DNA of 64,000 nucleotides from positions 1 through 64,000 of the forward strand of contig NZ_JAMFTH010000004.1 in NCBI RefSeq assembly GCF_024195295.1, read 5' to 3'. The notes beneath the pieces were generated by a model that was not told the origin of the DNA, searched no databases, and worked only from the letters and a program-made list of their open reading frames with translations. The stretch is from Gilvimarinus xylanilyticus. GTDB taxonomy: Bacteria > Pseudomonadota > Gammaproteobacteria > Pseudomonadales > Cellvibrionaceae. Within the stretch, counting starts at the first letter, position 1, and each line of letters opens with the position of its first letter. The position numbers and the translations under genes were made by a program. Positions 1 through 64,000 of the stretch are shown piece by piece.

Positions 1-77
1 GCAGAACGCAGAACGCAGAACGCAGAACGCAGAACGCAGAACGCAGAACGCAGAACGCAGAACGCAGAACGCAGAAC
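1..77. repeat. Tandem heptamer repeat (GCAGAAC)x11
   Basis: Eleven perfect head-to-tail copies of GCAGAAC run from the first base to base 77, so the array may extend beyond the window. Seven is not a multiple of three, and no ORF or obvious protein-binding palindrome is present. It is a simple-sequence tract that could vary in copy number by slippage. Its role is unknown. Confidence 0.97.
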
Positions 78-130
78 AGTGTGTTGTAGTTCGCTGCAGA
101 AAACAAACATTACTACTGAACGCAGTAGAT

Positions 131-227
131 TTTGTTCCCTGACAAGGCGCTTGGGAGCCACCCGCAAGGAGCATATATTAATATGTGACTGAGGATTGCG
201 AGCAAGCAACGCAGTTCAGGGGACAAA
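131..227. repeat. Imperfect ~97-bp palindrome upstream of the tRNA
   Basis: TTTGTTCCCTGA (131-142) is mirrored by TCAGGGGACAAA (216-227), one mismatch, and the centre is the AT-rich palindrome around ATATTAATAT (about 174-183). The two halves are symmetrical about base 179. This is the form of a miniature inverted-repeat element or a dispersed palindromic repeat. No transposase is attached. It lies just before the tRNA gene, where promoter sequence would be expected. Confidence 0.6.
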
Positions 228-239
228 AGATCAAGTTCA

Positions 240-316
240 GGGCCCGTAGCTCAGTTGGTTAGAGCATCCGACTCATAATCGGCAGGTCGACAGTTCAAGT
301 CTGTCCGGGCCCACCA
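240..316 (+). tRNA. tRNA with anticodon CAU (Met elongator or Ile2)
   Basis: A full cloverleaf can be drawn. The 7-bp acceptor stem GGGCCCG pairs with CGGGCCC, the D-arm is GCTC...GAGC, and the anticodon loop is CTCATAA with CAU at 274-276. The T-arm GACAG-TTCAAGT-CTGTC is perfect, the discriminator is A, and CCA is encoded at 314-316. A CAU anticodon can belong to elongator tRNA-Met or to tRNA-Ile2 (lysidine-modified); sequence reading alone does not settle which. It is not initiator-like in its acceptor pairing. It is the inferred attachment gene of the Tn7-like element that starts 22 bp downstream. Confidence 0.95.
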
Positions 317-321
317 TACGG

Positions 322-338
322 AAAGCCGCTATCTTTCA
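322..338 (+). terminator. Left half of the tRNA terminator, split by the transposon
   Basis: AAAGCCGCTA (322-331) has no pairing partner here. Its complement TAGCGGCTTT followed by a T-run is found at 58293-58306. Joining base 338 to base 58291 rebuilds a 10-bp hairpin with U-tract, almost identical to the intact terminator at 58403-58436. TTCA at 335-338 is repeated at 58287-58290 and is probably what remains of the target-site duplication. Confidence 0.85.
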
Positions 339-384
339 TGTGCGGGGTACCATAGTTTGGCCAAAATGGCCAAACTATGGTCAC
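339..384. repeat. Transposon left end: terminal repeat and two TnsB-type sites
   Basis: TGTGCGGGGTACC opens the element. The 13-mer GGCCAAACTATGG appears inverted at 350-362 and direct at 368-380, separated by AAAAT, so the two sites also form a strong hairpin. The same 13-mer occurs twice as direct repeats in the right end. In Tn7-like elements such repeats are TnsB binding sites. The hairpin may also replace the lost tRNA terminator. Confidence 0.85.
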
Positions 385-411
385 CTAGCATACCTGAAGT
401 GGCCATTTTTT

Positions 412-455
412 AGCCCCTCCCCTCTCTCGGCAATAGCAGAGGGGGATTAGGGGCT
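412..455. repeat. Hairpin AGCCCCT/AGGGGCT in the left end region
   Basis: AGCCCCT-CCCCTCT (412-425) pairs with AGAGGGG...AGGGGCT (438-455), with a small internal bulge. It could shield the restriction operon from tRNA read-through, but there is no T-run, so its use as a terminator is uncertain. The rest of 384-687 holds the leader of hsdR with an AAGGAG ribosome site at 675-680. Confidence 0.5.
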
Positions 456-687
456 CACCTATAGATTACTCTCCCTATCGAACTGCCTCCCAATGTGGCT
501 CACCCTCCTCACCTCAGAAACCCTATTCGTGGTATGCTTTGGCGCATAATCTTTTAATGTAGAGCTGTCTGATAACGACATCTAACAGCGCTAAATATGA
601 TGGTCGAGTCGAGATTACTCTCAGGCGATACCCGCACCTTGCAACACACCAACATTTCGCCCAGTAGCAAGACCAAGGAGTGGCCTG

Positions 688-3018
688 ATGGCATCTGAAG
701 CGGATACCCGCGCAAATTATATCGATCCTGCCTTACGAGCAGCAGACTGGCAGCCGAGCAATATCATTCGGGAGCATTACTTCACCGACGGTAGAAAGAT
801 GGCCGGAGGAGTGCGTGGGCGACGTTGCTTTGTGGATTACTTGCTTCACAAAGACAATCGGTCTCTGGCTGTTGTAGAAGCCAAAAAAGAATCCGAGCAT
901 CCAACCAAAGGCCTGCAACAGGCCATCGACTATGCGAATAAGCTTCGTGTTCGTTTCGTCTATTCCAGTAACGGCAAACAAACCTACGAATTCGATCTGG
1001 AAACAGGCAAAGGCGACTACATTGAGTTCTACCCAACGCCTGCTGAACTGGAAAGGCGTTATGCCGGAGAAACCACAGATTTAAGTCAGGAATTAAGAAA
1101 CATCCCATTCCATTTAGAAGGGGCCATGCAGCCACGTTATTATCAAGAGCTGGCAGTTCATGCGGCTACCGATGCCATTGGCCAAGGCAAATCCCGCATT
1201 TTGCTCACCCTGGCCACCGGTACCGGTAAAACCTTCATCGCCTTTCAAATTGTTCATAAGGTATTTCAGGCACGCTGGAACCGAGATAATCCCGGTTCAC
1301 GCAGGCCACGCGTTCTGTTTCTGGCTGACCGTAATATCCTGGCCGACCAAGCCATTAACACCTTCAACCCCTATGAAAAAGACCTAATCAAAATCAACGG
1401 GGAAGAAGTGCGTAAACGCAATGGTGTGGTGCCAACCAACGCACACATATTTTTCGCGATCTATCAGGCAATTGCGGAACGAGCCAATTCCGAAAAAGAA
1501 AGTATTGATGGCTACTACAAAGCTTATCCCAAAGACTTCTTTGATCTGGTGTTGATTGATGAGTGTCACCGAGGTGCTGCTAATGACACAGGCTCTTGGC
1601 GAGCCATACTCGATCACTTCAATAGCGCGGTGCATCTGGGCTTAACCGCCACACCGAAGCGCACAGACAACGTAGACACCTATGAATACTTTGGTCAGCC
1701 AGCCTATGTCTATTCACTTAAAGACGGTATCAACGACGGTTTCTTAACCCCGTACCGGATAAAGCGCGTTAGAGCCAATCTGGATGAACTGGTGCTCACC
1801 AAAGATGACTTGATCGTCGAAGGTGAATCTGGCCAAGATTTATATCAGGTCGAAGACTACGACCGCAAAATTATTGTAGATGAACGTACAGAACTCGTCG
1901 CCAAAGCCATCTTACAAAACATCAACCCGCTGGAAAAAACCATTGTCTTTTGTGAGAACCAAAACCATGCGCTGACCATGCGCGACATGATCAACAAATA
2001 CAAAGCCGTAAAAGACCCACATTACTGTGTACGAGTGACCAGCGACGAAGGCAAGGTCGGCCGCGAGTTGCTGGAAAAATTCCAGGACAACGACAAAGAC
2101 ATCCCAACCATTATTACCTCATCACAAATGCTCACGACCGGTGTTGATGCCCGCAATGTCCGCAATGTGGTGCTGGATCGAACCATCGGCTCGATGGTGG
2201 AGTTCAAACAGATTGTGGGGCGAGGTACCCGAGTTTTTGATGGTAAGGACTACTTCACCATCGTGGATTTTCGGGGGGCGACCAACAACTTTTATGATGA
2301 GGAATGGGATGGCGAGCCCGAAGCTCCGGGGCCAGGCGGAACCCGAGAACCAACACCGCCACCCTACACGCCAGAGCCGCCCGAAGGCGGCGACGGGCCG
2401 GAACCCGAGCCAGGAGAGCCGCGCCCGAGGTTAAAAGTAAAACTTGGTAAGCACCGCGAGCTCAAGGTCATCGATATTGAAACCCGTTATATCGACGAAA
2501 ATGGCAAGCCTCTGACTATTCAGGAGTTTGTTGAACGGTTAATTCAACAACTGCCAGGCTTGTTCACAAGCGTTGATGAGCTTCGGGATATCTGGTCAGA
2601 CCCAGACCTTCGCGAACAACTCTTGGCCAAACTGGTACAGGCTGGCTTTGATAAAGTACAGCTCTCGACACTGCGCCGGATGTTCGAAGCCGACGACTGC
2701 GACATGTTCGATTTGCTGGCGTTTTTAGCCTTTGAGCAACCCATGGCTACCCGTAAATCACGAGCGGCAGCAGTGCGAGCGAATAACGCCTTCTTTGACC
2801 AATACCAACAGGAAAAGGCCAAGCAATTCCTGCATTTTGTCTTAAATCGCTACGAGCAAACGGGCGTTACTGAATTGGCGCGTGAGCGCCTGCCAGCGTT
2901 GATTGAGCTATCCGGCCTAGGAACTACCAAAGATGCCTCCATGGCTTTTGGTGGAAAACCTGCGCAATTACTCGCTGCCTTCAAACAACTACAACACCAG
3001 CTGTACCACGTGAGTTAA
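688..3018 (+). CDS. hsdR: Type I restriction enzyme, R subunit (EcoEI-like)
   Basis: This is the motor and nuclease subunit of a type I restriction enzyme. An N-terminal PD-(D/E)xK nuclease is visible as D50 and E64-x-K66. A superfamily 2 helicase follows, with Walker A ATGTGKT at 176-182, DECH at 291-294, LTATP, and a QIVGRGTR motif VI. A Pro/Gly-rich linker (about 548-585) precedes a C-terminal domain of the EcoEI-R type that contacts the methylase. Length 776 aa is normal for this subfamily. The ATG at 688 has AAGGAG 7 bp upstream. It heads a five-gene operon with gaps of only 2-10 bp. No lesion is seen, so cleavage activity is expected. Confidence 0.95.
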   Translation: MASEADTRANYIDPALRAADWQPSNIIREHYFTDGRKMAGGVRGRRCFVDYLLHKDNRSLAVVEAKKESEHPTKGLQQAIDYANKLRVRFVYSSNGKQTYEFDLETGKGDYIEFYPTPAELERRYAGETTDLSQELRNIPFHLEGAMQPRYYQELAVHAATDAIGQGKSRILLTLATGTGKTFIAFQIVHKVFQARWNRDNPGSRRPRVLFLADRNILADQAINTFNPYEKDLIKINGEEVRKRNGVVPTNAHIFFAIYQAIAERANSEKESIDGYYKAYPKDFFDLVLIDECHRGAANDTGSWRAILDHFNSAVHLGLTATPKRTDNVDTYEYFGQPAYVYSLKDGINDGFLTPYRIKRVRANLDELVLTKDDLIVEGESGQDLYQVEDYDRKIIVDERTELVAKAILQNINPLEKTIVFCENQNHALTMRDMINKYKAVKDPHYCVRVTSDEGKVGRELLEKFQDNDKDIPTIITSSQMLTTGVDARNVRNVVLDRTIGSMVEFKQIVGRGTRVFDGKDYFTIVDFRGATNNFYDEEWDGEPEAPGPGGTREPTPPPYTPEPPEGGDGPEPEPGEPRPRLKVKLGKHRELKVIDIETRYIDENGKPLTIQEFVERLIQQLPGLFTSVDELRDIWSDPDLREQLLAKLVQAGFDKVQLSTLRRMFEADDCDMFDLLAFLAFEQPMATRKSRAAAVRANNAFFDQYQQEKAKQFLHFVLNRYEQTGVTELARERLPALIELSGLGTTKDASMAFGGKPAQLLAAFKQLQHQLYHVS

Positions 3019-3021
3019 CCA

Positions 3022-4815
3022 ATGGAACTGAACTTAGCCCCTAACCCTTTGCATAGACAAGTACAGACCTTGCGAATTGATAAGGTCGCTACGCTGATCG
3101 GCGAGAACGGCTCAGGAAAATCTAGTATTTTGCAGTCGGTGTTTGAACAACGATTAGCCGGGCGGGATCATGAAAACCTTAAGGTCGTGTGCTTCTCATC
3201 TGGTCAGAACGAGAACTACTCAGAAAAATTCAGTGCTTATTTGAAAAGAGAAAGGCAAGCCGGGCGCGGCCTCAATCTCGACTGTTTCTATTTCGACAAA
3301 ACCTGGTCGAAGCTGCTGATCTTTTTAGCCACAGCCATTAAACGCAACGGCAAAGTTCGGTCTTTCCTGGTGGAACAGGAATACGTCAATGAGTCGCAGC
3401 CAGATAAAGACGATTTGAGTACAACCTTCAAATGCGCCTTTAAAGTGGATAGAAACTACATTGCTCGAGTGCAAGATGCACTCAAGCGAGAAGAACGCGG
3501 CGAGGCCGATACTCTGCGTGCGACGCCATATTTTCGCTCACTGGAAAGCTTTATTACCAACCTGATATCCCGTGAGTATGAGTTTGAAGAGCCCCTGCGA
3601 AAGCGAACCGTCGATCTCACTGCCAATGGTTTAATTAGGGTTTCTTTCGACTACGCCACGCTACTACAGGCGGGTGATGATGAAGCTCAAGCCGGCGAGC
3701 CCAACGCCCAAGCCATGGCTACTCACTGGGACCCGGAAGTGGCCTTTTTCACTCAGGCCGCTGACAACAACTACTTTATCGATAAGCCACGCAGTCAACT
3801 CGTATTCAAACACAATATAGAGCTGGACCAGCTTAGCGATGGGGAATACCAGCTCCTGTTCTTGTATGCGCTAATCGATCTGTTCGACTCCGAGAAAACC
3901 CTGTTCCTATTCGATGAGGCCGACTCGCATCTTCATTATAAAAACGTCGAAAAGCTATGGGGGCTTCTCCACAGCATTCAAGGCCACGCCATCACCACTA
4001 CACACTTACTCGATTCCATTTCAGCTAAAGAGAATCGTATTGAGCATCTAAAGGTGGTGGAAAAAGGCAGGATCAACGAAGACAACAAAATCAAACAATT
4101 GATCAATCGCCTGAGTGTGCTGTCACGCGCGAAATCCGTGGAATTTGAAGTTTGTGGCAAACTGCTAAACATCGCCTTGCTAGATGATTACAACGATTGG
4201 ATTATTTTTACCAAACTCGTATCAAAAAAAGGTTTAGACGCTGGTCGATTGACTCAAGTTCATGCTCTAAAGAAAACTTCCAGCTGTGCAAGTGACGCAG
4301 AACGTTTAGGGCAGGCAAAAGTAGATTGGGTGAAAGGTCTTGGAGCGTCCGAATCACAGCTGAATACTACGAGAATATTTCTGATTTGCGACAGAGATGA
4401 GGCAAATCCAAACTGGCAACAAAATGGTGTTGAGTTAGCGGGAAAGCCTTACAAAGATCTACTGAAAACGATTAGATGGCCAAATGGTTTCAATACTAAA
4501 ACCTACCTGCTCGCCTGGAAGCGGCGTGAAATAAAGAACTATTTACTCTCATACACGGCCCTCGAACACTTCGGTGTACTCGAACATATCAATGGGGCTA
4601 ATATCGCTGCTATAGATCACCTCAAAGCAGGTGATTCAGGTGACAACAATTCAATTCGTCGCGTTAACGCGAAAGCCACTATTGATCCATTGATTAACTC
4701 CGATGGCGAAGGCTTAGACCCAGGAAAACTCCAAGCCTATATCGACCTGATGCCGCCCGAAGAAATCAGCGAAGACATCACCAATATGTACAATTTTATT
4801 ATCGGAAAACTCTGA
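3022..4815 (+). CDS. ABC/OLD-like ATPase inside the type I R-M operon
   Basis: The 597-aa protein has Walker A GENGSGKS (27-34), an ABC-type signature LSDGEYQ (271-277) and Walker B LFLFDEAD (294-301), with DSHLH following as a D-loop. This is the SMC/Rad50/OLD arrangement. The part after residue ~390 contains an acidic CDRDEAN stretch that could be part of a TOPRIM-like fold, as in OLD nucleases, but I cannot confirm the other TOPRIM residues. It starts 3 bp after hsdR and ends 2 bp before hsdM, so it is co-expressed with the R-M subunits. Standard type I systems do not need it; an accessory defence role is inferred from position only. Confidence 0.8.
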   Translation: MELNLAPNPLHRQVQTLRIDKVATLIGENGSGKSSILQSVFEQRLAGRDHENLKVVCFSSGQNENYSEKFSAYLKRERQAGRGLNLDCFYFDKTWSKLLIFLATAIKRNGKVRSFLVEQEYVNESQPDKDDLSTTFKCAFKVDRNYIARVQDALKREERGEADTLRATPYFRSLESFITNLISREYEFEEPLRKRTVDLTANGLIRVSFDYATLLQAGDDEAQAGEPNAQAMATHWDPEVAFFTQAADNNYFIDKPRSQLVFKHNIELDQLSDGEYQLLFLYALIDLFDSEKTLFLFDEADSHLHYKNVEKLWGLLHSIQGHAITTTHLLDSISAKENRIEHLKVVEKGRINEDNKIKQLINRLSVLSRAKSVEFEVCGKLLNIALLDDYNDWIIFTKLVSKKGLDAGRLTQVHALKKTSSCASDAERLGQAKVDWVKGLGASESQLNTTRIFLICDRDEANPNWQQNGVELAGKPYKDLLKTIRWPNGFNTKTYLLAWKRREIKNYLLSYTALEHFGVLEHINGANIAAIDHLKAGDSGDNNSIRRVNAKATIDPLINSDGEGLDPGKLQAYIDLMPPEEISEDITNMYNFIIGKL

Positions 4816-4817
4816 GC

Positions 4818-6314
4818 ATGTCACTACAACAGAAAATAGATCGCATTACCGACATTCTGCGCCGCGACGATGGCATCAGCGGTGCCATGCATTACACGGA
4901 GCAGACATCTTGGGTTTTGTTCCTGAAGTTTCTCGATGATTATGAATTGGGAAAAGAAGACGATGCGGTATTATCCGGCAAGGACTATCAACCGGTACTC
5001 GATGACGAGCATCGCTGGGCATACTGGGCCTGCCCTAAGACAACTGATGGTAAATTGGACCTGGCACGTGCAAAAACCGGGGATGACCTCACCGATTACG
5101 TCAATAACCAGCTATTCCCATACTTGAAAAGCTTTGCAAATGCTGCCGCAACGGGTGCAGATCCAAAATCTTTTACCTACAAAATTGGCGCTATTTTTCA
5201 GTACTTGGACAACAAGGTCGCCTCTGGCCATACCCTGCGTGAAGTATTAGATATTGCCGATACTTTGAATTTTCAATCCGATGACGAGATGTTTGAGCTG
5301 TCTCAGGTATATGAAAGTTTACTGCAAAACATGGGGGATGCTGGCGGCTACGCTGGTGAGTATTACACTCCGCGCCCTGTTGTCCGAGCGATCGTTAAAG
5401 CTATAAATCCACAACCACTTGAAAAGATCTATGACGCAGCGGCGGGTTCTTGTGGGTTCTTAGTTGAAGCATTTGAATACAACAAACCCACACCTTTCAA
5501 AAAAAGAACCGGGAGGGAACTAACTAGCGAAGAATACGATTTCCAGCGCGTCGACGCTTATTGGGGGTTTGAAAAAACCTCACTCGCCTACGTGATGGGG
5601 ATGATGAACATGATTTTGCATGGCATCGAATCCCCCAACCTGTTTCGTGGTAATACCCTGACTCAAAATATCCGCGACATTCAAGAAAAAGACCGTTACA
5701 ACGTTATACTGGCGAACCCACCGTTTGGCGGCAAAGAAAAGGCGCAAATTCAGCAAAACTTCCCTATCCAGAGTAATGCGACTGAATTGCTGTTTTTGCA
5801 GCACTTTATGAAAACCCTTAAAAGTTCAGGCAAAGCAGCTATCGTATTGCCAGAAGGCGTGCTCTTCCAAACCAACAGCGCCTTTAAGCAGGTGAAACAA
5901 GAGTTGCTTGAAAACTTTAACCTACACACCATTTTAAGCCTGCCAGCAGGGGTGTTTTTGCCGTATTCAGGCGTTAAAACCAACGTACTATTTTTTGAGC
6001 GCAGCGGCGGCACAAGCGATGTGTGGTACTACGAATGCGAGCCCGAGCAAAAACTCACCAAAAACAAACCGATCACCGACGAACACCTAAAAGAGTTTGT
6101 TGAGCTCTATAATAGCCGCGAAACCACCGAACGCTCCTGGACGGTATCGGCCAGAAAGCTTGCAGAAGACTATGATCTAGCCGCCAAAAACCCCGCCAAG
6201 CAAAAAGATACCGAGCATTTAGCGCCAAGTGACATCCTCAAGGAAATTCGCACCAAGGAAAAGCTGGTGTCTGGGCTGCTGGATGAAATTGAAAACCTGT
6301 TGGCGGAGCATTAA
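4818..6314 (+). CDS. hsdM: Type I modification methylase, M subunit
   Basis: This N6-adenine methyltransferase of a type I R-M complex is 498 aa, the normal length. An N-terminal helical HsdM_N domain (about 1-150) precedes the Rossmann methylase. AdoMet motif I is DAAAGSCGFL at 206-215, where most relatives have DPAxGxGGFL, so the Pro-to-Ala and Gly-to-Cys changes are unusual. Catalytic motif IV NPPF is at 300-303. It lies 2 bp after the ATPase gene and 2 bp before hsdS. With the S subunit it should protect the host recognition site. The altered motif I does not remove a known catalytic residue, so activity is still likely. Confidence 0.95.
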   Translation: MSLQQKIDRITDILRRDDGISGAMHYTEQTSWVLFLKFLDDYELGKEDDAVLSGKDYQPVLDDEHRWAYWACPKTTDGKLDLARAKTGDDLTDYVNNQLFPYLKSFANAAATGADPKSFTYKIGAIFQYLDNKVASGHTLREVLDIADTLNFQSDDEMFELSQVYESLLQNMGDAGGYAGEYYTPRPVVRAIVKAINPQPLEKIYDAAAGSCGFLVEAFEYNKPTPFKKRTGRELTSEEYDFQRVDAYWGFEKTSLAYVMGMMNMILHGIESPNLFRGNTLTQNIRDIQEKDRYNVILANPPFGGKEKAQIQQNFPIQSNATELLFLQHFMKTLKSSGKAAIVLPEGVLFQTNSAFKQVKQELLENFNLHTILSLPAGVFLPYSGVKTNVLFFERSGGTSDVWYYECEPEQKLTKNKPITDEHLKEFVELYNSRETTERSWTVSARKLAEDYDLAAKNPAKQKDTEHLAPSDILKEIRTKEKLVSGLLDEIENLLAEH

Positions 6315-6316
6315 GA

Positions 6317-7564
6317 ATGAAGCAGGTTCAATACACGCTTCCGAATACTTGGACTTGGAAAACTCTCGATGACGTATCTGAAAAGATTACTGACGGAACT
6401 CATCACAGCCCCAAGGTGCAACACTTGGAATGGGCGCCAGGTCGATTCAAATACATTACATCAAAGAATATCAAAAATAATGGCATGAAACTGGATGACA
6501 TTTCCTACATAGACCAAAATATTCACGATGAAATTTACGCCAGGTGTCCTCCAGAGTTTGAAGATCAGCTTTTAACAAAAGACGGCGCGATGACTGGTAC
6601 GTGCTGCCTAAATGAGTTGAATGAACCTTTTTCATTGCTGTCGAGTGTTGCTCTGATCAAGCAAAAGCGCTCAATAATACAGCCTAAATACTTGAACTAT
6701 TACCTGCAATCTCATGTGGGTCAGAACTTCCTTCTCGGAGATATTTCTGGAGCAGCAATAACTCGAACAAATATTAAGAAGCTCAAGAGCACGCCAGTTC
6801 CATTAGCGCCGTTTTCAGAACAAAAACGCATCGTCGAAAAACTCGATGCACTGCTCTCCCGCATCGACACCGTCATCGAGCATTTTCAGGAAAGCGTCAA
6901 ATTGTCTGATGCCTTGTATGCAAGCTCTCTTGATCAGGTGTTTGAGAAAGTCTATTCAGATTATTCAACGAAACCTTTATCGGTCCTAGCGAGTAAAATT
7001 GGGAGCGGGGCAACACCAAAAGGTGGACAAAAAGCCTACAAGAAATCAGGGATATCATTGATACGCAGCCTTAATGTTTATGACTCGGAATTTAAGCTAG
7101 AGGGACTAGCTTTCATAGATGATGACCAAGCTGTAAAGTTAAGCAATGTAGTGGTCGAAGAAGGTGACGTTCTATTGAACATTACCGGTGCCTCAATCGC
7201 TAGGTGCTGTGTTGCTCCAGTAGATTTTCTGCCTGCTCGCGTGAACCAACATGTATGCATCATTCGTCCGAATGAAGAGTTAAATTCTACATACCTAAAT
7301 TATTTGTTGATTAGCCCTAAGTTTAAGGCTGCTTTATTGTTTCAAGGCGCGGGCGGAGCAACGCGCCAAGCTTTAACAAAAGTAATGGTTTCTAACTTAG
7401 ATATACCGTTGCCACCGCTAAAGACGCAGACCGAGCTAGTAGGAAAAGTGAATCTGTTAAGCCAGAAGAATCGAGCTTTAAAGGAATCTGTCAACTCAAA
7501 GATATCTGATTTAATCACCTTAAAAACATCAATTCTCGATTCCGCCTTTAAAGGCGAGCTCTGA
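6317..7564 (+). CDS. hsdS: Type I specificity subunit
   Basis: A 415-aa DNA-recognition subunit with two target-recognition domains in tandem. The first half starts with a typical TW-x-TLDDVSEKITDGTHH region. The central conserved helix follows the stretch PLAPFSEQKRIVEKLDALLS (about 155-175). The second half (about 205-415) repeats the plan with IPLPPLKTQTELV and a final helix. The two TRDs read the two halves of a bipartite target that cannot be predicted here. The central and C-terminal helices set the spacer and bind two HsdM. It is directly coupled to hsdM. Local base use in the two TRDs is more AT-rich than in hsdM, as is common for hsdS. Confidence 0.93.
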   Translation: MKQVQYTLPNTWTWKTLDDVSEKITDGTHHSPKVQHLEWAPGRFKYITSKNIKNNGMKLDDISYIDQNIHDEIYARCPPEFEDQLLTKDGAMTGTCCLNELNEPFSLLSSVALIKQKRSIIQPKYLNYYLQSHVGQNFLLGDISGAAITRTNIKKLKSTPVPLAPFSEQKRIVEKLDALLSRIDTVIEHFQESVKLSDALYASSLDQVFEKVYSDYSTKPLSVLASKIGSGATPKGGQKAYKKSGISLIRSLNVYDSEFKLEGLAFIDDDQAVKLSNVVVEEGDVLLNITGASIARCCVAPVDFLPARVNQHVCIIRPNEELNSTYLNYLLISPKFKAALLFQGAGGATRQALTKVMVSNLDIPLPPLKTQTELVGKVNLLSQKNRALKESVNSKISDLITLKTSILDSAFKGEL

Positions 7565-7574
7565 GGAGGAAAGC

Positions 7575-9593
7575 ATGAGCTTACAAACCAATCTCAAAGG
7601 CCGTTTACGCAATACTTCTTTGCCCAAAAGCCACGGCTTAATGCCGGTATTTGAGGCGGTGGTAAACTCCATTCACTCCATCGAAGAAAAAGGAAACGCT
7701 GATAATGGCAAGATTGTTCTTCGCATTAATCGAGCTACCCAACGCGGATTGGACTTAGACAAACAATCTTTACCCCCTATCATTGGCTTCACAATAGCCG
7801 ACAATGGCTGTGGTTTTGATGAGACCAATTTTAAGTCCTTTGAAACCCTCGACTCCGACCATAAAATTGCCAAAGGCTGCCGGGGTGTTGGCCGCTTGAT
7901 GTGGCTGAAGGTGTTTGATCTGGTCGAAGTGGAAAGCCACTTTCTCGATGTTGATGGTGAACTAAAAAAACGCGCATTCCGTTTTGACGACAAGTTGGGC
8001 GTTCATGGTGAAAAGGTTGAGACAGCAACTGCTCAGCAAACAGGAACCCAAATTAAACTTGTTGATTTTGATGAGAACTTCCGTAAACATGCGCCGACAA
8101 AGAGCGAATCCATAGCCAATCAGCTACTGGAGCATGTACTTTGGTATTTTGTGCGAACTCAGGATGCTCCAAAAATACTTGTAGAAGATGCCGGAGAGAG
8201 CGTTGACTTGGATGTACTCTATGATCAACACATGCATGCAAGCGCTTACCACGAGAAGATTAATATTCGCGACTATTCTTTCGACCTTACTCACATTAAG
8301 TTTCGTGCCTCAGTAAATAAAAAGCATCATTTAGCTCTCTGTGCGGCTAACCGATTGGTTAAAGAAGAGTCTATCCAAGGTAAGCTCCCTGGCCTGTACG
8401 GTAAAATTTCAGACGCGTCCGGCGAGTTTACCTACACCTGCTATGTGTCTTCTGATTACCTAAACGAGCACGTGCGAAGCGAACGTACTTCCTTTGATAT
8501 TGCCGAAGATGTAGAGGACATGTTAAATGAAGTCAGCTTTAAAGATATTCGCGATGCGGTATTAGATCGCACAAGGGAATATCTACAAGATGTACTGGCA
8601 GAAAATGTCCATGCCGGTCGCAACCGTGTCGATGATTTTATTAACAATCACGCGCCGCGCTACCGCCCCATTGCCAATTACGTTTCGGAAGAGCTACTGA
8701 TTGTTGACCCAGAAAAGTCGGACAAAGATCTGGAGCTACACCTTCATGCACAGTGGTATGAGGTGGAGCGACAATTGGTCAGCGAAGGCCATGACATCAT
8801 GCAGCCCCAGAATGATGAGCATGTAGAAGAATACAAAGAACGGCTGAGTGAGTATCTTCGCAAAGCTGAAGACCTTAAAAAATCAGACCTAGCTAATTAC
8901 GTTTCGCATCGCAAGGTCATTATTGACCTGTTACAGAGATCTATCGAGCAATTAGAGGACGGTAAGTACGCCCGTGAAGATATGATCCATGAGTTAATCA
9001 TGCCCATGCGTAAAGATTCCGGTGAGGTGTTCTTAGATTCCTGCAACCTTTGGCTGATTGATGAGCGGATGGCATTTCACAACTATTTGGCCTCAGACAA
9101 AACGCTGAACGCCATGCCTATTACCGGCAACGAGTCCACCAAAGAGCCCGATTTACTCAGCCTCAGAGTATTTGATAATCCACTACTGGTTAATGATCAA
9201 ACCAGTTTTCCCCTCGCCGCTATCACCGTTGTCGAAATCAAACGTCCAATGCGAAACGATATGCGAGAAGGCGAAGATAAAGACCCGATTGATCAAGCAC
9301 TCAGCTATCTAGAGCGAATTCGAGAGGGGAAGGTCTCTACAAAATCCGGGCGTCCGATCCCAGGCAATAATGACATCCCGGGCTATTGCTATGTGCTCTG
9401 TGACTTGACTGAATCCATGCATCGACGTTGCCGCCGCGCCAATCTGCGTATCACATCTGACGGCATGGGTTATTTCGGTTACAACGAGCCATCTCATGCC
9501 TATATCGAAGTAATTAGCTTTGATCAGTTAGTGAAAGCGGCAAAAGAGCGGAACCGAGCATTCTTTGACAAGCTTGGCTTGCCTTCTGTTTAG
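7575..9593 (+). CDS. GHKL ATPase with nuclease-like C-terminus, R-M associated
   Basis: The 672-aa protein has a GHKL (Hsp90/MutL/histidine-kinase type) ATPase at the N-terminus. The N-box is EAVVNSIHSIEE (N31), the G1 box DNGCGFD starts at 76, and the G2 box GCRGVGRLMW is at 101-110. There is no kinase dimerisation region or receiver domain. Near residue 551 a VVEIKRP motif follows an acidic strand and resembles the E-x-K part of a PD-(D/E)xK nuclease. A charged, probably helical region (about 390-470) links the parts. A strong GAGGAAAG ribosome site precedes the ATG, 10 bp after hsdS. An ATP-gated nuclease acting with the R-M system is my inference. Confidence 0.75.
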   Translation: MSLQTNLKGRLRNTSLPKSHGLMPVFEAVVNSIHSIEEKGNADNGKIVLRINRATQRGLDLDKQSLPPIIGFTIADNGCGFDETNFKSFETLDSDHKIAKGCRGVGRLMWLKVFDLVEVESHFLDVDGELKKRAFRFDDKLGVHGEKVETATAQQTGTQIKLVDFDENFRKHAPTKSESIANQLLEHVLWYFVRTQDAPKILVEDAGESVDLDVLYDQHMHASAYHEKINIRDYSFDLTHIKFRASVNKKHHLALCAANRLVKEESIQGKLPGLYGKISDASGEFTYTCYVSSDYLNEHVRSERTSFDIAEDVEDMLNEVSFKDIRDAVLDRTREYLQDVLAENVHAGRNRVDDFINNHAPRYRPIANYVSEELLIVDPEKSDKDLELHLHAQWYEVERQLVSEGHDIMQPQNDEHVEEYKERLSEYLRKAEDLKKSDLANYVSHRKVIIDLLQRSIEQLEDGKYAREDMIHELIMPMRKDSGEVFLDSCNLWLIDERMAFHNYLASDKTLNAMPITGNESTKEPDLLSLRVFDNPLLVNDQTSFPLAAITVVEIKRPMRNDMREGEDKDPIDQALSYLERIREGKVSTKSGRPIPGNNDIPGYCYVLCDLTESMHRRCRRANLRITSDGMGYFGYNEPSHAYIEVISFDQLVKAAKERNRAFFDKLGLPSV

Positions 9594-9673
9594 TAAACCA
9601 TAACTACCAAAAAATTTCTTTATCTTGAGCACACGGTTGCCAGGGTCTTTCCTAGGCCAAGCTGGTAACTTCG

Positions 9674-10978
9674 CTAGTTACATGCCACCTGCAATACCCT
9701 ATAAGCTTTTTGAATCGCATCTTTCAGCATCCACTTAGGCAACCCTGTCTCCTCCCGAATAACCCTATATGCCTGCTTCCTGGAGACCATCTGCTCATCA
9801 CAACCTGCAAAATACTCAAGTGCCTTAGACTGAGCTAAACGCCTCTTAGCGAGCTTCTGCTGCTCGATGTAGGCCTGATGTCGGCTCACCAACTGCTTAA
9901 CCTGCTCTGGAAAGCGATACTCCAGGTAGCCCACTGATACATCCAGTTCAGCCGCTATGGCTTTAAGCGAAAGCGGCTCATCTTTTGATTTGAGCAGGCG
10001 AGCCAGCCTTTTGAGGATCGCGCGATGATCACGCTTAAACTTAGAAGAGATTTCCATAAAGCTAGGCGGAAAAGGACAAAAATGGCCGAAATCCAATGCC
10101 TGAGTGACATGGGCAGCATTCCCGCTAATTAGGTCATAAAGTGAGATTCCTAGGCCAAAAGCCACTTTTCTCGCATCATTCAAGCAAAGCCTTCGCTGAG
10201 AGTGAATAACCGATAACAAGTGGTCTCTGGATAACAATTGATAAAACTCATCTTCCCGCCCAGATTTCCAGTAGTAGTCAAAGATTTGATCTAAAGATTG
10301 CCATATTCCTGAAGAGGTTAACGAGTCTGGGCCATAGGTGGCAATATCGCCAAAAAGCTCAACAACATCTCGCCCAATGTCTTGCCAGCTGGACACTATG
10401 TCCTTTTTCTTAAGGCGGGCCTTACGTTTTGAGAGCGTTACTCCGCATTCCTGACAACGCCCGAGTGGGCGCTTTTTAATATAACTCGCCTGATCGCAGC
10501 CACAATGGTCACATTCAGTCAAAAATGGCGTGCGATGAACAGGGCACGCCAAAAGTGCTCTTAGCTGCCAAATTAATTTGAAGTAGCAATCCTGACCAAA
10601 AGCTTCCATTTCGGCAAAACACTCTGGACACCAGCGGAATCCATGATGCAGCTCTCCTCTGGAGAGCGTAAGCGGGCCGTTAAACACTGAAACCGTCGCC
10701 CCCTCTAAGGGCTGCCTAGTCATATAACTCAGCATTAACTGAACGCCCTTAGCCAATTTGTTACTTCTCAATAGACTGTGCACACCGATGTAGCTAGGCA
10801 GAAATGGCAATGCCGATTGAATCTCTTCATGGCCTTCGATCTGCCTATAGCAGTATCTAAGAAGCTCTCCCACATAAACTCCGTGTTTATACGAAAGACG
10901 GTGTAAATATGAAGGCAAGGACTCAACTTCGGAAGTGCCGAGTGCTCGAAGAGCCACAGGAAAGAGGAAGTCATTCAT
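9674..10978 (-). CDS. tniQ: TniQ/TnsD-like target-site selector
   Basis: TniQ/TnsD proteins bind the attachment site and recruit TnsC. The start is placed at the ATG at 10978, which overlaps the tnsC stop (GCATGAATGA); a longer frame to 11152 would only add residues read out of frame through tnsC. The protein is then 434 aa, and begins with the family hallmark ESLPSYLHRLS. Zinc-binding pairs are clear: WCPEC, ACPVH, CDHCG and CQECG. The C-terminal half holds predicted helix-turn-helix stretches (for example SLKAIAAELDVSVGYLEYRF), expected for a DNA-reading TnsD. Because the element sits 22 bp past a tRNA-CAU gene, this protein probably recognises that tRNA gene. Confidence 0.9.
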   Translation of the reverse strand: MNDFLFPVALRALGTSEVESLPSYLHRLSYKHGVYVGELLRYCYRQIEGHEEIQSALPFLPSYIGVHSLLRSNKLAKGVQLMLSYMTRQPLEGATVSVFNGPLTLSRGELHHGFRWCPECFAEMEAFGQDCYFKLIWQLRALLACPVHRTPFLTECDHCGCDQASYIKKRPLGRCQECGVTLSKRKARLKKKDIVSSWQDIGRDVVELFGDIATYGPDSLTSSGIWQSLDQIFDYYWKSGREDEFYQLLSRDHLLSVIHSQRRLCLNDARKVAFGLGISLYDLISGNAAHVTQALDFGHFCPFPPSFMEISSKFKRDHRAILKRLARLLKSKDEPLSLKAIAAELDVSVGYLEYRFPEQVKQLVSRHQAYIEQQKLAKRRLAQSKALEYFAGCDEQMVSRKQAYRVIREETGLPKWMLKDAIQKAYRVLQVACN

Positions 10979-12038
10979 GCTCTGGCACCTCTGTACGGTT
11001 GCCTGGCTTACGCCTAACCGGCTTTTTCTGGAACGGCTTCGCCTTGGTTTTTTTCTTCTCAGCTCTAGAAGCGCCTGTGGTGTCCTTCTGTCCCTGCCGT
11101 GACAGAGAGCTACGCCGAAGCGATTTTTCGCCCAGCTGAATTTCAGCGCCAATTTCAGCCAAATCTACGTCTGAGAGCCTCTTACTCATCAGTAACTCTC
11201 GCGTGATGGGAGTCCCTTGATAGGAGGCAACTGAATCAACGCGCTTTAGCCATGCCTTCAGAAGTCCAATGCACCCGAAAGAGCCCTCGTAAAGGTCTTC
11301 GGCCACATGTTTCAAGTCCCCAACACACGGTGCTAAGCTAAGCATGCCAGAGTAGGTGTTCAATATTTGGGCGAAATAGTAAATATCTTCTGCATTTGCG
11401 TGGTATCGCGGAAAATGCACCTGATGATTCCGGCCCAATAGATGGGGTGAGTTTTTTAACATATCTAGAATTGGATAGGCCCCAACCAGAACAAGCACTA
11501 TACCGGTAGTCTGTGCTAGGCACTTCAGCGAGTCCATATAGGCATGTGCTGCCTGGGCATCTTTGCTCGCGTAGCGAATGTGCTGGGCTTCATCGATAAA
11601 GAGAAACTGAACCCGTCTCTCACGAATCGCGTTCTCAAGTGCAATCCGTAGCGTCGCCTCTGTAGCACGATCCATTTTTTGCATTGCGATGACATCGTCA
11701 AGGTCTTGCCCCTTGATTGTAAATAATGGATGCTTAACAGCTTCTAGCATCCGCTGGGTAAACGCCTTCGTAGAGAAGCTGCCATGTGGACCGGCGTTTA
11801 CCGCTTCTACCACAACCGCATCCATTAAACCCGTATCGACGAAACGACACTTACCAAACATCATTTCTGCCACTTTTCGAATCAGCAGAGATTTTCCTGC
11901 CCTTGATGGGCCTACGATACTTACCACTTCACCGGGAGAGGCACAACTCAGAACAGAAAAAGTTTCTGCAAGCGCCACTTGCCAATTTCTATGCTTTATC
12001 GCGATGTCAAACTTTTTAGAGTTAATCATCCCAGACAT
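10971..12038 (-). CDS. tnsC: TnsC-like AAA+ transposition regulator
   Basis: This AAA+ ATPase forms the link between target selector and transposase. Walker A GPSRAGKS is at 43-50 and Walker B FLFIDEAQ at 145-152. At 355 aa it is shorter than Tn7 TnsC and closer to TniB and CAST TnsC in size. The last ~40 residues are strongly basic (KKKTKAKPFQKKPVRRK), suggesting DNA or TniQ contact. The ATG at 12038 follows GGGAGG at a proper distance, and the gene overlaps tnsAB by 17 bp and tniQ by 8 bp, so the three are translationally coupled. Confidence 0.92.
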   Translation of the reverse strand: MSGMINSKKFDIAIKHRNWQVALAETFSVLSCASPGEVVSIVGPSRAGKSLLIRKVAEMMFGKCRFVDTGLMDAVVVEAVNAGPHGSFSTKAFTQRMLEAVKHPLFTIKGQDLDDVIAMQKMDRATEATLRIALENAIRERRVQFLFIDEAQHIRYASKDAQAAHAYMDSLKCLAQTTGIVLVLVGAYPILDMLKNSPHLLGRNHQVHFPRYHANAEDIYYFAQILNTYSGMLSLAPCVGDLKHVAEDLYEGSFGCIGLLKAWLKRVDSVASYQGTPITRELLMSKRLSDVDLAEIGAEIQLGEKSLRRSSLSRQGQKDTTGASRAEKKKTKAKPFQKKPVRRKPGNRTEVPEHE

Positions 12039-14448
12039 GCTTAACCTCCCAATCTTCCGTTGCTAATTGGGAAACTTCAGCGCCTTTTAGAGCATCAAAA
12101 ATAGACTGACCTTCACCGGAATCCATCTTATCTGACTCATCAGAGCTCACTTCGAGAATCATACTGCGTCGATCTTCTGATTTTTCCGTCATTTCCCTCA
12201 GAATACCGACCAGCTCTTCATCAGCTTGCTGCTTGATTAATTTTTTATCATTGTACGATTCTGTAACCAGAAGGCTTTCAACACGCTGTGATACGGGGTC
12301 TAAAGACGAAAATCGATTGATCGATGACGTTTGGCACTGTATCCATTCCCGCCCAACGAGGACGTAGATCACGTGTGGATTGTCTGGATCTTTTCTACAT
12401 TCTAAGCTTTTTTTCTGACCCTGATATTGTCGTAGTTCTGGGTTGTAGTACCACATGGGGTCTATGTGTATCCCCCGAGCATAATCCACTTTATATTTAC
12501 CCTGATCTACGGAGCTGGCCACCATGTACTCTTCATTAAGCTCTTGCGGTATCGCCATAAAGGGAAATTCTTTTTCATGACGCGCCAATGCCTTAGCGGG
12601 ACTCTCCGATATAATCCCCCGAGGGTTAAACGAGCGCCATTGCACAAACCGCTCAAATTCACAGTAAAAATCATACGCCGACATTACTGCAAACTTGTCA
12701 GGCTTAGACTCCCCATCGAATGATCTGGCGTTCTTATAATCTGTCAAATTTCCAGGCCTTTGGGAAAGCCACTGGGTCTTGAATTCGCCGATAAGTCGTT
12801 CAACCTCAGCTCCGTAGCGGGAATGAGAAGCTGGCCGTAGAACCAGCTCGATCATATTGTGCGCAACAAGGGCATAGAAATAAACAGACCGAAAGTCAGC
12901 CCCTCTATCTACTATGATTTCTCTGGGAAGCTTTCCGTGCCTCCGCACGCATTCACGCATCACCCTTGCTACGGATACTCTCGAAGGTGCCTTGAAGGAA
13001 ACGCAAAAAGCTAAGACGCTGCTTGTGGCCAGATCTAGCATCACTGTGACCCAAGGCCTCATTACATAAGGATAATCACCATCAAAATAGACCAGGTAAA
13101 TTTTGGCAAGAAAATGGTCTATCGCCACCCTTTGCCAGGCAATATCTGCTTTAAGCTGGCGATCCAGAGGATTTGATGGCGCAGAGGCAGCATTCTCCGC
13201 TCGCCTTCCCCCCTTTAGCTTCGCCAACTTTTCCGGGGCTATTCTTTCCAGAGCTTTCGTGAAGGTTTTCTTGCTAACTGGAGTGAAGGCTTGATCGATA
13301 TCTTTAACGTACGATCTATACTCGATATATAGCCTATACGTAGACTTGAACCTGCTTTCATTGTCATATAGCGTCGAGCCTTCAAGGAGGAATTTCTTAA
13401 GACATGATTCTTGAGAGTGCGTCAACCTAGTTCGACGGTTTCCCGAGTAGAGCCACCTGGGAATCAATGCTTCAAATGCACTAACTCCTCTTGCTTCTCC
13501 TTCTTTTATTTGAGCTTTCCAGCGGCGTACCGACCGACCTGCCTCACCTGACCTGATTCGCTCAATCTTCGCAATGGCAGCTTCAGCCTGCTTCTCGGTA
13601 GGGCATCTTGCAGCATTCACGCTGATCGAATCAGATTGCTCATACACCCCTACCCCCTTAAAATCCGAAACAAACTCGAGATGCGCTTTGTGACGCACCA
13701 AGAAGCATCCCTTAGGCTCGGAAATTAGCTGACGATCCCAGTCAAAAAACAACTCCTCACGATCTATAGCTTTAAGAATTTCAGAATAACACTCTAGCTT
13801 TAGACGCTTACGTAGCTCATACAGCGACCAGCAGAAAGATTCGTCAAATACTCGGTCTAGCTCACTAGTCGATAAAGAACGTGACTCATATGAACGGTTG
13901 CGGATAAGGTTTTCAATATTAAGAACCTTAAAACCAGGTGAAGATGGTACTGCATAAACTATGAAGTGCAGCCCGGCCTTTCCGAATGCTTCTTTAGCAG
14001 GAAGGTGTTGGTACGAACCATCGCTATTTTTTATCCAATCTGAAGGGTTACATTGGATCTTTTCGAGAACCTCCTCCTCCATCTTTACTTCAACCACACA
14101 GGGGCCATCGTTTTTAAGAAGCAGAAAATCTGGCGTGTACGAATATCGCTGACGCCGACCAGTCTTAATCGTTTTGATAATCGTTACGGGCTCTAGCTGA
14201 TCCCATATCTCTACCACCATGTCATCGTATTCAGCGAGCAGAACAAATGCCTTCTCTCCCTTTCTGCTTTCCGATGAGATCGTTTGCCCCATTTTTGTGG
14301 AGTATGTCCAACTACAAATATTGGTACGAGCATGTGTACCCACCATGCGAGAAGGCTCAGAGGAGCGTACTCGCGCTATGTAATCAATCGCATCCTGACT
14401 AAGATTGTGCTCCTCCAAGTACCTGTGAAACTGAAGTTCTGTAAGCAT
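12022..14448 (-). CDS. tnsAB: TnsA-TnsB fusion transposase
   Basis: One 808-aa chain carries both strand-cleavage activities. The N-terminal TnsA-like endonuclease shows E73, D107 (in YTPDF) and E120-V-K122, the E...D...K set known from Tn7 TnsA. After a linker and helical DNA-binding regions comes the rve/DDE transposase with D443 (VAIDHF), D513 (IIVDRGADF) and E549 (GAEVERLIG), a DD(35)E spacing. The C-terminus (about 700-808) is acidic and likely meets TnsC. The start is set at the ATG at 14448 behind AGGGGGA; a TTG at 14469 is less likely. TnsA activity implies cut-and-paste, and fusions of this type are known in some Tn7-like and CAST elements. No Cas genes or CRISPR are present. Confidence 0.93.
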   Translation of the reverse strand: MLTELQFHRYLEEHNLSQDAIDYIARVRSSEPSRMVGTHARTNICSWTYSTKMGQTISSESRKGEKAFVLLAEYDDMVVEIWDQLEPVTIIKTIKTGRRQRYSYTPDFLLLKNDGPCVVEVKMEEEVLEKIQCNPSDWIKNSDGSYQHLPAKEAFGKAGLHFIVYAVPSSPGFKVLNIENLIRNRSYESRSLSTSELDRVFDESFCWSLYELRKRLKLECYSEILKAIDREELFFDWDRQLISEPKGCFLVRHKAHLEFVSDFKGVGVYEQSDSISVNAARCPTEKQAEAAIAKIERIRSGEAGRSVRRWKAQIKEGEARGVSAFEALIPRWLYSGNRRTRLTHSQESCLKKFLLEGSTLYDNESRFKSTYRLYIEYRSYVKDIDQAFTPVSKKTFTKALERIAPEKLAKLKGGRRAENAASAPSNPLDRQLKADIAWQRVAIDHFLAKIYLVYFDGDYPYVMRPWVTVMLDLATSSVLAFCVSFKAPSRVSVARVMRECVRRHGKLPREIIVDRGADFRSVYFYALVAHNMIELVLRPASHSRYGAEVERLIGEFKTQWLSQRPGNLTDYKNARSFDGESKPDKFAVMSAYDFYCEFERFVQWRSFNPRGIISESPAKALARHEKEFPFMAIPQELNEEYMVASSVDQGKYKVDYARGIHIDPMWYYNPELRQYQGQKKSLECRKDPDNPHVIYVLVGREWIQCQTSSINRFSSLDPVSQRVESLLVTESYNDKKLIKQQADEELVGILREMTEKSEDRRSMILEVSSDESDKMDSGEGQSIFDALKGAEVSQLATEDWEVKHVWDD

Positions 14449-14528
14449 AGATCCCCCTAATCCGTCCAAGTAACCGCAAATTTGAGGGCGAGCGGGTACC
14501 TCGAACGGCAGATTCGTGAATGAAGGTC

Positions 14529-14557
14529 TTGACAGGGCTTTTAGGGGAAGGGATACT
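14529..14557 (+). promoter_or_regulatory. Strong sigma-70 promoter overlapping an inverted repeat
   Basis: TTGACA at 14529-14534, a 17-bp spacer, and GATACT at 14552-14557 (4 of 6 to TATAAT). The spacer and -10 lie in the left arm of an inverted repeat: TTTAGGGGAAGGGA at 14540-14553 and TCCCTTCCCTAAA at 14579-14591. The repeat could be an operator or fold in the RNA. It points away from tnsAB. Confidence 0.6.
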
Positions 14558-14562
14558 TGACC

Positions 14563-14624
14563 TACACCACGAAGGTACTCCCTTCCCTAAAGGCCGATTA
14601 CAAGAAATTGTTTTCGGCTTTTTT
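14563..14624 (+). ncRNA. Candidate small RNA upstream of tnsAB
   Basis: A promoter (14529-14557) and an intrinsic terminator (14593-14624) define a transcript of about 60 nt with no ORF. Its 5' part contains the right arm TCCCTTCCCTAAA of the local inverted repeat, and its 3' part is the terminator hairpin. It lies divergently from the transposition operon, about 115 bp from the tnsAB start. Its existence is inferred from sequence signals; a role in controlling transposition is only a guess. Confidence 0.45.
14593..14624 (+). terminator. Intrinsic terminator
   Basis: GCCGA (593-597) pairs with TCGGC (614-618), with an inner ACAA-GAAA-TTGT hairpin, followed by TTTTTT at 619-624. No coding gene ends upstream on this strand, so it serves the short promoter at 14529 or a lost gene. 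Confidence 0.7.
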
Positions 14625-15289
14625 GTATCTACAGCACACTGTCCTCCTTTTTTCTCTGGCGATTACGTTAAACTTGGGTTCTTGTATCTGAGCGCACATC
14701 CTGTGCACGCGCACAAGTCATACACTAGAGCTCGATACGCCCCAAGACTACCAGCTTTTTAGGGAAATTTCACTTTTCAGCTTATTTGCCGAACTTAGCG
14801 TACATTATCAACGTTTTCGACGATTTTTATATGTATATTATGTCTTCTTGAATGTATGTGGCGTATTGAGTACATCTAAACTCTTCTGATATGATTTCCC
14901 ATATGTTTCAATAAGTTACACAACTTTATCGATTGCTCGAGGCTATTGCCCGCCTGCAAGCAGCAATGGTCCTAAGCTGAAAGCTTATACACTTAGGGCT
15001 AACGACAGTTGTGAGCCGGCGTACTCGGACAAAACCGCTAGGTGCAAACTTCTAAACATATAACCATCAGTTAGTTAGCGCTCACATCAGGACAAGAATT
15101 TTAAGAATCTGTAATCCCCTTCCAGACGGTAACTGAGGCATTTAAACCCCACAGACCTAAGCGTAAGATTTTTAATAAGCCATTCCTCTATCCACTTCTA
15201 TTGGCCGCACATCGATGCAATAAAGTTTCTCGGCTTAAAGGAAAATTCGGTGCCCTTCTATTTTCAGACCTTTCTGACAAAAAGCATGA
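14625..15289. other. Intergenic stretch, no gene recognised
   Basis: About 660 bp of AT-rich DNA. It contains several stop codons in all frames and no conserved protein fragment that I can recognise. No internal copy of the transposon end motif is seen here. Confidence 0.5.
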
Positions 15290-15664
15290 TTAATTACCTA
15301 GCGCTACCGAATGCAGCGATCTCCACACCCTTTCAAAGGCGTCCACATCACCTTCAAGTAGCAGATCAATGGGGCGTCGACCGTTAAACGGGGCATTAAA
15401 ATTCTTCATTTGCATGAAGCCATCAACATTCTGAGGGTTCTCGAACATCATCCTCAAAGTTTCGTTAATGAGTTCTATGTATTCTAATTTTTTACCGTAC
15501 GTCTCATCCATAGTGCTGGAATCGAGCGATCCAGGCTTTCGATCTGGTATCATTCTCGCTTGGTCAGAGGGTGAAACCCCCCAACGAATTAAAATTTTAT
15601 GTGCTTTAGTCTCGCTCATTGCTAGGCGCTCTTTTAACCTATTGCTAATAATACCCATTCTCAT
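15290..15664 (-). CDS. Xre/MbcA/ParS-type antitoxin-like protein, orphan
   Basis: The 124-aa product has the C-terminal MbcA/ParS/Xre (DUF2384) toxin-binding fold. A helix with ENPQNVDGFMQMKN is followed by the hallmark GRRPIDLLLEGDVDAFERVW and a final helix. The N-terminal ~35 residues could hold a short helical DNA-binding region (LKERLAMSETKAHKILIRWG). Members are usually paired with a RES-domain NADase toxin directly downstream. Here no RES gene lies on either side: downstream on this strand is non-coding DNA and then tnsAB. It may be a stranded antitoxin or a repressor. The start at 15664 is the first in-frame ATG; 15619 is an alternative. Confidence 0.7.
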   Translation of the reverse strand: MRMGIISNRLKERLAMSETKAHKILIRWGVSPSDQARMIPDRKPGSLDSSTMDETYGKKLEYIELINETLRMMFENPQNVDGFMQMKNFNAPFNGRRPIDLLLEGDVDAFERVWRSLHSVALGN

Positions 15665-16141
15665 TACGAGCCAATTGAGGAAATATGGCTACGCAATACA
15701 TATCCAGAATTACTAGATGATTCTTAATCCATTACAAGGTTTTAACGGGCTTCAACTGGCGTTTTGTCAAAACATTGTGACAAATATTATTTCGCTAGGC
15801 TTTCAATTTTCTTCCATTTACAACTAGCACTTTCTTTATTAAGACCAAAAATTTACTTATGAAATGGAGATTAGCACGAATAGGAATTTCAATTAAGAAG
15901 CATCGAGAATAATAATTCTTTACGGTTTTAGCTGTCGCGGAGAAAACACGGCTGGCCTGCCAACAAATTTGGCTATCTAAAGTGACGATTTTGAAAGACC
16001 AATCCAAAAACTTTTAAGTTACATTGATCTCGCCGACACTGAAATCTCAAATCTGAGGATCACCGCCCCCCCACCGAATGAAATTGATTCAATATTCGGT
16101 GTAAACTAGCTTTAACGCCTATAGGTTTCCAAGAGGCTTCA
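15665..16141. other. Intergenic stretch with small palindrome
   Basis: AT-rich region between divergent genes. CACCGAAT (about 16073) and ATTCGGTG (about 16095) form an 8-bp inverted repeat some 40 bp before the start at 16142, a possible operator. A 70-codon reading frame on the minus strand (15795-16007) has no recognisable features and is not called. Confidence 0.45.
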
Positions 16142-17755
16142 ATGCATCACTCCTCCACCATAACTGAATCTAAACTAACCCGTGAAAAACAGATCCAAAG
16201 ACTCATTCTGGGCTGCTTTAACGCCCAAAAGTACTTGAATGACCCGCCACACCTTTCCCCCTTGCTTCCCACTTCTTACGTCGCTTATAACCAGAGCACT
16301 GCCAAAATAGATACCCGTACAATAAAGATCTTTTTGGTATACATTGATTTCGGTCTAGTAGGGACTTTTGAAGCCACTATCGACGGTCTCATAATCACCA
16401 ATCTGAGCCCCCGAGTATGGGGCGATTACCCCGAAGGCCGCACCTTATTGAGGCATGGTGATGTAGAAAACCAGTTTCGATTCCCTTTTTTTGAGTCGCT
16501 GGACTTAGAGCGTGATTGCCGACGCATGGGCTTCGAGGTGGACGAGGATGACGTCTTAACCATCGCGGCTATAACTCTGGAACCTCTTAATGAGAAGCTT
16601 CAAGTCCTGGCTAGCGACCAAGTGGACCTTAAGCCTCTCTACATGTCGCCTGCCTCTTCGAAGCAAGAGAGAAACTCAATAGACCATAATGTAAAGCCAA
16701 GACTTTTAGTGCTCGATGTAGACAATACTTTGCTGAGTACGCATGCCTTCGATGCGGAAGTCGCGCTCGCAAGTGGTTCTAAACTAACGGCTGAAGGCTA
16801 CCTTGAACTACTCCCGTCGGGTGGTGTGATCCCGTTCGATGAGTTGCCTGCTAAAACCTATCCAAGACCCCATCTTAAGCTCTTCATCACTGCGGTTCAG
16901 GCAATGGGCTATGATTTGGCCATATGCACAACCGCGACCCGAGAATACATCGATCGAATGCTGCCTCTGTGCGGCATAGATTTAACCGAATTCTCAGTCA
17001 TAAAAACACGCGAAGACCTGACTTTCCGTGGCAGTAGAATAATAAAAGATATACGAATGTATGCTGAATATGGATACGATATCGATCAGATTGTGGTCAT
17101 AGATGACCGACGAGACGTCTACTATAACTCCGAAAATTTATTGTTAATCAAAGAGTTTTTGGCGTACAGCGAAGCTTATAAGGATGATCAGGAGCTACTC
17201 ATAATGCTCAAGAAACTTGAGTATCTTGGATATCGATCCTTACCCGAGCTTAGAAAGGAAATAGGTGCTTACGAATATCGCGAGAGACAGCTCGAAAAAT
17301 TGCTGAGACGCTGTTTCAAAGCAGATAAGCACGTTGCCGGATACGAGCGTTACCATCCTACACTGATACGCCAAAGAAGCTTCGATCTGGATTTCTACTA
17401 TCATGATAACGAGGCAAATAATCTTGTCGACGAAATGACAACATTTTTCGTTTACATTGATTATGGCCTTGTAGGCCTGATTAAGATTCACGAAAATGGC
17501 TACTTAGTCGACAACCTCTGTCCGAACATATGGAAAAATATCCCAGGCGGTAAGTCTCAAGTCAATCTGGGTGAGCTTGAAGCTAAGAATGTCTTGTCAG
17601 GACTCGATGAGGGTGAAGCGAGTAAAATCTGCAAGGACTTGGGTTATGAAGAGTATAGTAATGATATCTTAAGAGCGGCAGCGATCTCCCTACTGCCGCT
17701 TTCGGGTAATATGCACGTGCTGGCATATTTCAGCCTTTTTGACGATGAATTCTAG
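16142..17755 (+). CDS. HAD phosphatase (FCP1-like) between two copies of a new domain
   Basis: The 537-aa protein has an FCP1/NIF-type HAD phosphatase in the middle. Motif I is LDVDNTLLST with D192 and D194, motif II is the T263 region ICTTATREY, and the acidic motif is VVIDDRRDVY (321-322). It is flanked by two related ~145-residue units. Residues 14-158 begin REKQIQRLILGCF and contain VYIDFGLVG and NLSPRVW. Residues 380-537 begin RERQLEKLLRRCF and contain VYIDYGLVG and NLCPNIW. Both end with ITLEPLN/ISLLPLS and LQVLA/MHVLA. I do not know this domain. AGAGG lies 6 bp before the ATG. Substrate unknown; neighbours are two other phosphatase-type genes. Confidence 0.75.
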   Translation: MHHSSTITESKLTREKQIQRLILGCFNAQKYLNDPPHLSPLLPTSYVAYNQSTAKIDTRTIKIFLVYIDFGLVGTFEATIDGLIITNLSPRVWGDYPEGRTLLRHGDVENQFRFPFFESLDLERDCRRMGFEVDEDDVLTIAAITLEPLNEKLQVLASDQVDLKPLYMSPASSKQERNSIDHNVKPRLLVLDVDNTLLSTHAFDAEVALASGSKLTAEGYLELLPSGGVIPFDELPAKTYPRPHLKLFITAVQAMGYDLAICTTATREYIDRMLPLCGIDLTEFSVIKTREDLTFRGSRIIKDIRMYAEYGYDIDQIVVIDDRRDVYYNSENLLLIKEFLAYSEAYKDDQELLIMLKKLEYLGYRSLPELRKEIGAYEYRERQLEKLLRRCFKADKHVAGYERYHPTLIRQRSFDLDFYYHDNEANNLVDEMTTFFVYIDYGLVGLIKIHENGYLVDNLCPNIWKNIPGGKSQVNLGELEAKNVLSGLDEGEASKICKDLGYEEYSNDILRAAAISLLPLSGNMHVLAYFSLFDDEF

Positions 17756-17881
17756 CTCCATAAATGTATTTCGCGATCCGGCGTCGGAATCATTGAGAGA
17801 TTTTTGTGCATGACATTGCATCTGGTTTTGTCTCGATTAAGGCTGCATGCTGAATTGGAAAAATATGGCAGGTAAAGACAA

Positions 17882-18376
17882 ATGATGTCTATGAACTCAG
17901 TAAATGAGAAAAGGATTGTGTATATTGACATGGACCATGTGCTCTGTGATTACAATGCAGGGTATAAAGCTCATCAGGAAAAATACCCAGACTTAAAGTA
18001 CCCACAGAGTCAACCCGGACTTTACCAGAGCTTGAGTCCAATGCCTGGCGCGATTGAAACCTACGCATGGCTGGACAACCATCCCCAGCTGTCGGTTTAT
18101 ATTTTGACCTCACCCTCGATTAAAAATCCGCATTGTTACAGTGAAAAAAGAATCTGGGTAGAGCAGTACTTGGGTTTTGAAGCCGTAAACCAGCTGATTA
18201 TCACACCCCATAAAAACCTCAATAAAGGGCACTATTTAATCGACGATAATATTAAAGGAAAAGGGCAGGATGAATTTGAAGGAGAGCTCATACACTTTGG
18301 ATCAGAGCGCTTTCCTGATTGGCCATCTGTTCGTAAATATTTTTCCGAGAGATATTCTTTGGTAGATAATTTATAA
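17882..18376 (+). CDS. 5'(3')-deoxyribonucleotidase-like HAD protein
   Basis: A 164-aa HAD hydrolase of the NT5C type, which removes phosphate from (deoxy)nucleoside monophosphates. Motif I is VYIDMDHVLCDY with D16 and D18; most relatives have DMDGVLAD, so His and Cys are unusual here. The cap follows, with PGAIETYAWL and motif II ILTSPS. The motif III lysine is in EKRIWVEQYLGF, and motif IV is YLIDDNIKG. The length matches the short bacterial NT5C group. It starts 126 bp after the HAD gene on the same strand, so the two may share a transcript. Confidence 0.8.
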   Translation: MMSMNSVNEKRIVYIDMDHVLCDYNAGYKAHQEKYPDLKYPQSQPGLYQSLSPMPGAIETYAWLDNHPQLSVYILTSPSIKNPHCYSEKRIWVEQYLGFEAVNQLIITPHKNLNKGHYLIDDNIKGKGQDEFEGELIHFGSERFPDWPSVRKYFSERYSLVDNL

Positions 18377-18473
18377 TCAGGTGCCAACCATATTGCCAGT
18401 ATTTATGGGTATTCAGAATCCGTGAGGCGACACATGGGTGCATGGAGACGGTTTTCGATTTTGAAGTCTGTCG

Positions 18474-19220
18474 TTATACCTCTAGCACCAACCGCGAATC
18501 AAAGTCCGGGTTCCTTTCTTCCGGATAGCCTCTCGGGTTGCACGCGACTCTACACCCTCCAATACGATATGATGAAGAATTATGCATGTGCCCGTGAACC
18601 CATAGATCGGGATTATTTTTATTTATAAAACCCTCTAAGTCAGAAGCATATGCCGAGGTTACGACATCACCCCGGTGCAGGTCTGCGACGGATCTTTCTG
18701 ATGGGGCGTGATGGGTAACAACCACATTCTTAGTGGCTTTACTTGATTGCAATCGCTCTCCAAGCCATTCGAGTGACTCACGGTGTATGAGTGCTGCATC
18801 CATTGAGCGCAACTTGCTGTATCTTGGAGAAACCCGAATTTTTTTGAAGTCGTTCATAAGCTGCTGGCATTGGGCGCCTGCTAGTCTCGGGTCGCCATAA
18901 ATTGCAAAGTCGGTCCAGAGCGTACAGCCAAGAAAATTGACCCCATCAATTTCTATACTTTCATTTTCAAGGAGATGAATATTGGTCCCCTTGCATATCT
19001 CACGCATGTCATCAATATGCTTGGGATAAGCTTTTCCATAAAACTCATGATTACCCAGAACATAGATAACAGGCTTGTCTCGGATCACCTCCAGCGCCCA
19101 CTTTATGCCTCTGTCCTTTACGTGAATGTCACCGGCGAGCAGCACGACATCACAGTCAGTGGGCTCATAGTCAAACGTTTCGAACTCCAGATGTAGATCA
19201 CTCAAAAGTTGTATCTTCAT
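18474..19220 (-). CDS. Metallophosphoesterase
   Basis: A 248-aa calcineurin-like phosphoesterase with all metal motifs: SDLHLEF (D8, H10), LAGDIH, GNHEFYG, VVTHHAPS and HGHMHNS. It has no signal peptide, so it acts in the cytoplasm. The start is placed at the ATG at 19220 (MKIQLLSDLH) with GAGAG upstream; the in-frame TTG 12 bp earlier is less likely. The substrate (cyclic nucleotide, nucleic acid end, phosphoprotein) is not predictable. It converges with the nucleotidase gene, with about 100 bp between them. Confidence 0.88.
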   Translation of the reverse strand: MKIQLLSDLHLEFETFDYEPTDCDVVLLAGDIHVKDRGIKWALEVIRDKPVIYVLGNHEFYGKAYPKHIDDMREICKGTNIHLLENESIEIDGVNFLGCTLWTDFAIYGDPRLAGAQCQQLMNDFKKIRVSPRYSKLRSMDAALIHRESLEWLGERLQSSKATKNVVVTHHAPSERSVADLHRGDVVTSAYASDLEGFINKNNPDLWVHGHMHNSSSYRIGGCRVACNPRGYPEERNPDFDSRLVLEV

Positions 19221-19305
19221 TGCATCTCTCAAGTTTGTGCTGAATCACCTAAATAACCTACAGGGGCTAGAAAAGTAATGTGTCGTTTAGATGATGGCGT
19301 TTACA

Positions 19306-20559
19306 TTAACATTGAATCCTGGGTAGCGCATTCCAACTGGTCGTATAGCTAGGCGAGCGGTAGCTCTGCCGCATCGCCCATTTCTTCTTTACGCCCTCGG
19401 CCGCTGTGTGCACGCTGCCGGTGCCGTATTTTGCGTTAATGCTGTCCATCACACTCATCAGCGCATCGGCCTTGGGTGGCTGCGCTGGGGTGAACATGTC
19501 CGATTGCAGATAGGTTTTATCGACGATGTCCACCAAGCCCACGCCAGACTTTAAAAACTGATACCCTTCTTTAAACAGGTGTTTGGCTCCGCGTTGGGCG
19601 GCGGCCACGATTAGCCGTGTGTCATCTGTGGGATAGGGTAGCTGTATCGTGCAGCTGCGGGCGTAGTGGTTTTTATCAAAGGGTGAAGTCTGCAAAAACA
19701 CATGAATAAGCTTCACCAAATGCTTTTGCTTTCGCAGCTTTACAGCCGCCCGGGTAGCGTACAAAGCGGTCGCCTGGAGTACCGGCGGTAAGGCAGTGGC
19801 TTTTTCGCCAAACGAACGGGTGCAGTAAATCTGTTTTTTGGCCGGTGGCGCTTCTTCCAGCTCCAGGCAGCTAACGCCGTTTAGCTCCTCTATCGTGCGC
19901 TCCAGACAGACGGAGAACCGCTTGCGCAGCCACTTCACATCGGCATTTGAAAGCTCCCAGGCGGTGTTAATGCCCAAGTACCGTAGTTGCTTGCCCAGTC
20001 TTCGCCCCACACCCCAAATGTCTTCAATATCGGCGCGTTTCAGTAGCCACTGTCGCTGTGTCTCGGTGCTGACCACACACACATGCTCTAGCGCGTGCAC
20101 CTTCTTCGCGGCGCGGTTGGCTAGCTTGGCCAAGGTTTTACTGCTGGCCATGCCCACGCCCACTGGTATACGCACATCGCGCCATACAGCGTTCTTCATC
20201 GTGTGCCCTAGGGCTTTTAAATCACCGTCAGCGGCCCAGGGGCGTACAAAAACTTCATCAATGCTGTATACCTCTATTTCGGCGGCGTACTGGCGCAAGG
20301 TGGTTACGACTCGGCTAGATAAGTCCCCGTATAACGGGTAATTACTGCTAAAGACCGCCACCTTGTGTTTGCGCAGCAAATGATCCACCTTCCAGACGGG
20401 CTCTAGGTCCGGTATGCCCAGGGCTTTGGCCTCTTTGCTGCGGGCGACGATAAAGCCATCGTTATTGCTTAGTACCACCACGGGGCGGCCTCGCAGATCC
20501 GGCCGGAACACCTGCTCGCAACTGGCGTAAAAGCTATTGCAATCAACCAGCGCAAACAC
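19306..20559 (-). CDS. umuC: Error-prone DNA polymerase V subunit UmuC
   Basis: A 417-aa Y-family polymerase close to E. coli UmuC in size. It begins [15 protein letters not shown] and has the catalytic pair D101-E102 in YSIDEVF (commonly YSIDEAF). The helix-hairpin-helix thumb region [12 protein letters not shown] follows, then the C-terminal little-finger domain. The gene overlaps umuD by 17 bp and is co-expressed with it. It performs translesion synthesis during the SOS response, raising mutation. Carriage of umuDC on mobile elements is well known. Confidence 0.97.
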
Positions 20560-20971
20560 GGTGGTACCTGATGGATGCTATTACCACGCCCTCAACCACC
20601 AGCTCAGTGTCGCCGGTGCAGGGGATGGGTGGAAAGTCATTATTGCCGGACAGCAAACGCCCCAAGCGCGTATCCAGTACCTTGCAGGTCAACTCGCCGT
20701 TAACCGCCGCAATCACCACATCTCCATGGTGGGCCTCCAGTGACCGATCTACGACCAGTAGATCCCCATCGTAAATGCCCAGCTGCAGCATCGAGTCCCC
20801 CTGGGCCCGGGCGTAGTAGGTAGCCGCCGGGTGGCGAATCAGGTGCTCGTTCAAATCCAGCGGCTGCTCAATGTAGTCGTCCGCTGGACTCGGGAAGCCC
20901 GCTCGTACACGATGGGTAAACAGGTGCAGGGGCAAGCGGCTTAGCGGCTCTCTAACCGGTATAATCTTCAT
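20543..20971 (-). CDS. umuD: UmuD, self-cleaving Pol V subunit
   Basis: The 142-aa S24-family peptidase matches E. coli UmuD at its key positions. The cleavage site is A24-G25 before FPSP, the nucleophile is S60 in GDSM, and the general base is K97 (LTCKVLD). RecA-stimulated self-cleavage yields UmuD', which pairs with UmuC. The ATG at 20971 is chosen; a TTG 9 bp upstream is possible. A LexA box lies 10 bp upstream of the gene and can overlap its promoter. Confidence 0.96.
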
Positions 20972-20980
20972 AGTGACCAA

Positions 20981-21000
20981 TACTGTAAATATATACAGTA
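20981..21000. promoter_or_regulatory. LexA (SOS) box shared by umuDC and the SRAP relic
   Basis: TACTGTAAATATATACAGTA fits the gammaproteobacterial SOS consensus CTGT-N8-ACAG exactly (20983-20998) with AT-rich centre. It lies between divergent umuD (minus) and the decayed SRAP gene (plus, ATG at 21038), so one box once controlled both. Confidence 0.95.
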
Positions 21001-21037
21001 TATCGGCAAAGGCTCAGACAGCGTCAAGGGGTTTTAC

Positions 21038-21300
21038 ATGTGCGGGCGAATATTCGTGGATCAGACGCCAGGGCGGCAGACATGCTCAGGGTGTTGGACT
21101 TGGGGCATGACCAGCTGCCTACCCAAAACAATCTGGCCCCCAACGAGCCGGTACCGGTAATCTTTACCCATGATGGTGGCTATGACCTGACCCTATGTGC
21201 TGGTGGCTCCACCCAGCTTGGCCACCCGAGCAGACAAAGGCCCGGTTCAATACCGGCGGGGCATAGTACTCGCGGCAGGCTATGTGGAATTGCAGGGGTT
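21038..21300 (+). pseudogene. Decayed SRAP (YedK/HMCES-like) gene
   Basis: The ATG at 21038 reads MCGRIFVD, the invariant start of SRAP proteins whose Cys2 caps abasic sites in single-stranded DNA. The frame then shifts: LPTQNNLAPNEPVPVIF appears in another frame, ARFNTGGA (relative of the FNARAE motif) in a third, and RRGIVLAAGYVELQ (relative of RRCLIPADGYYEW) in yet another. Large parts between motifs are missing and the C-terminus is absent. The gene is therefore dead. It was SOS-controlled through the LexA box it shares with umuD, a common arrangement. Confidence 0.85.
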
Positions 21301-21404
21301 GTTACTCCTTTGAAAAAGGCATTTATACTTGATCGAACCTGAGTTGAAACCCCAGAAGTATCTAGCGACATTGACTGGAATCTCGTTCACCGATTGGCGT
21401 AATT

Positions 21405-21755
21405 ATGAGCATACCAACACCCGTATTCGGCTTACTCATCGAATACTTTGAAACCGGAACCGAAGGCGTAGTCTGGGCACTGCAGCAGGATGGCACCGCT
21501 GGCTACGAAGGCCTGATTATTTTGGAGCCTGGTGATCAGGTTGACATCTTTAACCATAATGGCCAGAAGGTTTATGGCGGTATTATTGTGCCCGACTATT
21601 CTATTGGGGCTAGGCAAAGACCTGGCTCGACTATTTCTCAGCCAGTAGCGCTAGGAAGGTGGGCGCACTGGATTCAGTCAGGATTTGAGCCTGATGTCTG
21701 GGCTGAATACTTCTGTTCTGGCAGGTTTCGCGGTGCAATTTATAAGCGCGCGTGA
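21405..21755 (+). CDS. Small hypothetical protein
   Basis: A 116-aa soluble protein with no signal peptide or membrane segment. It is rich in Gly and aromatic residues, with stretches such as EGVVWALQQDG, LEPGDQVDIFN and WAHWIQSGFEPDVWAEYF that suggest a compact beta-rich fold. I do not recognise a family. There is no clear ribosome site. It is called because its composition is protein-like and no other frame competes. Confidence 0.55.
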   Translation: MSIPTPVFGLLIEYFETGTEGVVWALQQDGTAGYEGLIILEPGDQVDIFNHNGQKVYGGIIVPDYSIGARQRPGSTISQPVALGRWAHWIQSGFEPDVWAEYFCSGRFRGAIYKRA

Positions 21756-22606
21756 AACACGTAAATAGGCATGATATTGGTCTTCAATTGACTCCAGTAA
21801 TGCCGGGATATCCCGTAAACTACCTAAAATTATCTCCAGTTTGCGTAATTACACGTAGTGAAGGTAATCGCGGATAATTTGCAGCGTTGTCGTTGAGTAA
21901 AGAATAAAGAGCGCATAACTCTACGTTGTCTTAGGCGACGGGATCCGAAGGAGCGTCGGTTAGAGGATATTTCGATAGCAGAAACCTCACTCAAGATATG
22001 CCATTTTCGGCTATAGAAAGCGCATTTTGTATCAGTTTAAATATCACTTACTAGGGGCTAGTGGGGCGCGTTTCCTTTTGATTTATAAGGAAATTATCTT
22101 TTCCGTCCAAACCAAATGAAGATTATTACGTCATTTTTGTATCAGTTCCTATATCAGTTAACCGGACCTGCTATAAGAAACCATAATTTTGTATATTTCG
22201 TTCCAATCAGTACCCTCTAGTGTAGATTTGCGCGTCACCGACTTCAGAATGTATTGCTACGGTAGAGCATTTCTCTGGAGATGTAATTACAAAGCTCACC
22301 ACGAAAAACCTCAAATACAAGGAGTATGTTTTGTCTGGCAAGGCAAGTCACACGGCGGCAGATGTCTGGAGGAGCACGCATAGACATCTCCCTTATTTAA
22401 TCTTTATTCAATGGGAATCACTATGTAATCCCCAACCCTAAAAGCCTTAATAAGCCTTTGGCAATTCACAAAACTGACATACGGGCAAACAACCCAAGCA
22501 TCAAATATCCAGTCGCATGCTTGAGCAACCAACTAAGAACTAAACATTAAAGTCTCAAACTAGATTGCTCTGCACGGAGTTTAAACCGCGTAGAACGCTT
22601 TAGTCG
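21756..22606. other. Intergenic 850 bp with a short direct repeat
   Basis: AT-rich DNA with no convincing gene; a 64-codon frame at 22189-22383 has no features. TTTTGTATCAGTT occurs at about 22025 and again at about 22135, about 110 bp apart in direct orientation. It marks a change in content between the stress-type genes and the xylan operon and could be an old recombination junction. Confidence 0.4.
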
Positions 22607-23737
22607 CTAATCTTTCGACTGGAGTAAGACTGTAAACGAATCTTCTTCTTGCCAAAGCGCTCGAATCCAATCATTCTCCTGTATACGGGTATCGCCCCAC
22701 CCCTCACCCGCCCACAATACTTGGGAATCCCAGTCCGCATTGATATAGGCAAAAACACCAATGATATCGCTATGCTGTTCTAAATGATCGAAGACCGGTC
22801 GATACCAGCTATCCCACAGCTCAAGCGACTCGGATTTGGTAAGTTCGTCTAACTGAAATCCGCGCGGTGCAGCTTCGGCGATAAAGATAGGTTTTTGCTT
22901 GGCTTGGGCAAACTGGACGGTACCAAGCTTTGATGAGCCAAGCACTAGACCGGCGTCAAATATTGAATAGCCAATCCACTGCACATACTCGTCGCCGGGC
23001 CAGTAATCTTCCCACTTCGAAGCTGTGCTGGCCGGTGTCACTGAGCTCATCACGGTATTAAAGTTAGTCAACTCGTGGGCCAGGAAGGTATCCACAATGC
23101 GGCGGAAGGCTTGTTTGAAGGCAGTGGGATCGTAGTGGTTATGGGCCCCGTCAAACTCGTAACCCGGGCGCACGAAGAAAAACACCTCTGGATAGTCGCC
23201 AATAAAACGGGCTACTTGTTCGATACATGCGTCTTTATCACCATTGGCGGTGGCCACTTCCGAGTCGTTGTAGGCCATATCAATGGACAGGTGTATTCGC
23301 ACCCCCTCGAGCGTGCCCGAATCCAAATAATGCTTTAGATTAATAGGCCCCGCGCCGTAGTCTACAGTAGTGACTAAGCCGGGTAGTTCTGGTAAACAAT
23401 CAAAGCCAAAACCGATATAAGAAGTTATGCCCGCTGGTACACCCAGATGATCTATATAGCCATTACTGTAGGTGAAATTACCCCCGACAGAAGCGTTATC
23501 CTGGCCGACAAACAACCAAGTTTTGTCGGCCTCTGGGCGATAGACCGGAGGCATGGCTGAGACCGGCTCATGCGGTGTATCTGGCTCAAGCTCGGAGTTA
23601 GGCGTTTCGGGCGCATCGGACTCTGGTCCACTGGAGTACGGCCCGGCGGACCCACCCCCGGAACCGCCGCAAGCGCTCAAACTCAGCGCCAGCAAGGACA
23701 ATACGATCGAAGCAGCCTGAGCGTGTATTTTACACAT
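22607..23737 (-). CDS. GH26-like lipoprotein, probable beta-1,3-xylan enzyme
   Basis: A 376-aa surface or periplasmic lipoprotein with signal peptide and lipobox LSAC (Cys23), then a Gly/Ser/Pro-rich tether to about residue 70. The TIM-barrel domain resembles GH26. The acid/base candidate is E194 (VRPGYEFDG) and the nucleophile is E288 (FIAEAAPRG), 94 residues apart. Segments DYWPGDEYVQWIGYSIFD and AYINADWDSQ match the GH26 domain of the large protein at 48078, so the two are paralogues. It is last in the operon and overlaps the oxidoreductase by 8 bp; the ATG at 23737 is chosen over a GTG at 23755. It may act on shorter xylo-oligosaccharides; specificity is inferred from context. Confidence 0.8.
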   Translation of the reverse strand: MCKIHAQAASIVLSLLALSLSACGGSGGGSAGPYSSGPESDAPETPNSELEPDTPHEPVSAMPPVYRPEADKTWLFVGQDNASVGGNFTYSNGYIDHLGVPAGITSYIGFGFDCLPELPGLVTTVDYGAGPINLKHYLDSGTLEGVRIHLSIDMAYNDSEVATANGDKDACIEQVARFIGDYPEVFFFVRPGYEFDGAHNHYDPTAFKQAFRRIVDTFLAHELTNFNTVMSSVTPASTASKWEDYWPGDEYVQWIGYSIFDAGLVLGSSKLGTVQFAQAKQKPIFIAEAAPRGFQLDELTKSESLELWDSWYRPVFDHLEQHSDIIGVFAYINADWDSQVLWAGEGWGDTRIQENDWIRALWQEEDSFTVLLQSKD

Positions 23738-24704
23738 CGTCACAAAACGCCTCACGAATCATGGCCATTTGACGCTGAATGGCCAGACTGTCCCGCGCGG
23801 CCACCACCGAAGAGCCCGCCCTGCCGGCCAGCAAGTCATTGGTCACCGCTTGGGCCTCATAATGAAAGCCATCTGTCGCTCGCTCGTCCACGAAGTGATC
23901 GACTCGATCATCCAGCACATACAAAGACGCCTCGCGTGCGCGCCAAAAATCAGGGATGGCGATGTAACCCTCCTCACCGATAATGTACGCCCAATTTTGC
24001 AGTTTGCAGCGAAAGGAGGTGCCGAGCGTCGCGACCGCATCCGCATAATTGAACAACACCGCCAGATCGTCCTCTACTCCGTTGGGGGCATGGCGGGACA
24101 CTACCTGAACCTCGGTCGGGTCTTGTTTCATAAATAGCCACGCCAAAGCTACGGGATATACCCCCATCTCCAACAGACAACCGCCTGCCAATTTCGCATC
24201 GTACACGCGCTTTTTAGAATCAAAAGGAAGCTGAGGGTAACCAAAATCAGCTTTAATCTGGCAAATGCGACCAATGCGCCCTTCTTGCACCCAACGCAAA
24301 GCCGTCTGCACCGGTGGCAGAAAGTAAGTCCACATGGCTTCCATCAAATAGCCACCTGTGCGCTCGGCGACACGCTGTAACTCCTCGCACTCTTTGGGAG
24401 TTACCGTCATCGGCTTTTCGCACAGCACTGCTTTGCCATGCTCTAACGCGGCCTTGGCATGCTCAAAATGTAAGTTGTGAGGAGTTCCGATGTAAATCAC
24501 ATCGATGTCCGGATCAGTCAGGAGCCCCTCGTAGCCCTCATAAGCCTTGGCGATGCCATGCTCGCGGGCGAAGGCAGAAGCAATATCACCGTTGCGAGCT
24601 GCTACAGCGTGTATCACCGCGTTTTCAACGACGGCAAAGTCGCGGGCAAACTGTCCAACAATATTTCCCGCGCTCAGCAGCCCCCAATGAATGGGCCGGC
24701 TCAT
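23730..24704 (-). CDS. Gfo/Idh/MocA-family NAD(P)-dependent sugar oxidoreductase
   Basis: A 324-aa cytoplasmic dehydrogenase. The Rossmann domain starts HWGLLSAGNIVGQFARD, where the usual GxGxxG is altered to LSAGNI, as in the dimeric dihydrodiol/xylose dehydrogenase group. The catalytic-lysine motif is CEKPMTV, and GGCLLEMGVYPV matches the substrate-side helix of that group. It could oxidise D-xylose or a xylose derivative, parallel to the isomerase route encoded at 56714. It overlaps the MFS gene by 4 bp (ATGA type). Confidence 0.88.
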   Translation of the reverse strand: MSRPIHWGLLSAGNIVGQFARDFAVVENAVIHAVAARNGDIASAFAREHGIAKAYEGYEGLLTDPDIDVIYIGTPHNLHFEHAKAALEHGKAVLCEKPMTVTPKECEELQRVAERTGGYLMEAMWTYFLPPVQTALRWVQEGRIGRICQIKADFGYPQLPFDSKKRVYDAKLAGGCLLEMGVYPVALAWLFMKQDPTEVQVVSRHAPNGVEDDLAVLFNYADAVATLGTSFRCKLQNWAYIIGEEGYIAIPDFWRAREASLYVLDDRVDHFVDERATDGFHYEAQAVTNDLLAGRAGSSVVAARDSLAIQRQMAMIREAFCDDV

Positions 24705-26302
24705 GATTGCCCTCCCCGCGTAAAGTCAGCTTCCAATTCCTCCAGGGTTTTACCTTTAGTCTCCGGCAACAGCCAATACACCAACACCAACCCAATAATC
24801 GCGAAGACTCCGTAATTCAAAAAGGTGATCGCTGAGCCCCAGTTAGATAACTGCCACGGAAAGATGAATTGCACCATAAAGCTGACAGCGCTGTTGACTA
24901 CACCGATAAACGCCATCCCGACACCTCGCAAATGATTCGGGAAAATTTCCGAGAGCAAAACCCACATCACCGGCCCTAGAGAGACCGCAAACGAGGCTAC
25001 AAACCCGAGAATACCGATTAGAATCAGTGTTGGTTGGATATTGATAGCCGCTTTGATAATCTGGCCCTGCTGCTCGCGCAACTCGCTTTCACTCAGGTAT
25101 TCGCGCAGCGCCCGCTTGAAGGTCACATCATTCTTGTACACCACACCCTCCAGCGGTACCAGGCGGGTTTTTAGCTCAACGTTTTCAATTTCAATTGCTC
25201 GAGCGTCATCCACTACAAAAGTTGCTTGTTTAAAGCCATAAGCACATATTGCCATGCTAAGAATCACGCCGAATAAACCCACCAGAAGCAGAGGGCGGCG
25301 ACCGTAGCGGTCTATGCAGAACATGGCGACCAGAGTAAACACAACATTGGTTAACCCTACCCAGATAGCTTGTACAAATGCTGCGTTTGTGCCCACACCA
25401 CTCTGTTCAAAAATCGTAGGGGCGTAAAAATAAATGGCGTTTACGCCCGTAATTTGCTGAGCCACTCCCAATACCAGCCCCACGACCAGCGCGAGTCGAA
25501 CACTCGGTTTCATTAGCTTCGCGAGCCGTTTAAAGAACGGCTCCAAAGCGCTGGTATGGCTCGCTCGAATCTCTTCCACTTCGCGCTCAGCATCCACTCC
25601 CGGCGTTAGCTTGCGAATGACGGCTAGCGCACGCTTCGACTGGTTGTTCAGGACCAGCCATCGAGGGCTTTCTGGGATTCGTAATAACATCAGTACATAT
25701 AGGCCCGCCGGTACCAACTCTATACCGAGCATCCAACGCCATGTGTGTGAGTCTAAGCCAATCGTATCGACCCAATCGGCTCCCGAGGAAGCGGTCTGCA
25801 ACAAAACATAATTGGCAAAATACGCTGCAGAAAAACCAACGACGATATTTAACTGATTGATGGACACCATACGTCCACGCTGAGAAGGGTGGGATATTTC
25901 AGCAATGTAAATCGGTGCCAACGAGAGCGACCCGAAACCCAAACCACCGATAAAACGCGCAAGGGTGATCGTAAAAAAGTCAGGAGCCAAAGCCGAGAAG
26001 CCGGCGGACACTGTGTACAAAATCGCTATCAACAAAAGCACCGGCTTTCGACCAAAACGATCGCTCAAAGGACCTGCCGAACCACCCGCTATAATCCCGG
26101 CCGCCGTTGGTGCGGCAACCACCAAGCCCATTTGCCAGTCAGAAAGGGCAAAATCGGCTGCTATGGAGGTAATAGCACCAGAGATAATCGAAGCGTCAAA
26201 ACCATAAAGAAACCCGCCCAACGCCACCACAATGGCAAGCCGAAAGGCTTGTGCTGTACCGGCGGTAGGTGCTATGGGCACGGCAGCTGACGGCTGGCTC
26301 AT
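24701..26302 (-). CDS. MFS sugar porter, probable xylose/H+ symporter
   Basis: A 533-aa inner-membrane transporter of the sugar porter family. Signatures are DRFGRKPVLL after TM2, PESPRWLV before the central loop, QITGVNAIYFYAPTIFE in TM7, DRYGRRPLLL after TM8, and PETKGKTLEELE at the end. Twelve membrane segments are visible. An extra hydrophilic, charged segment of about 60 residues (ARAIEIENVELKTRLVPLEG and on) lies between TM9 and TM10, longer than in XylE, though similar inserts occur in bacterial relatives. In this operon it should import xylose. It overlaps PhyH by 4 bp. Confidence 0.93.
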   Translation of the reverse strand: MSQPSAAVPIAPTAGTAQAFRLAIVVALGGFLYGFDASIISGAITSIAADFALSDWQMGLVVAAPTAAGIIAGGSAGPLSDRFGRKPVLLLIAILYTVSAGFSALAPDFFTITLARFIGGLGFGSLSLAPIYIAEISHPSQRGRMVSINQLNIVVGFSAAYFANYVLLQTASSGADWVDTIGLDSHTWRWMLGIELVPAGLYVLMLLRIPESPRWLVLNNQSKRALAVIRKLTPGVDAEREVEEIRASHTSALEPFFKRLAKLMKPSVRLALVVGLVLGVAQQITGVNAIYFYAPTIFEQSGVGTNAAFVQAIWVGLTNVVFTLVAMFCIDRYGRRPLLLVGLFGVILSMAICAYGFKQATFVVDDARAIEIENVELKTRLVPLEGVVYKNDVTFKRALREYLSESELREQQGQIIKAAINIQPTLILIGILGFVASFAVSLGPVMWVLLSEIFPNHLRGVGMAFIGVVNSAVSFMVQFIFPWQLSNWGSAITFLNYGVFAIIGLVLVYWLLPETKGKTLEELEADFTRGGQS

Positions 26303-27021
26303 GCTCCACCTCCCGCCAACCGGTCTTCCACCACGGAACTGGTCTCAAACTTATACCGCATATTGCGATAAACACACACATCGGTAATGTCTTCCGGCGT
26401 CCCCTTCGGACAACACCGGTAATTGGTAGACACGCGGTAGCCCCCGACGACCGGACGCACCCGATGCCAGGTGTGGCCATGAAGCATAACCAGTGTGCCT
26501 TTTTTCGGGGTAAGCACTACTTGATCATCGAACTCTTCGTTTACCTCCCCCACGGTAATAGTACCCCGGCGGTGAGAACCGGGAATGACCAAGGTCTGAC
26601 CGCCCACTTCCTCACGAATATCGTCAGTGTAAATCAGGCGGTTGACGTTGAAGCGTGCAGCGCTTTCTTCCGGGTCACAATCCTGGTGCCAGGCCTGGCC
26701 TTTGGTTCCCTTGCGGGAAAACATGGTCATGCAATACAACGAATACCAGCCCTCTCCCAGTAGCGCTTCGGTCAGCGCCGTAAGGCGGGGATCATTCTCC
26801 GCCACATCGAAGGCATTCTGCCCCTCTTGCTGGGGAAACCAGGGAATGACTTCCGTGGCAGACTTATTCAAAAACTCATCCGTATGAAGAAATGCCGGGC
26901 TCGAGCCAAAATGGCGAACAATGAGTTCCTGGTATTGATCCATCAATTCAGGCTCAAAAAAATCTTCCAGCACCAGATAACCATCGCGCCAGAATTGTTG
27001 GGCTAACGCTTCGTAGTTCAT
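26299..27021 (-). CDS. PhyH-family Fe(II)/2-oxoglutarate oxygenase
   Basis: A 240-aa cytoplasmic oxygenase of the phytanoyl-CoA dioxygenase family. The iron ligands are H112 and D114 (WHQDCD) and a distal His in LHGHTWHRVRP, with R195 placed for 2-oxoglutarate. No signal peptide is present. Its place in a xylose operon is odd, because PhyH enzymes usually hydroxylate small molecules or acyl chains. It may act on a modified sugar or a halogenated or methylated compound. The start is the ATG at 27021; the GH43 gene ends 111 bp upstream. Confidence 0.88.
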   Translation of the reverse strand: MNYEALAQQFWRDGYLVLEDFFEPELMDQYQELIVRHFGSSPAFLHTDEFLNKSATEVIPWFPQQEGQNAFDVAENDPRLTALTEALLGEGWYSLYCMTMFSRKGTKGQAWHQDCDPEESAARFNVNRLIYTDDIREEVGGQTLVIPGSHRRGTITVGEVNEEFDDQVVLTPKKGTLVMLHGHTWHRVRPVVGGYRVSTNYRCCPKGTPEDITDVCVYRNMRYKFETSSVVEDRLAGGGA

Positions 27022-27131
27022 ATAACCCCCGACCCTCTACGGTCTTTCGTTATTGTAAAGTTAGTTATTCAGCGGGTGCCGGCTTTTAAAGCCTTACCTC
27101 TATGTGCAACACCCGACGTTTTTTATTACAC

Positions 27132-28736
27132 CTAAGACTCTCTACGGTACGAGAAATGGCCAAAGTCCGCCGCTCGGGCCGTGCCGTTCAAATCCTGACA
27201 CGCCATTCCGATAAACGTCCCGGTAAAGCTGGCTCCCTCCCCTTTCCCCGCCTCGCAGGATAGGTAGCGATAATCCAGCGTTACCGGCAGCTCAATCCAC
27301 TCGCTATCGTCATAACGATAAGAGAAGGTCAGCTCCGCTCGACGCACAACCGCTTTCAGGTGCACTTGGCAACCGGGCTTCAGCGCAATGGGCTCGACCG
27401 GAAAGCTGGCTTCCAAGCCCTGCTCAGCGTGGCAGGACATAATAGCCAGCTGCTTGCCTTTTTCTTCATCATGAGAGATGTATAGGTAATGAAACTTCTG
27501 TGAATTGTAGTAGCAGACAAGACCAGCCATTTGCTGAAAACTCTCGGGCTCAAATTCTACTGAGGTACTCGCTTCGCATTCCAGACTGTCCTGGCGCAGA
27601 GCAACAAAAGAGGACTCGTAATAGCTGCCTAGAGACTCACGCCCAAACAAACGAAGGTAACCTGACCGCTCAGTCAAGCTGAACAAGCGCTCGTGGCGCG
27701 GTGTTCTCAACCATTGAAATGCCGATGGCAGCTCGCTCTGCTCAAAGTCGAAATCAGTCGCCGGTATTGACCAAGGTTGCTCCGGCAGGTCCGGCGCCTG
27801 GACCGAGTCTTCCGGCAGACCGGCCCCATTGTCCAGACGCAACCAGCCCTGCTCGTCCCAGCGCACGCGCTGTATGGAAGACTCCCTCCCCAGAGGACTA
27901 AAGCGATCAATAGAGGACAGAGGCCGCGAGCACAAATGGACCGCATAGTGCTCGTTTCCGTCAGGTGTATCCACCACCGAGCCATGACCACAGCGCTGCA
28001 GAGGAAGATCGGGATTATCTTTAGCGGTAATAAAATGGCCGTTAGGATCCAACTCATAAGGGCCACTTAATGAACGCGAGCGAGCCAAAGTCATCGCGTG
28101 GTTATAGCCCGTACCACCTTCGGCAGTCAAAAGATAATAATATCCATCGCGCTTATATATGTGGGGCCCTTCTGTAAAACCAAGCTCGGATCCTTTGAAT
28201 ATATTCTGCGGTGAACCGACAAGTTTTCCAGAGGAAGTATCGTACTCTTGCAGCATAATACCGCCAAAAAACGTCCTGTCAGGTCTATGGTCCCAAACCA
28301 TATTAGTCAACCATTTGCGACCATCATCGTCATGAAATAGTGATGGATCAAAACCACTACTGTTTAAATAAATTGGATCGCTCCACTCGCCATCAATACT
28401 CTCACAGGTGGTGAGGTAGTTATGAGTATCCTTAAAATTTCCGTCAAAGCGCTTGACGTCGGTGTAGACCAGCCAGAAAACCCCATCAGCCCAAGTCAGA
28501 CAGGGCGCCCAAACGCCACAGGAATCCGGTTCGCCTGTCATATCCAAAAGCGCAGCACGGTTAAGTGGGCGACTTACTAAGCGCCAGTTCTTTAAGTCAC
28601 GCGAATGATGAATTTGTACTCCTGGATACCACTCAAAGGTAGAAGTAGCAATGTAAAAGTCTTCGCCAACACGAACGATGGAAGGGTCGGGATTGAAACC
28701 CGGTAAGATGGGGTTATTAATCTTTTTAGTGGTCAT
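27132..28736 (-). CDS. xynB: GH43 beta-xylosidase
   Basis: A 534-aa cytoplasmic exo-acting enzyme that releases xylose from xylo-oligosaccharides. The five-bladed propeller carries D17 (NPDPSI), D130 (GFDPSLF) and E189 (TEGPHIY). This is the D/D/E set of Selenomonas SXA (D14, D127, E186) shifted by three, which supports the GH43_11 group. A C-terminal beta-sandwich (about 330-534) completes the pocket as in that group. No signal peptide, so substrate must be imported. First gene of the operon that runs to 22607. Some GH43 enzymes also cut arabinosides or beta-1,3-linked xylose. Confidence 0.95.
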   Translation of the reverse strand: MTTKKINNPILPGFNPDPSIVRVGEDFYIATSTFEWYPGVQIHHSRDLKNWRLVSRPLNRAALLDMTGEPDSCGVWAPCLTWADGVFWLVYTDVKRFDGNFKDTHNYLTTCESIDGEWSDPIYLNSSGFDPSLFHDDDGRKWLTNMVWDHRPDRTFFGGIMLQEYDTSSGKLVGSPQNIFKGSELGFTEGPHIYKRDGYYYLLTAEGGTGYNHAMTLARSRSLSGPYELDPNGHFITAKDNPDLPLQRCGHGSVVDTPDGNEHYAVHLCSRPLSSIDRFSPLGRESSIQRVRWDEQGWLRLDNGAGLPEDSVQAPDLPEQPWSIPATDFDFEQSELPSAFQWLRTPRHERLFSLTERSGYLRLFGRESLGSYYESSFVALRQDSLECEASTSVEFEPESFQQMAGLVCYYNSQKFHYLYISHDEEKGKQLAIMSCHAEQGLEASFPVEPIALKPGCQVHLKAVVRRAELTFSYRYDDSEWIELPVTLDYRYLSCEAGKGEGASFTGTFIGMACQDLNGTARAADFGHFSYRRES

Positions 28737-28943
28737 GGAATAACATCTTTTTTACTGAATTGTATTCAATGCTGATCGATATTTAACACCCGCCTCCGTG
28801 CTCACAAACCATATAGTTCATGAGTTGGTATCATTGACCTAACTGTCGTAAGCTCGGTAAAGAAGTGACAGCCAGAATCCGTTGTTAGTCGACCAATCGT
28901 TTATTGCGTTTATTTTTCACTCGCTAAGCGAGCTGTTGCGTGA

Positions 28944-28971
28944 AAAAAATGGCTGCCCGAAGACAGCCAAA
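28944..28971 (-). terminator. Intrinsic terminator facing an orphan promoter region
   Basis: Read on the minus strand: TGGCTG-hairpin-CAGCCA followed by TTTTTTT. It lies upstream of the GH43 gene, and would stop any transcript started at the LacI operator at 29258. No gene is left between them. GH43 must therefore have its own promoter in 28737-28940. Confidence 0.8.
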
Positions 28972-29257
28972 AGCGCTTAGGGAGGATATCCTCTTACTAA
29001 GTCTAGCTTTGGAGAGCTCAGCTAGAAGGTCGCGCAAACTCTTAGTTATGGATTTAAGCGAACAGCTTTAGGGCCAACGTCACCATTAAATTTTTATTTA
29101 ACACCTGCACTTCGTGGCCCAGGAGGCCCACTACAGGCCTCCGACTACAACTCTATTGCATAAGAGCCTTCAGATTATAGTTTCGCTCATAGCCGATAAT
29201 GACGCCCAAAGCCCGTGATGGCGCTACACCGCCATTAAGCACGGACACCTCTTACTC
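28972..29257. other. Leader or gene remnant between operator and terminator
   Basis: About 285 bp, short frames only on both strands. It includes a GGAGGCC/GGCCTCC hairpin near 29120-29140. It looks like the two ends of a lost, LacI-regulated gene with the body removed, next to an IS66 relic. Confidence 0.4.
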
Positions 29258-29275
29258 GTTACCGTTAACGTTAAC
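29258..29275. promoter_or_regulatory. LacI-type operator, copy 1
   Basis: GTTACCGTTAACGTTAAC is identical to the operator before the TonB receptor gene at 36775 and 16 of 18 bases identical to that at 54682. It contains the palindrome GTTAACGTTAAC. The LacI-family regulator at 36902 is the likely binder. Confidence 0.8.
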
Positions 29276-29479
29276 AGTGAGGTGGTGCAAAGTCAATATA
29301 ATTTTTTCAGCAAGTCTACCCATGCCAAACATCACTAAAGCAAAAGAGCTAAACCACTAGCCGTCTAATCCTCTCGGTAAGAGTAGCGAGTCACATTAAA
29401 AATACTTGTCGATTGGAAAAATACAGCTTCGAATACCTGGTGCGCGATAAATAATCGAATAGAAAGGGGTCAGTACTGC

Positions 29480-30560
29480 ACCAACCACCTCGTTAAAGTT
29501 GTTATAGGTCTTTTCTAGCGCTCCACTGCAGAAATACCTCCAAGGCCTCGACACTTTGCGCGACAGGCGCTCCTTAAAAGCCACATGTAAGAAATTGTAC
29601 GGTTCAGCCCGTTAGTCTTGGCCCTTTCGATCAAGCTGTAAGGACAAGTGCGGGCCTTGGCTCCGGCCTGCCTGTTGTCGATGGGGTGGACACCATCGTC
29701 TAGATAACGGACGAGTCTACCTCACTGATTATCCAGGTATAACAATGCGTTGCCAGTCGCGCTTTGACACGGCACATTCGTCAGCCTTTTCTCCGTTCAG
29801 ACTCTGAACTTGTCGGTGATCGGCCTTGCCAGCTTTTCCCTTTTTCTGGACAACTTTGGCCTCCATGAGCTGTCGTCGGTCATGGGACCAGCAACCAAGG
29901 CGGGTAATGCGGTAATCCTTGCACGCTTTTCCGTAGCCTTCGTAGCGATCTATTATGAGGGTGCGAACGGCCCATCGAGTAGGTCCATCGGCACCGGCTG
30001 ACGCCGGGAGTCGGCGTAACGGAATAACAGGTGGGAGTGGAGCGAACCTGCCCATCACCCACATGTAACATCGACTCTCGGCGGTTTTGCGCGACCCGTT
30101 ATGCAGATACACAGTCGCTTCGTCCAGGTGCATGACGGACTGTTCCAGAAGCGAGCCATTCAGTATGGCTGATCAATCGTTTTCCAACTGTCCCGAACGA
30201 ATCGTCCCAGTACAGCACTTCAATTTATTGCGTTTTGTTGCAGAAGGCACACAGCGCTCGACTAATAATCGAGAGTGCCATGTCATCCTGAACGATGACA
30301 TTCAACAGTTGATAGCCTTGCGAAAGTCACCAGCTTACAATGTAGGTGATTTTCGACACCCTCGAGCCACTGGATCATGCCGCCAAGGCCGTGACCGGGT
30401 GGTGCAATGCTGCCCCAATCGCGCGGAAATCTTCGCCGTGACTGAACAGTAGCGCATCGCCACCTCACCAAACTGCTTAGACTCGGCCAGAACGGTTTGG
30501 ATTAACCCGCTTTGCTCGAACTCTTCGATCAAAACCGGCCACTCAGACTGAGGAGGTATT
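29480..30560 (-). pseudogene. Relic of an IS66-family insertion sequence
   Basis: Fragments of all three IS66 genes are in order on the minus strand, broken by frameshifts. TnpA-like: LIEEFEQSGLIQT near 30530. TnpB-like: GDFRKAIN, then an FCNK and VLYWDDS region near 30200-30350. TnpC: YMWVMGRFAP, then RYEGYGKACKDYRITRLGCW (29850-30030). A displaced TnpC end follows: YLDDGVHPIDN and YSLIERAKTNGLN (29600-29720). The catalytic core is missing in part. I could not define terminal repeats. It sits inside the xylan region, so it inserted and decayed after the locus formed. Confidence 0.85.
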
Positions 30561-30714
30561 TTTCATAAAAACCTTCTGTTATTGAAAACACAAAAGCTAC
30601 ATACATCAAGCTAGATTGGGGAGGTAGGATTTAGCTTGGCGCTTAATAATAAACTGTCTAGACGCCGGCCCGTCCTGTCGTTATAGTGTAGATTCGTTTA
30701 AAAAAGAGAATAAT

Positions 30715-32253
30715 ATGCCCCAAAATATAAAACGTGTGATTATACTCGGTGGCGGCAGTGCCGGATGGTTAACCGCGAGCATTATCGCAGCCGAGCACGG
30801 CGGAAGAAACTCCGCCAACATCCAGTTAACCTTGATCGAATCACCCGATGTCGCAACAGTGGGGGTCGGAGAAGGCACTTGGCCGACAATGCGTCAAACA
30901 CTAAGAAAAATTGGTATATCAGAAACAACCTTTTTCCGCGAGTGCGATGCATCATTTAAACAAGGTTCACAGTTTCGTGGCTGGGCAGATGGGACCGATA
31001 ATGATACATACTATCACCCGTTCGTACTGCCAGAAGGGTATCTCGACACCGACTTGCATCGCTACTGGCAGCAGAATTGCCAGGATACTTCTTTCGCTGA
31101 CGCTTTTACAGTTCAGACTCATTTGTGCAAGCTCGAATTGGCTCCCAAACAATTCGCAACACCGGATTACGCAGCCGTCGTCAATTACGGCTACCACCTA
31201 AACGTCGGGAAATTCGGTCAACTATTACAGCGCCACGCGACACAAAACCTTGGCGTAGCCCATATCCTCGACCATGTGACAGGCATTAACAGTTTAAGCA
31301 ATGGTGATATAGCGTCTCTCAGAACTCGCGATAACGGCGAACTTAACGCTGACTTATTTATCGATTGCAGCGGCAGCGCGTCGCTACTATTAGGCAAACA
31401 CTTTAGTGTAGCCTGGAATGATTGCCGACCATTTCTATTCAATGATCGGGCAATTACCACTCAGATACCCTACAACAACCCTCAAGCCCCAGTAGCATCT
31501 ACCACTATATCCACAGCACAACCCGAAGGCTGGATTTGGGACATTGCGTTACCAACACGACGCGGTGTCGGGCACGTTTACGCTAGTGACTTCACTAGTG
31601 ATGAACATGCCGAACATCATCTGCGTAAATACGCCGCACGTGACATAGGCGAAAAAAGCGCAGAACAACTAGACGTTAAAACGATAAAATTTGAGCCCGG
31701 TCACCGCAAACAGTTTTGGCATCGTAATTGTGTGGCTGTGGGGATGTCCGCTGGCTTTATAGAACCATTAGAAGCCTCCGCTTTGGTGCTAGTAGAATTA
31801 GCTGCCCAGATGATTCGCGACGAACTACCCAAAAATCGCGAGATGATGGACCTTGTAGCCCGGAACTTTAACAGTAAATTCCTATATCGCTGGGAACGTA
31901 TTATCGAATTTCTAAAATTGCATTATTTACTGTCGCAACGCGAGGAAGGCTACTGGAAAACACATCGCCAGCCAGCAACGATTCCAAGCCACTTAGAAGA
32001 AAAACTTCAACTATGGCGTTACCGCCCGCCATCTGAATACGACTTTGATCGAAAAGACGAGATCTTTTCCTCTGCCAGCTATCAATATGTATTGTACGGA
32101 ATGGGATTTCACACTGAGATGAGGGCCTCCAACAAGGCAGCTGATTACGACAAGATTATCGAGCGTCACTTAAACCAAAACAGAGAAAAACTAGGTAAGT
32201 ATACACGTGGCTTGCCAAGTAATCGGGCCCTTATTTCTCACCTATGTCGCTAG
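30715..32253 (+). CDS. Tryptophan-halogenase-family flavoprotein
   Basis: A 512-aa FAD-dependent enzyme of the tryptophan halogenase family. The FAD fold is GGGSAGW (12-18), the active-site lysine candidate is K82 (DASFK), and GEGTWPTM is typical. The WxWxIP motif is present as GWIWDIALPTRRGVG, so the Pro is displaced. In Cellvibrio- and Xanthomonas-like bacteria such genes often lie beside TonB receptors for sugars, where their substrate is unknown; a chlorination role is not established for these. There is no signal peptide. Confidence 0.9.
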   Translation: MPQNIKRVIILGGGSAGWLTASIIAAEHGGRNSANIQLTLIESPDVATVGVGEGTWPTMRQTLRKIGISETTFFRECDASFKQGSQFRGWADGTDNDTYYHPFVLPEGYLDTDLHRYWQQNCQDTSFADAFTVQTHLCKLELAPKQFATPDYAAVVNYGYHLNVGKFGQLLQRHATQNLGVAHILDHVTGINSLSNGDIASLRTRDNGELNADLFIDCSGSASLLLGKHFSVAWNDCRPFLFNDRAITTQIPYNNPQAPVASTTISTAQPEGWIWDIALPTRRGVGHVYASDFTSDEHAEHHLRKYAARDIGEKSAEQLDVKTIKFEPGHRKQFWHRNCVAVGMSAGFIEPLEASALVLVELAAQMIRDELPKNREMMDLVARNFNSKFLYRWERIIEFLKLHYLLSQREEGYWKTHRQPATIPSHLEEKLQLWRYRPPSEYDFDRKDEIFSSASYQYVLYGMGFHTEMRASNKAADYDKIIERHLNQNREKLGKYTRGLPSNRALISHLCR

Positions 32254-32556
32254 GCAATGTATGAGAAAGTACTGAAATTTAAAAATTCGATTTTTCTTCG
32301 GGGCTTTCTAATTCTAGGAAAACAATAAAAGCTCATATTTACCAGTTTTGACGTGAAACTCGCTTTGGGACGCCCCAAGTCCATCTAGAGCATCTTTCCC
32401 AACAACTATAAGTCACTGTTTTCTAGATCCAGCGCCGCGTCATGCCACCCTTTGAAAGCTACTTAGAGGTTTCTACTCACCATAGCAAAGCTGCGCCGCA
32501 ACTTGCACGAACCACACGAAAAAGCTACGGCACAGCACTTTTAATTTAGGTGGAAA
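32254..32556. other. Intergenic stretch, nothing recognised
   Basis: About 300 bp between convergent genes. No hairpin with T-run and no gene is evident. Confidence 0.4.
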
Positions 32557-32811
32557 TTAGGGACGAAGGTCAACTAAGTAGCCCCCATTCGCAGTTGCCC
32601 AGATTTGAAGTTGGGAATACTCACGCTCACCCACAGGAATAAAGGCCATTCCCCCATAGGTACTTCCACCATACCCACCGACCAACCGCCATTCACAACC
32701 AGCGTAATTAGTAAAATCACTGGCCGGCGGAAGCGCCTGAGCCATAGACGCCAACAATACTGCCACGCCCGCTGATACGAACTTTAATACGCTCTTGATA
32801 CTATTCTTCAT
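32557..32811 (-). CDS. Small secreted protein
   Basis: An 84-aa precursor with a clear Sec signal peptide (MKNSIKSVLKFVSAGVAVLL, cleaved near MAQA-LPP). The mature part is about 58 residues with one Cys and a glycine-rich GGYGGSTYGG loop. An AGGAG-like sequence (rc of ACTCCTTAC) precedes the ATG. I do not recognise the family. Confidence 0.65.
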   Translation of the reverse strand: MKNSIKSVLKFVSAGVAVLLASMAQALPPASDFTNYAGCEWRLVGGYGGSTYGGMAFIPVGEREYSQLQIWATANGGYLVDLRP

Positions 32812-32875
32812 AATGTACTCCTTACATTGAACTGAACTAATGCGGTAGCACTAGCCATTTGGGGCTTTCCCCAAA

Positions 32876-33592
32876 TTAATCATCCGTTAGATTAATCAGT
32901 GATTGACCATCTCTTCCGATGTAAACTTCGACCTCCCCCGCTTCAAAGTTAGGCACCATCACGAACTCGGATTTAACGCTGGATACCAGAGCAGAGGATA
33001 GTTTCTGATATATAGTGTTGTGGTCGCCGCTGTACAGTCTTAACCGACATGACCGAATTTTGCATTCAACTTCACTCAAAGAAATATTATAAAGCGATTC
33101 ATCCTCTAAAAATAAATCAATAATTTCTTGATTTTTTTCAGTAGCCTTGACCCGATCACCAATATTTTGATTTTCAAAATCAGATGCTACGTTATCGAAA
33201 GTAGGACTTTGCTTTCCAGACAACAATCGATCTTTAATATACAACCCTCGGGCAGCACTCTTTATTATCTCCTCTTCAGCTATAGGAGATTTTTTTACAG
33301 CCACAACCTTCTTTATGGTTTTAGTATCCTTCGACCAATCAACCTCTAAAGATTCACTGATTTTTTCTGACGTAGATGTACCTTCAACTATTATTTTTTC
33401 AGAACTCCTATCCTTACCCTTACCATACTTATGCTCAAGGGAAGCGACATGATTCTGTAGATAAATTATTTTTTCATTTTCCTTATGGCACGAACCTTCA
33501 CCATGAAAACGTTTTTCATCACCCGAATATTTTAAGAAAAAACCTAGAAAGAAAAAAATCGAGCAGGAAAAAATAATATTAAATCCTTTCAT
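32876..33592 (-). CDS. Membrane-anchored hypothetical protein
   Basis: A 238-aa protein with one N-terminal hydrophobic segment (about 4-22, rich in Phe) that may be an uncleaved anchor or signal. A charged, probably helical region (40-160) follows, then a compact C-terminal part with two Cys (EVECKIRSCRLRLYSG). It is Lys-rich and more AT-rich than its neighbours, which suggests separate origin. Family unknown. A GAGGAATAG-like site precedes the ATG. Confidence 0.65.
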   Translation of the reverse strand: MKGFNIIFSCSIFFFLGFFLKYSGDEKRFHGEGSCHKENEKIIYLQNHVASLEHKYGKGKDRSSEKIIVEGTSTSEKISESLEVDWSKDTKTIKKVVAVKKSPIAEEEIIKSAARGLYIKDRLLSGKQSPTFDNVASDFENQNIGDRVKATEKNQEIIDLFLEDESLYNISLSEVECKIRSCRLRLYSGDHNTIYQKLSSALVSSVKSEFVMVPNFEAGEVEVYIGRDGQSLINLTDD

Positions 33593-33738
33593 TATCTATT
33601 CCTCTCTTATTCCTCATAAAATCTATATAATATTTATCGGTCGACTAATCATAGATTTCAATTTAAGTCATTAACGAATATAGCAAAACCAAAACGTAGA
33701 ACTTTATAATTAGCTTTAACAACTCGCAAAAAGTAGTA

Positions 33739-33766
33739 AAAAAAGCCGCCCAAAGGCGGCTTTTTT
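33739..33766. terminator. Bidirectional intrinsic terminator of the TonB receptor gene
   Basis: AAAAAAGCCGCC-CAAA-GGCGGCTTTTTT, a perfect 12-bp stem with A and T tracts on the two sides, 15 bp beyond the receptor stop codon. Confidence 0.95.
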
Positions 33767-33781
33767 ACCGAACATTACAAA

Positions 33782-36691
33782 TTAGAAGTTCCAGCGAGCG
33801 CCCAAGGTGTAACGAGCGCCATATTGATACGCATTAAGAAGCTGAGCCTCGTAACGGCTATAGGTTCGCTGTGTTTCCTCAGTAACGTTCAGCCCTTCAA
33901 GAAAGACCGAAATATTGTCTGTTACATCATAGGTAACGCTAAGATCTACCTGACCGTAAGCTTCGGTAAAGCGCGGTTGAGTCTGATCACCCGCACTCGC
34001 TCCGAAACCAGAAAGGAACTCATCACGCCAGTTGTAAGCAATACGAGCCTGGAAGCCGTAACCCTCGTAGAAACCCACTAAGTTGGCCGAATCACTCAGG
34101 CCCGGCAAAGCAAACTGATACCCCACCTGAGCACGATCTACCTCTGAATCACTACTTACGTCAGTATAGTTGGCCTGAACACCAAAGCCCGTATCCCAAA
34201 ACATGTGCTGCAACGCAATTTCATATCCCCAAACATGGGCATCTTCACCGTTTGACGGAAGCTGAACCTGCCAGTTAATCAATGGATCAGAACCGTCTTG
34301 ACGAATACCTTGCGAAACACCGTCCGGCATAGTAACCGCATACCCCAAATCTACCGTTTCGTAGTAGATTTCTTCAATGGTAGCGTCTGGCCCCACATTA
34401 GCAGCTGCTTCCGCAGCACGGTCACCAGCGGCGGGGTCACGCAAACCAAATAAGGCTTCTTCACGAACCTCTGTGACCAAAAAGTTGTCTACTCGCTTAT
34501 CAAAGTAACCGATAGATGCATAACTGCCTTCGCCATAATACCACTCAAGCGACAGGTCAATATTGTCTGAACTGTAAGGAAGCAGATCAGGGTTACCCCG
34601 AGAAGCGCTACGCTGACCCGGCTTTGGATTTGCAGAAACAGACGTAGTACCACGCATCGACGCTAAATCTGAGCGGGTAATGGTTTGACTATAAGAAAAA
34701 CGTGCTATTAAGTCATCGGTGATACCCAAGCTGGTATCCAAGCTTGGGAGAAAGTTGTCGTAACTTGACTCCACCTCAGAGAAGCTTGATTCATCGGCAA
34801 AACGAGTAAACCATTCAGTTGGTGAGGCCCAATCTACGTATAAAGCCTCACGCTGCATACTGCTCGCCAAAACATCAGTATCTTCATAACGGATACCGGC
34901 TACGGCATTGAACGGCATACCATTAAAGTCACTGGAAAAATTAAACTGCATGAACGCACTAAAAATATCTTCAGTGATTCGGTGGTCATCAGTAAAATCA
35001 CCCGGACCAAATTCAGCAGAAAGCGATCCACTTTCTTCAGCACGAGCAAGAACATCGGCGGGCAAATACTGGAAGTATGAATCAGGAAGCGAAGAGCCGC
35101 CACCAGACAATTCGCTAAATAAATCATCCGTACTAACAGGAGTCAAAAGATCGGAGAATACGCCCGCATCTGCAAATGCGTTACCACCGCCAGCCTGAAA
35201 AAAGGAACCAACAAAAGCAGACCGGTTTATCATTTCCTTCTGAGCCACACCAAAGTCGATACTGGTTAAGCCTTCATCCGTATCAGCAGACCAGGAACCA
35301 CTCAACTGAAACTCGTCGATCTCCGTATCCATAAAGCTACGGTTGGCAATTGCAATATTAGAACCTACCTGCTCCGGCTCAAAAGTAGAGCTATTTGGCT
35401 GAGTGGTGATGACCGGAATCTCGGTGGAACTAGCATCATATGTTTTTCCCTCACCAGCGGCCCCATTAAAAGGAACGCCTAGGATAATAAAGCTGTTGTT
35501 ACCGTCATCCGCACCTTCCGCCGTTGCGGTAGAAGAGTGCCAATCGGCCTCAAAGCTTAAGTTCTCAGTTGCTTGCCACTCGACATTTAAACCAACGGAG
35601 TCTGTTTCATTCAGAATCGTATCGTTATAACCGAAATAGTCGTAGCTACCACCTCTTTCAGAAGTTTTAGTAGTGGAGCCATTTTCATCAATAGTTGCAT
35701 TATCAACGTTGCCGCCACCATTAAACCATACACCGAACTGGTTGCGCGCAATATTATCTTCGAAGTCCGCGTAAAAATAGTCTAACGTAGCAGTAAACTC
35801 TTCAACTGGCTGAAACTGCACTGTAGCTTGCGCATTCGTTCTAGTTCGCTCGTGATCTGCCACGTCAAACTTAGTGTTTTGAGGGTAAAAGTAATTTTCA
35901 ACCCCTTCGGCCCGATTGTCCGTAACGTTGGCGGCCGCAGGATTAAGACCGCCGTTGGTTACCCAGCCATCTATTTGAGCGTTTTGCTCGCGATTATGGC
36001 GTTCCTGATAAGACCCAGCTACCAACACACCTAACTTGTCATCCAACATTGTTGTGCTAAACAAGCCTGATATCTCTGGGGTGACATCATCACCCGCTTC
36101 GACCGAAGCCTCATGAACAGCCTTAACGCCGACGGTTGCCTTAGTCTGACCAATATTTAATGGTCGAGGCGTAGAAATATTGATAGTAGAACCGATGCCA
36201 CCGGAAGCCACATCAGCCTTGCCTGTTTTATAAACCTGAACACCTGAAACGCTCTCAGAAGCCAAGTTGGCAAAATCAAACGAACGAGTCGCCGGTGCCG
36301 AAGAGAAACCAATTTGTGACGCCGGCATAGAACGACCATTAAGAGTCACGAGGTTAAAGTCCGGGCCAAAGCCGCGCACGGTTACACGCGAGCCTTCGTT
36401 GTTTTGACGATCAATCGACACGCCGGAAATACGCTGAAGAGATTCCGCTAAGTTGGTATCAGGGAATTTACCGATATCTTCCGCGGAAATGGCGTCGACA
36501 ACACCATTGGCGTCGCGTTTGATATCCATAGCGCGATCCAACGAAGCGCGAATACCGGTTACGACTACTTCCTCCAACATACCGACGTTGGCTTGGTTAT
36601 CTTGTTGCGCTGTGGCTTCAGCAACACCTCCCCCCATCACTAGCGCGATGGACGAAGATAAAAGACGTTGTTTTACAGTGAGTTGGCTCAT
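33782..36691 (-). CDS. TonB-dependent outer-membrane receptor, xylo-oligosaccharide uptake
   Basis: A 969-aa receptor. A signal peptide ends near ATA-QQDN, the TonB box is LEEVVVTGIRASL (about 39-51), and the plug domain has AISAEDIGKFPDTNLAESLQ and a VTVRGFGPDFNLVTLNGR loop. A 22-strand barrel ends with Phe (LGARWNF), as required for BAM insertion. The group (TonB receptors with IRASL...KRDA) is used for complex carbohydrate uptake in Cellvibrio-, Caulobacter- and Xanthomonas-type bacteria. A LacI operator lies 84 bp upstream, so expression is likely sugar-induced. It should bring xylan fragments into the periplasm. Confidence 0.95.
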   Translation of the reverse strand: MSQLTVKQRLLSSSIALVMGGGVAEATAQQDNQANVGMLEEVVVTGIRASLDRAMDIKRDANGVVDAISAEDIGKFPDTNLAESLQRISGVSIDRQNNEGSRVTVRGFGPDFNLVTLNGRSMPASQIGFSSAPATRSFDFANLASESVSGVQVYKTGKADVASGGIGSTINISTPRPLNIGQTKATVGVKAVHEASVEAGDDVTPEISGLFSTTMLDDKLGVLVAGSYQERHNREQNAQIDGWVTNGGLNPAAANVTDNRAEGVENYFYPQNTKFDVADHERTRTNAQATVQFQPVEEFTATLDYFYADFEDNIARNQFGVWFNGGGNVDNATIDENGSTTKTSERGGSYDYFGYNDTILNETDSVGLNVEWQATENLSFEADWHSSTATAEGADDGNNSFIILGVPFNGAAGEGKTYDASSTEIPVITTQPNSSTFEPEQVGSNIAIANRSFMDTEIDEFQLSGSWSADTDEGLTSIDFGVAQKEMINRSAFVGSFFQAGGGNAFADAGVFSDLLTPVSTDDLFSELSGGGSSLPDSYFQYLPADVLARAEESGSLSAEFGPGDFTDDHRITEDIFSAFMQFNFSSDFNGMPFNAVAGIRYEDTDVLASSMQREALYVDWASPTEWFTRFADESSFSEVESSYDNFLPSLDTSLGITDDLIARFSYSQTITRSDLASMRGTTSVSANPKPGQRSASRGNPDLLPYSSDNIDLSLEWYYGEGSYASIGYFDKRVDNFLVTEVREEALFGLRDPAAGDRAAEAAANVGPDATIEEIYYETVDLGYAVTMPDGVSQGIRQDGSDPLINWQVQLPSNGEDAHVWGYEIALQHMFWDTGFGVQANYTDVSSDSEVDRAQVGYQFALPGLSDSANLVGFYEGYGFQARIAYNWRDEFLSGFGASAGDQTQPRFTEAYGQVDLSVTYDVTDNISVFLEGLNVTEETQRTYSRYEAQLLNAYQYGARYTLGARWNF

Positions 36692-36774
36692 TATTTTTTT
36701 GCTCCAGTTTATCTGCTTATCGATGGGCTGGAGATAACCTGGTCCTCACCTCCAGCTAGCGCACCCTATTGCGC

Positions 36775-36792
36775 GTTACCGTTAACGTTAAC
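36775..36792. promoter_or_regulatory. LacI-type operator, copy 2
   Basis: GTTACCGTTAACGTTAAC, 84 bp before the TonB receptor start and identical to copy 1. The placement fits repression of the receptor by the neighbouring LacI regulator. Confidence 0.85.
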
Positions 36793-36901
36793 AAAAGCGT
36801 TGTCAGGGCGTCAACAAAAATATTTAAGCTAGTCGTTATACAGTGGGATGGGAGGAGAGTTTGAAAGACTCAAAAAGGTGGGAACCCGCAGAACTTGCGG
36901 G

Positions 36902-37948
36902 CTATTCAAGCACAGTTGACCCCCGCTGGATAAGTGAGTGGGCCAATATTTCATGTTTTTGCAGCTTTATTCCAAGCAGGCTATCGGCTTTAACCACCTC
37001 AATCAGCAGATTAACCGATTGTGTTGATAACTCCTTAATAGGTTGGCGCACGGTGGTAAGCTGAGGGAAAATAGATGTCGCAATGTTGGTATCGTCAAAA
37101 CCTGCAACGGCCAAATCCTCTGGCACCCACATACCCCGACGATGGGCGGCGGCAATAACTGCGCTAGCCATATCGTCGTTACTGGCGAATATGGCGGTCA
37201 CGGGTTTACCGGAATCCAGTATTTGCTTGCAAGCTTCCATACCACTACTGAAAGAAAAGCTACCCTCGGCAACAAGGGCCTCATCCACAGGCAAACCATG
37301 CTTGCTCATTGCATCTTGGAACCCCTTGAAACGGCTGACCGCAATCCCCTGATGGACATCCCCCTTGATAAACCCAATAGCCTTGTGACCCTGGGCAATC
37401 AAGTGTTCGGTCATTTCAAAAGTAGCGCGGTAATCGTCAATAGAAACATAGGAAGAGCGATCCAGTTCCAGCCCGGGGCCTACGCGGACATAGCGGACTC
37501 CAACTTTATCTAATGCATCTAATAAAGGGACGTACTCGCATAAAGGAGGAGGTATAATCATCCCATCAAGCTTGTATCGTTTGGTTAACTCCTCGACGAT
37601 CGAGTCCACATCCATTTCACCATAGGAGCAAGGCTCAATGACCAGGTGATACCCCAGCTCGTTACAGCGCTGCAGAACACCAATTAAATATTGACTGATA
37701 TAACTGCCCAGAGAGTTATCATACAAAAAGCCAATCAGATATGACTGACTTCCAGACAAACTGCGAGCGGAGGCATCAAGCCGATAGTTCAGCGCCTGAA
37801 CGGCTTCCATCACCTTGTCATAGGTATCAGCGGCCACCCGATCTTTGTTTAAGACCCTTGAAACAGTCATCAGAGACACACCCGCCCGCTTGGCCACGTC
37901 CTTCATCGTAACTCTGGTCGACTTACCAGCGCGTTGCTTTTTACTCAT
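36902..37948 (-). CDS. LacI-family regulator of the xylan genes
   Basis: A 348-aa repressor. The N-terminal helix-turn-helix is VTMKDVAKRAGVSLMTVSRVLN with hinge helix YRLDASARSLS. A periplasmic-binding-protein-like effector domain follows (LIGFLYDN..., ending HSLIQRGSTVLE). An excess of basic residues precedes the HTH. It lies directly upstream of the TonB receptor in the same direction. The three GTTA-rich palindromes in the window are the best candidates for its targets, with xylose or a xylo-oligosaccharide as inducer (inferred). Confidence 0.92.
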   Translation of the reverse strand: MSKKQRAGKSTRVTMKDVAKRAGVSLMTVSRVLNKDRVAADTYDKVMEAVQALNYRLDASARSLSGSQSYLIGFLYDNSLGSYISQYLIGVLQRCNELGYHLVIEPCSYGEMDVDSIVEELTKRYKLDGMIIPPPLCEYVPLLDALDKVGVRYVRVGPGLELDRSSYVSIDDYRATFEMTEHLIAQGHKAIGFIKGDVHQGIAVSRFKGFQDAMSKHGLPVDEALVAEGSFSFSSGMEACKQILDSGKPVTAIFASNDDMASAVIAAAHRRGMWVPEDLAVAGFDDTNIATSIFPQLTTVRQPIKELSTQSVNLLIEVVKADSLLGIKLQKHEILAHSLIQRGSTVLE

Positions 37949-38388
37949 TCAGCTTCCAAAAAATCATATAAACCAACCTAGTACCCCGCGCGCTCAACGG
38001 AACGCGGTGCGGCTTTAGTAACACAAATATCGAAAAAATGCTACGCTGGAGTGCACTTAGACACCAGTACGCCATTATAGTTAACTCCCACTGAGCGGGC
38101 GCTCCGAAAAGCTCAAAGCGACTGCGCCGCGACAGAAAAAGTTGAATCGGGCATACCCTAGAAACCCACAATTAACCGCTCCCACAAACCTTTGCCCTCT
38201 ACAAGTCTCATGGCTACCAATGCCCGACATTCTAAAATAGAACTCGTATTGCGCTAAAAACGAACTACGATTGGACCAACCAGGCCTCTAGGAAATGCAC
38301 AACATTAAACCATGAATGGCATACTGTGGCATGTATATACACCCCGCATTTAATCCACGATCCGATAAAAAGTAAGGTAGACCTGATT
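37949..38388. other. Divergent control region lacI / GH120-like gene
   Basis: About 440 bp between divergent genes. I see no copy of the GTTAACGTTAAC operator here. AAGG at 38374-38377 is the likely ribosome site for the GTG at 38389. Confidence 0.45.
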
Positions 38389-40206
38389 GTGATAAAACGA
38401 CCTATTTACACTCGCTTTAATCTATTATTTACATCCCTTGCGATTATGTTTTTACTGGCTGGCTGTCAAAATTCGCCTCAAACAAGCCACCATACCTACC
38501 ATGTCTCACCCCAGGGTACGAACGAGGCCAGTGGTAGCGCCAACGACCCGTTCAACTCCATTAACGCCGCTGCACAAAAAGCGCAGCCGGGCGATACAAT
38601 ACTGGTACACGCCGGCACCTATCGCGAATGGGTCAATCCGCCGCGCGGTGGCAACGCGAAGCAGGGCCCCATTGTTTACAAAGCCGCCGGCGATGGCCAA
38701 GCTCGTATTCTCGGATCTGAGCGGGTTAGCGGCTGGCAAAGACAGAGCAACGGCCTTTACCGAGTCTCACTCGATCCCGATTTTTTCGGCGAATTCAACC
38801 CTTTCTCGCAACTCACTCGCCACCCGGAATATGTCGAGGCCGATGAAGAAGGTGACGGCTGGGGCTGGTTGAAATACGGTCGCTGGACACACTTGGGAGA
38901 TATTATTGCTGATGGAAAAGGATTAACCGAGCGCGAAACCTTGGATGAGCTAAACGGCCAGCCAATGAGTTGGTACGCGAGTGAAGACGACGGCAACACC
39001 ATCTTATGGGCCAACTTTGGCGACCTGGACCCCAACCAAGTTTCGATAGAGGTTACCAGTCGCCCCTTCGGTTTTTTCCCGAGTAAGCCGGGCCTAAATC
39101 ATATTACCGTTGAAGGATTTTCTGTTGAAAATATCGCCACTCATTGGGCGCCACCGACGGTTTTCCAGCCCGGCGCCATCGGCCCTAATGGCGGCAACCA
39201 CTGGGTGATCAAAAATAATACTGTGCTTTACAGCAAAGGGGTATGCATATCTATTGGCAACCCTAATGGCGCTGCGGACAAAGATGGCAGCGGTTATCAT
39301 CAAGTCATTGATAATGTGTTACTTCGTTGTGGCCAGGGCGGTATTGCCGGTGAAGCCTGGAATAAACATTCGCTGATAGCGGGTAATCATATAGAGGACA
39401 TAAACTACCGCGAAGAGTTCGGGGGCTGGGAGACCGCCGGAATAAAACATCACAACACATCGAACCTAGTGATCAAAAACAACCTGATCCGCAATGTGTA
39501 TACACTGGACCCAGAACGCGGAGCAGCCCACGGCATCTGGAACGACTTTAAAAACAAAGACTGGCGTATCGAAAGCAACGTGGTTATCGGTGCAGAGGCC
39601 TCATCAATTTTATTTGAAGCCAACTGGGACGGCTACCCTAACGTTTTCGCTAACAACGTCATCGTCGGGGGACAGGTTTCGGCCTATTCTTCACGGGGTG
39701 ACGTCATGCTTCACAATCTATTTCTGGATGTAAAACACAGTTGGGGCAATCAAGACTGGCAGGATCGCCCCACGCTGGCCGACAGCTACTGGCTGAACAA
39801 CCTGTTTATTGGTAAGGGATTAGACCCAGAGATTGAAGCCACCAATTTTCAATACTCGAACAACGCCTACCTTGGTGGTGCTGAGGCTTTACCTCAGGAA
39901 GAAAATGCAATGACTTTACCTGCTCAAGCTGAGTGGTCGATTCAAGAAGGTGCGACAGGCCTGAGTCTACAACTCACGCTGCCGCCGGGCACAGATACTC
40001 TCAAAGCAACACCAATAAACGCGCAAATGATTGATCTGGCGTTGACCATCGACCCTGCCGTATCCGCAGGGTTCTCAGGAGACAGCCGCCAAACTAAGCA
40101 GCTTAAGCCTGGCCCTTTTGTTGATTTGACAGCAGGAACCCATGTTTACCCGTTATTGCCACTTAGCGACCGCTATTTACGAGCGAAAGCATTTATAGGG
40201 GACTAA
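38389..40206 (+). CDS. GH120-like beta-xylosidase lipoprotein (beta-helix)
   Basis: A 605-aa lipoprotein. The GTG at 38389 gives a good signal peptide ending in the lipobox LLAGC. After the DUF1565-like start (VSPQGTNEASGSANDPFNSI, DTILVHAGTYRE) comes a right-handed parallel beta-helix. The segment HGIWNDF...LFEANWDG resembles the GH120 motif in which Asp is nucleophile and Glu acid/base; the two are 24 residues apart, close to XylC of Thermoanaerobacterium (D382/E405). It would release xylose from oligosaccharides in the periplasm. Convergent with the redox cluster. Alternative: another beta-helix lyase or hydrolase. Confidence 0.75.
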   Translation: MIKRPIYTRFNLLFTSLAIMFLLAGCQNSPQTSHHTYHVSPQGTNEASGSANDPFNSINAAAQKAQPGDTILVHAGTYREWVNPPRGGNAKQGPIVYKAAGDGQARILGSERVSGWQRQSNGLYRVSLDPDFFGEFNPFSQLTRHPEYVEADEEGDGWGWLKYGRWTHLGDIIADGKGLTERETLDELNGQPMSWYASEDDGNTILWANFGDLDPNQVSIEVTSRPFGFFPSKPGLNHITVEGFSVENIATHWAPPTVFQPGAIGPNGGNHWVIKNNTVLYSKGVCISIGNPNGAADKDGSGYHQVIDNVLLRCGQGGIAGEAWNKHSLIAGNHIEDINYREEFGGWETAGIKHHNTSNLVIKNNLIRNVYTLDPERGAAHGIWNDFKNKDWRIESNVVIGAEASSILFEANWDGYPNVFANNVIVGGQVSAYSSRGDVMLHNLFLDVKHSWGNQDWQDRPTLADSYWLNNLFIGKGLDPEIEATNFQYSNNAYLGGAEALPQEENAMTLPAQAEWSIQEGATGLSLQLTLPPGTDTLKATPINAQMIDLALTIDPAVSAGFSGDSRQTKQLKPGPFVDLTAGTHVYPLLPLSDRYLRAKAFIGD

Positions 40207-40229
40207 GCTTGGCTCAAGTATGAATCCAT

Positions 40230-40251
40230 AGGGCTCACAACGGTGAGCCCT
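40230..40251. terminator. Hairpin between convergent genes
   Basis: AGGGCTCAC-AACG-GTGAGCCCT, perfect 9-bp stem, 24 bp past the GH120-like stop and 24 bp past the stop of the gene on the other strand. Only a weak T-run follows (GATTGTCTT). Confidence 0.65.
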
Positions 40252-40274
40252 GATTGTCTTCGATAAATCGATGC

Positions 40275-41675
40275 TTATAGGACGCTTTTAGTCAAATTGA
40301 TCAAGGATGTCGACACAGGCAAAAACACTCGATCGTATATATCCTCAAGATCCAGAGGATAAAACACGCGGTTCACTTGATAGCGTTGATAACCTGTAAG
40401 ATAAAATAGATGTACCATCTTAAAGTCGACCAAATCAGCTATCGTGCTCACCGTCGTAGGGCAATCAAGAACACCGGCCTCGGACTCGCGCTCATCCAGC
40501 ACTTGGCTCACATTGCGATCTTGATTACGTAGGTCATTGAGTATTTGCAGCATCAGAAGATCGTAGAGATCGCCACTGCCTAGACTCCAGTCGGTTACCG
40601 AAGGTTCATGACTGTGCAAGGTTGCAAGCGAGAAGGCTTCGCGTGGTTTTAACCCCAACCCCTCTAGCAGAGCATCTAAAGTAAACGCACTGGCGCCCAA
40701 GTTATTAGCGAAAGTGGTGGCTCCACTTTTCTCTGCTGGAGTGAGGTATGCATTACCTTTTTTCAAATAGTACGCCAGTATCAGCCCGTACTTCGCTACT
40801 TCATATTTAGGGTGACGCTGCAACCGAGTAAATGCCCCTCGGGCCGTCGCACTGCCCATCGCGATATTGGAAAGCAGAAGTTCTGGGCCAAAATCGTGAT
40901 GAGCAATCTTCCGCTTACCACCCCGCCTTAAAACCTCATCGCGCCAGACCAGAAAACTGAATCGGTCAGAAGCCCCCTTGCCCGCCATAATGGCATTCAT
41001 AACCCGCGCGTGACGATCATCAAGTGCCTCACCCTGTGGACCTTCTGCGATATTGTCGCCGAAAACACCCGGCCAATCTAAATTAGTACCCCACACCGGC
41101 CTGGCATTTTTATGCCCATGGCACTCTTGGCAGCTTTTGGGGTTTCGGGTCAGAACCGGCTCGTCCGGGGTAAAATCCAGCACTGAAAATTCCCAGTCGC
41201 CCGTTCTCGTATGCAACTGAGCCATGTCCAGTTTATGGTAGGTGGGATCATCCGGCTTAGTACCTATATTCATCATTAACAATCCATCAGAGCCGAAAAG
41301 AATAATTCTGGGGTATTTTAAGTTTGATTGGCCCGTCGCGCGAGTATGCTCGACTAAGGAGAAATTGGTTTGGTAGTGCACCGGAAGTCTGGGCAACAAT
41401 TCATCAATCGATTGAATATCGTTTTCATTAATGTAGCGCTCAATACCGGATATTGTCATATCAGTAACAGCTCCATTATCCGGCGTTTGAGTTAAAGGCA
41501 CTATGGTATCAAACGCACTTTTTGGACAGAGCCTAAAATGACCGGCTACGCCTCCAGAATGAAAGAACCTCTGATAAGCATCCTCTTGTGTAATCGCACT
41601 GCCTGATGAACTGATCAGGAAAAAGTACGCTCCGGTCACAAACAAAAAGGCGGTATCTTTTAATTTACTGTACAA
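40275..41675 (-). CDS. Secreted mono-heme c-type cytochrome-like protein
   Basis: A 466-aa exported protein: an N-terminal hydrophobic segment (about 8-25) serves as signal peptide. A single heme-c site CQECHGH (182-186, H186) sits in RNPKSCQECHGHKNARPVWG. The rest is mostly alpha-helical, with many conserved-looking Trp/His positions, and lacks other known domains that I can name. It is 4 bp from the gene upstream (41680), so the two are co-expressed. In the context of two di-heme proteins it could be an electron carrier or partner. The exact family is not recognised. Confidence 0.75.
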   Translation of the reverse strand: MYSKLKDTAFLFVTGAYFFLISSSGSAITQEDAYQRFFHSGGVAGHFRLCPKSAFDTIVPLTQTPDNGAVTDMTISGIERYINENDIQSIDELLPRLPVHYQTNFSLVEHTRATGQSNLKYPRIILFGSDGLLMMNIGTKPDDPTYHKLDMAQLHTRTGDWEFSVLDFTPDEPVLTRNPKSCQECHGHKNARPVWGTNLDWPGVFGDNIAEGPQGEALDDRHARVMNAIMAGKGASDRFSFLVWRDEVLRRGGKRKIAHHDFGPELLLSNIAMGSATARGAFTRLQRHPKYEVAKYGLILAYYLKKGNAYLTPAEKSGATTFANNLGASAFTLDALLEGLGLKPREAFSLATLHSHEPSVTDWSLGSGDLYDLLMLQILNDLRNQDRNVSQVLDERESEAGVLDCPTTVSTIADLVDFKMVHLFYLTGYQRYQVNRVFYPLDLEDIYDRVFLPVSTSLINLTKSVL

Positions 41676-41679
41676 CCTG

Positions 41680-42279
41680 TCATTCTCCCTCGGATTTTAC
41701 ACTTGCTGACAGATGGTCAACCGGATCCACCGAAAGAAATACGTATTCTCCCGTCACTTCATCGACCGAGCAAATATAGTAAAAAACCTTGGTTTGTCCG
41801 CCATGAACATCAATCAACGCGACTCTCGTTTGGCTATCGACGTAATATCCAGCAGCCGAGCACCCTTGAAACGACTCTAACAACTGCCATTGATTTGGAT
41901 AGTAGATTGGGCCATCCGCAATAATGCGCTGCCACTGGGATTGTTCATCTAGATAGGCCTCTGAACGAAAATTTCCGTGCTGATCCTGCCAAACATCTTC
42001 ACGTTTACGCTCCACAAACTCCTCTGCGGATAATGATGATGAGACACTCTGAGATCTTTTTTCTCTTTCAGCCGACGCCGAACTTCTTTGAAAGGTATCA
42101 ACCGAGCTGACACTTAGTCCAGCCGGTTCAGTTAACGAGTATGAAGTTAAGGATTCTACGGATCCAGAAGGATCTTCCGACTTAGGTGGCTCTATTTGCA
42201 TCAAAGTATTAACCACTGGCCACGACAGTCCCAACACTGCCATGATGAGAACTACGACCATATAAGGTTTAAATTCCAT
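41680..42279 (-). CDS. Membrane-anchored hypothetical protein of the redox cluster
   Basis: A 199-aa protein with one N-terminal membrane anchor (about 5-27), a Ser/Glu-rich linker (30-90) and a C-terminal folded part with two Cys (QGCSAAGYYV and YYICSVDE). The phrase DEQSQWQRIIADGPIYYPNQ suggests a beta-rich domain. Family unknown. Its placement just before the cytochrome gene suggests a chaperone or anchoring role (speculative). Confidence 0.65.
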   Translation of the reverse strand: MEFKPYMVVVLIMAVLGLSWPVVNTLMQIEPPKSEDPSGSVESLTSYSLTEPAGLSVSSVDTFQRSSASAEREKRSQSVSSSLSAEEFVERKREDVWQDQHGNFRSEAYLDEQSQWQRIIADGPIYYPNQWQLLESFQGCSAAGYYVDSQTRVALIDVHGGQTKVFYYICSVDEVTGEYVFLSVDPVDHLSASVKSEGE

Positions 42280-42334
42280 GATCTACATCGCCCGACATCT
42301 GCGACAAGGTTCCCCTTGCCGCAGAAACGTCATT

Positions 42335-43432
42335 TTAAAGGGAGCACCCTGCTGAAGCCGCTTGAGAGGAATCAACAAAACACTGTGAACAGCTCTGAGA
42401 CCACAAGGGGTGCGAAGCCGGACAATTAGGATTCGCCAAAGCACTGGATACACTCGAGCTACTGTTAGAGCTTATACTTGAATTAGTTGTGCTGGAATCA
42501 GAGCTTGAGTTGGCAGATGACACACTGCTAGCACTTGAGCTCGCCGGGTTATTACCATTACAGCCACCACGATATTCACAGGCCTGTGCATTCACACCCG
42601 GTTGCCAACTGCGGGTGAATTCAAGCATAGCGGCCTTAACCGAATCATCCAGATCGCCGGCGTATTTATCGATGGCTCCATCACCAACATAGAGCCCTAC
42701 GTAAGCCATGATGTCATCGGTCGACAATCCACACCCAAAGCCGGTATTCAGTAGTTGCCGCGGATCAGAGCCTTTTGCCTGACTGGCTTCGTTGCGAGTG
42801 ACAATATCATCGCCGTTAGTGTTGAGTAAGCGAACAAGCTCTTTACCTTTTTGCTCTCCAATCAATGCACTAAAGTAAGTTTCAGCATCCGCTACGGTCA
42901 TGCTGGGGTTAATAGACGGTGGGGCCCCCTGATATCCAGACATTGCTTGAAACTGGTCATCAACTTCAATGCCTAAGTTATACTCAATATCAAGAATCGC
43001 TTCGCGCGCATTCGCCGGGTCACTACAAATACTGGCATTGCTGACAAAAATCCCCTCGGCATTCAGACAACCCGTGCCATTACCCACGTAAGTAACGCAA
43101 ACGGTATCACACCACGGCTGGGTAAATTGTTGGCGTCGACCAGATACTACATGAGATGGGTTTTCATCGCTGGCACACGTAAGCTCGTTGCTGTTACCTG
43201 TAGTGCTGGTATTGCTAGTTGGACTGCTCGATGATTGATCACTGTCACTTGAATTTGAGGCAGATGCCTCGCTACAGCCACCTGCCTGTGCTTGTGCGGC
43301 ATCTACAAAGCAGGCCCCGCCACACTGGAACGGATGGCTTGCAGGGCAAGACTGAGCAAACACTATATGACTTAGTAGCAATAAAACTGCACCAGCTATA
43401 GGGGCAACAAGTAATCGATTAACATATTGCAT
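42335..43432 (-). CDS. Secreted protein with matching Cys modules at both ends
   Basis: A 365-aa secreted protein. The ATG at 43432 has AAGGAGAG upstream; an upstream frame to 43483 is unlikely. After the signal peptide (ending VFA-QS) comes a ~30-residue Cys module, CPASHPFQCGGACFVDAAQA..GGC. A similar module, CPASHPLWSQSCSQCFVDSS..AGC, forms the C-terminus. Each is separated from the centre by Ser/Asn-rich linkers. The central region has an EF-hand-like loop NTNGDDIVTRNE and several Cys pairs. The Cys modules may bind carbohydrate or another surface protein. Not a known family to me. Confidence 0.75.
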   Translation of the reverse strand: MQYVNRLLVAPIAGAVLLLLSHIVFAQSCPASHPFQCGGACFVDAAQAQAGGCSEASASNSSDSDQSSSSPTSNTSTTGNSNELTCASDENPSHVVSGRRQQFTQPWCDTVCVTYVGNGTGCLNAEGIFVSNASICSDPANAREAILDIEYNLGIEVDDQFQAMSGYQGAPPSINPSMTVADAETYFSALIGEQKGKELVRLLNTNGDDIVTRNEASQAKGSDPRQLLNTGFGCGLSTDDIMAYVGLYVGDGAIDKYAGDLDDSVKAAMLEFTRSWQPGVNAQACEYRGGCNGNNPASSSASSVSSANSSSDSSTTNSSISSNSSSSVSSALANPNCPASHPLWSQSCSQCFVDSSQAASAGCSL

Positions 43433-43933
43433 TTTTCTCTCCTTGATAGAGATAGACCGTGCTAACCACTGCGGAATAGGCACGTATTGGACTTTGGATA
43501 GAATTAGCAGCGTGGTTATTATTAATATTTACCACCTACTGACTTTGCCCTATAGACCTAAAACAATTCCGTAGGGCTTAATTCAGACTTAGGTATCCCA
43601 GCCTGATATTTTCTAATAAACGAAACTGTTAATTAGAAAAGCGAGACTAATCATTCAATCTGGCGACTAAAAGAGGATTGGTCGAAACCCAACAAAAGTA
43701 GAACTCGAACGGTTGTTATATGGAAAAAACGAACCAAGGAATTCGCGTTTTTTCAGTAAAAACGAACACCAGCATAAGCTTTTCAATAGATGATAAACGG
43801 AATATTCAGAAGCTAGTCAAGCTCGTCGTCTGATAGATTGAATGTTATTCTGTAAAGCCCTTTCGGTTACCTCGATCTAAACCGATGTAACCATCGGTTT
43901 AGATCGACAGCCCTATCAAAAGGCTCTTCGTTA
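43433..43933. other. Intergenic region with perfect 15-bp hairpin
   Basis: CGATCTAAACCGATG (43873-43887), loop TAAC, CATCGGTTTAGATCG (43892-43906) form a perfect stem just beyond the stop of the 1212-aa gene (43934). It probably ends that transcript, although a T-run is weak. No gene is seen in the rest. Confidence 0.65.
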
Positions 43934-46900
43934 TTACAAAGTTTGGAGAAATTTGATAACACTTTGCTGCTTGTCGGCCCCAAGAGCGTTGAACGCCGCA
44001 CGCGAGTTAGCAGCGTCTCCATCATGCAAACCAATGGCTTGACCTAAACTACTGGCAGCGCCATCGTGCATAAACAGGGTATTCATTCCGTTTCGCTCCA
44101 GCAACTTGATGTTCTGCCCTATTCCCCATAAAGGCGCGGTGCGGAAATCACCGCCGTTAACATTCCAGATTTTCATATCTGTATAGGGGCGAACATAAAG
44201 ATCACGGAAGGCTTCTGGTGCATCGCTACGGGTTTTTTGGGTTGGTTGGTGACAGTCAGCGCAGCCCACCTCATGAAAAGCCACCTCACCTTCTGCCACA
44301 TCGGGGTCGGCGTAAGAACCGTAATCCCGCACAGGGACATGCAACAACTCGGTATAGGTAACCACTTGGTCAAACTCGGTTTGACCGATGTCGGTTGGCG
44401 TCAGCCCCAGGTCGTTCTGCAGAGCAATTTCAGCTTGTTCGTGTACCGAGTCAACAGAGCCGTCCCAGGTCAAGCCAGCTTCAGCACCTTCAATCCACTC
44501 CAGAATACCCACACCGAAAGTCGGTGGCGGCAGAAGCGCACCTTTGGGCGTATTCACCACGAATTCGCCACGTCCATCGCGGAAGTGGCAGTCACCACAC
44601 GACCCTTCTCCGGCAGGCTTTTTAATATTGCCATCGCTATCGGTGATCGCGATACTGCCGGCAAACCCGGTACCGCCCGGACGTGCCCCAGAGGTTTGCG
44701 GCATACCGTGAAAAAGGTCATGGCCTTTCAGAAAGTCATCCACCTCTTTACCTGTGGTGACACTGGTTAAATGCTGGGTAAAACGAGCATTGCGCTCCTG
44801 ATCCTCTACCGGGTTACAACCGTCGGAATAAACGTTGTAAACACTGCCGCGACCAGCAGAATTCAAACGTGGGTCACCCGTTGAGGTTTCAAAGCCTCCA
44901 CCAATCGTCACATGCTGCAAGGTGTTGTATACCTGAGAACCAATACTGGTACCGCCCGGAAAACTGTTATTGGAGCCACCAAAGGTCGCTTCCCAGCTTA
45001 GAATTTGGCCGTAGTTATACTCCGATCGAATCGGCCAAACGCCACCACCATTGCCACCCAAGACATACTGTGGCCCCTGGCAATTGCCGGCACCGTATTC
45101 AAAAATTTCCAATCTCATGGGTGCGCGCGAAGTTTCGGGATTAATTTCCTGATGCCCCGGCCCATCCACAAACTCGGTACGGTAGCGCTCAAGACCACTA
45201 ATTTGGGACGTGTTGTACGGCATGGCATCGAAGGTTATAAAGTCTTGGGGGCGATCGCGCGAGTGCGGATGCCCATGTCGTTGCCAATTGGCGCTGTAGT
45301 AAGTTTTAGTCTCGCGGGAGCTGGGATCAATACGGTCGTTCGGGTTTTGTTCGTCATACTCGAACAACGCGGAATAGACCCAGTTACCCTCGGGGTCGTT
45401 ATTAAACATACCGCGCATACGGTAGCGGAAGAAGTAGTAATACTTGCCGTAACACGCGCCCGGCACCTCCGCCTTGTAGGGGCCGGTCATACTACCGGGC
45501 ATATCCGCCTTGTGAAACTGAATCTGGTTATTGGAGCACCAGAACTCAAGGTTCGGATCTTTAGGGGAAATGCGGCCCGAGGTATCAACCTGAGAAAACT
45601 GTGCAATCAAACCTTCGCCGTTGGCATAACCCGCGCGCCAGGTGACATTGCGACCGTCCAAATCAAAGGTAAAACCATAGGTGCGCGGCGGAATTCCAGT
45701 CACGGGTGTTTTTAGTGCAGGTGCCGGATGATCTACCAGTGGCAGTTGCGGCACCAGCTCAACGTCAGCCACCCACCACATATTATTCTGGCCATCACCG
45801 GCGGTCGATGCAGTACCGGTATCACCCACGTAAAAATAAAGGGGCTCGTCGTTGTAAGTCACCTGATACTGCACTTGGGTCACCAGCTCGCCGCAATCAT
45901 CTTCAACAACTCTCGCGCGCTCAATGTAGTCGAAGACTCCTGTAACTCCACCGGCAGCAACTACATCTTCAGGGCTATCGACCAGCAGCGGCGGCCAGTT
46001 ATCTTCGCACCCTTCAACACAAGTGCTTTCACCGGCAGGATCATTATCAAAGGTGTATAGCGTGTAACCCGGGAAGGCGGTATCCTCGCCTGCTTTAAGG
46101 TACGTCCCCAAGTCAGCATCAAACTGAACCCGAGCTACAGGCGCTTTTTCAGGCTCTACGACAACAGGGCCACCCGAAGCATCTGCGGCGTAGCAAGGCG
46201 AACTTTCAATACCCTGACCAGGCGTCACACTAATGCTGTGGATGCACTGACCGCTTGCAAATTGATCACCCTGCAACCGAACTTCCAGACTATAAGTGGT
46301 TTGTAGGTCCACATTGCCTGCAGAGATTTCATAACGATAATAAGCATCACCTCTGGTGGGCTGGTAGAGCACCTCCTGTCCGGCAAGATTAGGCGCACTG
46401 CCCTGTAAACCCACAATCGCAAAGCCTGGAGTACGACTGGCATCAGCAGAGTGGTAAATAAGCCCATCGGTAGTCATACCGAATTCGTAGCCTTCGCCCA
46501 GATCGGCCGCTGGGTCTATATCGGGCTCATCGGACCCGCTGCAAGACGGAGAGCTGGAGCTAGAAGAGCTAATCAAACTGGATGAAACACTCGATACAGA
46601 AGAACTTGAACTGCTGGGCTCGGACGAAGAGCTGCTGCTGGGAACAGCGCTTGAACTCGACACGCTTGAACTTGATGAGACACTGGAACTGGAAGACACC
46701 ACCGAGCTGGATGAGCTGGAAATAACCCCAGTTTGCAAGAAATTGACAGCATCAATATTAAGCGCGGTATCTCCGCTGTTATAAACAAATTCCACCGTAG
46801 CCCCAGCCGGAACACTAAGAGAACGCTGCGCGGCCAAGTAATTACCTACCCAAGTGCCATTGGCATCAAAAGTTAAATCTCCAGCATCAGCGCCATTCAC

Positions 46901-47572
46901 TTTGAGAGAAATTTTCCCCGAGTTTTCCGAAGCGTAAAAAACTTCTAATTGATCGGATGGAGCAACGTTTGTAAACCGTAAGCCTGCACCTTGTGTACTG
47001 ATGTAGGCCACACCTTGGCCACCAGAGGCAGCGCCATCTTCATAGATCTGGGCAGCCCCTAACAGCTGTCCGGACTCGGCTTCGAACTCATTTTGTAAAG
47101 CGACCGCATCGGTGACGCTAGACGACGATGAATTGACCGTTGTACTGGAAGCGCTTGATGTAGCACTAGAGCTGCCAGCACCTCTTTGCTCTGCAACCAC
47201 ATTGTAAACGGGAGAAATAAATTGACCCGTCGCGTTATCTTGAATTTTCAACTGAATGTCATAAGCGCTGCCAGAATTGACCAAATTGCTAACGTCCCGC
47301 TCCCAGCGTCCATCGACACGTTCACCGGCGGCGCAGTTGTCATTGTTAATGCACAGGTAACTCCAGCTTCCCGACCAGCCTTGATCGTCAAAATATAAAG
47401 TGGCTTGGCCATCATTAACATCAATACCTTGGGCCGCCAATGCTGAAAAAGAAACGGTCGACAGAATCACACCCACTGCAAGGCTTAAACGATACACACG
47501 CTCAGGTGTTGCGATTTTAGGTCGTTCTGGAGTGGCGTGTTTCAGCCTCCGGCAAACACGATCGTAAGACAT
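43934..47572 (-). CDS. Secreted CBM / poly-Ser / di-heme oxidoreductase
   Basis: A 1212-aa exported protein. Signal peptide to about 47. Residues 50-125 form a small beta module (module X, also twice in the protein at 48078). Residues 160-282 are a CBM35/CBM6-like domain (EFEAESG...GAGLRF...NIDAVNFLQ). A poly-serine linker spans 284-342. Residues 355-460 are an unknown beta domain, and 478-608 resemble the secreted repeat PF03640 (GYTLYTFDNDPAG, CEDNWPPL). Residues 618-890 are an unnamed domain shared with the other large protein. Residues 920-1212 are a DHOR-like di-heme domain with CGDCH (H996) and CADCH (H1108). It probably carries electrons or oxidises a substrate at the polysaccharide surface. 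Confidence 0.85.
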   Translation of the reverse strand: MSYDRVCRRLKHATPERPKIATPERVYRLSLAVGVILSTVSFSALAAQGIDVNDGQATLYFDDQGWSGSWSYLCINNDNCAAGERVDGRWERDVSNLVNSGSAYDIQLKIQDNATGQFISPVYNVVAEQRGAGSSSATSSASSTTVNSSSSSVTDAVALQNEFEAESGQLLGAAQIYEDGAASGGQGVAYISTQGAGLRFTNVAPSDQLEVFYASENSGKISLKVNGADAGDLTFDANGTWVGNYLAAQRSLSVPAGATVEFVYNSGDTALNIDAVNFLQTGVISSSSSSVVSSSSSVSSSSSVSSSSAVPSSSSSSEPSSSSSSVSSVSSSLISSSSSSSPSCSGSDEPDIDPAADLGEGYEFGMTTDGLIYHSADASRTPGFAIVGLQGSAPNLAGQEVLYQPTRGDAYYRYEISAGNVDLQTTYSLEVRLQGDQFASGQCIHSISVTPGQGIESSPCYAADASGGPVVVEPEKAPVARVQFDADLGTYLKAGEDTAFPGYTLYTFDNDPAGESTCVEGCEDNWPPLLVDSPEDVVAAGGVTGVFDYIERARVVEDDCGELVTQVQYQVTYNDEPLYFYVGDTGTASTAGDGQNNMWWVADVELVPQLPLVDHPAPALKTPVTGIPPRTYGFTFDLDGRNVTWRAGYANGEGLIAQFSQVDTSGRISPKDPNLEFWCSNNQIQFHKADMPGSMTGPYKAEVPGACYGKYYYFFRYRMRGMFNNDPEGNWVYSALFEYDEQNPNDRIDPSSRETKTYYSANWQRHGHPHSRDRPQDFITFDAMPYNTSQISGLERYRTEFVDGPGHQEINPETSRAPMRLEIFEYGAGNCQGPQYVLGGNGGGVWPIRSEYNYGQILSWEATFGGSNNSFPGGTSIGSQVYNTLQHVTIGGGFETSTGDPRLNSAGRGSVYNVYSDGCNPVEDQERNARFTQHLTSVTTGKEVDDFLKGHDLFHGMPQTSGARPGGTGFAGSIAITDSDGNIKKPAGEGSCGDCHFRDGRGEFVVNTPKGALLPPPTFGVGILEWIEGAEAGLTWDGSVDSVHEQAEIALQNDLGLTPTDIGQTEFDQVVTYTELLHVPVRDYGSYADPDVAEGEVAFHEVGCADCHQPTQKTRSDAPEAFRDLYVRPYTDMKIWNVNGGDFRTAPLWGIGQNIKLLERNGMNTLFMHDGAASSLGQAIGLHDGDAANSRAAFNALGADKQQSVIKFLQTL

Positions 47573-48077
47573 TGTGGAACCTCGTTATTATGTAATATTA
47601 ATCAGTATCGCTTTCGAGCCTGTACCGCCAACTACTTAAACTCTCGCGAAACCTAATCGGTGCACTTTGCGCGAACAGTAATAGGAAAGTGCATATCTTC
47701 TATCATCAATGGGCTGATAATCGAGGTCAATTCGATCGCAGTTCGAGTGCTGGACAAGCAGTAAGCTCGAACTTAAGAAAAATGAACAACCCTATAATTG
47801 CCACATAACATATTGTTTTAATTGAAAAATATTGGCATCAAAAACATCCGTCAGGATTAGTTCGCGCAGGCGCACTAAATAACCATTCCACTTTTCGAGG
47901 GGATTTGGCGCGCATTGCATTTCTTATGCGGAGCTACGATTTGATGAGGTTATTGAAGCGGAAAAAACCTAGCGAGAATCGCAAGAAAATCAACACAAAA
48001 AGAAAACTAAAGGCGGGATTGGTGGTTACCGTATAGGCCCTTATTACAGGGCCTATCGGTTGATAGTTTTTTAAAAT
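47573..48077. other. Intergenic region with terminator-like hairpin
   Basis: ATAGGCCCT-TATTAC-AGGGCCTAT (48033-48056) lies 22 bp beyond the stop of the large gene at 48078; on the minus strand it is followed by AT-rich DNA. The remainder should hold the promoter of the 1212-aa gene. No copy of the LacI operator is seen. Confidence 0.55.
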
Positions 48078-51000
48078 TTAAAGCGTTTTCACAAATGCCT
48101 GAACCGCCGACTGCTCAGAATCGCTGAGGGCATTGTAGGCATCGGTAACCGACTGAGCATCACCTCCGTGACGTCTGATAGCGTCGGCAACACTGGCAGA
48201 GGCACCATCGTGCATATACAGCATGTCGTGCCCATTGCGCTCTAACAAGTGAATATTCTGACCAATACCCCACAGAGGTGCAGTACGGAATTCGCCCTCC
48301 CCCAAATCCCACGTTTTCATGTCGGTATAAGGACGAATAGTCAGGTTGCGCAAATGCGTTGGTGCATCAGAGCGGGTTTTTTGCACCGGAGTATGGCAGC
48401 TGGCACAGCCAATTTCGGTAAACGCCACTTCACCTTGACTCACCGCTGGGTCACTGTAAGTGCCAGGGTCACGCGCAGGCACAGTTAACACCTCAACATA
48501 GGTGGTTAACAGCTCCAGCAAGCGGGGCGGCATTTCAGCCGGATCCACACCATGGTCAACAACCAGCGCCGATTTAACCTGATCGGCCACGGTAGGCTCT
48601 GAACCCTCCCAGTTAAAACCGGCTTCACGCCCTTCAATCGCTTCCAGCAGTTTCACGCCGTACACTGGTGGCGGTAAACGCATGCCTTTACCCGGTACGT
48701 TAACAGGCTCTGTACCTCGCCCATCACGGAAGTGACAGTTACCACAGGTGTCACGACCAATTTGTACATCCGGATCGTTAAACGTGCTAGAGCCTAGCTT
48801 GTTGGGATCCACACCGTGGAACAGATGATGCCCCAGGATAAAATCATCCACCATGTCTTCTTTGTGCAAGGTCACCATGGGCTGAGTGAAAATCGCATTG
48901 TGCTCTAGATCGATGTAAGCACCCGAGTCAGAGAACACTTGACTGGTACCGGCTTTACCGGCTGGGTTTAAGCGCGGATCACCGTACTTACCACACCAAC
49001 CACAGCCCACTACATAGTGGGAGAAGTCATTGTAAGTTTGTGCTCCGGTGTTACCGGCAATAGCGGTTACTTCGAAGCTGATCACCTGACCGTAGCTGTA
49101 AGCCGAGTCAAAACCGGGATTTTGAGTCAGGGCAAAAAACTGCTGGCCATTTGGCCCACCGGCGGTGTTGCGCATTGATTCATTACGCAAAATACTACCG
49201 TTGATACCAAAACCTAAGTGCACATCACCGGGGCTGTCTTCGGCCCAGATAGTGTAGCGATCGAGGTTGCGTAAACGATCATTGTTGTGGTGCGCATCCA
49301 ATACCGCAGCGGTAGTACCGTCTTGTGTAATGGGGTGACGAAAGCGCATCCAGTTAGAAGAGCCATCCACAAACGGCTCGTAGTTATGCGGATTAACACG
49401 CGCGCCCTTGGTGGTAAACAGACCGGTCCAGATCCATTGCGTTGCCGGATTATTGTTTAGCGCGTTAGCGTGCAGGTACCGGAAGAAATAGTTGTAATCA
49501 CCAGTACAAGGGATGGTCGCTGTACCATCGGTTACCGCTACTTTCTTAAAGGTTAAGTCACCGTCGTCCGAGCAGTGCATCTCAAGCCCCGAATCACCGG
49601 CCTGTTTGACAATATATGGCCCCCAACGCCAAGTTAACTGGTCGCCGTCAATATCAAACGCAAAGCCGTGGCTAGTAGGTGCATGACCGATTTCAGGCGT
49701 GGCCAGCGCATACACAGGATTTGCCCGCGGTGGAGGTCCCACTTCACCGTCGGTGAGTGAATTGCTCGTCCAGTCGAGGTGGGCAAAGGGTGAGTCTGGA
49801 TCGACATTATCACCCGGATCACCGTTGCCGCCGTCGTTACCGCTATCATTTCCGCCGTCGGCACCATTGGTAGTGTAGTCATAACGGGGGAACTGGTCAG
49901 CGCCCACACCAGGCACTTTCAACTGTGCGGTAAAGCTACCACCAGGCAAATTTGCGAAGGTGTGCTCGTAACGATCGCCGTTTTGGCTCGCGGTATAACA
50001 GTCGGCTTCCAGATCACGACACAAATAGTAAGTGCCGGAGTCGGGCCAACCTGGCTGCACGGTAAACCACAGAGTGCTGCCGCTAACGCCAAACGGCTCA
50101 TCGCCGTTGCCTCCGTTATCTCCGGGATTGCCATCATCAGCGGCCGCCACTTGTACACTCACCTCATCGCGCACACCGGTCAGGGTATGATCGGCTTCGG
50201 CCAGTTCAACCGCGAGGGTATGTGTGCCCACAGCCAAACCATCGATCACCACGTCGTCGCTGCTGTATAACGGCCCCTGATCCTCACCATTAACAAAGTA
50301 GTGTACGTGACCATCGTTTTGCGCCAGCGGCCAGTTATTAACCACAAAGCCCAACGTAATGCTCTCACCCTCAGTAAAGCTGGCACCATTGGCCGGTGAG
50401 GTGATACCCACTGTGCCTTGTGGGGCTGGTTGATCACTCACCTGAACCTGCACGGAATCAGACGCCACAGCGCCGTCGTTATCCGTGGCCTCGACACGAA
50501 ATTGCCAAGTACCCACTTGATCGGCGGTAATACTAAAACCGTAGGGCGCACCGTTTTTTTTTCTCACTAAGGTTTCAGACATACCTGGGGCGGTCGCGTA
50601 CAAGGTAACGCTGGCGACACTGCCGTCGCTGTCCGAGGCCGTTGCCGTAAGGTTTACGGTGTCCCCTAAAGTTGTAGCAGCCGGTTGGTTCAACGTCACC
50701 GTGGGTGCCTGATTCTCGACAGGGTTTGCACTGCCCCCCTGAAGAGTAAAGTCCAGCAAATCAACATTCATAGCCGCATCGCCATTTTGGTAGCGCACTT
50801 CTACACTGGCACCTTGAGGCACCTGAACATCTACATCAACGGTGTTGTAGCTACCGACCCAAGAGCCGGTGCTGGTAAAGGGCACAACCATATCACTGCC
50901 GTTTACCCGCAAGGTGATACGCCCTGATACTTCTGACGCGTAAGTAATGCTCACGGTATCGGCCTGCGGCGCGCTATCAATGCGAAAGCCTGCGCCATTG

Positions 51001-53099
51001 CTGCTGATGTAAGCCACACCCTCGCCACCACTGGCCGCTGTATCCGGGTAAAGCTGCGCGCCGCCAAACACGGTGGCGGTTTCGGCCTCCAGTGTCAGGC
51101 TGGTGGGGTCACCACTGCTGCTGTTATCTTGCACCACGGTTTTGCTGGTGGTGGTCTCTGCTGTGGCGCCTTGATCGTCCACGGCCACGGCACGGAACTG
51201 GTAGTTGCCTGCCGTATTAACGACAACGTCGAAGGTGTGAATATTGCCAGAAACCTGATCAACCAATGTTTCGCTACCGCCTGGGGCAGTCATGTACAAG
51301 GTTACAGATTCTACGCTGCCATCACTGTCGTTAGCGTTCACAGCTACTGAAATAACGCCACCTTCGGTAACCAGGCCTGAGTTTGTGCTGGCCGAAATCG
51401 TTGGTGCAAAATTGGGCTCATCTACCGGGTCACCACTGCCCTTGGTAAAAGTCGCCTGATCCTGCACGGTGTACTGACCGCTTTCGTTATCCTGAACTTT
51501 AAATTCAATGGCGTAACTTTGACCCAAGGTGCCATTGAAGTTACGGGTAAACAAACCGTCGGCACGGGTCGCAGACAAACAGTAAGCGTCTAAACACAGA
51601 TAAGCGAAATTGCCTTCCCAGTCCGGATTGTCCTGATGAAATACTTGCAAGGTGGAGTCGTCGATATAGCGAATTCCAAACTCGGCATTCGGCGCTGGAT
51701 CCGGATCCTCACCGCCGTCAGCCAAGATATTTTTATAGATTATTGTTTCGTCAGTGCGGCCATCGTTATCGGTGGCCACTGCGCGCAAGGCGTAATTACC
51801 TGCCACTGACGTATTAACGGTGAAGGTATCCGCGGTACCTTGTGAGGTCCCGACCAGAACTTCGCTGCTGTTGGGCGCGGTAACATACAAACTGATGCTG
51901 GTTACCGAACCATCGGCGTCGCTGGCGCTTACGTCAACCGTAAAGCTCTCGCCGGCCACCACTTCTGAATTTTGCGCCACTAAGTTGACGCTAGGGCTTT
52001 GCGGATCAACGGAGCCCGGATCACCAAAATTAAGTTCACTGAACAGGTTGACCCCGGCACGAATAAAATCGGTGCCGCCGGTAGCGTTTTGCCAACGGTT
52101 TAAAATAGTGCTGTTGGCCTGAACCCGGCTATCGCCCCAGTAACCCTCTGGGCCATAGACGCCGTCGTTAGGATTCCAGCGTGGCTGCGCGTCCCAGTTG
52201 GCGTTGATATAAGTGATGGCGCGCAGAACATCTTTGCTGCCGCTTGAGTATTCCGCAATAAAATCAAAGTACGGCTGATACCACTCGTTCCACACTTGAT
52301 CGGCAGTTTTGTTAACCTGGTTATTGCCAAAAGCCGCGTCGGTGGAATAGGTAAGCGCTCCGGTTTTATAGCGCTGTGGTGTGGATTCATTGATAAAGAG
52401 AGGCTTGTTGTGGGCAACAGCAAAGTCTGCCACCTTGCGCACTTCAGTCCAGTTACAATCCTGTGGCGCAAAATAGGAGATACCCACCCAGTCGACCACA
52501 TCATCGCCGGGGTACCACTCATCGGGGTTAATAGGCACTGGACAGTAGGTGGCGGTTTGCCAAACCAAGGCGATACGATCGTCATAGCCTAACTGCTCAA
52601 TACGATTATGCACATAAGCAAAAGTAGACTTTACCGCTGAGGGGTTGTGATTATTCCAGGGCCCATCAACCTCATAAGCCCACCGTAAGTACACGGGGCG
52701 GTTGTAGCCACCCAAAGTATTTAACAGCGTATCGATATTCGCGTTGTAATTACCGGCTGCAACCTGATCAATCACGCCGTTCATAGAGACTCCCACCACC
52801 AGCGCCCGATCTGGATAAGTGGCGGCCAGCTCGGCCACATTGTTACGTCCTGCACCGGCATCGGCGCTATTAGTCAAACCGTCCAGGGTTGCAATTCCCA
52901 CATAATTAGTGACACCTGCGGGCTGAGTGCTTACCGATGAAACATACTCACCAATGCTTTCGATATCCTGCCCTACAGATAGCATGACTCCATCATCTGG
53001 AACCAAGGTACCACTGACCGCGTATGCCTGTGAGGCTGCAAATGTTGCAATACCCAACGTAAGGCTATGGCGACGAAACTCTTTCCAATAGCTACTCAT
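48078..53099 (-). CDS. GH26 beta-1,3-xylanase fused to CBMs and di-heme oxidoreductase
   Basis: A 1673-aa secreted protein with signal peptide to about residue 27. Residues 30-345 resemble GH26 beta-1,3-xylanases: LRWAYEVDGPW holds acid/base E143, FINESTPQ holds nucleophile E238, and ISYFAPQDC is typical. The 95-residue spacing matches the marine Vibrio enzyme (E138/E234). Next come Ig-like domains (366-460, 563-655, 796-888, 892-985), module X (472-552 and 1001-1078) and a CBM35/6-like domain (668-787). Gly/Asp-rich linkers lead to a shared unnamed domain (1131-1360). A DHOR-like domain (1400-1673) ends it, with CGNCH (H1456) and CASCH (H1569). I know of no GH26-heme fusion. It should cut algal beta-1,3-xylan while doing heme redox chemistry on the same substrate. 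Confidence 0.85.
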   Translation of the reverse strand: MSSYWKEFRRHSLTLGIATFAASQAYAVSGTLVPDDGVMLSVGQDIESIGEYVSSVSTQPAGVTNYVGIATLDGLTNSADAGAGRNNVAELAATYPDRALVVGVSMNGVIDQVAAGNYNANIDTLLNTLGGYNRPVYLRWAYEVDGPWNNHNPSAVKSTFAYVHNRIEQLGYDDRIALVWQTATYCPVPINPDEWYPGDDVVDWVGISYFAPQDCNWTEVRKVADFAVAHNKPLFINESTPQRYKTGALTYSTDAAFGNNQVNKTADQVWNEWYQPYFDFIAEYSSGSKDVLRAITYINANWDAQPRWNPNDGVYGPEGYWGDSRVQANSTILNRWQNATGGTDFIRAGVNLFSELNFGDPGSVDPQSPSVNLVAQNSEVVAGESFTVDVSASDADGSVTSISLYVTAPNSSEVLVGTSQGTADTFTVNTSVAGNYALRAVATDNDGRTDETIIYKNILADGGEDPDPAPNAEFGIRYIDDSTLQVFHQDNPDWEGNFAYLCLDAYCLSATRADGLFTRNFNGTLGQSYAIEFKVQDNESGQYTVQDQATFTKGSGDPVDEPNFAPTISASTNSGLVTEGGVISVAVNANDSDGSVESVTLYMTAPGGSETLVDQVSGNIHTFDVVVNTAGNYQFRAVAVDDQGATAETTTSKTVVQDNSSSGDPTSLTLEAETATVFGGAQLYPDTAASGGEGVAYISSNGAGFRIDSAPQADTVSITYASEVSGRITLRVNGSDMVVPFTSTGSWVGSYNTVDVDVQVPQGASVEVRYQNGDAAMNVDLLDFTLQGGSANPVENQAPTVTLNQPAATTLGDTVNLTATASDSDGSVASVTLYATAPGMSETLVRKKNGAPYGFSITADQVGTWQFRVEATDNDGAVASDSVQVQVSDQPAPQGTVGITSPANGASFTEGESITLGFVVNNWPLAQNDGHVHYFVNGEDQGPLYSSDDVVIDGLAVGTHTLAVELAEADHTLTGVRDEVSVQVAAADDGNPGDNGGNGDEPFGVSGSTLWFTVQPGWPDSGTYYLCRDLEADCYTASQNGDRYEHTFANLPGGSFTAQLKVPGVGADQFPRYDYTTNGADGGNDSGNDGGNGDPGDNVDPDSPFAHLDWTSNSLTDGEVGPPPRANPVYALATPEIGHAPTSHGFAFDIDGDQLTWRWGPYIVKQAGDSGLEMHCSDDGDLTFKKVAVTDGTATIPCTGDYNYFFRYLHANALNNNPATQWIWTGLFTTKGARVNPHNYEPFVDGSSNWMRFRHPITQDGTTAAVLDAHHNNDRLRNLDRYTIWAEDSPGDVHLGFGINGSILRNESMRNTAGGPNGQQFFALTQNPGFDSAYSYGQVISFEVTAIAGNTGAQTYNDFSHYVVGCGWCGKYGDPRLNPAGKAGTSQVFSDSGAYIDLEHNAIFTQPMVTLHKEDMVDDFILGHHLFHGVDPNKLGSSTFNDPDVQIGRDTCGNCHFRDGRGTEPVNVPGKGMRLPPPVYGVKLLEAIEGREAGFNWEGSEPTVADQVKSALVVDHGVDPAEMPPRLLELLTTYVEVLTVPARDPGTYSDPAVSQGEVAFTEIGCASCHTPVQKTRSDAPTHLRNLTIRPYTDMKTWDLGEGEFRTAPLWGIGQNIHLLERNGHDMLYMHDGASASVADAIRRHGGDAQSVTDAYNALSDSEQSAVQAFVKTL

Positions 53100-53413
53100 G
53101 GCTTACCCTACCTTATTGTCTATTGTCGTTAATGAATGTCCGGCCGGAAAAAACCAGATTCGAAGCATAAAAACGCAATCCAAAATCAGGAGCAAGTTCT
53201 AGCTTAGGTAATAGTGGTGTGGAAAACGTACTGCACGAAAATAAAGCTTTTTTACTAGTTTTTATTGGTTAATAATTTAGTTCGTCCCACACAGAGGTAA
53301 CATATTTTCTTTTGTATCCTTGGGGTTTGGGAGCTGACTGTTACTTTAAAAGCGAACGGTAACAGTTACACTTTAAGTAAAGTCCTTTACCTTCTTATAA
53401 ATCTTAATAATCG
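53100..53413. other. Upstream region of the xylanase-heme gene
   Basis: 314 bp between two minus-strand genes. A GGTAACAGTTAC palindrome (about 53358-53369) is a weak relative of the LacI operator. No gene seen. Confidence 0.4.
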
Positions 53414-54583
53414 TTAGGTGCCATTTTCTGTGCTGGACTGAGGTGAAGAGTTCGCGTCCCGATATTGACTGGGCGTCATACCCACATGCTTTCGAAACAA
53501 AGTAAAAAACGACGAGCGTGAACGAAAACCTACCGACTCGTAAATTTCTTGTACCGACGATTTCGCCCACTCTTCACTGATCAAACGCGTCTTGACTTCC
53601 TCCAGCCGATACTCGTTGATAAACTCAAAGAAATTTTTCCCAAACTCTCGATTGATAACCTGAGAAAGCTGACGCGGAGACAGAGACAACTCCTCCGCCA
53701 AACGCTCAATGTTTAAACGGGGGCGACAATACAGTTTATCCTCCTCCATACGCATGGCTATATAGCCCTGAACAGTTTGATCCTCGTCCGAAGAAGGCTC
53801 ATCACTAGCGGCCATTTCCTTCTCGGGCGGTGCGGGAATCTGACGGGTGGCAGGCGCGTAAAAAAGACCCGCAAAAACAATAAAATATATTAATCCCAAT
53901 TCCAGCACGCCGGGTAAATGAACCACTGTTTCCATCAACGACCAGGGAGCCCAAGGGTAGAAAAATGGCGGCAGAATTTCTAACGCCCAGACCAACAGAA
54001 ACCCCCACACCATAAGCCTGAGCCACCCGTATTCCATCAACTCGACCGTGCAGAAACGATCTTTTAAACGCTCAGAGTAACGTTTGATATGGAAAAGCGT
54101 AGCGACTGCGTACCCAACAGAAGTAGCAAAACCCAGCACACACACCAGAACAAATTCACGCCAAAACATTACCCCAAGCACCGAATGCCATCCCAAAGGC
54201 TCAAAAGCCACAACAGCCAGCCCCGGTGCGAGAGGCCACATATAAGACCAGCGCCAGGGGTAAGACTCTGAGGTTAAAGCGCGCGTATAGTGATACAACA
54301 ACGGCCCATGAACACTGTAAACCAGTGCCCAGAGCGCATAACCGCGATCTCCCCAGATAGGATGTAGGACTCTGAACAGTGCGGGGTTATAAGTTAAAAG
54401 AAATACCAGCTGCCCTACCGCGAGCGAAACCAAAAATGCAGACAATAATCGCTGACTGAGCGGCCTCGGGGGCCTAACCAGCATCAACACCCCAAACACC
54501 AGACACTGGAACATCAACATGATCAAGATCAGGTCATAGGCATTAAACTGGGGTTGGCTGAGCCATTCGTAAAATAGGTGCAT
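53414..54583 (-). CDS. Membrane-bound AraC-family regulator
   Basis: A 389-aa regulator with about seven hydrophobic segments in the first 240 residues (LILIMLMFQCLVFGVLMLV, then further helices) and a C-terminal AraC/XylS DNA-binding domain. The latter has two HTHs: IERLAEELSLSPRQLSQVIN and SSVQEIYESVGFRSRSSFFTLFRKHVGMTPSQYR. The start is placed at the ATG at 54583 (MHLFYEWLSQ). A LacI-type operator is 99 bp upstream, so it may itself be sugar-controlled. It may sense a periplasmic or membrane signal and control the redox cluster or xylAB (inferred). Confidence 0.85.
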   Translation of the reverse strand: MHLFYEWLSQPQFNAYDLILIMLMFQCLVFGVLMLVRPPRPLSQRLLSAFLVSLAVGQLVFLLTYNPALFRVLHPIWGDRGYALWALVYSVHGPLLYHYTRALTSESYPWRWSYMWPLAPGLAVVAFEPLGWHSVLGVMFWREFVLVCVLGFATSVGYAVATLFHIKRYSERLKDRFCTVELMEYGWLRLMVWGFLLVWALEILPPFFYPWAPWSLMETVVHLPGVLELGLIYFIVFAGLFYAPATRQIPAPPEKEMAASDEPSSDEDQTVQGYIAMRMEEDKLYCRPRLNIERLAEELSLSPRQLSQVINREFGKNFFEFINEYRLEEVKTRLISEEWAKSSVQEIYESVGFRSRSSFFTLFRKHVGMTPSQYRDANSSPQSSTENGT

Positions 54584-54681
54584 CACGGTACCTTGAAGTC
54601 GTTTTTGCCCCGGTATGTTTATCGTTATTGTTGAATTCCGTGCTCTACCCAAGCTTCAACTTGTCTAAAGCCATGATATAC

Positions 54682-54699
54682 GTTAAAGTTAACGTTAAC
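54682..54699. promoter_or_regulatory. LacI-type operator, copy 3
   Basis: GTTAAAGTTAACGTTAAC differs from the other copies at two positions and keeps the palindromic core. It lies 99 bp before the AraC-type gene, in the divergent region shared with xylB. Confidence 0.75.
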
Positions 54700-55146
54700 A
54701 AGCATCTGCGATGCTGGGATAAGAACTCACTCAGAGAATTTCATTAATCAATAGACAATGGGTGCCCTGAAGCACAAAGAGTTCTTTTATAGCTTCATAT
54801 AGACTGCTTGAAGATAAGAAATTTACAACCCAAAACCATATAAATCAACGACTTGAATGATGCACCTGAAGGATTGATAACTGTTTCCACAGGGTCAGGG
54901 GTATAAGTACGACATACCTGAAATCGTCACATCATGTTTTACAAAAACATGATTTTGTATTTCGGAGCATCAATCAAACGAAAAATTTTAAGGGTTAGCA
55001 CGGAGAGAAATAGCTTATTTTGATTACCGAAATCCGGCTAAATAAGGCGCTTTAAATTGTCGAACATCGTCAGATTGCACGCGATTCCACTGCAGCCCCG
55101 ACCAGTACTGACCCCCTAATAACAAACGAATACAACGAGACACACT
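54700..55146. other. Promoter region of xylB
   Basis: About 450 bp of AT-rich DNA between the divergent AraC-type and xylB genes. It must hold the xylAB promoter. No gene or strong palindrome beyond the operator at 54682 is seen. Confidence 0.4.
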
Positions 55147-56646
55147 ATGTACTTTCTTGGTTTAGATATCGGCAGTTCCTCGGTTAAATTGTCCGTTATT
55201 GATGGCGACAGCGGTAAGCGGGTGGCCAACGCCACCTACCCTCCGCAAGAAATGACTATCAATGCCCCTGAATCAGGCTGGGCCGAGCAAGCACCGGAAG
55301 ACTGGTGGGACGCCGTAAAAAAAGGCTGTGAGCAGCTTTGGCAAATTAAGCCGGAAGCCAGAGATAACATCGACGCCATCGGGATTTCCTACCAAATGCA
55401 CGGCTTGGTTGCCGTGGACAAGGACGGCAAAGTGCTGCGTCCGTCCATCATCTGGTGCGACAGCCGCGCGGTGGCCACCGGCGAACAGGCCTTTTCCGAA
55501 CTGGGCAAGGACTGGTGCATGGAGCATTTGCTGAACGCCCCCGGCAACTTCACCGCAGCCAAGCTGCGCTGGGTCCAGGAGAACGAGCCCGAGCTCTACA
55601 GCCGTATTCACAAGATTCTGCTACCCGGTGATTACATTGCCCTCAAGCTAACCGGTGAATGCACCACTACCGCCTCCGGTTTATCCGAAGGGGTATTTTG
55701 GGATTTTTCGGAAAATCAGGTTGCGGATAAGCTGCTAAAACATTGGCACATTGACCCCGTTTTATTGCCCAGACAGGTGCTTAACTTAGGTGTACAGGGT
55801 GAGGTGAATGAAATCGCCGCCCGCGAGCTCGGCATCAACGCCGGTGCCAAGTTGGCCTTCCGCGCAGGCGATCAAGTTGCCAACGCAATGAGTCTTAATG
55901 TACTAGAGCCCGGCGACGTCGCTACTACCGCTGGCACCTCTGGGGTCGTTTACGCCGTGACCGACAAAAACATCGCCGACCCAGATCAGCGAATCAATAC
56001 TTTTTTACACGTGAATAAAGGCGATGCCGAGGCACATCGCGGCCTACTAGCGTGTATTAACGGTGCAGGGCGAATGAACAGTTGGCTGCGAGGCGTGCTG
56101 AGCACAGGCGGCGATCTTTCTTACCCCACATTAAATGAGCTAGGTGAGTCCGTAGACCCGGGCAGTGATGGATTAAACGTATTCCCTTTTGGTAACGGCG
56201 CCGAGCGCATCATGCGCAACAAGTTATTGTCTGCACAATTGGACGGTCTGGATTTGAACCGCCACGGGGTTAACCACATCGCCCGCGCTACGCAAGAGGG
56301 TGTGGCCTACGCAATGAATCTAGGCTTTGACTTGATCAAAGATTTGGGCGCCGAAACCCGGATCGTTCGCGCCGGCCACAGCAATATGTTTTTAAGCCCG
56401 GTTTTCACTAGCGCGTTCGTCAACCTGATCGGCGCACCACTGGAGTTGTACCAGACCGACAGCGCCGACGGTGTCGCCCGCGCCGCAGCCTGGGGCTGCG
56501 ATTTCTACACCAGCCGTGACGATGTGTTCCGCACCTTAACGTGCAAAGCCGTACTCGAACCGCAAGCCCAACTACAAAACCAATATCAAGATCTGTACGG
56601 CCAATGGCGCACGGCGGTCGAGCAGCGTTTAATACAAAACCACTGA
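55147..56646 (+). CDS. xylB: Xylulokinase
   Basis: A 499-aa FGGY-family kinase that phosphorylates D-xylulose with ATP. The phosphate-1 loop is [15 protein letters not shown], the sugar-binding segment is [10 protein letters not shown] with WCDSRA, the phosphate-2 loop is [13 protein letters not shown], and the adenosine motif is [11 protein letters not shown]. Length is normal. It precedes xylA by 67 bp and forms with it the last catabolic step before the pentose phosphate pathway. Confidence 0.96.
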
Positions 56647-56713
56647 TTCACAACAACACGGGCCACCCCAGGGCAAGGCCCAATCTATTAACCACAGAGC
56701 CAAAAGGTTTTTT

Positions 56714-58045
56714 ATGAGCATTACATTAGGTGATAAAGAGTATTTCCCCGGAGTCGAAAAAATTCAGTACGAGGGTGCCGAGTCCGATAATCCACTCGCC
56801 TTTAAATGGTACGACGAAAATAAAGTCGTCGCGGGAAAAACCATGAAGGAACACTTCAAGTTTGCGGTCTCCTACTGGCACACCTTCTGCGGCGCCGGTC
56901 ACGACCCTTTCGGTCCAGGGCCCTTCATATTTCCATGGAACGAAGGTAAAGATGCCGACACCCGCGCGCGCATGAAGCTGGACGCAGCTTTTGAATTTTT
57001 CACCAAATTAGGCACTCCCTACTACTGCTTCCACGATGTAGATGTGATTGAGGAAGGCAACTCCCGCAGCGAGACCAGCGCACGCTTAGCCAAATGGGTA
57101 GGCTGGGCCAAAGAGAAACAAAAAGAGTCTGGCGTTAAGCTTTTATGGGGTACATCAAACTTGTTCAGCAACCCACGCTTTATGAACGGTGCCTCCACCA
57201 ACCCAGACTTTAACGTGGTTGCCTACGCTGGTGCACAACTTAAAGACGCTATGGATGCCACCATCGAACTCGGCGGTGAAAACTACGTGTTCTGGGGCGG
57301 CAGAGAAGGTTACATGAGCCTGCTGAATAGCGATGTAAAGCGCGAACAGGAGCACCTAGCTCGTTTTCTAACGATCGCACGTGATTACGGACGCGCCAAT
57401 GGTTTTACAGGTAACTTCCTGATTGAGCCCAAACCAATGGAGCCGACCAAACACCAGTACGATTTCGACAGCGAAACCGTTATAGGCTTCTTACGTCATC
57501 ACGGCCTCGATAAAGACTTTAAGCTGAACATTGAAACCAACCACGCCACGCTGGCACAACATACCATGGACCACGAAATGCAAGTCGCCGCCAACGCCGG
57601 CATGCTGGGCTCCATCGATGCAAACCGCGGTGATTACCAGAACTCGTGGGACACGGATCAGTTCCCCTACAACATCAACGAAACCGTTGAGATGATGCTG
57701 GTGCTGCTGCGCCACGGCGGCTTCCAAGGCGGCGGTGTAAACTTCGATGCGAAACGTCGTCGCAACTCCACAGACATGAACGACACCTTCCACGGACACA
57801 TCGGCGGTATGGACGTATTCGCCCGCTCACTGCTGATTGCAGATGACCTGATCCAAAAGTCTCCGCTTGAGAAAATGCGGGCCGAGCGTTACGCCTCATT
57901 CGATAATGGTAACGGCGCCGATTTTGAACAGGGAAAACTAACTTTGGAGCAACTGGCTGACATTGGCAACAGTGTAGGTGAGCCTAATCAGACCAGTGGA
58001 CAGCAAGAGCTGTATGAAAACATCATTAATCGTTATGTACGCTAA
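56714..58045 (+). CDS. xylA: Xylose isomerase, class II
   Basis: A 443-aa metal-dependent isomerase turning D-xylose into D-xylulose. The length and N-terminal extension mark class II. Catalytic His107 and Asp110 are in CFHDVDV. The metal and substrate ligands are in [29 protein letters not shown] and [17 protein letters not shown]. It is the last gene before the right end of the transposon; its terminator is at 58074. It acts in the cytoplasm on xylose delivered by the MFS porter and GH43. Confidence 0.98.
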
Positions 58046-58073
58046 GCGGCTCTCGCGATAAGGCAACCACACC

Positions 58074-58104
58074 AAAGCGGTCTTTGCCGCGTAAAGACCG
58101 CTTT
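58074..58104 (+). terminator. Terminator of xylBA
   Basis: AAAGCGGTCTTT (58074-58085), loop GCCGCGT, AAAGACCGCTTT (58093-58104): perfect 12-bp stem 28 bp after the xylA stop. The T-run is short, but the stem carries its own Ts. Confidence 0.85.
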
Positions 58105-58238
58105 CGACACTAATCATCGCTTTGGCAAAAGCTAAGCCTCCTTCCTCGCCGCCATATGGGACTGCTGGCAAAATTAGCTCTCAAGCTGATCAGAAATCAC
58201 TCAACCCGCAGAAAAGCGTTAAAATACGATCTCAAAAT

Positions 58239-58286
58239 GGCCAAACTATGGTACCAACTGCTGGCCAAACTATGGGTACCCGCACA
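58239..58286. repeat. Transposon right end: two TnsB-type sites and terminal repeat
   Basis: GGCCAAACTATGG is present twice as direct repeats, at 58239-58251 and 58263-58275, and the element ends ...GGGTACCCGCACA at 58286. Reverse-complemented, the last 24 bases match the left end apart from one shifted base. Direct spacing is 24 bp. Confidence 0.85.
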
Positions 58287-58306
58287 TTCAGGTAGCGGCT
58301 TTTTTT
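58287..58306 (+). terminator. Right half of the split tRNA terminator
   Basis: TTCA (58287-58290) repeats bases 335-338. TAGCGGCTTT (58293-58302) is the missing partner of 322-331 and is followed by more Ts. It marks where the chromosome resumes. Confidence 0.85.
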
Positions 58307-58307
58307 A

Positions 58308-58398
58308 TTGCCCATAGCTCAGTTGGTTAGAGCATCCGACTCACCTCTCTATAAAACCCTGGGGCAGGTCCACTGCTCCTCTCTGCGCGGGCCCACCA
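58308..58398 (+). pseudogene. Broken second copy of the tRNA-CAU gene
   Basis: The 5' half from TAGCTCAG to CCGACTCA is identical to the intact tRNA at 240. Then about 19 foreign bases replace the anticodon-stem 3' side, GGCAGGTC is kept, the T-arm is lost, and GCGGGCCCACCA returns. The acceptor 5' strand (TTGCCCA) no longer pairs fully. The gene is dead. The 60-codon frame that starts here (MPIAQLVRASD...) is the well-known false ORF of tRNA sequences. Confidence 0.85.
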
Positions 58399-58402
58399 TA
58401 CG

Positions 58403-58436
58403 AAAAGCCGCTATCTTTTTGGGTAGCGGCTTTTTT
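58403..58436 (+). terminator. Intact terminator behind the broken tRNA
   Basis: AAAAGCCGCTA (58403-58413) pairs with TAGCGGCTTTT (58424-58434), followed by TT. It shows what the split terminator of the first tRNA looked like. Confidence 0.93.
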
Positions 58437-58553
58437 ATTGTCCGCCGCGAAGCACCCTCTACGCCCGCTCCCCTAGCCCCTAGCCCCTAGGCTCACCGGA
58501 ACCGTTACCAATTGCCTCTGTCCAAGTCACGCAATAAAGATAACGGAAACACT

Positions 58554-59240
58554 ATGGACGGCGTTCGAGCCACGGACATTGACGACGGAATTTTCGATGT
58601 TGCCCCCGCGCCTGGGCGACACTTTCGTGTCTGGACGGTGGTGTTAGCCATATCGATTTTAGCACACTTGCTTCTCGGCTGGCTGTGGAGTTTGTATGAA
58701 CTTAAGCCAATACCCGAAACAAATACCGTTACGCTGAAAGTAAAAATGAAGCGGATGGAAGTTTCTGCCCCGGTTAGAGTGTCCGATAATCCCGCTACAA
58801 CACCAAGCGTTATACAGCATACAGAACAGGATGCCCCTAAATCGCCAGTTAAAGCTCGCCAGACACAGACAGCCCCATCAGAACCCAACCCGGTTCGCAC
58901 GACCATAAAACCTGCTCAAGCTGAACCGATAAACACCCAGCATCCAATCTCCACCTCCCCGTCTCCAGCGTCAAACCCCAGCACTCAGAGCGTATTTGAC
59001 CCTCGTTTACAAGCAAAACTTAATCGGGCCGGCGGCGCTGCTCGCGCCGCGCCTTCGGCAACATTCTATACAGATATCAGTGGCAGCACACGGCTGGAGC
59101 TGGGCGAAGGCAAGTGTTTGCGCTCAAAGGTAGAAGATAAACGGGGCTTTACCACCAACTGGTATTTAACCGGCTGTAATCAGCAACAGAGCGAAGGCGA
59201 TAAAATTATTCAGGCTCTGGAGCGTCGCCTCAAACGTTAA
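58554..59240 (+). CDS. TonB/TolA-like single-span membrane protein
   Basis: A 228-aa protein outside the transposon. It has an N-terminal cytoplasmic tail, one membrane segment (about 25-46, VLAISILAHLLLGWLWSLY), a Pro/Gln/Ser-rich periplasmic linker and a small C-terminal domain with two Cys (EGKCLRSKV and LTGCNQQQ). This is the layout of TonB-like energy transducers, but the C-terminal sequence is not a clear TonB_C. The ATG at 58554 is chosen over an earlier TTG at 58512. It converges with the TetR gene (11-bp overlap). Confidence 0.7.
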   Translation: MDGVRATDIDDGIFDVAPAPGRHFRVWTVVLAISILAHLLLGWLWSLYELKPIPETNTVTLKVKMKRMEVSAPVRVSDNPATTPSVIQHTEQDAPKSPVKARQTQTAPSEPNPVRTTIKPAQAEPINTQHPISTSPSPASNPSTQSVFDPRLQAKLNRAGGAARAAPSATFYTDISGSTRLELGEGKCLRSKVEDKRGFTTNWYLTGCNQQQSEGDKIIQALERRLKR

Positions 59241-59859
59241 GCGTTTGCACCTGCCGGGCGACAATCGCTTTCGCACTTTCCATAGCCGCCGGGCTCAGGC
59301 TTGTTTGCTGGCTGCCCAGGCGCCGCAACAAGGGCGTGCGCCCGACCAGTAAAAAGGTTACCTGCCCCACCAGCATATGGGTTTGCAGTATCACCTCGCG
59401 GGAGTGGGGTGAGGCATCACAGATTTTCGCCACCAATACACATAAAAAATTCTGCACACGGGAGAAGGCGTTTTCATACAGCGCTTCGAAGGCCTGGGTG
59501 GGCGACACCTGTTCGCGCAGAACCAGCATTAACCATTTTTCGGCCTCGGCATCGGTGGCAAACACATCAATCATACGGTGCAGTGTTTGGGTCAGCATAT
59601 CGCGCGCTTGGCTTGCGCTCAGTGGCTGCGGATCGGGCATTTGCGCGTAGGATAATTTTTCCAGGATGCGGCGGCTTATTTGCCCGACAATGGCAAGGTA
59701 CAAGCCCTGCTTGTTACCAAAGTAATAAGCAATAGAACCGATGTTCGCGCCCGCTTTATCTGCAATCATGCGCGTAGTGGTGGCTTTAAAACCCAGCTCG
59801 CCGAACAGGGCAATACCCGCTTCCAACAATTTGGCTTCGGTGGTTTCACGCTCAGTCAT
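59230..59859 (-). CDS. TetR-family repressor (CecR-like)
   Basis: A 209-aa regulator. The N-terminal HTH is KLLEAGIALFGELGFKATTTRMIADKAGANIGSIAYYFGNK, here given only for its key end IAYYFGNK. The C-terminal part resembles the CecR (DUF1956) ligand domain. The ATG at 59859 overlaps the RND stop codon by 8 bp, so it is the last gene of the efflux operon and probably represses it. Confidence 0.9.
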   Translation of the reverse strand: MTERETTEAKLLEAGIALFGELGFKATTTRMIADKAGANIGSIAYYFGNKQGLYLAIVGQISRRILEKLSYAQMPDPQPLSASQARDMLTQTLHRMIDVFATDAEAEKWLMLVLREQVSPTQAFEALYENAFSRVQNFLCVLVAKICDASPHSREVILQTHMLVGQVTFLLVGRTPLLRRLGSQQTSLSPAAMESAKAIVARQVQTLNV

Positions 59860-62800
59860 TGGGGGTACCCTGCGCAACCTGATCGCCGACCTTGTCTACC
59901 GATATTTTAAAGGCGTAGCTGTATAACACCGGCACCACCAACAGCGACATCACCGTCCCCACCGCCAAACCAAAAGCCATAGCGCTGGCCATGCCGTAAA
60001 ACAGTGGGTCGCGACTGAAGATAAGCGGCAAAAAACCCAGAACGGTCGTCACCGTAGACATAATAATGGGCCGCAGCCGTCTGACTGAGGCGCTCACTAT
60101 CGCTTCGGCGGCGAGCAGGTCGGGATCTTTGCGGTCGATATCAATGCGGTCAATTAACACAATGGCATTGTTGATAATAATACCCGCTAGACTGTATAGC
60201 CCCAGGAGCACCATAAAACCAAAGTCGGCTCGCATCACCAGCAGCCCTACGGCTACGCCGACAATAACCAAAGGAATTGTGACGACAATCAGCAGCGGAC
60301 GCTTGAAGGAGTTAAACTGTGCCACCAGTAAAATAAAGATTAACCCAATGCAGATGGGCAGGTTTTCCTGCAAGGCGGCCTGCCCCTCGGCCGACATTTT
60401 GACCACGCCGTCATACTCAATCCAGTGACCGGGCGGCAGCGTTTTCTCTAACTCGTTAAACGCCTCGGCCACTTTAGGCTGCATTTGTTCGGCGGTTAGC
60501 TGCGTACTGCGCGCCTGAACGGTAATGGTACGCACCAGGTTTTCGCGGTCTATACGACCGTAACCACTGGTCATTTTTATTTCCGCTACCTGATTGAGCG
60601 GCACCCCACGACCATCGGATTCCAGTGGGTACACGGTAAGAGATTTTAAACGCTCCAGGCTGCTGCGCTCCTCGTCATCGTTTCGCAGCATGATGGGGAT
60701 CAACTTATCGCCCTCGCGAAATCGCGACAGCTGGTATCCGTCTATGGCGCCTTCCAAGGATTGAGCGATGTCTTCCGAGGTGACATCTGCCGCGCGAGCC
60801 TGGGCTTGGTTTACGTCGACATCCAACGCCGAAACCCGGGCCTCCCAGCTGTGTTTAATATCCTGCGCACCGGGTTGGCGTGCGAGTATGGCCTCGGCAT
60901 CGCGGGCGGCATTAAACAAGACTTCGCGATCCGGGCCTTTAATTTGCACTTCCAGCAAATTACTGTCTGAAGGCCCCAAAAACATCTTAACCACCTGGGC
61001 GCGAATTTCGGGATGGCGCTGACTCATATACTGACGCAAACGCTGAATGACGGCATCGACCTGATCGCGCTGTTGAACATTTACCACCAAAAAACCCTTG
61101 TTTACCGCTGGATCAATCGGGGTTAACGACAACACAAAACGCGGCCCGCCAAAACCGGCATAGGCAGCCACGCTGGCAACGCCTTCGCGCAGCGAATCAG
61201 AGTCGAGAATTTCCCGGCTTAATTGCTGCACCGATTCATCGGCTAAGGTCGGGGAAATATCCACCGGAAAATCGATATACACCAATACTTGGTTGCGATC
61301 CGAATCGGGGAAAAATTTTTGCGGCACCATTTGCATAAGTGCCACCCCAACCACCAGTAGCCCCGCCATGCTGAGTAAAAAAATAACTCTGTGGGTCAGG
61401 GCGCGACGGATCAAGCCGTCGTAACGACTGCTCATAAAACGAAACAGTCGGTCCGATAGAGACAGCTTGGTATTGCTCTGCGCCTGCGCGGGCAAGGTTA
61501 AAAACCGATGGCACAGCACCGGGGTTACCGTGAGCGATAAAAACCACGAGGTACTCAGAGTAATAGCGATGACGATGGAAATAGAGCGCGTGTATTCCCC
61601 GGCTACATGGTTCGCGAGCATAAGCGGCAAAAACACTAAAATGGTAGTAAGCGTCGAAGACAGTAGTGGCAGCGCCAACTCGGCACCGGTGGTGCGCAAG
61701 GCTTCATCCCGCGAGTCGCCGCTCTCCAGTCGGGTTTTAAAATCTTCGGCCACCACAATGGCATTGTCCACCAACAAACCCAGCGAAATAACCAGCGTCG
61801 CCAGGCTCATGCGCTGCAGCGACATGTCCATAAAGCCCATAATCGCCAGGGTAACCAGCATAACCGCCGGGATTAATGAGCCCACAATAACCCCGGTGCG
61901 CCCCCCCAAAAATAGAATGACCACTGCCAACACAATGGCCAGGGTTTGCAGCACACTGGAGGTTACACCGTAGACGGCGTTGGCTACCTGCTCGGACTGA
62001 AAGGTCATAATCTCCAGCTGGTAGCCGGCGGGTAAGCTTTGCTGCAGCTGCTCGATTTTTGCTTTGACCTGATGGCCATAGTCGAGCACGCTGCGCCCAT
62101 CCAGCATAGAAATCGCCAAGACTATCGCCCGCCTGCCATTAAAATAGGCGGTTTGGCTGACAGGCTCTTGGTAGCCGCGCTCGATATCGCCCAAATCTCC
62201 CAGGCGTATGGAACCGCCGGTACCGGGCAGTTTAATCTCGGCGTTGGCCAAATCATCCAAACTGTCATAGGCCCCGCTTACCTGTACGGCAAAACGCTGG
62301 GGGCCGGCCTCCATCTCTGCCGCGGGCGGCAAAATATTGCGCTGCTGTAACTGCGAGGTTAACTGTCCCGGCGACAGGCCCAGCTCTGCCAGACGCGCCT
62401 CGGGTAAATTAATATAAATCCGCTCGGCCTGGACGCCTAACAGCTCGACCCGCTTACTGCCCTCCAAGGAATACAACTCAGCGCGAATATGCTCGGCCAT
62501 TTCCAACTGCTCGGCGTGGCTGTAGACATCGGATGACAGCGCCGCTGTAACCACGGCCACATCGCCAAAGTCGTCGTTAAACACCGTTTTTTGCGTACCC
62601 TCGGGCAGGGATGTATAGGCGGTGGAAATTTTTTGCCGCACCTCGTCCCAAATTTGGTCCAGATCAAAAAATTCGTCGCGAATTTCGATATGAATTAACG
62701 AGCGTCCGCGCATGGAAGTGGAACGGATAGACTCCACCTGCCCCACTTCGCGAATGCTCGCCTCAAGGGGTTTGGTAATTTTCTCTTCGACCTGCTCTGC

Positions 62801-62965
62801 CGAGAGGCCAGGAAAGGCGGTACTAGCCAAAGCCTCGCGAATGATAATTTTGGGGTCTTCGCGCGCCGGCAAGGTGAAGTAGTTGCTGAGGCCAAACAGC
62901 ACGGAAAGCACCAGGCACAGCAACAGGACCGGGCGATAGCGATAGGCGAGCTGGGAAATATTCAT
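59852..62965 (-). CDS. RND efflux transporter, inner-membrane pump
   Basis: A 1037-aa HAE1-type pump. It opens MNISQLAYRYRPVLLLCLVL, has two large periplasmic loops and twelve membrane segments, with the proton-relay segment GLLVDNAIVVAEDFKTRLE in TM4 and GIIINNAIVLIDRIDIDRK in TM10. The motif PAREDPKIIIREA is typical of a subgroup encoded next to CecR-like regulators. It is directly joined to the membrane-fusion gene (shared base 62965). It exports small toxic compounds through an outer-membrane channel not in the window. Confidence 0.96.
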   Translation of the reverse strand: MNISQLAYRYRPVLLLCLVLSVLFGLSNYFTLPAREDPKIIIREALASTAFPGLSAEQVEEKITKPLEASIREVGQVESIRSTSMRGRSLIHIEIRDEFFDLDQIWDEVRQKISTAYTSLPEGTQKTVFNDDFGDVAVVTAALSSDVYSHAEQLEMAEHIRAELYSLEGSKRVELLGVQAERIYINLPEARLAELGLSPGQLTSQLQQRNILPPAAEMEAGPQRFAVQVSGAYDSLDDLANAEIKLPGTGGSIRLGDLGDIERGYQEPVSQTAYFNGRRAIVLAISMLDGRSVLDYGHQVKAKIEQLQQSLPAGYQLEIMTFQSEQVANAVYGVTSSVLQTLAIVLAVVILFLGGRTGVIVGSLIPAVMLVTLAIMGFMDMSLQRMSLATLVISLGLLVDNAIVVAEDFKTRLESGDSRDEALRTTGAELALPLLSSTLTTILVFLPLMLANHVAGEYTRSISIVIAITLSTSWFLSLTVTPVLCHRFLTLPAQAQSNTKLSLSDRLFRFMSSRYDGLIRRALTHRVIFLLSMAGLLVVGVALMQMVPQKFFPDSDRNQVLVYIDFPVDISPTLADESVQQLSREILDSDSLREGVASVAAYAGFGGPRFVLSLTPIDPAVNKGFLVVNVQQRDQVDAVIQRLRQYMSQRHPEIRAQVVKMFLGPSDSNLLEVQIKGPDREVLFNAARDAEAILARQPGAQDIKHSWEARVSALDVDVNQAQARAADVTSEDIAQSLEGAIDGYQLSRFREGDKLIPIMLRNDDEERSSLERLKSLTVYPLESDGRGVPLNQVAEIKMTSGYGRIDRENLVRTITVQARSTQLTAEQMQPKVAEAFNELEKTLPPGHWIEYDGVVKMSAEGQAALQENLPICIGLIFILLVAQFNSFKRPLLIVVTIPLVIVGVAVGLLVMRADFGFMVLLGLYSLAGIIINNAIVLIDRIDIDRKDPDLLAAEAIVSASVRRLRPIIMSTVTTVLGFLPLIFSRDPLFYGMASAMAFGLAVGTVMSLLVVPVLYSYAFKISVDKVGDQVAQGTPND

Positions 62966-64000
62966 TAATTAAAACGCTCCGGTCCCTGGCCCAGAATCGC
63001 CACTGTTTGCCCCGGCGCAACAAACTCGGCGCCGCGCGCCACAATCTTATCCCCGGGCATCAGAGAGCCGCGCACCTCGGCCAGTTTTACTCGCGGCTCA
63101 ATCAGCTCTATATCCACCCGCTCGAGAGTATTGTCGGGGTTTATGCGCAGCACATACACACTTTCGTTATCACCGTGTACCAATGCGGTTAAAGGAACCA
63201 GCAGCGTTCCCTGGTGAGCAGCAGCGCTGCGAGCGGGAGACAGCAGAACCTGAGCGGTCATGCCCGAGCGCAGCTCGTTACTGGCGCCCTCTACCGCCAA
63301 TACCAAGGGGTAATTGTTGGATGATTCGGGACGGGTGCCAATGTGCTCAATGATCGCGGTGCGACGCTCGTTATCCAGCGCGGGGATCACCACTTGCTGC
63401 TCGCTGCCGCGCTCCAGCTTGCTGACCATGGCCTCGGGCACGTGGGTGTAGACTTCAAAACCGCCGCGCTCGGAAATGGCCTCGAGCACAGGCTCGTTGG
63501 GGCTGATGCGCTGGGCCGGTTCGGCCAACCGATCGCTGATAGAGCCCGCAAAGGGGGCGCGTAGCTGAGTCAAAGCCACATCGCGCTCGGCAATGCTGAC
63601 CGATGCCTGGGCAGAACTGAGCCGCGATTGCGCGGTATCCAGAGCGGCGCGAGCGGCATCCAAATTCGCCTTGCTGACAAACCCTTTTCCCTGTAATTCT
63701 TGCAGCCGGTCAAAGTCCAGCTGCTTTTCCGTCAGCGCAGCTTGCGCTTCGGTGGCCGACGCCTGGGCCTGATTGAGCACCAGCTGATAGCGCTCGGCGT
63801 TCAAGCTGGCCAGTACCTGCCCCTGCTCGACCGCGTCGCCGACATCGACGTGGATGGCCGATATTTCACCGCCCACTTCAAAACTGAGCACGGTGCGCTC
63901 TACCGCGCGTAAACGGCCGCTAAGACTTACCTGACTGGCGCCATTGGCCGCTTTAACCTGGGCGGCATCTACCAGGCGAGGTTGCGGCGGCTCGGCTGAG
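62965..64000 (-). CDS. RND membrane fusion protein, 5' end outside window
   Basis: The periplasmic adaptor of the pump at 59852. The reading frame is open to the window edge (residues before VLSFEVGGEI read ...LVDAAQVKAANGASQVSLSG...), so the true start is beyond 64000. Visible parts are the lipoyl half-motifs (ISAIHVDVGDAVEQGQVLAS), a coiled-coil hairpin (LNQAQASATEAQAALTEKQL and on), then the beta-barrel and membrane-proximal domains, ending AILGQGPERFN. Confidence 0.93.
   Translation of the reverse strand, partial: SAEPPQPRLVDAAQVKAANGASQVSLSGRLRAVERTVLSFEVGGEISAIHVDVGDAVEQGQVLASLNAERYQLVLNQAQASATEAQAALTEKQLDFDRLQELQGKGFVSKANLDAARAALDTAQSRLSSAQASVSIAERDVALTQLRAPFAGSISDRLAEPAQRISPNEPVLEAISERGGFEVYTHVPEAMVSKLERGSEQQVVIPALDNERRTAIIEHIGTRPESSNNYPLVLAVEGASNELRSGMTAQVLLSPARSAAAHQGTLLVPLTALVHGDNESVYVLRINPDNTLERVDIELIEPRVKLAEVRGSLMPGDKIVARGAEFVAPGQTVAILGQGPERFN

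Follow-up and report, generated by a model that had tools for sequence, protein, structure and literature searches.

The window, the whole 64,000 nt stretch of DNA that was analysed from Gilvimarinus xylanilyticus, a marine bacterium that feeds on plant polymers, opens its contig, and sequence to the left of base 1 is therefore unseen. Close to this start is a tRNA gene, behind which lies an element at 339-58286. The features, with strand and basis, are:

240-316 (+): tRNA gene, anticodon CAU, the attachment gene (ARAGORN; Rfam RF00005, 71.6 bits)
322-338 (+): left half of the tRNA terminator, ending TTCA (sequence; unsplit in G003)
339-381 (.): left end, TGTGCGGGGT and a palindromic pair of TnsB-type sites at 349-362 and 368-381, register 19 (sequence; the register recurs in the clade)
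688-7564 (+): type I restriction-modification genes flanking an AAA ATPase gene (Pfam, PADLOC)
7575-9593 (+): ORF adjoining the restriction genes (no Pfam, PADLOC or NCBIfam match)
9677-11152 (-): TniQ, TnsD-like target selector (PF06527, 59.3 bits; family profile matched to TnsD chain 8v32_J; Foldseek)
10974-12038 (-): TnsC ATPase (PF13401 and TniB above cut-off)
12025-14469 (-): fused TnsAB transposase (phmmer to 9bw1_M, 1.2e-55)
14529-14625 (+): putative antisense RNA gene, TTGACA-N17-GATACT, two hairpins and a terminator (comparison of loci, consensus fold)
15293-15664 (-): Xre/MbcA/ParS-like ORF upstream of tnsAB (PF09722, 22.2 bits, below the cut-off of 24.5)
16142-21755 (.): NIF-type phosphatase, 5' nucleotidase-like, phosphoesterase, S24 peptidase and ImpB/MucB/SamB polymerase pair, small ORF (Pfam)
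21530-21841 (+): sequence found near the right end in relatives, here 36 kb from the right end (matches to G006 and G002)
22643-58111 (.): xylan/xylose block of GH43, GH120, sugar transporter, TonB receptor, LacI, two CBM31-dihaem oxidoreductase fusions, AraC-type, xylulokinase-like and xylose isomerase genes (Pfam, NCBIfam), its left limit from the G004 match and its right from the G007 match
58238-58286 (.): right end, with a pair of TnsB-type sites in direct orientation at 24-bp spacing, followed by the terminal CCCGCACA (sequence)
58287-58306 (+): right half of the tRNA terminator, beginning TTCA (sequence)
58310-58440 (+): degenerate tRNA-like copy with its own terminator (similar copy after the G003 empty site)

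The inverted termini of the original prediction, TGTGCGGG (339-346) and CCCGCACA (58279-58286), are present. The outermost 25 bases of the left and right ends match at 22 positions, while the next-best place in the window, inner end sites aside, matches at 16 of 25. The two exact GGCCAAACTATGG sites described for each end were also found, at 350-362 (-) and 368-380 (+) on the left, where they face each other as a palindrome, and at 58239-58251 (+) and 58263-58275 (+) on the right, where they are direct. A search of the 3.93-Mb genome, as had been proposed, returned no exact copy beyond these four. Allowing up to 3 mismatches, 24 sites are observed in the window and 18 expected, and just the exact sites are therefore informative. 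A closer pair of ends around tnsAB, which would have told against the predicted element, was searched for and none was found. TGT/ACA ends with repeated, predicted TnsB-type sites are a Tn7-like arrangement.

ARAGORN calls the gene at 240-316 as tRNA-Met with anticodon CAT. Its terminator is cut by the element 22 bp 3' of the tRNA, and the two halves, AAAGCCGCTATCTTTCA and TTCAGGTAGCGGCTTTTTTT, with TTCA on both flanks, read in the sequence as had been claimed. The flanking repeat is exact over the 4 bp TTCA, with one mismatch if taken as 5 bp.

Between the ends, again in agreement with the prediction, are genes for TniQ, TnsC and fused TnsAB, at 9677-14469 on the minus strand. TnsA and TnsB share one open frame. 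In TnsAB the Mu-transpos_C domain scores above its Pfam cut-off, with rve and TnsA_N below theirs, and residues D114, E127, K129, D451, D521 and E557, which we take to be catalytic, are invariant between the window and G207. A TnsC AAA+ ATPase adjoins a TniQ-domain protein, as in Tn7-like elements. This TniQ is longer than the TniQ core and appears TnsD-like; its family profile matches TnsD chain 8v32_J at 3.3e-33, with 373 of 437 positions aligned. The same chain is the top Foldseek match to a structural model of TniQ (5.1e-16), but with a TM of 0.47-0.50, the model having been built from 7 sequences with a mean pLDDT of 74.9. A TniQ tree was set aside, with 2 of its 10 inner branches well supported. 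The closest solved chains to the window proteins are a TnsD (8v32_J) and an integrase (9bw1_M), presumably both from the I-B2 element PmcCAST.

The same locus and related elements in other genomes

The empty site anticipated in a related genome is present in G003. Here the window matches in order at 1-337 (98.5% identity), 58287-58371 (91.8%) and 59651-63975 (75.5%), with window positions 337 and 58287 meeting with a 3-bp overlap, and no xylan genes lie between the terminator halves, where their presence would have told against the prediction. Homologous ends could be aligned, as had been suggested: the left end at this locus in G002 is 89% identical over 352 bp. The G002 element is 13.1 kb, has ends of this kind, an 8 bp flanking repeat and no tns genes, and is probably moved in trans. 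Among other Gilvimarinus, right ends of this kind are also present at the locus in G004 and G006. That of G006 is near a TnsAB from another clade, and a search of 35 kb leftward on contig C57 gave no left end to partner it. An end-pattern search of the genome contigs gave 14 stretches, where about 20 would be expected by chance from so short a pattern; the three in Gilvimarinus were those examined. No TnsAB relatives were found in the genome contigs using peptide patterns.

Elsewhere, the window TnsAB is 27-49% identical to those of its clade members. Counted with 10 bases from the end to the first site, the distance from tRNA-Met(CAT) to the element is 22 bp in the window, 23 in G207 and 24 in G546, G486 and G612b, that is, a fixed 22-24 bp behind tRNA-CAU in five of the eight clade members, window included. 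Together with the window tRNA and the G003 empty site, this bears out the tRNA-CAU attachment site of the original prediction. The G716 element sits in comF, and searches of the 60 kb from G712 and of the 18-kb G612a contig turned up no tRNA.

The left-end register of 19 is shared by six of the eight (window, G207, G716, G546 in two elements, G486 and G612a). The palindrome pairs at 11-14 of 14 bases in the window, G207, G716, G546 and G486 and at 12 of 14 in G612a, and G612b has none at this register, pairing 7 of 14 at 22. The right-end sites are spaced by 24 in the window, G546, G486 and G712 and by 23 in G207. The end of the G486 element is TGG, not TGT, and that of G546 could also be placed 4 bases outward, which would leave 20 bp to the tRNA. 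These exceptions, together with the G612b left end, the G716 site in comF, the two members without a tRNA and the G006 right end, were weighed against the Tn7-like reading.

The flanking repeat in G207 is exact over 4 bp (AAAT), with one mismatch in a 5-bp reading, and in G716 over 5 bp (GCGGA). There is no clear repeat in G546 or G612b; the repeat ATTT, obtained in G546 with a longer left end, was dropped, since none is clear when the end is placed 10 bases ahead of the first site. PMC11406308 states a 5-bp target repeat for all Tn7 relatives. The exact 4-bp repeats of the window and G207, instead of 5 bp, were counted against a Tn7-like reading.

Kind of element and origin of the xylan block

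The ends, the site, the empty site, relatives of the same layout and the stacking of elements are all directly seen, and 339-58286 is very probably a Tn7-like cut-and-paste transposon with protein-guided homing. By extension from the Tn7 family, TniQ (TnsD-like) would recognise the tRNA-CAU gene by its 3' part and load TnsC; TnsAB, with nuclease and DDE domains in one protein, would pair the ends and insert them 22-24 bp past the tRNA, with the left end nearest to it. The tRNA would so be spared, with its terminator split here.

The cargo has a less simple history. Part of the stretch at 21.5-21.8 kb is 81.5% identical over 205 bp to sequence 0.6-0.8 kb from the G006 right end, and another part is 83% identical over 35 bp to sequence about 0.16-0.19 kb from the right ends of both G006 and G002. 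Xylan genes similar to those of the window are present in G007 and G004 on other contigs; the 80 kb read from G007 and the G004 contig of 61 kb hold neither an exact site nor an exact end, only scattered sites with 2 mismatches. Judged from the similar blocks elsewhere in these two relatives and from the right-end sequence left stranded at 21.5-21.8 kb, the xylan block of 36 kb is a later capture, now inside the outer ends. The signs of rebuilding in the element were counted against its reading as a cut-and-paste transposon. The original prediction that the 58 kb is one unit is supported by the present ends, and the whole would move as such, but the stranded sequence and the xylan genes elsewhere in relatives speak for a composite history.

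A tns element of about 22 kb and another that carried the xylan cargo may have stacked at the same tRNA and fused by loss of the inner right and left ends, a history that falls somewhat short of an even chance. It would account for the stranded sequence and has parallels in G546 and G612a, where elements follow head to tail with 4 bp between them, and in the G004 element, which is flanked by halves of two different terminators. However, no site better than 3 mismatches is left between 21.8 and 58.2 kb, the terminator halves and TTCA on the flanks are what one insertion would leave, and simple capture of a chromosomal segment explains the history equally well. Stacking concerns the history of the element and not its kind, and the outer ends may have kept or lost the ability to move together. 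With this polysaccharide-degradation cluster within a site-specific transposon, xylan use could be gained in one step at a safe site.

A putative RNA gene upstream of tnsAB

A conserved putative RNA gene of about 75 nt lies in antisense orientation to the tnsA(B) leader and diverges from it, and it accompanies both fused tnsAB and unfused tnsA genes. It has no Rfam match, was not found in the literature searched and is apparently new. The consensus -35/-10 and the T-run share one direction, away from tnsAB, and the consensus pairing holds in 125 of 136 cells on the RNA strand against 110 on the other, with G-U pairs at 18 against 3. There is an even chance that several Tn7-like kinds, with fused TnsAB or unfused TnsA, share this undescribed RNA, with its promoter facing away from tnsA(B), antisense to the leader and with a predicted role in restraining transposase expression; this estimate allows for the promoter pattern and spacing having partly served as the search criterion for locating the blocks.

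It is rather unlikely that the conserved block is instead a DNA operator bound by the Xre-like regulator, or a structure within the leader of the tnsAB mRNA. The consensus fold does pair sequence across the -10 region too, there are HTH genes upstream at some loci, and the use of promoter spacing in the search weighs on the same side, but the common orientation of promoter and T-run and the excess of pairing on the RNA strand tell against an operator or leader. Two further candidates were rejected. As an inner transposon end the block has no partner copy, and as a guide or trans-acting RNA it lacks, in five of the six elements, any identical or complementary match of at least 11 bases outside its own locus (G486 has one of 12).

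In IS10, RNA-OUT is a small RNA antisense to the transposase mRNA, transcribed from an opposed promoter. The putative window RNA differs in that it is placed at a distance from the start codon, in the 5' leader region, and RNAs of its type recur across Tn7-like elements. If real, the antisense RNA would be a control layer common to these elements and could matter for their use as tools.

Comparison with known systems

An ordinary genomic island placed by a tyrosine integrase, with the tns genes as passengers, is most improbable: the tRNA site and the tRNA-like repeats behind it would suit such an island, but the insertion is behind the tRNA 3' end and not inside it, no tyrosine integrase domain is present among the 38 ORFs scanned, and there are TGT/ACA ends with repeated sites and clade members of the same layout.

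TGT/ACA ends, repeated sites and a fixed point near the target gene are traits of Tn7 itself (PMC11406308). Tn7 (glmS, TnsABCDE) differs from the window element, which has a tRNA target, fused TnsAB and no TnsE domain among the 38 ORFs scanned.

The combination of fused TnsAB and tRNA homing is an already known kind. Fused-TnsAB Tn7-like elements with a tRNA-homing TnsD are given as the stock of the type I-B2 and I-D CASTs in PMC11406308 and PMC10293859, and like the window element they have fused TnsAB, TnsC, a large TniQ/TnsD and insertion behind a tRNA gene. CyCAST is placed about 30-33 nt behind tRNA-Leu, compared with 22-24 bp behind tRNA-CAU here. The window element is further distinguished from this stock by its palindromic left end, 4-bp repeats and putative antisense RNA gene. 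Unlike the I-B2 and I-D CASTs it has no Cas domain among the 38 ORFs scanned of the 80 of at least 90 aa, and on these ORFs it is not a CRISPR-associated transposon. A tRNA-CAU-homing clade without Cas genes joins the branch thought to have given the type I-B2 and I-D CASTs.

PMC8649781 reports Tn7-like transposons that carry genes for sugar metabolism and defence, as well as insertions behind tRNAs; here the cargo is a polysaccharide utilisation block of 36 kb, carried by an element at tRNA-CAU. The clear ends of the window element could be used for building a protein-guided inserter.

The element, its genes and its target selector

The inverted ends, repeated sites, split tRNA terminator, flanking TTCA and tns genes of the original prediction are all found where it had placed them, and the element at 339-58286 is a real tRNA-homing Tn7-like transposon that is probably functional. 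Its termini agree at 22 of 25 terminal bases, where the best unrelated place within the window reaches 16. Further genomic copies of the 13-base TnsB-type site had been proposed as a check, and there are four exact copies in the whole genome, every one at the ends of this element. The TnsAB residues D114/E127/K129 and D451/D521/E557, which we take to be the nuclease and DDE residues, are unchanged between the window and G207, a TnsAB-clade relative. The window begins contig C8 of its genome, and tandem GCAGAAC repeats lie at this contig edge (1-76), upstream of the tRNA; the G006 locus L067 is similar before its tRNA, with Ns.

Features of the element and the sequence behind it, left to right (protein assignments from Pfam)
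Leftmost: type I restriction-modification genes and an extra ATPase
9677-14469, minus strand: tniQ, tnsC and fused tnsAB, to the right of the restriction genes
14529-14625, plus strand: gene for a putative antisense RNA, upstream of tnsAB here (counterparts precede tnsAB or tnsA at the G006, G546, G486, G712 and G612 loci, and at L144-L148, L150 and L151)
After the tns genes: Xre-like ORF, Pfam score below cut-off
After the Xre-like ORF: phosphatases; S24 peptidase/ImpB-type polymerase pair
Start of the xylan part: GH43, GH120, sugar transporter, TonB receptor, LacI
43937-47572 and 48081-53099: two giant proteins, each a CBM31 domain joined to a terminal dihaem oxidoreductase domain
Last, after the giants: AraC-type regulator, xylulokinase-like protein, xylose isomerase
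58310-58440: tandem copies resembling tRNA-CAU but with other sequence in place of the anticodon region (also at L062, L064, L065, L066 and L067)

The Pfam scan, which covered 38 of the 80 window ORFs of at least 90 aa, gave no domain of the Cas, TnsE or tyrosine integrase type. The TniQ is TnsD-like: its family profile matches TnsD 8v32_J at 3.3e-33 over 373 of 437 positions, and a structure model (mean pLDDT 74.9, from 7 sequences) matches it in Foldseek at 5.1e-16, with TM scores of only 0.47-0.50. According to two sources (PMC11406308, PMC10293859), fused-TnsAB elements with a tRNA-homing TnsD are the stock of the I-B2 and I-D CASTs, and the CyCAST homing point is ~30-33 nt behind a tRNA; the element is therefore of a known kind.

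Insertion sites in the TnsAB clade and in Gilvimarinus

Counting the window's own genome each time, TnsAB relatives are present in 12 of 97 near genomes at E 0.001, in 3 of 369 genomes of the class at 1e-20, and in 11 of 390 genomes of the order at 1e-40. The closest is the element of G546 (TnsAB 49%, TnsC 58%, TniQ 50%), followed by those of G486, G712, G612 (two loci), G207 and G716. In a midpoint-rooted TnsAB tree, where G716 is on a long branch, the eight clade elements split from those of G006, G020, G029, G050, G080 and G690 with support of 100/99. Five of the eight are directly behind tRNA-Met(CAT), at distances of 22, 23, 24, 24 and 24 bp, while that of G716 is within comF, as read from translation, with GCGGA flanking both sides. 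The palindromic left-end site pair has the same layout (register 19) in six (the window, G207, G716, G546, G486 and G612a); it is not shown by the G612b left end, and no left end was found when sought in G712. The right-end site pair has a spacing of 24, but 23 in G207, among the five elements examined, and successive elements are 4 bp apart in G546 and in G612a. Exact flanking repeats are of 4 bp in two cases (TTCA in the window, AAAT in G207), 5 bp in G716 and 8 bp in the Gilvimarinus genome G002; a 5-bp repeat is described as characteristic of all Tn7 relatives in PMC11406308. Adjoining tniQ in the G207 element (L100:6603-6943, minus strand) is a tRNA-CAU gene split by a group I intron (RF00028, 58.2 bits).

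The tRNA is present in all 8 Gilvimarinus genomes, the window's included. An empty site in a relative, for which the original prediction would look, exists in G003, where the flanks are collinear with window positions 1-337 (98.5% identity), 58287-58371 (91.8%) and 59651-63975 (75.5%). When up to 3 mismatches are allowed, 4 of the 8 genomes contain the end pattern, which has no match in G001, G003, G005 or G007, the last having Ns in the sequence behind its tRNA. In G002 there is a 13.1-kb element (L066:1346-14486), the left end of which is 89% identical to that of the window over 352 bp, and the right end shares the window's layout. It carries genes for restriction-modification and for an RT-like protein, whose RVT_1 match falls below cut-off, plus an IS481-like ORF (read from translation), and no tns genes are seen among its ORFs of at least 100 aa; it was probably moved in trans. 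At the G004 tRNA locus the right end is of the window type, but the left end differs, and the cargo is CzcABC-like by reading. This left end, TGTTAGGAGC (L065:1555 onward), is at the same terminator position and perhaps belongs to another element family using the site. Of the two window-type right ends in G006, only one is at the tRNA locus. At G006:C57:343032-355645 (L097) a TnsAB of another clade stands alongside a window-type right end and upstream block, possibly a core-gene swap between elements.

Behind the tRNA in G002 to G006 and in the window there are one to four extra copies of the tRNA 5' half in which other sequence stands in for the CAU region. Some of these copies keep the 3' half and terminator intact; G001 has a 3' part only. 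This row is read as a set of additional landing sites. The G002 element is inserted in the third tRNA-like copy, 26 bp behind it.

Origin of the xylan cargo

G007:C4 shares segments of window 23757-58111, collinear and at 69-94% identity. Segments of 22643-54701 have counterparts on G004:C594 at 71-88% identity, there with one rearrangement. No exact site or end is present in 80 kb of G007 or in the 61-kb G004 contig, past which an element may extend. The G007 match ends just past the xylose isomerase terminator, ~125 bp short of the right-end sites, and window 21530-21841 matches G006 and G002 sequence that lies no further than 0.8 kb from the right ends there. Because the xylan genes have matches placed elsewhere, and because right-end-proximal sequence is found at 21530-21841, the sequence comparisons indicate that the xylan block was added later to an older, shorter element, via capture or fusion of two stacked elements. 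The second giant protein has copies 92% identical in G004 and 95% in G007. A tryptophan-halogenase-like gene and IS66 remnant at 28759-33874 have no match of >150 bp to the G007 and G004 xylan loci.

A putative antisense RNA upstream of tnsAB

Upstream of tnsAB, the window and G006 share a 108-bp block at 87% identity, despite TnsAB identity of just 27% over 297 residues. It was also found by eye in G546, G486, G712, G612a and G612b. A promoter pattern with spacing 14-21 located nine blocks, including those of G029 and G050, and a search model was then built from seven; at fetched loci this scored G029 at 28 bits and G050 at 24 bits, with no match at E 0.1 in G207, G716, G080, G690 or the tnsAB locus of G020. 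A -35/-10 pair at spacing 17, on the strand pointing away from tnsAB, is present in 14 of 14 aligned sequences, an agreement that is only partly independent given that the sequences were picked via the pattern and model. The terminator hairpin folds in all 14 and the first hairpin, in place, in 11. Nine sequences have folding energies 3.1 to 7.0 s.d. lower than their shuffles, which the terminator by itself could yield.

Pairing and covariation in seven sequences give modest structural support. Pairing is kept in 91.9% of 136 cells (equalled by 8 of 500 shuffles), three pairs are changed on both sides (11/500), the covariation score is 0.217 (5/500), and there are 11 further pair types (69/500). 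There are 18 G-U pairs on the strand away from tnsAB, against 3 on the opposite strand.

Across 390 genomes the model has 44 matches in 35 genomes. Twenty were checked by locus, 5 from the building set and 15 new, and the other 24 include one more building-set member. Seven of the 15, all of at least 44 bits, are directly upstream of a TnsA-like frame, six recognized by motif and one, cut by a contig end, by eye; all four run through Pfam pass the TnsA cut-off. These TnsA frames end on their own. The other eight (36-46 bits) show no TnsA-like frame.

Rfam has no match for the putative RNA in the window, a literature search by title listing found no report of such an RNA, and the terms 'antisense' and 'small RNA' are absent from the review PMC11406308. 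We infer a regulatory role. A direct block of translation is less likely, because the putative RNA would leave the tnsAB start codon uncovered; attenuation, transcriptional interference or leader decay would be the more likely means.
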